DNA of 20,885 nt from a virus, in IMG/VR virus record IMGVR_UViG_3300037300_000255, positions 1-20,885 of that record, one strand, 5' to 3'. Shown in pieces: positions 1 through 20,885 of this stretch (positions within the stretch are counted from its first letter, which is position 1; each line of letters starts with the position of its first letter). The position numbers and the translations under genes are program-made. Below the pieces are notes generated by a model, which saw only the letters and a program-made list of their open reading frames with translations, was not told the origin of the DNA and did no database searches.

Positions 1-10
1 AGGGTATTGC

Positions 11-325
11 TTGTCGCAGAAGCGGCAGTGGAAGAAGTGGAGAAATTACTTGGAAGAGAATAGCGGTAACAGAACAACCATAGAAAAGAAAGCAGAGATA
101 CTAGCTGACCTATGGATGAACTACAGGGGAGATGATGAGTTTCAAGACTTCATTAGCTACAACGATTTAGGCTTGCCTCTTGCTTATCTAATTACTCAGG
201 ACTTAGTCAAGCCACAGAAAGTAGGCATAACCCTATTGGAAGAAACCTTTGACCTACTATTGGCTTCAATGGAGCTACCAGAAGATGAGGGCTTTGACTC
301 TCTAGATGACTTATTCTCAATTTGA
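11..325 (+). CDS. Hypothetical actinophage-type protein, possibly 5'-partial
   Basis: Encodes about 104 residues, acidic at the C-terminus (ends DEGFDSLDDLFSI), with a basic N-terminus (KRQWKKWRNYLEE) and a predicted mostly helical body. I recognise no catalytic motif. The TTG at 11 has an AGGG at 1-4 with a 6-nt gap, which would fit a Shine-Dalgarno site, but the frame is open to the window edge, so the true start may lie outside. A GC-rich hairpin follows 5 nt after the stop. The length and style resemble small conserved hypotheticals of actinobacteriophages; that resemblance is from memory. Function unknown. Confidence 0.65.
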   Translation: MSQKRQWKKWRNYLEENSGNRTTIEKKAEILADLWMNYRGDDEFQDFISYNDLGLPLAYLITQDLVKPQKVGITLLEETFDLLLASMELPEDEGFDSLDDLFSI

Positions 326-330
326 CAAAG

Positions 331-346
331 GACCCCTTTGGGGGTC
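331..346 (+). terminator. Hairpin terminator after the first gene
   Basis: GACCCC, a 4-nt loop and GGGGTC form a perfect 6-bp GC-rich stem just after the stop codon at 325. There is no U-tract after it, so it would be a U-poor hairpin terminator at best. It ends the rightward gene before the AT-rich region. Confidence 0.5.
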
Positions 347-464
347 GAGCACACTCTATCCTAAATGTCAAGTATATGTTTGTAAATAATACATTAAGAT
401 GATCGATATTTTTTTCCAGAAGTTTTGGGGTATTTAAACATGATCATCATATACACATAGGTAG

Positions 465-470
465 TATAAT
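465..470 (+). promoter_or_regulatory. -10 box placing transcription start at the ATG of 477
   Basis: TATAAT at 465-470 is followed by 6 nt and then ATG at 477. No TGn precedes it and no good -35 is seen 16-18 bp upstream. The spacing puts the expected transcription start on the A of the ATG, hence a leaderless mRNA. Confidence 0.55.
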
Positions 471-476
471 AGATAT

Positions 477-659
477 ATGACACGATATCACTTTTTCAAT
501 GCTATGTATCCTATGGAGGCTAAGAAGATATCAGAAGGTTACTCTACTATAGGTAAAGCTATATGGAGTACGTTTGCTACTATAACTATGTTAGATAAGT
601 TATTTGTATTTACCCCGAAAGAATTGATCCTGGATCCAGACGAAGTCTCTGGCGAATAG
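477..659 (+). CDS. Hypothetical 60-aa protein, leaderless
   Basis: A 60-residue protein beginning MTRYHFFNAMYPMEAKK with a hydrophobic central stretch (about residues 25-47, AIWSTFATITMLDKLFVF) and an acidic end (DPDEVSGE). The central stretch is too polar to call a membrane helix with confidence. No family recognised. The call rests on the consensus -10 box 6 nt before the ATG, the same layout as other genes here. A 7-bp imperfect hairpin spans the stop codon (647-665). An overlapping antisense frame (539-727) has no start signal. Confidence 0.55.
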   Translation: MTRYHFFNAMYPMEAKKISEGYSTIGKAIWSTFATITMLDKLFVFTPKELILDPDEVSGE

Positions 660-665
660 CCAGGG
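647..665 (+). terminator. Possible weak hairpin over the stop of the 60-aa gene
   Basis: CTCTGGC, loop gaata, GCCAGGG gives 7 pairs including one G-T wobble and contains the TAG stop. No T-run follows, so termination is only a possibility. Confidence 0.25.
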
Positions 666-1201
666 TATAAATAGATCACCCCCCTCCTCTCCTTTTGATC
701 CCATATCCCCCTAGTAGAAACATACATACATTTCTGATATGGTTTTGATATAAATCATTACGATAGGGGATATTATTTCCAGAAATTCATAGCTTTTATA
801 TATGTTTATATACTTTTATACAGGGATATATAGATAGATATCTATGCTCATATGAGGTTATCAGGGATAGGAGATACCTGGTAGGGTTAGATATGGAGAT
901 ATGTATTATACACCTATATGGTAGATATGTCAAGTAATGTAGGGGAAAAGTTATTACGTTTTCATAACAATGTGGCCCATTACCCATACACTATATCTAT
1001 ACATATCTATCCACTATCCAACTATCTATTCAGTAAGATATAAACACACTATCAACTATATGTCACATAGGTCTAATTAGCTATATATGGCTATATGGGA
1101 GGGTATAAAGTTCTCCTGATATCTCAGATAGGTAGTTATGGGAGAAAGGCTTCTAGAGCTTCTAAGACTTAATTCTATAAACTCTTATAGTATTTGATCA
1201 T
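660..1201. other. AT-rich stretch without a convincing gene
   Basis: About 540 nt rich in TATA, GATA and CTAT words, with a perfect 12-bp palindrome ATAGATATCTAT at 834-845 and a CTAT-rich run around 990-1030. Frames that stay open here (for example 796-987 on the minus strand) have low-complexity translations and no ribosome site or -10 box at a start. It separates rightward genes from the long leftward run. It could be an origin, a regulatory region or simple spacer; nothing in the sequence decides. Confidence 0.5.
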
Positions 1202-1348
1202 ATGTCTGATAACGTAGTTAACCAGAAAGCCTACTATAATAATATTAAGAATCACTTCATGTTCTTTCTACTAGGTATGTTTATACTAGGGATAATGTTT
1301 GTTCTATTTCTTGATACCGCTCAAGATCACAGATACCCTGGTACTTGA
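1202..1348 (+). CDS. Small single-pass membrane protein (48 aa)
   Basis: A 48-residue frame: polar, Asn-rich N-terminus (MSDNVVNQKAYYNNIKNH), a strongly hydrophobic helix at about residues 19-37 (FMFFLLGMFILGIMFVLFL), then a short polar tail. This is the layout of a one-pass phage membrane peptide. There is no Shine-Dalgarno site, and the nearest -10-like box (TATAGT, 1186-1191) is 10 nt from the ATG, so the start is less well supported than others. Its 3' end overlaps the convergent 72-aa gene by 68 nt, which is unusual and lowers confidence. Confidence 0.45.
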   Translation: MSDNVVNQKAYYNNIKNHFMFFLLGMFILGIMFVLFLDTAQDHRYPGT

Positions 1349-1499
1349 TACCGTGATATTTATCATAGGTAGCTTCTACTGATCTGATAGTACTATCCTT
1401 AGTCTTCCCATTGACGAATACAGTTACTTTATGATCTTCACAATGTATCTGTCCGCTAAAACCTGATAGGGTTTCCTCTATAGTTGTCTTATTCACCAT
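1281..1499 (-). CDS. Hypothetical 72-aa protein
   Basis: A 72-residue protein with alternating hydrophobic and polar residues suggesting a small beta-rich fold (GQIHCEDHKVTVFVNGKTKD). No family recognised. It starts inside the end of the 59-aa zinc-ribbon gene: ATG at 1499 or GTG at 1496, with AAGG just upstream. AAGG sits 3 nt from the ATG and 6 nt from the GTG, so the GTG may be the real start. It is co-transcribed from the leaderless promoter at 1675-1683. Confidence 0.6.
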   Translation of the reverse strand: MVNKTTIEETLSGFSGQIHCEDHKVTVFVNGKTKDSTIRSVEATYDKYHGIKYQGICDLERYQEIEQTLSLV

Positions 1500-1668
1500 T
1501 AGCCTTATCTCTAAAATGTTCTGGGGGATGTGTTTCTATTTCTATATCTTCCAAGATAGCTATTATCCTTATCTTATTGTTTATGTCTACTAATCGTAAT
1601 GATCCACATTTACAGGTGCTTGGAGCTACCAGCGGTAGCCTATCTTTGCACCATTTGCATAATACCAT
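1489..1668 (-). CDS. Small zinc-ribbon protein (59 aa)
   Basis: A 59-residue protein with two Cys pairs near the N-terminus, C4-x2-C7 and C19-x-C21, followed by a helical, Ile-rich segment (NNKIRIIAILEDIEIE). The Cys layout suggests a small zinc-binding knuckle, although the second pair has one spacer residue instead of the usual two. The ATG lies exactly 6 nt after an extended -10 box, so the mRNA should be leaderless. The stop overlaps the start of the 72-aa gene, making a two-gene operon. Function unknown; nucleic-acid or protein binding is the usual role of such ribbons. Confidence 0.65.
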   Translation of the reverse strand: MVLCKWCKDRLPLVAPSTCKCGSLRLVDINNKIRIIAILEDIEIETHPPEHFRDKANGE

Positions 1669-1674
1669 AGTTAT

Positions 1675-1683
1675 ATTATACCA
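1675..1683 (-). promoter_or_regulatory. Extended -10 promoter, leaderless (59-aa gene)
   Basis: On the minus strand TGG-TATAAT, then 6 nt (ATAACT), then ATG at 1668. The transcription start is predicted on the start codon. Confidence 0.7.
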
Positions 1684-1733
1684 GGTATCGGGAGGATATC
1701 AAGTCGGAAGACTTGGAGTGATCTCCTATTTAC

Positions 1734-1763
1734 CGCCGAACTTTAATCTCTATTTTTTCGGCG
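1734..1763. repeat. Inverted repeat at the end of the DoxX-like gene
   Basis: CGCCGAA (1734-1740) and TTCGGCG (1757-1763) are perfect 7-bp arms around a 16-nt centre that includes the stop codon of the leftward gene. No T-run follows on the minus strand. It may stabilise the mRNA end or act as a weak terminator. Confidence 0.4.
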
Positions 1764-2213
1764 AACTCCAGCGCCGATGACAAAGGCTGAGCCAATGATA
1801 ACTAAGTTCTTTACGATGTACTGTCCCTCAAGAGTTAGTCCAAAGGGGATAACCGTAAAGCAGATCTCAGGTAAGAGGATTAGTGGTAGGAAGGTTCCTG
1901 GCATCTGGAACGCTAGGAGGATAAGTCCTATCCTGTTTAAAGATGGTATTAAGAAGGCAATGCCGATAGCCACTTCCCATAGACCCAAGAGGGGAACAAT
2001 GATCTCTGGTGTTAGCCAATAGATTGTTGCTGCTACAAGATCGTATGCAGGGGATAGCTCTCCTATAGTCTTTAGTGCTCCAAACCAGATGAAGATAATA
2101 CCAATAGAGAATCTTAGAAAGGGGACTCCATACTTACCCGAAAAGTTAATCATTACCAGATCAAACATGTCCGTGTATCTGGAGATACTATCTATAATTG
2201 CTGACTTATTCAT
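1743..2213 (-). CDS. DoxX/RclC (DUF417)-like integral membrane protein
   Basis: 156 residues with about four hydrophobic helices (roughly 28-48, 60-85, 92-112, 128-148). FLRFSIGIIFIWFGALK near the start and GQYIVKNLVIIGSAF near the end have the look of the DoxX/DUF417 (RclC, YkgB) family as I know it. Members are cytoplasmic-membrane proteins tied to redox or stress responses; their biochemistry is poorly defined. It has a host-like character among phage genes, so acquisition from a bacterium is plausible. It lies last in the leftward run, 31 nt after the 37-aa gene. AGG and AAGAAG lie before the ATG, and a TAAAAT box further upstream could be an internal promoter. Confidence 0.7.
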   Translation of the reverse strand: MNKSAIIDSISRYTDMFDLVMINFSGKYGVPFLRFSIGIIFIWFGALKTIGELSPAYDLVAATIYWLTPEIIVPLLGLWEVAIGIAFLIPSLNRIGLILLAFQMPGTFLPLILLPEICFTVIPFGLTLEGQYIVKNLVIIGSAFVIGAGVRRKNRD

Positions 2214-2244
2214 TGTGTCTTCTTACCTATCTATTGTTATTATT

Positions 2245-2358
2245 TTACTTGGAGTGACAGGTGCATGAGCATATTACTCCATTGGATATCTCTTGTTGAC
2301 ATAGGCTGTGCTGATTAGTCATACACCAACCAAACCTACCTTCGGTCCTACGCCCCAT
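2245..2358 (-). CDS. Cys/His-rich mini-protein (37 aa)
   Basis: A 37-residue frame whose second half carries H17-x2-C20 and C30-x-C32-x-C34-H35, ending CSCTCHSK. Such C-x-C-x-C-H endings recur in very small actinophage proteins (from memory) and suggest a metal-binding knuckle. The ATG lies within the last codons of the upstream 53-aa gene (11-nt overlap), so translation is probably coupled. An internal ATG (M13) is an alternative start. Function unknown. Confidence 0.55.
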   Translation of the reverse strand: MGRRTEGRFGWCMTNQHSLCQQEISNGVICSCTCHSK

Positions 2359-2509
2359 TACGAAGCATCTTCATTATTAGGATAGCATCTAGGCAAATTG
2401 CGTGTTGGCATTTGTGTATGCATATCCTCTCTTGTATGAGATCAATTATCTTCTTACGCTCTGCTTGGCTACCGTCTCGGAATCCTAACTTATAAGTATT
2501 GCCACCCAT
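2348..2509 (-). CDS. Small GxxxER-type helical protein (53 aa)
   Basis: A 53-residue protein (MGGNTYKLGFRDGSQAERKK...) with the motif GFRDGSQAERKKIIDLIQE at about residues 9-27, then four Cys and two His residues scattered (C30, H32, C34, H36, C39). The G-(x)n-ER-x-(R/K)-I-I-x2-L pattern also occurs in three other small genes of this window. The ATG shares one base with the preceding TAA stop (TAATG), so translation is coupled. Function unknown; a short amphipathic helix with a possible metal-binding tail. Confidence 0.65.
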   Translation of the reverse strand: MGGNTYKLGFRDGSQAERKKIIDLIQERICIHKCQHAICLDAILIMKMLRNGA

Positions 2510-2826
2510 TAGATCAACCCTGAGTCACTGTCTTCCACTATAATGGACGACTTTCCACTTTTGTGGACTGCCTCCTCTATAGATACTATCTTAGTCGAAA
2601 TTATCCAACCGTCCTTACCGCTTATGTACATGCGCTTCCCAACTTGAAGTGGAAGCATCCTGCCAGAATCCTGGTCCTTGTACGGCTGTGGAATCTCAGA
2701 GGTAGGGCTTCCCTCCTCATAATCAAAACAATACTTGTACCAATACTTAAATTCGAACTGGCCATTGCGTATGCAATAACCGCTAGTTAGGTCATAGACA
2801 GTCCCAGACTCAGTTGTAATTATCAT
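2509..2826 (-). CDS. Hypothetical 105-aa protein
   Basis: 105 residues, likely beta-rich: MIITTESGTVYDLTSGYCIRNG, an aromatic patch (FEFKYWYKYCFDYEEG), and PLQVGKRMYISGKDGWIISTKIVSIEEA, which reads like a small barrel or SH3-like strand set. No family recognised. It overlaps its upstream neighbour by ATGA and its downstream neighbour by TAATG, placing it firmly in the leftward operon. Confidence 0.65.
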   Translation of the reverse strand: MIITTESGTVYDLTSGYCIRNGQFEFKYWYKYCFDYEEGSPTSEIPQPYKDQDSGRMLPLQVGKRMYISGKDGWIISTKIVSIEEAVHKSGKSSIIVEDSDSGLI

Positions 2827-2975
2827 TTGGTATTCCTGTCACAGAAGAGCACAAATACCCTCTTGCCAATAATGATGTCCAGAGTTGGTTGGGTCTTAAT
2901 GTCATACAGGTTGATGCCGAACACATACTCAGCCCCTATCGTGCCAGAGTGCTTGTAGCTTCTAAACTTAATCAT
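2823..2975 (-). CDS. Hypothetical 50-aa protein
   Basis: A 50-residue protein (MIKFRSYKHSGTIGAEYVFGINLYDIK...) of alternating strand-like segments ending VFVLFCDRNTK. The frame is open 30 nt further upstream, to an ATG at 3005, but the ATG at 2975 forms a clean ATGA overlap with the exonuclease stop and is preferred. It also overlaps the next gene by ATGA. Function unknown. Confidence 0.6.
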   Translation of the reverse strand: MIKFRSYKHSGTIGAEYVFGINLYDIKTQPTLDIIIGKRVFVLFCDRNTK

Positions 2976-3532
2976 CGCATTGCACCTTTCAAAAATTCGA
3001 AACAATAAATATGCATCAGTGAGTCCCAGCCAGCATCGTGCTGATTCTCCATGCCGATCTTTTCAATGGCATAAGCCTTGGCTCTTTTCTTCCAAGTTGC
3101 GGATTTTACGGGCATCCCGTTCTCCTCTTTATAGTCCAGAGCGAAGCAGAGTGCGTTCAGGTCAACAGTTCTTCTTGAGAAGAGCGAATAGCTTTTAGGT
3201 AGAGAGTCCTTCACAAAGGGCATGTCAAATGCGCCAACGTTAAACCCGACAGGGATAGTTTTACCCCTGCTGTTAGTATCGACTCCTACTGCAATCAACC
3301 AATCGTAAACTTGGCTGTCAACCTCATCTGGCAAAGGCGCACTTTGTAGAGACTCTAGTGTGATGCCGTGAACCTCAAAAGCACGTTCTGACCACTGGCA
3401 CTCACCTGGATTCATATTCATGGAGATTTGATACCCGTCCTCGGTGGATAGGCCAATCTGAATAAGCTTGCCACCTTCAGCTAGCTCACTGGAGGACATC
3501 TCTCCGTCTAGTCCTATAAATAGGAAACTCAT
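2972..3532 (-). CDS. DEDDh 3'-5' exonuclease (DnaQ/RNase T-like)
   Basis: 186 residues with the three exonuclease motifs: D9-x-E11 (GLDGEM) in motif I, D103 in FNVGAFDMPF (motif II) and H165-x4-D170 (HDAGWDS) in motif III. The His in motif III marks the DEDDh subgroup, which uses two metal ions to remove 3' nucleotides from DNA or RNA. The size suits a stand-alone exonuclease domain (RNase T, oligoribonuclease or epsilon-like). The substrate is not decidable: proofreading, DNA degradation or RNA turnover are all possible. A strong ribosome site (GGAGAGAG) directly precedes the ATG. It is the only recognisable enzyme in a run of tiny genes. Confidence 0.85.
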   Translation of the reverse strand: MSFLFIGLDGEMSSSELAEGGKLIQIGLSTEDGYQISMNMNPGECQWSERAFEVHGITLESLQSAPLPDEVDSQVYDWLIAVGVDTNSRGKTIPVGFNVGAFDMPFVKDSLPKSYSLFSRRTVDLNALCFALDYKEENGMPVKSATWKKRAKAYAIEKIGMENQHDAGWDSLMHIYCFEFLKGAMR

Positions 3533-3542
3533 CTCTCTCCTT

Positions 3543-3719
3543 TTAGTCTAGCTGGTCTCTCATGATTGTAGCTTCTAGCTCTTCCGCTAAGTATGGGTAG
3601 GCTAGGGCTTCCATGATTGACCTGTTAGCTGCCTCCGATTTAAGGGCTTCGATGATCCTTTGTCGCTCAGCTTGAATACCTGCCAATACGCCTATCTGGA
3701 AGCCCTCTTCCCAATTCAT
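3543..3719 (-). CDS. Small GxxxER-type helical protein (58 aa)
   Basis: 58 residues, almost entirely helical, with FQIGVLAGIQAERQRIIEAL at about residues 7-26, a variant of the G...ER-x-R-I-I-x2-L motif shared with three other small genes here. The remainder (YPYLAEELEATIMRDQLD) is acidic. The ATG overlaps the preceding TGA (ATGA). Not recognised as a named family; a small binding protein or oligomerising helix is likely. Confidence 0.65.
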   Translation of the reverse strand: MNWEEGFQIGVLAGIQAERQRIIEALKSEAANRSIMEALAYPYLAEELEATIMRDQLD

Positions 3720-3898
3720 CATAGCTCACCTATGTCAAGATACTGAACAGTTGAGTCTTGGGTATCCTCTGCTACCAACTTGTTAACCTCAGATGTATTG
3801 CCTAGGTCCTTTCTTAAAACCCTTATGATTCTTAGTCTTTCGTCTAAGACTCCAGCTTCGTAAGCTTTCTTTAAGTCATGAGCATCAAAGTGAGACAT
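3719..3898 (-). CDS. Small GxxxER-type helical protein (59 aa)
   Basis: 59 residues: MSHFDAHDLKKAYEAGVLDERLRIIRVLRKDL, then an acidic polar tail. The segment YEAGVLDERLRIIRVL carries the G-x3-ER-x-R-I-I-x2-L pattern. The start lies 1 nt downstream of the stop of the 48-aa membrane gene and its own stop overlaps the next start. Function unknown. Confidence 0.65.
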   Translation of the reverse strand: MSHFDAHDLKKAYEAGVLDERLRIIRVLRKDLGNTSEVNKLVAEDTQDSTVQYLDIGEL

Positions 3899-3899
3899 T

Positions 3900-4046
3900 T
3901 CAGCCTCCTGACATCATTACAAATAGGATGAGTGCTGGTAGCCATACCACACAGGATATTAGCAAGAATCCAACACCCTTGTTGGCCGTGTTCTCTGCCT
4001 TGTGGAATTCCCACTCTTGGGACTGTAGCGTTCTTTTACTTTTCAT
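3900..4046 (-). CDS. Small single-pass membrane protein (48 aa), leaderless
   Basis: 48 residues: a charged N-terminus (MKSKRTLQSQEWEFHKAENTANK), then a hydrophobic helix at about 24-45 (GVGFLLISCVVWLPALILFVMM). The positive N-terminus and short tail fit a one-pass inner-membrane peptide. The ATG lies exactly 6 nt after an extended -10 box (TGC-TATAAT), so it heads the long leftward operon as a leaderless gene. Function unknown; small phage membrane proteins of this kind often act in exclusion or lysis timing, but nothing here shows it. Confidence 0.65.
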   Translation of the reverse strand: MKSKRTLQSQEWEFHKAENTANKGVGFLLISCVVWLPALILFVMMSGG

Positions 4047-4052
4047 ATCTAT

Positions 4053-4074
4053 ATTATAGCAAAAGTGCTATACT
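4053..4074. promoter_or_regulatory. Divergent palindromic extended -10 pair
   Basis: Minus strand: TGC-TATAAT (boxes at 4061-4053) then 6 nt to ATG 4046. Plus strand: TGC-TATACT (4066-4074) then 6 nt to ATG 4081. The two boxes form a perfect inverted repeat, TATAGCA-AAAG-TGCTATA (4055-4072). There is no room for separate -35 sites, so the two promoters must compete or share one regulator or polymerase. Confidence 0.7.
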
Positions 4075-4080
4075 ATGTCA

Positions 4081-4248
4081 ATGAACAATAACTTTAGATA
4101 CCTGCTATCTCCTGACAACATATACAAAGTGACTATAGAGGATTATGATGGCTTACCATTTACCATTGAAGTACCTGGACAAGAGATCTTGGATCAAATT
4201 AGAAGGACTTACCTTTTAGATAAAGCTCTTGACAATCCCCAGGACTAG
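4081..4248 (+). CDS. Hypothetical 55-aa protein, leaderless
   Basis: A 55-residue protein: MNNNFRYLLSPDNIYKVTIE, then a predicted strand-rich half (DYDGLPFTIEVPGQEILDQI) and a helical end (RRTYLLDKALDNPQD). An in-frame ATG at 4075 exists, but the extended -10 box ends at 4074, so with 6-nt spacing transcription begins on the ATG at 4081. The -35 of the next promoter lies in its last codons. No family recognised. Confidence 0.6.
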   Translation: MNNNFRYLLSPDNIYKVTIEDYDGLPFTIEVPGQEILDQIRRTYLLDKALDNPQD

Positions 4249-4257
4249 TGGTAAAAT
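4229..4257 (+). promoter_or_regulatory. Consensus -35/-10 promoter with leaderless start at 4265
   Basis: TTGACA (4229-4234), a 17-nt spacer and TAAAAT (4252-4257), then 7 nt to ATG at 4265. The -35 lies inside the end of the 55-aa gene. It is one of two promoters in the window with a perfect TTGACA. Confidence 0.75.
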
Positions 4258-4264
4258 ATCTACT

Positions 4265-4441
4265 ATGGATGAAATTAATAATACAGAATCAGAGAAACTG
4301 AAGGTTACTGAGGCTGCTATCGAAGACTTGCAAAAGTTCTTAGCTACTGCTGGACGTAACACTACCCAAGAAACCTTGGAAGCTTGGCAGGCTGGGTACA
4401 TATCTGGAGTAAACCGAACGATGGGAATTGACCTTGGATAA
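4265..4441 (+). CDS. Small helical protein with AWxxGYISG motif, copy 1 (58 aa)
   Basis: 58 residues, acidic and helical: MDEINNTESEKLKVTEAAIEDLQ..., with EAWQAGYISGVNRTMG near the end (about 40-55). The next gene carries the same AW-x2-GYISG-x2-R block in the same place, so the two look like a tandem duplication. A frame extension to 4229 has no start signal, while the TTGACA/TAAAAT promoter fixes the start at 4265 as leaderless. Function unknown. Confidence 0.65.
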   Translation: MDEINNTESEKLKVTEAAIEDLQKFLATAGRNTTQETLEAWQAGYISGVNRTMGIDLG

Positions 4442-4598
4442 GGAATCAAGCAAGGCAGACCTAGTTAAGGCTGTTAACGAAGATGTTAACCTTTACTTAT
4501 CTTCTGGGGAACGTGAAAACATTACCGAAGAGGAAATGGTTGCATGGCGTTCAGGATACATCTCTGGCTATACCAGAGCAAATGCGAACAAGGAGTAG
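4434..4598 (+). CDS. Small helical protein with AWxxGYISG motif, copy 2 (54 aa)
   Basis: 54 residues beginning at a TTG: DKESSKADLVKAVNEDVNLYL, then ITEEEMVAWRSGYISGYTRANANKE. The C-terminal AW-x2-GYISG-x2-R block matches copy 1 just upstream. It overlaps the end of copy 1 by 8 nt; GGGA 7 nt upstream can serve as the ribosome site. An earlier TTG (4428) is possible. The paralogue pair directly precedes a nuclease gene, but no shared function can be shown. Confidence 0.55.
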   Translation: MDKESSKADLVKAVNEDVNLYLSSGERENITEEEMVAWRSGYISGYTRANANKE

Positions 4599-4599
4599 A

Positions 4600-4986
4600 T
4601 TGAACTTTCAAGCAGAGTCTAAACGAGCTGGAGATGAATTTGAAGCGATTGTTGAGCAGCACCTATCAAAGACCTCTAAGATTACAGCCAGAAACTATGA
4701 AATCCCTGAAACGGGAGTTGAAGTTGATTTTGTTGCGGATAACAAGGTACGCACTGAGTTTGTTGAGGCTAAGGGTGGTAGGTCTGGTGGCAAGAAAAGA
4801 CCAGGAGCGGAAAGAACCGATAACGTAAAGAAGGCTGTAGCCAATGGAGCAATACTAAAGGCTGTTGATCCTAATACTTATTACGTTGTGTATTTTTCTG
4901 CACCTCCAAAGACTGGCAGCTATGCAGATAATATGATAAAGATAGCACTGTCTGCTAAATACATAGACGAAATCCGTTATCTATAA
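4600..4986 (+). CDS. PD-(D/E)XK-type nuclease
   Basis: About 128 residues. The core ETGVEVDFVADNKVRTEFVEA with the following K holds the restriction-fold signature: D43, then E56-A-K58 after 12 residues, with a plausible upstream Glu (E17 in DEFEAIVE). Family members cut DNA with Mg2+, acting as Holliday-junction resolvases, Cas4/RecB-like exonucleases or host-DNA-degrading enzymes; which one cannot be told. AGGAG at 4591-4595 supports a TTG start at 4600, 1 nt after the preceding stop; ATG at 4582 (6 residues longer) is the alternative. It ends head-on against the next gene with no gap. Confidence 0.75.
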   Translation: MNFQAESKRAGDEFEAIVEQHLSKTSKITARNYEIPETGVEVDFVADNKVRTEFVEAKGGRSGGKKRPGAERTDNVKKAVANGAILKAVDPNTYYVVYFSAPPKTGSYADNMIKIALSAKYIDEIRYL

Positions 4987-5172
4987 TTAGATACGGTAAG
5001 GATCCCCACAGCTATAACAATAGTGTGTGGGGTTTTCTTTGTCCATCTTTGTTCCTCCAAGAGCGATGATGTCTTGCTGAGCCATCTCAACCATGTGAGT
5101 GGTAGGGAATCCATAGATTACTGGAGCCATATCTTTTGAACAGACAGGGCATGGGTGAGTGTTGTAGTTCAT
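4987..5172 (-). CDS. Small zinc-ribbon protein (61 aa), leaderless
   Basis: 61 residues with C8-P-V-C11 and C52-Y-S-C55, bracketing a conserved-looking centre (MAPVIYGFPTTHMVEMAQQDIIALGG). From memory, small proteins with CPxC, PIVYGxP and ALGG blocks are common in Actinobacteria, supporting an actinobacterial host. The two Cys pairs should hold one zinc ion. TGT-TATAAT lies 7 nt before the ATG, so the message is leaderless. Function unknown. Confidence 0.75.
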   Translation of the reverse strand: MNYNTHPCPVCSKDMAPVIYGFPTTHMVEMAQQDIIALGGTKMDKENPTHYCYSCGDPYRI

Positions 5173-5179
5173 AAGATTA

Positions 5180-5188
5180 ATTATAACA
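5180..5188 (-). promoter_or_regulatory. Extended -10 promoter, leaderless (zinc ribbon)
   Basis: Minus-strand TGT-TATAAT, 7 nt, then ATG at 5172. A second TATAAT lies about 11 nt further upstream (5191-5196), so start-site selection may vary. Confidence 0.65.
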
Positions 5189-5276
5189 CGATTATAATGA
5201 GATATGCTCTCAATTCATCACTTTTACAAAAAATGTTTAATAAAACTTTAAGGCATTGATCACCAGGAACTGATGG

Positions 5277-5891
5277 TTACGATGGGCACTCATCGCTGTG
5301 CCACTTAACTTCGTAGTCAGGGTTATCAGTAACCCAGAATAGCATAGAGTACCTCTCCTGACTTATGGCCTTTACCTCATGGTCTAGGTTTTCCCCCTGT
5401 GATGGGAAGCTAACCATTGAGCCAGCAGGTGGCTTAATCCCAAACCCTAAGCTTACAAACTCCAACTCTCCATCTGTTGGGTTTGCATTAAGATAGCAGA
5501 TCACACTGTACTTAAACTGTGGGTTCATTCCAGAGTGAGAGTCATGATGAGGTCCTACAAAGCCACCAGCGTCTTGCTTAGCTAGCCAGAAGGAGTTGAT
5601 GAAGAGATCTGAGTCATCGTTGTACAGCTTTTTAAGATGCTCAGTTACCTTCTTGAAGTATGGTCTACATGTTTTTTCGATATCCTCTACCCCACGTATG
5701 TCGTGAGGAGACGTATCCCAGAATATTTGATCTTTACCAAATCTAATGGCATGCCTGTCTGGATTGTTTTGGAATTCATAGATTAAGAAGTTATCTATAT
5801 TATTATCTATCCAGGCACTGATCTCCATGGAGTCCTCGTATGATACGAAGGCCAGGGTGTTAACTATTCCATTACCGTAATCTTTAATCAT
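5277..5891 (-). CDS. 2-oxoglutarate/Fe(II) dioxygenase (prolyl-4-hydroxylase-like)
   Basis: 204 residues. Iron ligands are visible as H115-x-D117 (GPHHDSHSG) and a distal H171 (NLDHEVKAI); R180 nine residues on can bind the 2-oxoglutarate carboxylate. This is the double-stranded beta-helix layout of P4H-like hydroxylases, which hydroxylate protein side chains or small molecules. The open frame extends to a TTG at 5912, but that stretch contains the -10 box; TGG-TATAAT lies 6 nt before the ATG at 5891, so that is the start. It is divergent from the hydrolase-like gene at 5934. A second family member lies at 14283. Substrate unknown. Confidence 0.85.
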   Translation of the reverse strand: MIKDYGNGIVNTLAFVSYEDSMEISAWIDNNIDNFLIYEFQNNPDRHAIRFGKDQIFWDTSPHDIRGVEDIEKTCRPYFKKVTEHLKKLYNDDSDLFINSFWLAKQDAGGFVGPHHDSHSGMNPQFKYSVICYLNANPTDGELEFVSLGFGIKPPAGSMVSFPSQGENLDHEVKAISQERYSMLFWVTDNPDYEVKWHSDECPS

Positions 5892-5897
5892 GTAACA

Positions 5898-5927
5898 ATT
5901 ATACCATGTCAAGTATTCTGTTATAAT
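5898..5927. promoter_or_regulatory. Divergent extended -10 pair (oxygenase/hydrolase)
   Basis: Minus strand TGG-TATAAT (5906-5898) with 6 nt to ATG 5891; plus strand TGT-TATAAT (5919-5927) with 6 nt to ATG 5934. The -10 hexamers face away from each other with 18 bp between, so each -35 zone falls on the other's -10. Both genes are predicted leaderless. Confidence 0.75.
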
Positions 5928-5933
5928 AAAGTC

Positions 5934-6617
5934 ATGGAATTAAAGAAAGAAATTATAACTTTATTCGAGGATGACTTCTGTAGAATAAGCATGATAGATG
6001 GAGATGGTGACATCGTAACCCTCTCTATCTCTAGCTCACCAAGGATAGGCGAAGACTTCTCAAGTGAAGAGTTCATTAAGACCTCAACCAAAGATGGTAA
6101 GGGTGTATTCTTAATAGACAAGACCAACTCTTTTGGCAACAGGCTGGATTGGGATGTCGTTATAGATACCCTATCTCCACACCTGGTAGATAAGGACGTG
6201 AGGGCTGTGGGGTTCTGCTTAGGAGGCTTCCTAGCTACCGTTCTTTCTAAGCACTTTAGGATCCATTCTGTAGTGGCGATAACCCCTCAGTACAGTGTGA
6301 TGCCAGAGTACATGCCTGAAGATAGCTTTATGTTAGGAATGTATACCAATAGCATTACGGAGTGGAAGATACCTAGTCTCGAAGGATACTTCCAGGAGGA
6401 TACAAACTACTATGTTTTTGCCAGCTGTGAGGCTGATGACAAGATCCAGATAGCTCACTTCCCCATCCAAGACAATGTGTTCATCTTTGACTTTGGAGAT
6501 GATTACGATCACGGTTTGCCTGGTCAGCTAGGAATAGACCTGGAAACACTTGTTGAGGCTTGCTTTGAGCATGAGCCATGGGTTGTAACTGATTTTATAG
6601 AAGACCATTACGCATAA
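5934..6617 (+). CDS. Alpha/beta-hydrolase-like protein with Cys at the nucleophile elbow
   Basis: 227 residues. GFCLGG at 93-98 has the shape of a nucleophile elbow (G-x-Nu-x-G) with C95 instead of Ser, as in dienelactone hydrolases (GFCxGG). D168/D169 and H193 (YDHGLPG) are candidate acid and base. The first 70 residues are acidic and less conserved-looking. The family cleaves esters, lactones or related bonds; the substrate here is unknown, and an inactive binding role is possible. It is leaderless from the divergent promoter and overlaps the convergent dehydrogenase by 10 nt. The sugar-enzyme neighbours suggest, but do not prove, a role in glycan chemistry. Confidence 0.65.
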   Translation: MELKKEIITLFEDDFCRISMIDGDGDIVTLSISSSPRIGEDFSSEEFIKTSTKDGKGVFLIDKTNSFGNRLDWDVVIDTLSPHLVDKDVRAVGFCLGGFLATVLSKHFRIHSVVAITPQYSVMPEYMPEDSFMLGMYTNSITEWKIPSLEGYFQEDTNYYVFASCEADDKIQIAHFPIQDNVFIFDFGDDYDHGLPGQLGIDLETLVEACFEHEPWVVTDFIEDHYA

Positions 6618-7708
6618 GAAACTATCTTAGACTCACTAATCATAGATAGGTGCAGCTCTTCATGCCTTACAGTCACAAGGACTACATCAAAGCTGTTAGA
6701 TGGCTTTACAGACTTAGTTGTTCCGTAAGTCTTAACTACTTCGTCATGCCACTTGACATCATACCCAAGGTGCTTCATTAGGTTATATATCTGACTACCT
6801 GAAGAGTTCCTGGTGTCATCAGTATTAGCCTTATATGACATACCTACAATTAAGATCTTCTTATCCTGTAGTCCGTTGAACTTCTTATTAAGATCATCTA
6901 CAATCTCATTAGGCATTGAGTCATTAATCTCTATGGCTGTTTCGAGAAGAGTAATTGGTACTCCAAGTTCCCTCATATGGTTAGACAAGAACTCAGGATC
7001 AACTGGGATGCAGTGGCCACCAGCACCAGCACTAGGATAGAATGCTTGAAATCCAAACTCCTTAGTACTTGCCAACTGAATGACTTCACTTGAATCTATC
7101 CCAGCAGCAAGGCAAGACCTAGCAAACTCATTGACAAAAGATACATTAAGAAGCCTGTAAGAATTTTCCAGAAGTTTTGCTGCCTCGGCAACTCTTACGT
7201 CGCTGGCGCTTACAACTTTCTTAATAAACTTAGTATAGAAAGCCATAGCTGCTTTTAAGGCTAAAGGCGTAGCTCCTGATACAACCTTAGTAGTATTACT
7301 AATGTTATACTTCTCAGAGCCTGGGTCAATTCGTTCTGGTGAATAGGCTACTAAGACTCCTGCTTTAGTTAGTGGTGGGAAGAAGATCTTTTCGGTTACC
7401 CCTATTCCTACCGTGGACTCTAGGATAGCTAGAGCCCCCTCTTTTGCTACAGAAGCTATCTCCTGCGCTGCTTTGGCTACGTAGTCTTCTCCAGATAATG
7501 GAGTAGCCACACATACGATAAAGACGTCAGCGTTCTTTGCATCATTGATGTCTGAGGTAACGGAGTACCCAAGGTCATCTGACATTATGGGTAGTAGAAC
7601 ACTTTTGCTCTTTTCTACACCTATAACACTAAAGCCTTTGACTTTTGACACACGGCTCGCCAGTGCTTGTCCAACGTAACCAAGCCCTATGATCGCAACT
7701 TCAGTCAA
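6608..7708 (-). CDS. Nucleotide-sugar dehydrogenase (UDP-glucose/UDP-ManNAc dehydrogenase family)
   Basis: 366 residues. Rossmann loop GLGYVGQ at 8-14, ESTVGIGVTEK at about 97-107, SPERIDPG at 123-130, K178/N182 in the central helix (AEAAKLLENSYR), and the catalytic C233 in GAGGHCIPVDP. These are the landmarks of NAD-dependent four-electron oxidation of a UDP-hexose or UDP-HexNAc to the uronic acid. GGHCIPVDP is the form found in WecC/UDP-ManNAc-type enzymes. Families usually run near 400-440 residues, so this one is compact. The TTG start has a purine-rich site (GAGGGATAGG). It is last in the operon ThyX-GroES-His-rich protein and probably supplies a uronic sugar to the cluster at 9362-17757. 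Confidence 0.88.
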   Translation of the reverse strand: MTEVAIIGLGYVGQALASRVSKVKGFSVIGVEKSKSVLLPIMSDDLGYSVTSDINDAKNADVFIVCVATPLSGEDYVAKAAQEIASVAKEGALAILESTVGIGVTEKIFFPPLTKAGVLVAYSPERIDPGSEKYNISNTTKVVSGATPLALKAAMAFYTKFIKKVVSASDVRVAEAAKLLENSYRLLNVSFVNEFARSCLAAGIDSSEVIQLASTKEFGFQAFYPSAGAGGHCIPVDPEFLSNHMRELGVPITLLETAIEINDSMPNEIVDDLNKKFNGLQDKKILIVGMSYKANTDDTRNSSGSQIYNLMKHLGYDVKWHDEVVKTYGTTKSVKPSNSFDVVLVTVRHEELHLSMISESKIVSYA

Positions 7709-7728
7709 CCTATCCCTCTTGATCTATC

Positions 7729-8442
7729 TTATTCATAAAGTGCTCCAATTGTTTCAGGAAATGCATCCCTGGTCAGGTCTAGAACAGCTTGGGCATACTT
7801 TTGGATTTCCCATTGAGCGTCGTTAGGCATTCTCTGGTCAAGGAATGTTAAAACTCCCTGCAGAGACACCGTCCAACGCCATCTAACGTACATACCATAA
7901 GCTGGAAGAAACAGTCGGGCAATCTCTGGAGCTACACCATCATTCATGGCATCGTGATACGCCTCTGTTCCGCTTACAACGGTCTCGCATAGACGATCGA
8001 AGTACTTTTGACCTAACTCAATGTCTAGGGGCTCACCAGAGCCCTGCTTACTATTCTCTGGCTTACTCCTCCACTCATTAGGTAGAGGAATATAGAACTT
8101 TTCTTCTTCTGTAATGTAACGCCTAGAGGACTCGTTCCAACCATTCTGGTCGTCAATATGACTAGAGGCTACTGCGTACTTCCACCATTGCCTAGCAACA
8201 AATAGTGGAGCATAGACCTCAAAGGTTAGTGCTGCGTGTCTAAACGGAGATGTGTGACCCTCACGCAATAAGAACTTAATTAGCCTAGCTTCTTTGTCTG
8301 ACCACTCTGCAGCTTCCTTGTCATAAGAAACTCTTGCTGCGTTTACCGTAGCCAGATCATCTCCTAGCACATCTACAAGACGCAAGTATCCCTCGTCTAA
8401 CACCTTTATCGGTTCTGGCATGGTTCTAATATATGTAGTCAT
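7729..8442 (-). CDS. thyX: Flavin-dependent thymidylate synthase ThyX
   Basis: 237 residues. LLREGHTSPFRHAALTFEV (about 58-76) and FVARQWWKY (81-89), then NESSRRY (103-109), match the ThyX fold: FAD-dependent methylation of dUMP using methylene-tetrahydrofolate and NADPH. The classical RHR-x7-S signature is altered: the residues aligned with RHR read K88-Y89-A90, and about eight extra residues (SHIDDQNG) precede NESS. A conserved enzyme of phage thymidine supply is still the best call. It lies 3 nt after GroES, with AGGA about 8 nt before its ATG. Confidence 0.88.
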   Translation of the reverse strand: MTTYIRTMPEPIKVLDEGYLRLVDVLGDDLATVNAARVSYDKEAAEWSDKEARLIKFLLREGHTSPFRHAALTFEVYAPLFVARQWWKYAVASSHIDDQNGWNESSRRYITEEEKFYIPLPNEWRSKPENSKQGSGEPLDIELGQKYFDRLCETVVSGTEAYHDAMNDGVAPEIARLFLPAYGMYVRWRWTVSLQGVLTFLDQRMPNDAQWEIQKYAQAVLDLTRDAFPETIGALYE

Positions 8443-8445
8443 TAA

Positions 8446-8733
8446 TTATCCTAACACCGCATAGATTTCTCTGTATGGGAGGATAGTGTATGTCTTAAGA
8501 TCATGCTCTACCTCGGTACCAGCAAACTTTGAGTAAGCTACTTTGTCTCCTACCTTCAGGTCAAGGTCAAGCCTTGAGCCATCGCTGAATACAGTACCTG
8601 GTCCAACTGCTATTACGATTCCCTCGGTTGGAGAATCCTTGCTTGTATTAGTTAAAATAAGTCCTGATGAAGAAGCTACTTCTGCTTCTACAATCGGCTC
8701 TACAATTACTTTATCCTCTAATGGTCTTAACAT
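8446..8733 (-). CDS. groES: GroES-like co-chaperonin
   Basis: 95 residues, matching the 10-kDa chaperonin from end to end: MLRPLEDKVIVEP at the N-terminus, a short mobile-loop region (EVASSSGLILTNTSKDS, about 18-34), EGIVIAVGPGTVFSDG, then VGDKVAYSKFAGTEVEHD and a C-terminal ILPYREIYAVLG. GroES caps GroEL during folding; no GroEL is seen here, so it must work with the host chaperonin, as T4 gp31 does for capsid folding. The loop resembles the usual GGIVL element only loosely (SGLIL), which may tune GroEL binding. The ATG immediately follows the stop of the His-rich gene. Confidence 0.9.
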   Translation of the reverse strand: MLRPLEDKVIVEPIVEAEVASSSGLILTNTSKDSPTEGIVIAVGPGTVFSDGSRLDLDLKVGDKVAYSKFAGTEVEHDLKTYTILPYREIYAVLG

Positions 8734-8988
8734 TTAGTACCCTTCATCGTGCTCTATGCCGTGCTTAGTGTCAATGTACTTGTGCGCTTTACGCAAAGCA
8801 AATCCTCTTGTAATAAAGAAAGTTAGGGCTACGAAGATACCATTCCAGAAAAACTCTGCAACAACATGCTCAAAGCCAAACATCACCTCTAGGAGACCAT
8901 CGACTCCACTATGCTCTGCATGCTCTGCGATATCTAAGTGTTCTGCATGCTCACCATGGTCATCGTGGCTATCAGTAAATATATTCAT
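8734..8988 (-). CDS. His-rich single-pass membrane protein (84 aa)
   Basis: 84 residues. The first 28 carry six His at three- or six-residue spacing (H8, H11, H14, H17, H23, H26) among Asp/Glu, with EHAEH occurring twice. A hydrophobic segment follows at about 46-64 (FFWNGIFVALTFFITRGFA), then a basic and His-containing tail (KAHKYIDTKHGIEHDEGY). The layout suggests a membrane-anchored metal- or proton-binding domain. I know no named family. It is first in the operon driven by the TTGACA/TATAAT promoter at 9030-9058, with a leader of about 35 nt, and abuts GroES. Confidence 0.75.
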   Translation of the reverse strand: MNIFTDSHDDHGEHAEHLDIAEHAEHSGVDGLLEVMFGFEHVVAEFFWNGIFVALTFFITRGFALRKAHKYIDTKHGIEHDEGY

Positions 8989-9029
8989 TAGTCTTAGTCT
9001 CTCGTTAAGGTTATTTGTGTAAGGTTTCT

Positions 9030-9058
9030 ATTATATCTTAAAGCTTACTTGCTGTCAA
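9030..9058 (-). promoter_or_regulatory. Consensus sigma70-type promoter for the ThyX/GroES operon
   Basis: Minus strand TTGACA (9058-9053), 17-nt spacer, TATAAT (9035-9030). The transcription start should be near 9023, giving a leader of roughly 35 nt before ATG 8988. The -35 lies over the stop codon of NrdH. Confidence 0.8.
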
Positions 9059-9276
9059 GCAGCAATCATGGAAAGTCTATCTGGCTGGAAGCCTGACCAG
9101 GAATCCTGACTGGTTACGACAACAGGAGCTGCACTAAAGCCCAACCCCTTTATGTACTCATAGGCCTTAGAATCAGTGCTGAGATCCACTGTATCATATG
9201 GTAGGCCATTCTTTGTTAGAAATCGTTTTGTTGCATCACACTGAACGCAGGATGGTAATGTGTAAACTGTGGTCAT
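9055..9276 (-). CDS. nrdH: NrdH-type glutaredoxin-like redoxin
   Basis: 73 residues: MTTVYTLPSC-VQC-DATKRFL with the CVQC dithiol at 10-13, GFSAAPVVV with the cis-Pro near residue 52, and WSGFQPDRL at the end. CVQC and the W-S-G-F-x-P-D ending are characteristic of NrdH, which reduces class Ib ribonucleotide reductase using thioredoxin reductase. No reductase gene lies in this window, so it would serve a phage enzyme elsewhere or the host's. An AAGGAG site lies 9 nt before the ATG. Confidence 0.88.
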   Translation of the reverse strand: MTTVYTLPSCVQCDATKRFLTKNGLPYDTVDLSTDSKAYEYIKGLGFSAAPVVVTSQDSWSGFQPDRLSMIAA

Positions 9277-9306
9277 GCTTTGGGGCTCCTTCTTAAGTAA
9301 TATTCT

Positions 9307-9312
9307 ATTATA
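9307..9312 (-). promoter_or_regulatory. -10 box for nrdH (leadered)
   Basis: Minus strand TATAAT at 9312-9307 with only a weak -35 (TTAGCT) at 17-bp spacing. Transcription would start about 25 nt before the ATG, leaving room for the AAGGAG site. Confidence 0.5.
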
Positions 9313-9361
9313 GTTGTTGTTTGCTATAAAGCTAAGGGTTTTTTATTACATTTTGGTAACA

Positions 9362-10993
9362 TTAAAACGTAATTATTGATTCGATCTCTGGACAATAAAG
9401 GTATGGGATCCCAGACTGAAGACATGTTCTTATAGCATCGTCCATTGTTTGAACCAGAGTGTCTCCAGCTAGATTAAACGATGTATTTAAGATCATAGGA
9501 ACACCCGTAAGGCTGTCAAACTCACTGATTAAAGCATGATAGTTCGGGTTCTGACTCTCATTAATGGTCTGTATCCTAGAAGTCCCGTCGTTGTGCATTA
9601 ACCCTGGGATAAGTGCTGCGGTCCCGTCCTGGGAGTCAACAGCATACAGCATATAGGGGCTAGACTTTAGTGTGTACATGTCAAACCACTGAGATGCCTT
9701 CTCTTCAAGCACAGTGCCTCCAAAAGGCCTAAAGCTCTCACGCTTCTTGATCATGTTGAGAACATCTCTTGCATCTCTGTCTCTTGGGTCATAAAGTATT
9801 GACCTATTGCCGAGGGCCCTTGGTCCAGCTTCTGCTTTGCCCTGATATATGGCGACCACGTTTCTCTCGGAAAGAAGCTTTGCCACGTCTTTGGGCGAAG
9901 CCTGTACGATGTCTCTTATGTCTCTCGAATCAAATCTGTGGTCGGCTGGGCCACTAAGGTATAGGGTCTCAAGCTCCCTTATATCGTGGTCTCCGCTAAG
10001 CGTGTGCCACCAATACTTTGCTGCCCCCAAGGCAGTTCCTGCGTCTGAGGAGTTAGGCTCTATGTAAAAGTTTGCATGAGGGAATAGCTTTAGCAGCTTG
10101 TAGTTATTCACACAGTTAAGGAAGTATCCTCCAGAGAGGCAAACGTTATCGTGTTTTGAGTTATCTAATGCTTCTCTAACTAAGTTAACTATGGGGATTA
10201 GAGAGTCGTTCTGAATCCTAAAAGCCAGGTCCTCGTTAGACATCCCATGTGTAAATATTCCTGGGTTAGCATCGTCTTCTATAAAAGCTCTTGGATCCTC
10301 CTTCTGGTCTACCCCGTATGCCGATAGACCCATGACCTTGCCTGCTTGGTGATAGTCTCCAAAGATATCAATACCAGCCTTACTAAACATCTTGCCAATG
10401 CTCATATCTGCGTCGTGGACCTTGACTTCATACTCAGTAGGCAATGGGCTAGCACATGGAGAAAGGTAGGTCTTGTCTGCCAGCTCTCCAGAAAGCTGCT
10501 GGTAGTTGAGTAGGGTATGCTGCTTGATTACTTTTTTTAGCTTTACGTCAAAGTTGTTATATTTTGCAGAGAAGATAGTCTCTGTCTCTCTATATAGGTA
10601 TTCATCATCGATAAAGGCTTGGCCAGCACCGTCTACAACCAAAACTGAGGCCTCGTCGAACCCTGAGTTGTAGAAGGCTGCTGCTGCGTGGGCTAAGTGG
10701 TGATCTCTCATGAAGTGAATCTCTGGCATGACATAGTCCTCAAAGTGATTGAGCTTGCCATGTGCTCCCATTAAGCTTGCAAAAAGGTCTTTTACTTTTA
10801 TCTCATACGGTGTTGCAGAGGTAAAGACGACGTGGGTAGGGTTAAACTTCATACCAGCTACGAAGCTATGAATTACCCCAGTGGTATGCTTCTCGTGAGT
10901 GACTCTCTCTTCTTCTTGGTAGAAGACAACCTTGCCCTTATCTAAAACACAGACACTTCCGTCATGTGATAAGTTCACGCCCATGATTATCAT
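9362..10993 (-). CDS. NodU/TobZ-family O-carbamoyltransferase
   Basis: 543 residues, full length for the family. The N-terminal ASKHA-like domain shows H10-D11-G12 and HHLAHAAAAF at 98-107 with VVDGAGQA at about 119-126. LSGGYFLNC (286-294), EAGPRALGNRSIL (388-400), MHNDGTSRIQ (466-475) and ILNTSFN (501-507) form the nucleotide-binding/YrdC-like and C-terminal parts. These enzymes transfer a carbamoyl group from carbamoyl phosphate, through an adenylate, to a hydroxyl of a sugar or antibiotic. The ATG overlaps the deacetylase stop (ATGA), so the two are translated together from the 11599-11607 promoter. An ATG 9 nt later is an alternative start. The acceptor is unknown. Confidence 0.92.
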   Translation of the reverse strand: MIIMGVNLSHDGSVCVLDKGKVVFYQEEERVTHEKHTTGVIHSFVAGMKFNPTHVVFTSATPYEIKVKDLFASLMGAHGKLNHFEDYVMPEIHFMRDHHLAHAAAAFYNSGFDEASVLVVDGAGQAFIDDEYLYRETETIFSAKYNNFDVKLKKVIKQHTLLNYQQLSGELADKTYLSPCASPLPTEYEVKVHDADMSIGKMFSKAGIDIFGDYHQAGKVMGLSAYGVDQKEDPRAFIEDDANPGIFTHGMSNEDLAFRIQNDSLIPIVNLVREALDNSKHDNVCLSGGYFLNCVNNYKLLKLFPHANFYIEPNSSDAGTALGAAKYWWHTLSGDHDIRELETLYLSGPADHRFDSRDIRDIVQASPKDVAKLLSERNVVAIYQGKAEAGPRALGNRSILYDPRDRDARDVLNMIKKRESFRPFGGTVLEEKASQWFDMYTLKSSPYMLYAVDSQDGTAALIPGLMHNDGTSRIQTINESQNPNYHALISEFDSLTGVPMILNTSFNLAGDTLVQTMDDAIRTCLQSGIPYLYCPEIESIITF

Positions 10994-11592
10994 TTGATTA
11001 CCTGGTTACCGACAGCGAACACTTCTGCATACTTGGTGTCAAGGTATGAGCCTCGCCATACGTCATGGTGCATGACTCCTCTTACCCATTTATTTGGTAT
11101 GTTGTCGTATGCCTTGACGGCATTGAGCTTGGACTTGTATGACCATGAACCAATGTCAATATATAGGTCTGGTGTAAAGTGCTTATATTTTAGGTTGTAT
11201 GGGTGAGCAGACATGTACCATAGGTCCATAGGTTGCTTCCTGGCTAAAATATTTCCTATTTCATGACATGCCTGGTGGTCCTGGTGCCAGTCTTCGTTCC
11301 AGTGCGTTATGATTAAGTCCACTGTAGAAAAGTCAACCATTACCTCTAACTCTTTGATTACATTTTTGTCTACTTTGACTGAGTTGGACATGGAAAATAT
11401 GATAGGATCTATCCCTAGATAACCTGATGCTCTATTTAGATACTCTAGGTGAGGAACCCCCCCTGCCATGACTATGCTAGTCACCTTATTACCATCTTCT
11501 ACAAATTTTGCAACTGTTCCTCCGCAGGACATCTCTAGGTCATCGGGGTGAGCAGAAAGGATAACTATATGTTTTTCTTTTAAAGTCTGCAT
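10990..11592 (-). CDS. PIG-L/LmbE-family deacetylase
   Basis: 200 residues. AHPDDLE at 14-20 supplies the zinc ligands H15 and D18 and the catalytic D17; the third zinc His is in HQDH at 103-106 (H106 most likely). The family removes acetyl groups from GlcNAc-linked compounds (GlcNAc-PI, mycothiol and bacillithiol precursors, LmbE-like sugars). The size fits a single-domain enzyme. It is leaderless: TGG-TATACT lies 6 nt before the ATG. Coupled to the carbamoyltransferase, it suggests a step that frees an amine on an N-acetyl sugar of the cluster's product. Confidence 0.9.
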   Translation of the reverse strand: MQTLKEKHIVILSAHPDDLEMSCGGTVAKFVEDGNKVTSIVMAGGVPHLEYLNRASGYLGIDPIIFSMSNSVKVDKNVIKELEVMVDFSTVDLIITHWNEDWHQDHQACHEIGNILARKQPMDLWYMSAHPYNLKYKHFTPDLYIDIGSWSYKSKLNAVKAYDNIPNKWVRGVMHHDVWRGSYLDTKYAEVFAVGNQVIK

Positions 11593-11598
11593 ATCTAA

Positions 11599-11607
11599 AG
11601 TATACCA
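11599..11607 (-). promoter_or_regulatory. Extended -10 promoter, leaderless (deacetylase operon)
   Basis: Minus strand TGG-TATACT, 6 nt, ATG at 11592. The TG follows directly after the TAG stop of the upstream glycosyltransferase (11610-11608). Confidence 0.75.
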
Positions 11608-12495
11608 CTAAAACTTATTTTTGTCTAGCAATGCCTTGGCACGTGTAAACTCAAAGAAAGATCTGTTTGCTGACCAGAAGTCGTCTGGAGTTCTTTCTGC
11701 GTTGGGGATTGCGTATGGCCCCGTATTATATATATAAGCCATCGTCATGTCTTCATCACTGTCGTCGATCTCTGGAACTGCCCCAAACTCCTTGGCCTTT
11801 ACCTGATCAATTGACGCAACATAGATTGAATCATCGTGGGTCATAAGGTCCTGATGGTATTGGTAAGTGTCCCAACCTGAAAGGTAAGCCCTATAACCAA
11901 GGTATGCCTGCTCCTGATTGTATTGAGACCTAGAGTCTAGCCCCACCTCTTTGATAAACCTACCGTCAAAGAATATCTGCCCTACCCTCATAAAGGAAAT
12001 CTTTTCTATCTCCTTTTCTGGTATGTACCTACCATTTACTGGTTGGGCAGCTACATTAAGAGGAAGCTTTGTGGAAGTCCTTTGCTCAATTCTGAACCTA
12101 GAGGACATAGCCTCTTTTCCGTATAGCCCTAAAGGAAACACTATAACTTTGTAGGTCTTAGTAGACTCCTGCAATTCTTTTATGACAGATACGAGTTTTG
12201 TGTCCCAACCTTGAGTAAATTGCATATGAGAGTCTATCATCAAGAAGTAATCTTCATCTTTAAAAAGTTGAGAGATCTCGTAACGCACTTTGACTATTCC
12301 AGGCCTAGTTCTTGGATTCCAGGAAAGGATCCTTAGCTGACTCTGGGGAAGTGAAGATAGGTCTGGTAATTCTTCGTACTGCAATCCCAATCCAAAAACC
12401 AAATCTTCGGGGTTGTCTGACCTCTGAAGAGCTCTCTCGATTGTTCTCACCAGAGTTGGGTCTTGGTATGAGGCAATTGATATAAAGATACTCAT
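11608..12495 (-). CDS. Glycosyltransferase, GlcNAc (Skp1-type) family
   Basis: 295 residues. SIFISIASYQDPTLVRTIERAL at the N-terminus and FLMIDSHMQFTQGWD at 84-98 are typical of the GlcNAc-transferase-like family (PF11397-type, GT-A fold). D88-S-H90 takes the place of the metal-binding DxD. It probably transfers a sugar from a nucleotide donor onto an acceptor in the cytoplasm; no signal or membrane segment is seen. The start overlaps the SDR stop (ATGA), so the two are co-translated. Donor and acceptor are unknown. Confidence 0.82.
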   Translation of the reverse strand: MSIFISIASYQDPTLVRTIERALQRSDNPEDLVFGLGLQYEELPDLSSLPQSQLRILSWNPRTRPGIVKVRYEISQLFKDEDYFLMIDSHMQFTQGWDTKLVSVIKELQESTKTYKVIVFPLGLYGKEAMSSRFRIEQRTSTKLPLNVAAQPVNGRYIPEKEIEKISFMRVGQIFFDGRFIKEVGLDSRSQYNQEQAYLGYRAYLSGWDTYQYHQDLMTHDDSIYVASIDQVKAKEFGAVPEIDDSDEDMTMAYIYNTGPYAIPNAERTPDDFWSANRSFFEFTRAKALLDKNKF

Positions 12496-13412
12496 AACAG
12501 GTCCCTGATAATATCACCGAGGCTGAACTCTGGGCTCCAGCCTAAAGCCTTAAGCTTGCTGATGTCTGGCACACGCCTGCTAATCTCTGTATATCCAGGG
12601 TACACCTCCTCATACTCCTTGTGCCTTACGTCTGAGTGGGAGTTCGACATCCTTATCACAGTTGAGGCAAGGTTGTTTATGGAGACCTCTGTTGGGTTTC
12701 CTACGTTATACACTTCCCCTATTTTACCCTTTAAGATAATTTCACATATTCCTCGGACCGTATCTGATACATGACAAAAAGACCTTGTCTGCGTTCCATC
12801 GCCATATACGTAAAGGCTATTATCGTTTTTGGCAGCATGAATAAACCTGGGCATAACCATCCCATACTCTCCAGACTGTCCTGGGCCAGCGACATTGAAT
12901 AGCCTGCCTATCTTAACTTTTAGTCCGTGTTCTTTTGCGTCTAGGAGTAGCAACCGCTCAGACATGGACTTGGACTCTGCGTATCCCCAGCGGTTATCTC
13001 CCGTGCCTCCCAGTATCCTTGTAGAGTCTTCCCTCAATGGGACGTCTGGGCAAAGACCATAGACTTCGGAAGTAGAGGAGAAGAACAGTCCTGCATTGTA
13101 CCTGAGGCATAGAAGAGAAACTATCTCTGTAGCCTTTAGGTTGTTCTGCATTGACCCATAGGGATTAAAGATACCCTGCTTCATACCTGCTAAAGCTGCG
13201 AGGTGAACTACGTAGTCCGCCCATTCAAAATGAGAAGAGACGTCATCCTCCAACAAGCTTTGACTAATAAGACTAACTCCTATAGGCCACTGAGAAGTGT
13301 CTACATTTTTCTTGTTATCTAAAGCTCTAACGCTATAGCCTAAGTTATGGAGCATTCTTACAGTATGCATACCGACAAACCCTGCAGCACCAGTTACCAA
13401 AATGTTTTTCAC
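12492..13412 (-). CDS. Extended SDR: NAD-dependent sugar epimerase/dehydratase
   Basis: 306 residues from a GTG start. T-G8-A-A-G11-F-V-G14 binds NAD; FFSSTSEVYG (110-119) gives the catalytic Ser/Thr, and Y144-x3-K148 (GYAESK) the active pair. RLFNVAGPGQ and YGDGTQTRSF are usual for nucleotide-sugar epimerases and decarboxylases (GalE, UXS or RmlB relatives). The frame is open to an ATG at 13421, but that ATG lies on the -10 box; TATAAT ends 7 nt before the GTG at 13412, so a leaderless GTG start is preferred. With the dehydrogenase at 6608 it could convert a UDP-sugar to a uronic, pentose or epimerised form; specificity is not readable. Confidence 0.87.
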   Translation of the reverse strand: MKNILVTGAAGFVGMHTVRMLHNLGYSVRALDNKKNVDTSQWPIGVSLISQSLLEDDVSSHFEWADYVVHLAALAGMKQGIFNPYGSMQNNLKATEIVSLLCLRYNAGLFFSSTSEVYGLCPDVPLREDSTRILGGTGDNRWGYAESKSMSERLLLLDAKEHGLKVKIGRLFNVAGPGQSGEYGMVMPRFIHAAKNDNSLYVYGDGTQTRSFCHVSDTVRGICEIILKGKIGEVYNVGNPTEVSINNLASTVIRMSNSHSDVRHKEYEEVYPGYTEISRRVPDISKLKALGWSPEFSLGDIIRDLL

Positions 13413-13419
13413 AATTACC

Positions 13420-13447
13420 ATTATACCTCAGAAGGTGATGATATACT
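13420..13447. promoter_or_regulatory. Divergent leaderless promoter pair (SDR/cupin)
   Basis: Minus strand TATAAT (13425-13420, no TGn) with 7 nt to GTG 13412. Plus strand TGA-TATACT (13439-13447) with 6 nt to ATG 13454. The hexamers are 16 bp apart. Confidence 0.65.
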
Positions 13448-13453
13448 AGACCT

Positions 13454-14017
13454 ATGGACATTTTTAGTGCAAAAGAAGAAAGCAAAATATTCGTAGATAG
13501 GGGGTTGGCAGAAGTCCTTCCCTCATGGTCAGATTTTGAATCCTTGTTTGATGCTGCTCAGGGAAAAGAATCGGTTAACTGGTCATCCTTTGCGACATTT
13601 AATGTAGACAATGCCGAGGCTCTGACGGAAGTCTTTGATGACCTCTTATCCATGGCAAACGAAAGGCACTCTGGAGATCTAATAGCTGTCTTGGCTATCA
13701 CGCACTTTGAGAACAGCGTTAACAATTCGATCCCAGCAGAAGCCGATAACTTCTACCAAAAGTTTACATCATCTAATCCACAGAAAAAGCCCAGAGACTT
13801 TGACCCAACCATGATGTCTGCGACAATTCACTCTGACCCTGTAGACGGAATGTTCTTCCAGTGTGTTGGAGAAACTCTGTGGACAGCCTATTACGGAGAG
13901 GTAGAAGAGTCTTGGACTATCAGGCCTGGTGACATGGTTTACATTCCTAGTGGGGTCGTTCATAGTGTTAAAAGTTTAATGCCCAGATGTTCCATATCTA
14001 TAGGTTTTAACGACTGA
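13454..14017 (+). CDS. Cupin / JmjC-like protein with HxD...H metal site
   Basis: 187 residues. The C-terminal half holds H126-x-D128 (TIHSDPVDG) and H170 in GDMVYIPSGVVHSV, a cupin metal triad of the kind used by Fe(II)/2-oxoglutarate JmjC and Cupin_4 hydroxylases and by some sugar isomerases. PGDMVYIP is the typical turn before the last His. The N-terminal half is acidic and helical. It may hydroxylate a protein or small molecule; binding only is also possible. It is leaderless and opens a three-gene rightward operon with an HNH protein and a 2OG oxygenase. Confidence 0.75.
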   Translation: MDIFSAKEESKIFVDRGLAEVLPSWSDFESLFDAAQGKESVNWSSFATFNVDNAEALTEVFDDLLSMANERHSGDLIAVLAITHFENSVNNSIPAEADNFYQKFTSSNPQKKPRDFDPTMMSATIHSDPVDGMFFQCVGETLWTAYYGEVEESWTIRPGDMVYIPSGVVHSVKSLMPRCSISIGFND

Positions 14018-14020
14018 CAA

Positions 14021-14029
14021 TGATATAAT
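14021..14029 (+). promoter_or_regulatory. Extended -10 promoter, near-leaderless (HNH gene)
   Basis: TGA-TATAAT at 14021-14029, 8 nt to ATG 14038. A 0-2 nt leader is expected. Confidence 0.6.
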
Positions 14030-14037
14030 TATAACAT

Positions 14038-14286
14038 ATGTCCATATTCTCAGAGTTTCAGGCCTACAAAGAGTCGGTTGGGTGCTTTGACTGTTTAGTT
14101 AAGTACCCCCATTACATCCTTGAGTTTGATCACAGGCCAGAGTTTAAAAAAATAGACATTGTCTACAGGGTATTGAAGAAGTTTGGACAGGAAGCAGCTT
14201 GGAATGAAGCAAAGAAGTGTGACGTTGTTTGTTCTAATTGTCACAAAGAAAGAACTTACGAGAGAGATATGAGACTAAAAAAATGA
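14038..14286 (+). CDS. HNH endonuclease-like protein
   Basis: 82 residues. C17-x2-C20 (GCFDC), F-D-H-R-P at about 40-44 and C-x2-C-H (CSNCHKERT) form the zinc-supported HNH core. Small proteins of this type are common in phages; roles include homing, packaging and restriction. It has its own promoter and a coupled ATGA overlap with the oxygenase behind it, so it may be either a free-standing mobile gene or a stable operon member. It sits between two metal-dependent oxygenase-type genes with which it has no obvious biochemical link. Confidence 0.78.
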   Translation: MSIFSEFQAYKESVGCFDCLVKYPHYILEFDHRPEFKKIDIVYRVLKKFGQEAAWNEAKKCDVVCSNCHKERTYERDMRLKK

Positions 14287-14855
14287 TTATTGTAGACAAA
14301 GACTTTGGGGACAAAGAGCTAAAAGATGAGCTTTCAGACGCAATCCTTGGTTGGGATCCTAAGTTTCAGTGGGTCTTTGCCCCTGCTAGCAACATGTCAG
14401 ACATGAATGGCCATAATGCAATGCTAGACGATATGGTTTATGAGCATCTCATGTTCGTTTCTCTCGTAGGTCCAGGACATCCTTACAGGAAAAAGATTGT
14501 AGAACTATTTAATTCTTTCATAATAAAGCATAAGCTTAAGTACACAGAGATAGCAAGAATAAAGATTAACATTGTACCAATGGCTGGTAAAGACAGTATT
14601 GGAAAATATCAGATGCCCCATGTCGATTTAAATGAAAAGCATAAGGTTTTCCTATACTATATAAATGACTCTGATGGTGATACTTACTTGTTTAATGAGA
14701 CTCTTGGAGATACCCCTCCAGAAAAGTTTACCCTTGATCAGAAGATTAGTCCTGAAGCTGGCAAGGGTGTAGTCTTTGATGGTAACATTTTCCATGCTCC
14801 TAGTGCGCCAACCGAGTCAGCGTTTAGAGCAGTTATTAATCTTGACTTTGTCTAA
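14283..14855 (+). CDS. 2-oxoglutarate/Fe(II) dioxygenase
   Basis: 190 residues. H113-x-D115 (MPHVDLN), H171 (NIFHAPS) and R182 (FRAVINLDF) are the iron and 2-oxoglutarate ligands in the order expected for the double-stranded beta-helix. VFLYYINDSDGDTYLFNE lies on the core strands. The frame could start earlier at 14238, but the ATG at 14283 overlaps the HNH stop (ATGA) and starts the recognisable protein. It is not close in sequence to the oxygenase at 5277, so it may act on a different substrate. It overlaps the convergent 93-aa gene by 20 nt. Confidence 0.82.
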   Translation: MIIVDKDFGDKELKDELSDAILGWDPKFQWVFAPASNMSDMNGHNAMLDDMVYEHLMFVSLVGPGHPYRKKIVELFNSFIIKHKLKYTEIARIKINIVPMAGKDSIGKYQMPHVDLNEKHKVFLYYINDSDGDTYLFNETLGDTPPEKFTLDQKISPEAGKGVVFDGNIFHAPSAPTESAFRAVINLDFV

Positions 14856-15117
14856 AGATTTCTGTCAAACTCTTTGATCGTGTAAAGTCTTTTCCCAATC
14901 CTGCAAACAGTGACTTGTCATCTTCATGGTCCTCGTTGGCCATCAATGATCCGTCGGGCATACGGTGATATCCCTCTGGGGCATTATCTTCGTCTCCGCT
15001 GTATGACTTCGTTGCAGGTACACAGTTTGGGACTTGCTTACCGTTTGCTCCTGGCTTCATACCTCGTTGGACGTATCCATCCCAGCATGGGGACTGCTTA
15101 TCTAAGTTTTCTGACAT
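14836..15117 (-). CDS. Phage protein with CWDGY...NCVP motif (93 aa)
   Basis: 93 residues: PCWDGYVQRGMKPGANGKQVPNCVP (about 10-34) then GYHRMPDGSLMANEDHEDD (48-66). Similar C-W-x-G-Y ... G-K-x-V-P-N-C-V-P stretches occur in phage proteins, often next to virion genes; that is from memory, and the role is not established. The two Cys could pair or bind metal. It is leaderless from a TGA-TATAAT box 6 nt before the ATG, and its 3' end overlaps the convergent oxygenase. Confidence 0.7.
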   Translation of the reverse strand: MSENLDKQSPCWDGYVQRGMKPGANGKQVPNCVPATKSYSGDEDNAPEGYHRMPDGSLMANEDHEDDKSLFAGLGKDFTRSKSLTEIFRQSQD

Positions 15118-15123
15118 GTATAT

Positions 15124-15132
15124 ATTATATCA
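15124..15132 (-). promoter_or_regulatory. Extended -10 promoter whose TGn is a stop codon
   Basis: Minus strand TGA-TATAAT, 6 nt, ATG at 15117. The TGA (15132-15130) is also the stop codon of the nucleotidyltransferase. Confidence 0.75.
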
Positions 15133-15813
15133 TGACTCGTTAAGAGTTTTGGTGTATATTTTTAAGGCTTCTGGAGTACCCAAGTCATGCATCCGATCTA
15201 CAAAGACTGGGGATATGCTTAACCCATCATTGAGGGCATACTGATATACGGGGGCAACGTAGTATTCCCCGTGGTAGCTGTCTCTAGCTGCAAACATTCT
15301 CTTTGCGTACCTTACGAAGTCACTACCTCTCTTCCAGTAATGGACTCCTGCTAGGGCATTATGACTAATCTCTTGTTTTTCTACAACTTTTACGATCCTA
15401 TCCCCCACCACATCAGCATATGACCATCGGGTTCCAGAGGATTTAAAAAGAAGTAATGCCCCATCGGTAGTGATGTCTTTTAATATTGAGGAGTCCCATT
15501 CAACTATCTGGTCAGCATTAAGGATTACTAGTGGCACGTCGCTGTCTATTAGATCTTCTGCTAACATGGCACTCGTGGCTGGCCCAGATGTCGTTGATTC
15601 TACCTCGATGATCGTAGTGGGCATTCCCCAGTCAACTAAGGATAATCTAAAACCTTTTCTGGAGACAAGAATCAGCTCCCCTTTTAGACCTAGGCTTTCT
15701 AGGGCCAGCTGATACATTGGCTTGCCATCGATTATGATTAAGGGCTTTGGAAGATTGTATTCACTATCAAAGAATCTAGATCCTTCTCCAGACATCAGTA
15801 ATAGGATGTTCAC
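15130..15813 (-). CDS. Sugar-phosphate nucleotidyltransferase
   Basis: 227 residues. G9-E-G-S-R-F (GxGxRF, here with Glu at the second place) and LPKPLIIIDGKPM with K23 form the nucleotide-binding signature of NTP-transferases (GlmU, RmlA or MobA relatives). LNADQ with D101 supplies a metal-binding Asp. It should join an NTP and a sugar-1-phosphate to give the activated donor. It lacks the C-terminal beta-helix of longer members. The GTG start overlaps the kinase stop (TAGTG), suggesting kinase then nucleotidyltransferase as consecutive steps. The sugar and base are not readable. Confidence 0.83.
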   Translation of the reverse strand: MNILLLMSGEGSRFFDSEYNLPKPLIIIDGKPMYQLALESLGLKGELILVSRKGFRLSLVDWGMPTTIIEVESTTSGPATSAMLAEDLIDSDVPLVILNADQIVEWDSSILKDITTDGALLLFKSSGTRWSYADVVGDRIVKVVEKQEISHNALAGVHYWKRGSDFVRYAKRMFAARDSYHGEYYVAPVYQYALNDGLSISPVFVDRMHDLGTPEALKIYTKTLNES

Positions 15814-16655
15814 TAATGACCTATCTCTGTAAGAATCTCCCCTGCCCTAGTCAGAAATTGATCTACATGAGAAGTATTTTCGTAATGAATAGGACACATA
15901 GAAAGAAACAAGGATGCTTCATACAGCCTAAGAAGATCATAGCAGATTTCTTTTTCTTCTAAGAAAGAAATAAAAATATCCTTAAGCTCTTCATCTATTG
16001 CAATATCCTTCCCATGAACTATAAAGTCGTAACCACCAAGAATACTTTGGCTTAGCTTTGCTAGATCGTAGTATTCGTCTAAGTGCATGCTCTCGACGCC
16101 TCTGGGGTCGATGAAGGTTGCGTCTTCAAGAATATTGGAGAAGCATAGGTCTCCGTGAGATAAGACAGTTCGGAAGGTTTTTCTTTCCTTCATGAATAAG
16201 CTTTCAAAAGCTTTTCTTATTCTTGCTACGTAGTCCTCGGTGAGGGTGTCATACTTCCCAGATGATAATATAGATAGTTCCTCTGACCTTGCCTTAGCTT
16301 TATTTACGATTAGGTCATGAGATTTAGAAAATAGCATTGGGAGCTCTATCTCTGTATAAGTCTGTGACTTGAACTCATCTATTCTTGGGAAAAGGCCTTG
16401 CACCATGTTATACGTCAGAGTGTCGTGGGCATAATGATGTCCAAAGTCGTTGCCTGGAATTAGGTTCATGATGTAACTACAGGAATCAAGACCTTCTTTA
16501 AAGTCTCTTCCTACTGCAAAGAAGATATGGTAGGTCTCTGGGATCTCTTGGTAGTAAGCATACTCAGATTTGAGCTTATCTACGTTGGTGGATGTTTTTG
16601 TTACTATAAAATCTTCTACCGAGATTTTTGTGAAGCTTCTAGTTATATATTCCAT
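15813..16655 (-). CDS. APH/ChoK-like small-molecule kinase
   Basis: 280 residues. SHGDLCFSNIL at 166-176 gives the Brenner-type catalytic D169 and N174, and FIDPRG with D183 the metal-binding motif, as in aminoglycoside, choline and sugar kinases of the APH family. The N-terminal lobe is divergent. ATG 16655 is chosen because TATACT ends 7 nt before it; the longer frame to 16673 would run across the -10 box. Next to the nucleotidyltransferase, phosphorylation of a sugar or amino alcohol for activation is likely. Confidence 0.78.
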   Translation of the reverse strand: MEYITRSFTKISVEDFIVTKTSTNVDKLKSEYAYYQEIPETYHIFFAVGRDFKEGLDSCSYIMNLIPGNDFGHHYAHDTLTYNMVQGLFPRIDEFKSQTYTEIELPMLFSKSHDLIVNKAKARSEELSILSSGKYDTLTEDYVARIRKAFESLFMKERKTFRTVLSHGDLCFSNILEDATFIDPRGVESMHLDEYYDLAKLSQSILGGYDFIVHGKDIAIDEELKDIFISFLEEKEICYDLLRLYEASLFLSMCPIHYENTSHVDQFLTRAGEILTEIGH

Positions 16656-16661
16656 AAGACA

Positions 16662-16667
16662 AGTATA
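16662..16667 (-). promoter_or_regulatory. -10 box, leaderless (kinase)
   Basis: Minus strand TATACT (16667-16662), 6 nt, ATG at 16655. Preceded by GTG instead of TGn; the -35 is weak (TTAGTT at 17 bp). Confidence 0.6.
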
Positions 16668-16686
16668 CACCACAAGAGTCCACGAA

Positions 16687-17757
16687 CTAACATTCTAGTG
16701 ACTTTCTTAAAAAAAGATTATTTTCTATTTTGTCTACAATTTCGCTACCGTGTCTTAGACTAGAAGGAATAGCTAGATAGTTCATCCCCATTGCGTAGGC
16801 CAAGGTGGAGTAGTGAGGGTGATAGTCAACCATTGGGGACCCATTATCTGAAGTTGCCAATGGGGTAGCTATCTCTAAGACTAAACCTCCCCTTTTCATG
16901 AACAAGGCATTCCACAAGCCTGCGCCTGTTACTCCTGCTATCACTTTTGCCGAGGCAAAGAACCTAACCTGATCCTCATAGGACTCAAACTCCTCTGCAT
17001 AAACAATGACAAACCCCAAGGACTTAAAATATTCTTCTAGCAGCTTCTCATTGTAAAGCCTTACATCGTCAAGGATGAAAGAGTTATCTTCGTGTGGACT
17101 ATTCTTGACACTCACATCTCTTGGTGTGGTCTTTGACCTGCTGACATAGATTTTCTCTGTGGGGTCTGCATGGTCAGTTACGAATGTAGATCTAAAAAGT
17201 TCTGAGGTTAACCTGAGTCCAAAGAACTTCTGCAAGAAACCTTTGACATCCCCATGAGGTGACCTGGAGGGGCTAGATATTACGAAGTTGTCTATTGATA
17301 CCCTGGTCTTCTCGCTTGCTGTAATGTAACTAACTCTATGACCTTGCAATACTAAGGCTTTTTCGAGAGAATCAAATAGTGAGTTATTCCTTAGCAATCC
17401 TTCTCTTAGATTATGAAACTTAGCCTTTTCTATTCCGTTATCAACGAAAACAATCTCTGAACTGGGGAACCAGGAGGCCATTCTGAGTAAATCCGAAAGG
17501 GTGTCTTCTATTATGTGGCTCACGGATGGTGCTATTACCGAAACTATCTTTACGTCTTGCCCCAAGAACGTATAGTCGTATGGCTCAAAAGAATCTTTCT
17601 TTACGTCACTGATAATCACTCCCTCAGTAGAGGATAAGTAAAAGAGCTTATTCATGTTAAAGGTTAGCTCTTTTTTCATGATATTCGGGGATACGTGATC
17701 TGGCCTAGGATCATTGTACTTTGGCTCATGATAAGGGGTTTGCCTGTGAAGTGTCAT
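16687..17757 (-). CDS. GT61-like (DUF563) glycosyltransferase
   Basis: 356 residues. The second half has KIYVSRSK (about 207-214), LYNEKLLEEYFKSLGFVIVYAEEFESYEDQVRFFASAKVIAGVTGAGLWNALF and LVLEIATP, the ordered landmarks of GT61: an S-R element, N-E, then a G-x-x-G-A-G-L-x-N loop and a terminal E-I. The family moves xylose, GlcNAc or related sugars onto glycans or proteins. The start at 17757 has only a weak GAAAGA site; M27 or M35 are alternatives. It is preceded by an unusual ~220-nt non-coding segment containing a structured RNA candidate. Confidence 0.8.
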   Translation of the reverse strand: MTLHRQTPYHEPKYNDPRPDHVSPNIMKKELTFNMNKLFYLSSTEGVIISDVKKDSFEPYDYTFLGQDVKIVSVIAPSVSHIIEDTLSDLLRMASWFPSSEIVFVDNGIEKAKFHNLREGLLRNNSLFDSLEKALVLQGHRVSYITASEKTRVSIDNFVISSPSRSPHGDVKGFLQKFFGLRLTSELFRSTFVTDHADPTEKIYVSRSKTTPRDVSVKNSPHEDNSFILDDVRLYNEKLLEEYFKSLGFVIVYAEEFESYEDQVRFFASAKVIAGVTGAGLWNALFMKRGGLVLEIATPLATSDNGSPMVDYHPHYSTLAYAMGMNYLAIPSSLRHGSEIVDKIENNLFLRKSLEC

Positions 17758-17808
17758 TACTCAATCTTTCTTAAGTTTTAGACTTACGTCTACCTCTTAG
17801 TCTAGCAG

Positions 17809-17814
17809 ATTATA
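17809..17814 (-). promoter_or_regulatory. Possible second -10 box before the GT61 gene
   Basis: Minus strand TATAAT (17814-17809), no TGn and no good -35. If used, the GT61 mRNA would have a leader of about 45 nt without the structured RNA. Confidence 0.35.
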
Positions 17815-17824
17815 GGATAGAAAT

Positions 17825-17911
17825 GTCCCCATACAGCAACCATGGCGTAACCCGATATAAAAATGGTAACTAGTCATCCTAAAGTGGCTAATCCTTGCCC
17901 TGTATGAGGAC
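17825..17911 (-). ncRNA. Candidate structured RNA or 5' leader, 12-bp closing stem
   Basis: On the minus strand GTCCTCATACAG (17911-17900) pairs with CTGTATGGGGAC (17836-17825): 12 pairs with one G-U. Inside, ACCAT/ATGGT (17867-17863, 17843-17839) can pair. The predicted transcription start from the extended -10 box (17926-17918) is exactly the first G of the stem. The segment carries no credible gene and is not a tRNA: the closing stem is too long and there is no T-loop. It could be a free small RNA or a regulatory leader for the GT61 gene 67 nt downstream. I could not assign it to a known RNA family. Confidence 0.5.
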
Positions 17912-17917
17912 TATTCT

Positions 17918-17926
17918 ATTATAGCA
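17918..17926 (-). promoter_or_regulatory. Extended -10 promoter of the structured RNA
   Basis: Minus strand TGC-TATAAT, 6 nt, G17911. It starts directly after the T-tract of the terminator for the holin operon. Confidence 0.65.
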
Positions 17927-17958
17927 TAAGAAAAGACGGACCACAATAGTGATCCGTC
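17927..17958 (-). terminator. Intrinsic terminator of the holin operon
   Basis: Minus strand GACGGATCAC, loop TATT, GTGGTCCGTC (10-bp stem with one wobble; 17958-17935), followed by TTTTCTTA. It is the only stem plus T-tract of classical form found in the window. It lies about 20 nt after the holin-like stop. Confidence 0.85.
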
Positions 17959-17977
17959 AATCTTAATCTTTAACTGT

Positions 17978-18349
17978 TTACTTGGTAGGGACAGCTTTTT
18001 TTGATTTTGCTGCTGCTGCTAGCGCCTTCGCTGCTAAGGCTTCTTTTCTTGCGAGTGCTTCAGATGCTTTCTTGGCTGCAGTGGCAGCTTTTGCTTCTGC
18101 TGCTAGCCTCTTGCTTACCTCCATGGCCACGCCCTCAGCGATGCGACCAAACGCAGGGTCCTTGGTATTTAGGTAACGAATTAGTGTTGGAATTGCTGCT
18201 GCCCACACACCGTTAGCCACTAGTAGCCACTCCCCTGTGCCAAAGGCGATTGGGGACGTTACTCCAACGTTTGCCATTGTAGTTGTTGTCAATGCTAGGA
18301 AAACTCCTAACAGGTTACGAAGATATGATTCAATCATAGCTTTATTCAT
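17978..18349 (-). CDS. Holin-like membrane protein
   Basis: 123 residues. Two hydrophobic segments (about 12-30, LGVFLALTTTTMANVGVTS; and 41-58, WLLVANGVWAAAIPTLI), then YLNTKDPAFGRIAEG and a long Ala/Lys-rich coiled tail (about 80-123). Two helices plus a charged C-terminus is the usual form of class II phage holins, and RYLNxKDPAFG occurs in actinophage proteins annotated as holins (from memory). Holins open the host membrane to time lysis. No endolysin gene is seen here. AAGGAG precedes the ATG, which also overlaps the upstream stop (ATGA). It is last in its operon, before the terminator. Confidence 0.7.
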   Translation of the reverse strand: MNKAMIESYLRNLLGVFLALTTTTMANVGVTSPIAFGTGEWLLVANGVWAAAIPTLIRYLNTKDPAFGRIAEGVAMEVSKRLAAEAKAATAAKKASEALARKEALAAKALAAAAKSKKAVPTK

Positions 18350-18735
18350 TTGTTGTCTCCTTGTTTTTTATTTGAGTCTTCTTCCGTTGGAAGAAAATTT
18401 TGTAGCTCATTATAGGACTCGAGGATTTTAGCTTTGTCATTTGCTTTCATGGCTTTGACTAATCCCTGAATAGCCTGCTGGACATTCTCGATGTAAGTAA
18501 ATGACCAGTCACGTGAATCTGATAAAAACTTTACGAAACCATCTGTTTTTTCAAGCTTTGCTTGGGCTTCTCGGTCGTTAGCCTTGCCTAGCTCATCCAT
18601 CAAAAGAAAGCTTCTAGACATCTCTGCCTTGATCTCTTCCCTGGATTTATTAAGCTTAAGCTTTATGACAACGAATGCGGATGTCAACGAGGCCACTAAA
18701 GTTATGGCCGTGGTCTGTAAGATGATATCTATCAT
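18346..18735 (-). CDS. Membrane-anchored coiled-coil protein (129 aa)
   Basis: 129 residues. One N-terminal hydrophobic helix (about 4-25, IILQTTAITLVASLTSAFVVIK), then a long charged helical region rich in Lys/Glu (KSREEIKAEMSRSFLLMDELGKANDREAQAKLEK) and a polar tail. The N-anchor plus coiled coil beside a holin-like gene suggests a lysis accessory protein, such as an antiholin or spanin-like protein; this is inference. GAAGG lies before the ATG, which overlaps the upstream stop. Not recognised as a named family. Confidence 0.65.
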   Translation of the reverse strand: MIDIILQTTAITLVASLTSAFVVIKLKLNKSREEIKAEMSRSFLLMDELGKANDREAQAKLEKTDGFVKFLSDSRDWSFTYIENVQQAIQGLVKAMKANDKAKILESYNELQNFLPTEEDSNKKQGDNK

Positions 18736-18893
18736 GATATACCTTCGTCAATAGCAGACAACAACGAGTGCTTGTCTATCTGATCTTCAAGGTTATTTAC
18801 TATCAAAAGAATTCGCTCTCTTTCTGTCTTGGCTCCATGGTTCAGTAACGAGGTCACAACCTCTACCTGGGCTTCACTTAACTCTTTGCTCAT
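18732..18893 (-). CDS. Small GxxxER-type helical protein (53 aa)
   Basis: 53 residues, helical and charged: MSKELSEAQVEVVTSLLNHGAKTERERILLIVNNLEDQI. The block HGAKTERERILLIV is a variant of the G-x3-ER-x-R-I motif seen in three genes at 2348-3898. Both ends overlap neighbours by ATGA, which supports translation despite its size. Function unknown. Confidence 0.65.
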   Translation of the reverse strand: MSKELSEAQVEVVTSLLNHGAKTERERILLIVNNLEDQIDKHSLLSAIDEGIS

Positions 18894-19135
18894 AGCTCCT
18901 CCTTCCCACCTTCTCTGATAAGCAGCACAATAGCACCGTTATCCTCTAGGGCTTTCTTAACCCTAGACATATACTCTATGGCAGATCTCTTTAGGTCTGA
19001 GGGTAGCTTCATAAAAACTTTCTCTTCTGCTGCTATTGTCAAGAAGTGCTCGTTGTCCATCACCTTAAGGGAAAAACCCCTAGGGCAGTGGCTGTCTAGA
19101 GATCTGAAGGCTCTCTTCATTTCGGAAGTATACAT
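18890..19135 (-). CDS. Hypothetical 81-aa protein
   Basis: 81 residues: MYTSEMKRAFRSLDSHCPRGFSLKVMDNEHFLTIAAEEKVFMKLPSDLKRSAIEYMSRVKKALEDNGAIVLLIREGG. It reads as a mixed alpha/beta fold with one Cys and no motif I recognise. The ATG at 19135, 1 nt after the WhiB stop with GGGA 6 nt upstream, is preferred over the in-frame ATG at 19147 inside the WhiB gene. The end overlaps the next gene (ATGA). Confidence 0.6.
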   Translation of the reverse strand: MYTSEMKRAFRSLDSHCPRGFSLKVMDNEHFLTIAAEEKVFMKLPSDLKRSAIEYMSRVKKALEDNGAIVLLIREGGKEEL

Positions 19136-19136
19136 C

Positions 19137-19427
19137 CTATGTCCCATCCATCGTCAGCTTTTTCCAGACCTGCGCCCAAGCTTTTTTATTACGATGCCTG
19201 CCGAACTCTCTAGATATTTTACCTTTCTCAAGGTAGATACCTCCCCAGACTCCATACTCCTTGTTTGATATTCCATTAGCAAAGCACTCACGCCTTACTG
19301 GACAAGCAGCACAGACGTTCTCTATTGCTGGACGTAGCTGTTCATTCTCTTCGTACTTATCAAAGAATAAGTTAACATCATAAGCTTCGCAAGCTGCGCT
19401 GTCTTTCCATGCGTTCTTATCTGCCAT
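19137..19427 (-). CDS. WhiB-like iron-sulfur transcription factor
   Basis: 96 residues. The four cluster ligands are C13, C39, C42 and C48 (VCAACPVRREC), followed by EYGVWGGIYLEKG, the G-(V/I)-W-G-G turn, and a basic C-terminus (RHRNKKAW). WhiB proteins hold a 4Fe-4S cluster and act on the primary sigma factor and promoters. The family is confined to Actinobacteria and their phages, the best host evidence in this window. Phage copies can alter host or phage transcription. It starts by a TAATG overlap with its upstream neighbour. Confidence 0.93.
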   Translation of the reverse strand: MADKNAWKDSAACEAYDVNLFFDKYEENEQLRPAIENVCAACPVRRECFANGISNKEYGVWGGIYLEKGKISREFGRHRNKKAWAQVWKKLTMDGT

Positions 19428-19636
19428 TAGCCCACAAGCTTATCTGGGATCTTCCATCCGTTCTCCATAAGCTTGAACCTATTCTGAAGGTACCACCTAT
19501 TTTTCACGAACACTCCGCTAGGAGACTTCCATGCAGTTGCTGCAGGAACCCTCTTTACTACGTCCCAACCGTCCCAGGCGAGGCTCCTGTTGCTCTTTAC
19601 TATGTTATCCATTTGCTTCAGTGATGAAATTATCAT
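19427..19636 (-). CDS. Hypothetical 69-aa protein next to WhiB
   Basis: 69 residues: MIISSLKQMDNIVKSNRSLAWDGWDVVKR, then ATAWKSPSGVFVKNRWYLQNRFKLMENGWKIPDKLV. Trp-rich (DGWDVV, RWYL, NGWKIP) and probably a small beta-type fold; similar proteins occur in actinophages (from memory). AGGTGA five nt before the ATG at 19636 is a good ribosome site and is preferred over the GTG at 19645. It opens the WhiB-holin operon. Function unknown. Confidence 0.68.
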   Translation of the reverse strand: MIISSLKQMDNIVKSNRSLAWDGWDVVKRVPAATAWKSPSGVFVKNRWYLQNRFKLMENGWKIPDKLVG

Positions 19637-19674
19637 CTTAGTCACCTATTACTATTTGGTTATTTTTTATATAT

Positions 19675-19694
19675 TCTGAACATATCCGTTCAGA
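19675..19694. repeat. Perfect inverted repeat upstream of the WhiB operon
   Basis: TCTGAAC (19675-19681) and GTTCAGA (19688-19694) with a 6-nt centre. It sits between the 118-aa gene and the 69-aa gene, upstream of an A/T-rich segment that could hold a promoter. There is no T-run on either strand directly after it, so an operator is as likely as a terminator. Confidence 0.45.
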
Positions 19695-19699
19695 GTTCT

Positions 19700-20056
19700 T
19701 TAATACTGACGATATACTAAATTATCCATGTCTTTTTTATTGCATAGCTCTATAATCTCTGGAAGAGGCTCTCTAGGCATAGCAAAATAAATCATGTACT
19801 CGATTTCAGGCAGGTGGTCTTTAATCCATCTAGGAGGAACCTTGATTAGCTTAGACTTTACTCCGTGGGATCTCAAGGTATCTTCGGATATGTTTAGGAA
19901 GCCTCTCGCCATGTCGCTGATTTTCATTGGCCCTGCAGTAAACACCAAGAACTCTTTGTCTTCTGTTTTGCTTAAAGCGTTAAGGGCTGTTCCCATAGCT
20001 CGCAGAAAGATTTCATAGCTGTCAAAAGCCTTGTTTCCCTGGATCGCTATCTTCAC
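19700..20056 (-). CDS. Hypothetical actinophage protein, possibly Rossmann-like (118 aa)
   Basis: 118 residues from a GTG. MKIAIQGNKAFDSYEIFLRAMGTAL and EFLVFTAGP suggest alternating strand and helix as in a small Rossmann or SLOG-like fold, but the usual G-rich nucleotide motifs are incomplete. PPRWIKDHLPEIEYMIYF follows. I recall similar conserved hypotheticals from actinophages. The GAGAGG site precedes the GTG, and the gene overlaps the end of the upstream gene by 35 nt. Function unknown. Confidence 0.65.
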   Translation of the reverse strand: MKIAIQGNKAFDSYEIFLRAMGTALNALSKTEDKEFLVFTAGPMKISDMARGFLNISEDTLRSHGVKSKLIKVPPRWIKDHLPEIEYMIYFAMPREPLPEIIELCNKKDMDNLVYRQY

Positions 20057-20468
20057 CGTTGTACCTCTCTGTCAGCTTGTCAACAACAAACATTATCTTA
20101 TCTAATTGTACCTTATCTAACACCATAGTGTCAATAGGTTTAGCTGTATTCTGGTCCATATCTCCGTTGACTACATCTGCTGCATATAGAATATGCCTAT
20201 CTATCCAGTAAGCTTTTGCCTCTACGATCAGGATTCTGATGGCCTGGCTGTCGTGGAAATCGGTTGCCTGTGTCTTTAGCAAAGGGGCCTCTTCGTCATC
20301 CATCCACCTTAAATTATACCCTGCGTTAACAAGTGTCTGATGCTTGTGGCTTTGATAAGTTTTAATCTTAAGCGGATATACTTGTGAGTCCCAGATGGCC
20401 CTGCTTATAACCTTGTAGGACAGGAAGATAGCTAGGCTTGCGCTGATTGAACCCATTAAAAAATCCAT
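20022..20468 (-). CDS. Hypothetical protein with N-terminal membrane helix (148 aa)
   Basis: 148 residues. A hydrophobic N-terminus (about 3-22, FLMGSISASLAIFLSYKVIS) precedes a soluble region with YQSHKHQTLVNAGYNLRWMDDEEAPLLK and a helical stretch VLDKVQLDKIMFVVDKLTERY. The first segment could be a signal anchor. GGAGGA lies 8 nt before the ATG. The predicted transcription start from the -10 box at 20494-20489 falls on the first G of that site, giving a leader of only 14 nt. Function unknown. Confidence 0.68.
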   Translation of the reverse strand: MDFLMGSISASLAIFLSYKVISRAIWDSQVYPLKIKTYQSHKHQTLVNAGYNLRWMDDEEAPLLKTQATDFHDSQAIRILIVEAKAYWIDRHILYAADVVNGDMDQNTAKPIDTMVLDKVQLDKIMFVVDKLTERYNGEDSDPGKQGF

Positions 20469-20488
20469 AATATTTATCCTCCATAACT

Positions 20489-20494
20489 ATTATA
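20489..20494 (-). promoter_or_regulatory. -10 box giving a minimal leader (148-aa gene)
   Basis: Minus strand TATAAT, 6 nt, then G20482, the first base of the GGAGGA ribosome site. No good -35. Confidence 0.55.
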
Positions 20495-20501
20495 CATTAT
20501 T

Positions 20502-20819
20502 TTACAGACCATTTTCCAGAACACGTTTAATGTGATTTAGAGCTGTGCGTAGTCTGTCGGGCAATGCGGAGATCATCGCTTCGTCGTAAGCCGAGGAGGT
20601 CAGGCTCACAGCAGGGTTTGTTAAAGCTATATCCATATCTATAAAGCCCTTAAGCCATAGGGTGTCAATCTCCTGCAGGAATAGTTCATCTAACGTACTT
20701 TTAAAATCAGGGAAAAGCTCGTGCATCTTCTCAGTGAACTGATAAAGGAACTCCCCGTTCTCGTCAACGCCTACCACTTCTACTGCTCCGTTTAAGATCA
20801 TTAGGTCTATGTCGTTCAT
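20502..20819 (-). CDS. Hypothetical 105-aa protein
   Basis: 105 residues: MNDIDLMILNGAVEVVGVDENGEFLYQFTEKMHELFPDFKSTLDELF, then WLKGFIDMDI, NPAVSLTSSAYDEAMISALPDRLRTALNHI. The D-E-N-G-E-F-x-Y-Q-F-T segment resembles a winged-helix wing, common in phage proteins of unknown role, but this is weak. ATG 20819 has GGGAG 5 nt upstream and is preferred over the GTG at 20834. Function unknown. Confidence 0.65.
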   Translation of the reverse strand: MNDIDLMILNGAVEVVGVDENGEFLYQFTEKMHELFPDFKSTLDELFLQEIDTLWLKGFIDMDIALTNPAVSLTSSAYDEAMISALPDRLRTALNHIKRVLENGL

Positions 20820-20834
20820 AGCTTCTTCTCCCAC

Positions 20835-20885
20835 TTAGTTTTCACCCTGGAGACGATTCTCTACGAGCCTGGATCTCTCGTCTAA
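20835..20885 (-). CDS. C-terminal end of an upstream gene (partial)
   Basis: The minus strand is open from the window edge to a TAA at 20837-20835, reading LDERSRLVENRLQGEN; the other minus frames are stopped here. It ends 15 nt before the ATG at 20819, which suits an operon. Too short for identification. Confidence 0.45.
   Translation of the reverse strand, partial: LDERSRLVENRLQGEN

Follow-up and report, generated by a model that had tools for sequence, protein, structure and literature searches.

Many start codons in the viral DNA analysed here are preceded at very short distance by a −10-like box, and the question is whether such promoters yield mRNAs without a leader and, if so, whether this is a property of the phage itself. 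The window (the whole stretch of 20,885 nucleotides, IMG/VR record IMGVR_UViG_3300037300_000255) had been described in a first-pass annotation as carrying such boxes, ending 6–8 nt before the start, at fourteen genic sites and one RNA, a uniform design taken to suggest a strategy of this phage. The results below support a placement that is real, genome-wide and conserved in diverged relatives, and it is best read as giving leaderless mRNA. This phage is not alone in having it.

Placement of −10 boxes in the window

When the sequence was re-read, the boxes at all fourteen genic sites and at the RNA were found as reported, with a gap to the start of 6 nt at ten genic sites, 7 nt at three and 8 nt at one, and 6 nt at the RNA. 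On the plus strand these are TATAAT without TGn at 465..470 (6 nt before ATG 477), TGCTATACT at 4066..4074 (6 nt, ATG 4081), TGGTAAAAT at 4249..4257 (7 nt, ATG 4265), TGTTATAAT at 5919..5927 (6 nt, ATG 5934), TGATATACT at 13439..13447 (6 nt, ATG 13454) and TGATATAAT at 14021..14029 (8 nt, ATG 14038 of an 82-aa ORF). On the minus strand they are TGGTATAAT at 1675..1683 (6 nt, ATG 1668 of a 59-aa ORF; TTGATA at a spacer of 16), TGCTATAAT at 4053..4061 (6 nt, ATG 4046), TGTTATAAT at 5180..5188 (7 nt, ATG 5172), TGGTATAAT at 5898..5906 (6 nt, ATG 5891), TGGTATACT at 11599..11607 (6 nt, ATG 11592 of a PIG-L deacetylase family gene; TAGACA at a spacer of 17), TATAAT without TGn at 13420..13425 (7 nt, GTG 13412, NAD-dependent epimerase family), TGATATAAT at 15124..15132 (6 nt, ATG 15117) and TATACT at 16662..16667, where TG is off by one base (6 nt, ATG 16655). 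Genes 4081, 5934 and 13454 are divergent with 4046, 5891 and 13412, respectively. The last box, TGCTATAAT at 17918..17926 on the minus strand, stands 6 nt before position 17911, the start of a predicted structured RNA (17824..17911, minus strand; 88 nt folded, 12-bp closing stem, MFE −31.2 kcal/mol) for which no Rfam match was found.

TGn stands directly 5' of the −10 at 11 of the 14 genic sites (one more than had been counted) and at the RNA, and is absent at 477, 13412 and 16655. TTGACA at a 17-nt spacer, previously credited to a single site, is present at two (4046 and 4265); the TTGACA at 5891 was rejected as a −35 since it is merely 3 nt from the box. With spacers of 15–19, the 14 sites comprise two perfect matches to TTGACA, two with 5/6 and ten with at most 4/6. 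Elements matching at 5–6 of 6 positions occur at 4/14 window promoters versus 3/47 other boxes (p 0.04), which suggests that a −35 helps some of these promoters.

Enrichment over chance

The string TGNTATAAT occurs 9 times in the window and its reversed pattern 0 times. TGnTATAMT is followed by ATG or GTG at 6–8 nt in 10 of 13 boxes in the window, always by ATG, against a mean of 0.27 and a maximum of 3 in 200 dinucleotide shuffles; for plain TATAMT the count was 17/42 (shuffle mean 3.5, maximum 10). The loose TANNNT was rejected as the motif: with 62 ATG against an expectation of about 60, it is not enriched in the window. Enrichment beyond the window, which the first-pass annotation had made the test of its idea, was found in held-out sequence, namely the 89 kb of contig G001, a 96%-identical relative, that lie outside the window: 7/24 for TGnTATAMT (shuffle mean 0.68, maximum 3) and 23/138 for TATAMT (mean 9.7, maximum 19).

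A similar picture was obtained when the ATG, at 5–9 nt, had to open a frame of at least 40 codons. TGnTATAMT boxes were so placed in 10/13 cases in the window (0.1 expected), 9/24 in held-out G001 (1.6 expected) and 114/332 in 75 related loci (22.9 expected), and in 0/35 in T4 (1.4 expected) and 2/37 in HTVC008M (0.8 expected). In Rhodococcus phage Weasels2, 6/15 boxes stand 5–9 nt before ATG (0.8 expected). The box-to-start distance peaks at 6–7 nt. Compared with its reversed pattern, TATAMT-N5-8-ATG was in clear excess in G001 (34 versus 10), G002 (29 versus 3), NootNoot (14 versus 2) and Annadreamy (16 versus 6), and in no clear excess in Wakanda (6 versus 4), Weasels2 (15 versus 18), T4 (27 versus 21), HTVC008M (30 versus 42) and S-SM2 (19 versus 17). 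Control phages were read in part: the first 120 kb of T4, HTVC008M, Wakanda, Annadreamy and Weasels2, and 130 kb of NootNoot.

The share of genes with the arrangement was obtained with a crude gene caller, whose 12 box genes in the window are 11 of the 14 sites above plus 19120; it misses 1668, 4046 and 5172. Several candidate starts were tried for each gene, and hits are slightly inflated by this. Displaced offsets, the control for these shares, gave 1, 0 and 2 of 39 called genes in the window versus 12 at the real offset. In every clade genome 3–11 genes were hit at such offsets, and some of the clade counts are therefore background. A near box precedes 11–31% of called genes in the window and the clade, 2–5% in four Streptomyces and Rhodococcus phages, whose hosts differ, and 2% in T4 and in a SAR11 phage. 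Other designs occur too: the majority of called genes have no box at the near-start position, and in G001 the core TGnTATAAT is likewise found ahead of genes that have a leader and a Shine-Dalgarno sequence, e.g. 1585, 68783 and 71892.

Conservation in related viral contigs

Within the window, 0/90 box bases differ from G001 versus 21/764 flanking bases, a difference that is not significant. The 60 bases upstream of gene 5934 are unchanged in G001, although identity over the alignment that includes the gene is only 82%. Three window proteins (including 5891 and 16655) used as queries returned only contigs at 97–100% identity, the carbamoyltransferase returned only contigs at 96–100%, and megablast of the window against phage records gave no match. 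Deep conservation was therefore tested on structural genes of G001. The orthologue set was 75 (L032–L106) of 80 loci; L027–L031, at 99–100% to G001, were left out. Only distinct 45-base upstream regions were counted (e.g. 33 of 42 loci), and matches starting past query residue 15 (residue 8 in an earlier count) were not.

A box 5–10 nt before the start was found in 24/33 distinct orthologous regions for gene 60608, 48/49 for 64163, 56/57 for 66192 and 34/37 for 72677, numbers slightly raised by trying several candidate starts per gene. For 64163 an earlier count was 44/56; the 12 apparent misses look like wrong starts, and 48/49 was obtained with upstream starts included. TGn accompanies 24/24, 47/48 and 33/34 of the orthologous boxes, but only 2/56 at the head protease, whose promoters carry an AAAAAGG element where TGn would stand. 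Other genes of the module rarely have a near box: portal 0/47, capsid 0/22 (31/53 capsid loci have no start codon within the search range) and 71958 0/47, with a Shine-Dalgarno sequence in 44. Gene 68820, with 6 usable loci only, has 0 boxes and 5 Shine-Dalgarno sequences. For four further held-out genes of the putative leaderless class, the 75 loci offered no match that could be used.

The gap is often 8–10 nt at the head protease (9 nt in 32/56 and 10 nt in 12/56) and at 60608 (9 nt in 14/24). Therefore, a leader of 1–4 nt is just as probable there as none.

Shine-Dalgarno sequences and distance of the box

In related contigs, Shine-Dalgarno sequences are rarer in box genes than in the others (G001, 3/29 versus 52/114; G008, 0/16 versus 53/131; G007, 1/22 versus 77/129; G005, 1/18 versus 64/128), a rarity partly built in because a box 5–9 nt from the ATG leaves little space. 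The window itself shows no contrast (2/12 box genes versus 5/27 others).

Gene 60608 is more informative. Where the box lies 6–9 nt from the ATG, a Shine-Dalgarno sequence is found in 0/24 regions, and where the same extended box lies at 14–16 nt, it is found in 9/9. On a tree the box distance changed six times, at least four of them on supported branches, and the Shine-Dalgarno sequence tracks the change in 4/4 supported independent pairs (sign test p = 0.125, n = 4 pairs). With at least four likely switches between leaderless and leadered forms, the 60608 orthologues offer natural pairs in which the cost or gain of leaderless initiation can be tested.

Mechanism and alternative explanations

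The box, its spacing, its enrichment and conservation, and the Shine-Dalgarno sequence that appears where the same box is more distant were observed directly. Very probably, extended −10 promoters of the host sigma-A type yield leaderless mRNAs at these sites. They would be housekeeping (sigma-A/sigma-70-type) promoters with TGnTATAMT as the main contact, most of them lacking a good −35. We infer that host RNA polymerase would start about 6–7 nt past the box, so that +1 coincides with the start codon's first base or lies beside it, and that ribosomes would begin at the 5'-terminal AUG or GUG without a Shine-Dalgarno sequence. The arrangement would be used by genes that open a transcript, the remaining genes being translated from leadered mRNA.

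The boxes might instead be ordinary −10s of mRNAs that do have a leader, or TATA-like strings that arose by chance, lying near ORF starts in AT-rich spacers. The same core before leadered genes in G001 and the 3–11 genes per clade genome at displaced offsets are in line with this; however, the distance peak, the shuffles, the displaced-offset controls in the window and the conserved spacing all speak against it, and transcription starting 6–7 nt past the box would hit the start codon. We consider it very improbable. Nearly as improbable is a dedicated class of phage promoters, read by a polymerase or sigma factor that the phage itself encodes. A sigma-70 factor is indeed present in the cultured Nanopelagicales phages E7 and F5 (PMC10202952), and the AAAAAGG element at the head-protease promoters would fit a factor of this kind. 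However, the box is plain sigma-70 consensus, and neither Sigma70 region 2 (8/8 records) nor region 4 (7/7) was found in contigs that may be incomplete, so a host sigma factor is likely. The search for a single-subunit polymerase gave no match in any control genome and is hence uninformative.

Beyond the sigma-A explanation, it is rather probable that the phage merely follows a low-GC actinobacterial host with the same leaderless share and the same extended −10, with nothing phage-specific in it. WhiB is present in 7/7 contigs, which points to an actinobacterial host, so that the phage probably infects Actinobacteria. The phage contigs hold no detected sigma factor, and the boxes likewise placed in Weasels2 mean that the placement is not confined to the clade. 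Against this stand the low shares in the four phages of Streptomyces and Rhodococcus, which encode related proteins but have different hosts. Scans for host genomes with the G001 tRNA-Thr (exact) and with WhiB gave no match and no relative, respectively. Following host rules is compatible with leaderless mRNAs from sigma-A promoters; it bears on whether the arrangement is a strategy of this phage. That claim did not hold, as related contigs share the placement and weaker forms occur in Streptomyces/Rhodococcus phages. It is also unlikely, if somewhat less so than a phage-encoded factor, that the clade favours leaderless starts beyond host habit as a takeover device, the same genes switching forms as lineages retune expression. 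If true, mRNAs with a 5'-terminal AUG, startable by 70S ribosomes, could still be translated when initiation that depends on a leader is the bottleneck.

Relation to known systems

In Actinobacteria, leaderless genes preceded by TA-like boxes are well established (PMC3160421; PMC4633059), so no phage-specific strategy or invention is needed; the arrangement is a dense, clade-wide, enriched use of a known mechanism. As in the TA-led leaderless genes of Zheng et al. (2011, PMC3160421), a −10-like signal lies about 12 bp before the start and no Shine-Dalgarno sequence is present. Unlike their high-GC consensus TANNNT, the signal here is TATAMT, usually with TGn; TATAAT-like signals were noted by the same authors in medium-GC groups. 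The leaderless mycobacterial transcripts of Shell et al. (2015, PMC4633059) likewise have no leader and ATG or GTG at +1, as expected here, but that study mapped 5' ends and ribosomes experimentally, whereas in this phage their positions are deduced.

Among phages, the Cluster O mycobacteriophages such as Corndog have predicted leaderless SigA promoters (PL1, PR2 and PL2), including one divergent pair, with the predicted start on the first codon as here (PMC4351075); three are named per genome, compared with 14 in 20.9 kb here, followed over 75 related loci. The clade shares a related portal and a related head protease with the Stanwilliamsviridae phages of Streptomyces, and its WhiB is related to theirs and to that of Rhodococcus phage Weasels2. 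These phages, too, have a TATAMT excess at 6 nt, though a small one; the near box precedes 2–5% of their called genes versus 11–31% here. The large clade, seen here solely in viral contigs, provides many phage genes, densely spaced and open to comparison, that are likely to be leaderless.

Start codons and small open reading frames

In practical use, the box fixes start codons and reveals short genes missed by a coding-potential caller. The start corrections made earlier (4081, 4265, 5891, 13412 and 16655) are consistent with the placement; at 4081, the alternative longer start 4075 would directly adjoin the box. The small ORFs 14038 and 1668 look coding from their substitution patterns against G001: third codon positions take 28/34 substitutions in 14038 and 9/11 in 1668, the latter also having 9 gapped bases.

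Leaderless-type promoter placement in the window and in a held-out genome

All of the −10 boxes (TATAAT, TATACT or TAAAAT) listed by the first-pass annotation, 14 genic and one RNA-associated, were confirmed on re-reading of the complete IMG/VR virus record (20,885 bases). The gap between box and start codon is 6 nt at 10 of the genic sites, 7 nt at 3 and 8 nt at 1. Two of the earlier counts were each one too low: TGn precedes the box at 11/14 genic sites rather than ten, and TTGACA with a 17-nt spacer is found at two sites, 4046 and 4265, rather than one. With spacers of 15–19 nt, 10 of the 14 promoters match TTGACA at no more than four of six positions, and a −35 with 5 or 6 matches occurs at 4/14 compared with 3/47 other TAWAMT boxes in the window (p 0.04). 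The absence of a −35 is true of most window promoters, not of all.

The extended −10 sequence TGnTATAMT is followed by ATG at 6–8 nt in 10 of the 13 cases in the window, while 200 dinucleotide shuffles gave a mean of 0.27 and a maximum of 3, with both ATG and GTG counted. When the ATG had to lie at 5–9 nt and to open a frame of 40 codons or more, 10 cases were still observed, with 0.1 expected from other offsets. The related viral contig G001 (111,267 bases) aligns to the window in two stretches at 96–97% identity, and the 89 kb of it lying outside the window served as a held-out set. The first-pass annotation had proposed comparing the rest of the genome with shuffled sequence, and the enrichment was borne out there: 7/24 TGnTATAMT boxes lie 6–8 nt upstream of ATG, against 0.68 (ATG or GTG) in shuffles. 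TATAMT or TAAAAT was found 5–9 nt before a start of 15/105 held-out genes, 10 of them with TGn; a 1178-codon ORF (60608) and the head protease (66192), which has no TGn, are among the 15. These counts indicate that the pattern is genome-wide, though sparser than in the window. The placement is real and far beyond chance.

Three divergent pairs of leaderless-placed genes were also seen (4046/4081, 5891/5934 and 13412/13454), with start codons merely 35–43 nt apart, so that one short spacer is common to both promoters of a pair.

Near boxes in related phages

Viral contigs yielded at least 596 stretches related to the head protease, from which the 80 best loci were taken and 75 of them compared (identity 59–73%). 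In the 75 loci, 114/332 TGnTATAMT boxes lie 5–9 nt upstream of an open ATG frame, with 22.9 expected. The same count was 6/15 (0.8 expected) in the Rhodococcus phage Weasels2, 1/10 (0.8) in NootNoot, 2/6 (0.4) in Annadreamy and 2/10 (0.5) in Wakanda; outside the actinophages it was 0/35 (1.4) in T4 and 2/37 (0.8) in the SAR11 phage HTVC008M.

As a share of called genes, a box 5–9 nt upstream of a candidate start was found in 12/39 genes of the window, 29/143 of G001, and 16/147, 22/151 and 18/146 of the viral contigs G008, G007 and G005. The corresponding values are 3/190 for NootNoot, 10/183 for Annadreamy, 6/182 for Wakanda, 10/186 for Weasels2, 3/177 for T4 and 3/131 for HTVC008M. The clade count is partly background, because three sets of displaced offsets also score (window 0–2, G001 3–4, G008 5–6, G007 4–11, G005 3–4). 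Near-box placement is an actinophage habit, and boxes are more numerous in this clade.

The portal and head protease show 41–48% identity to Streptomyces phage counterparts among the matches listed, three of these phages being recorded as Stanwilliamsviridae, and the window WhiB is similar to WhiB of Rhodococcus and Streptomyces phages.

Conservation and switching at orthologous genes

Orthologues, named by G001 position, were counted as distinct upstream regions, and a box was sought 5–10 nt from a start. Gene 64163 has a near box in 48/49 regions (gap 7 nt in 46, TGn in 47) and gene 72677 in 34/37 (gap 6 nt in 31, TGn in 33); two of the three misses of the latter carry TACAAT. The head protease has one in 56/57, mostly at 8–10 nt, with TGn in only 2; instead of TGn, a conserved AAAAAGG lies about 3 nt upstream of TATAAT. 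AAAAAGG-N1-4-TATAAT occurs 1–3 times per contig in 6/6 clade contigs searched and not at all in NootNoot, and such promoters possibly form a second class.

Elsewhere in the module near boxes are rare: portal 0/47, capsid 0/22, 71958 0/47, tape measure 1/38, 69313 1/62, 71329 2/47 and 73433 8/43. In G001, genes 68820, 71958 and 73433 have an extended −10 farther upstream, then a Shine-Dalgarno or purine-rich string, which suggests that they are leadered there; the 8 relatives with a near box at 73433 show leaderless placement with TGn. In G001, 17 TGnTATAMT boxes, the RNA promoter among them, lack ATG at 5–9 nt, and several are followed by Shine-Dalgarno and ATG (e.g. 1585, 68783, 71892). The extended −10 therefore appears to be a general promoter of this phage, in leaderless or leadered form.

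The strongest evidence for a role of box distance in the mode of initiation comes from gene 60608. A near box was found in 24/33 regions, with TGn in every one; in the remaining 9 the same extended −10 is displaced to 14–16 nt upstream. All 9 regions with the displaced box have a Shine-Dalgarno-like string, against none of the 24 near-box regions (Fisher p 2.6e-8, relatedness ignored). A tree of 42 proteins has 6 state changes, of which 4 or more fall on supported branches; Shine-Dalgarno follows the state in 4/4 independent pairs (p 0.125, the minimum for four pairs). Since a near box leaves scant room for Shine-Dalgarno, the telling half is its occurrence at every displaced box. As read from these sequences, box distance would set leaderless versus leadered initiation.

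Leaderless expression and recognition of the promoters

Leaderless genes at TA-like boxes are described as common across Actinobacteria (PMC3160421), and in mycobacteria, where leaderless genes were measured, a 5'-end ATG or GTG as necessary and sufficient (PMC4633059); three promoters of Cluster O mycobacteriophages are predicted or depicted as leaderless (PMC4351075), and a leaderless promoter is predicted for gene 90 of Adephagia (PMC11373665). Among the titles and abstract openings listed for journal papers on leaderless phage and actinobacterial promoters, mostly free of subscription, none reported a phage clade with such a design, and no paper on Stanwilliamsviridae promoters was found within the same limits. 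Predicted leaderless expression is the most probable explanation of the near boxes. A mechanism already known from Actinobacteria would then be used densely, with no new one involved.

Searches for Sigma70 region 2 (8 records) and region 4 (7 records) were negative throughout, and WhiB is present in 7/7 contigs. It is likely that host sigma-A reads these promoters, and the host is probably an actinobacterium.

Other features of the window

At 19120 (−), TATACT lies 6 nt upstream of an in-frame ATG within ORF 18890–19147, an arrangement conserved in G001 and in a second contig, G002; it is an additional leaderless candidate absent from the first-pass list. At 5193–5251 (+), divergent from 5172, TATAAT lies 5 nt upstream of the ATG of a 15-codon ORF noted by eye. 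Box and ATG are conserved in the same two contigs, and the ORF may encode a leaderless small peptide or be due to chance.

A predicted structured RNA of 88 nt (17824–17911, −) has its own extended −10 and a 12-bp closing stem (MFE −31.2 kcal/mol). It had no Rfam match, and among the loci compared it occurs only in near-identical contigs (98–100%).

Sugar and surface-modification genes lie within 6608–17757, with UDP-glucose/GDP-mannose dehydrogenase, carbamoyltransferase, PIG-L deacetylase, GlcNAc and GT61 glycosyltransferases, epimerase and nucleotidyltransferase; ThyX is encoded there too. The carbamoyltransferase matches, 15 listed of 141 records, are mostly from Synechococcus phages (36–39% identity).
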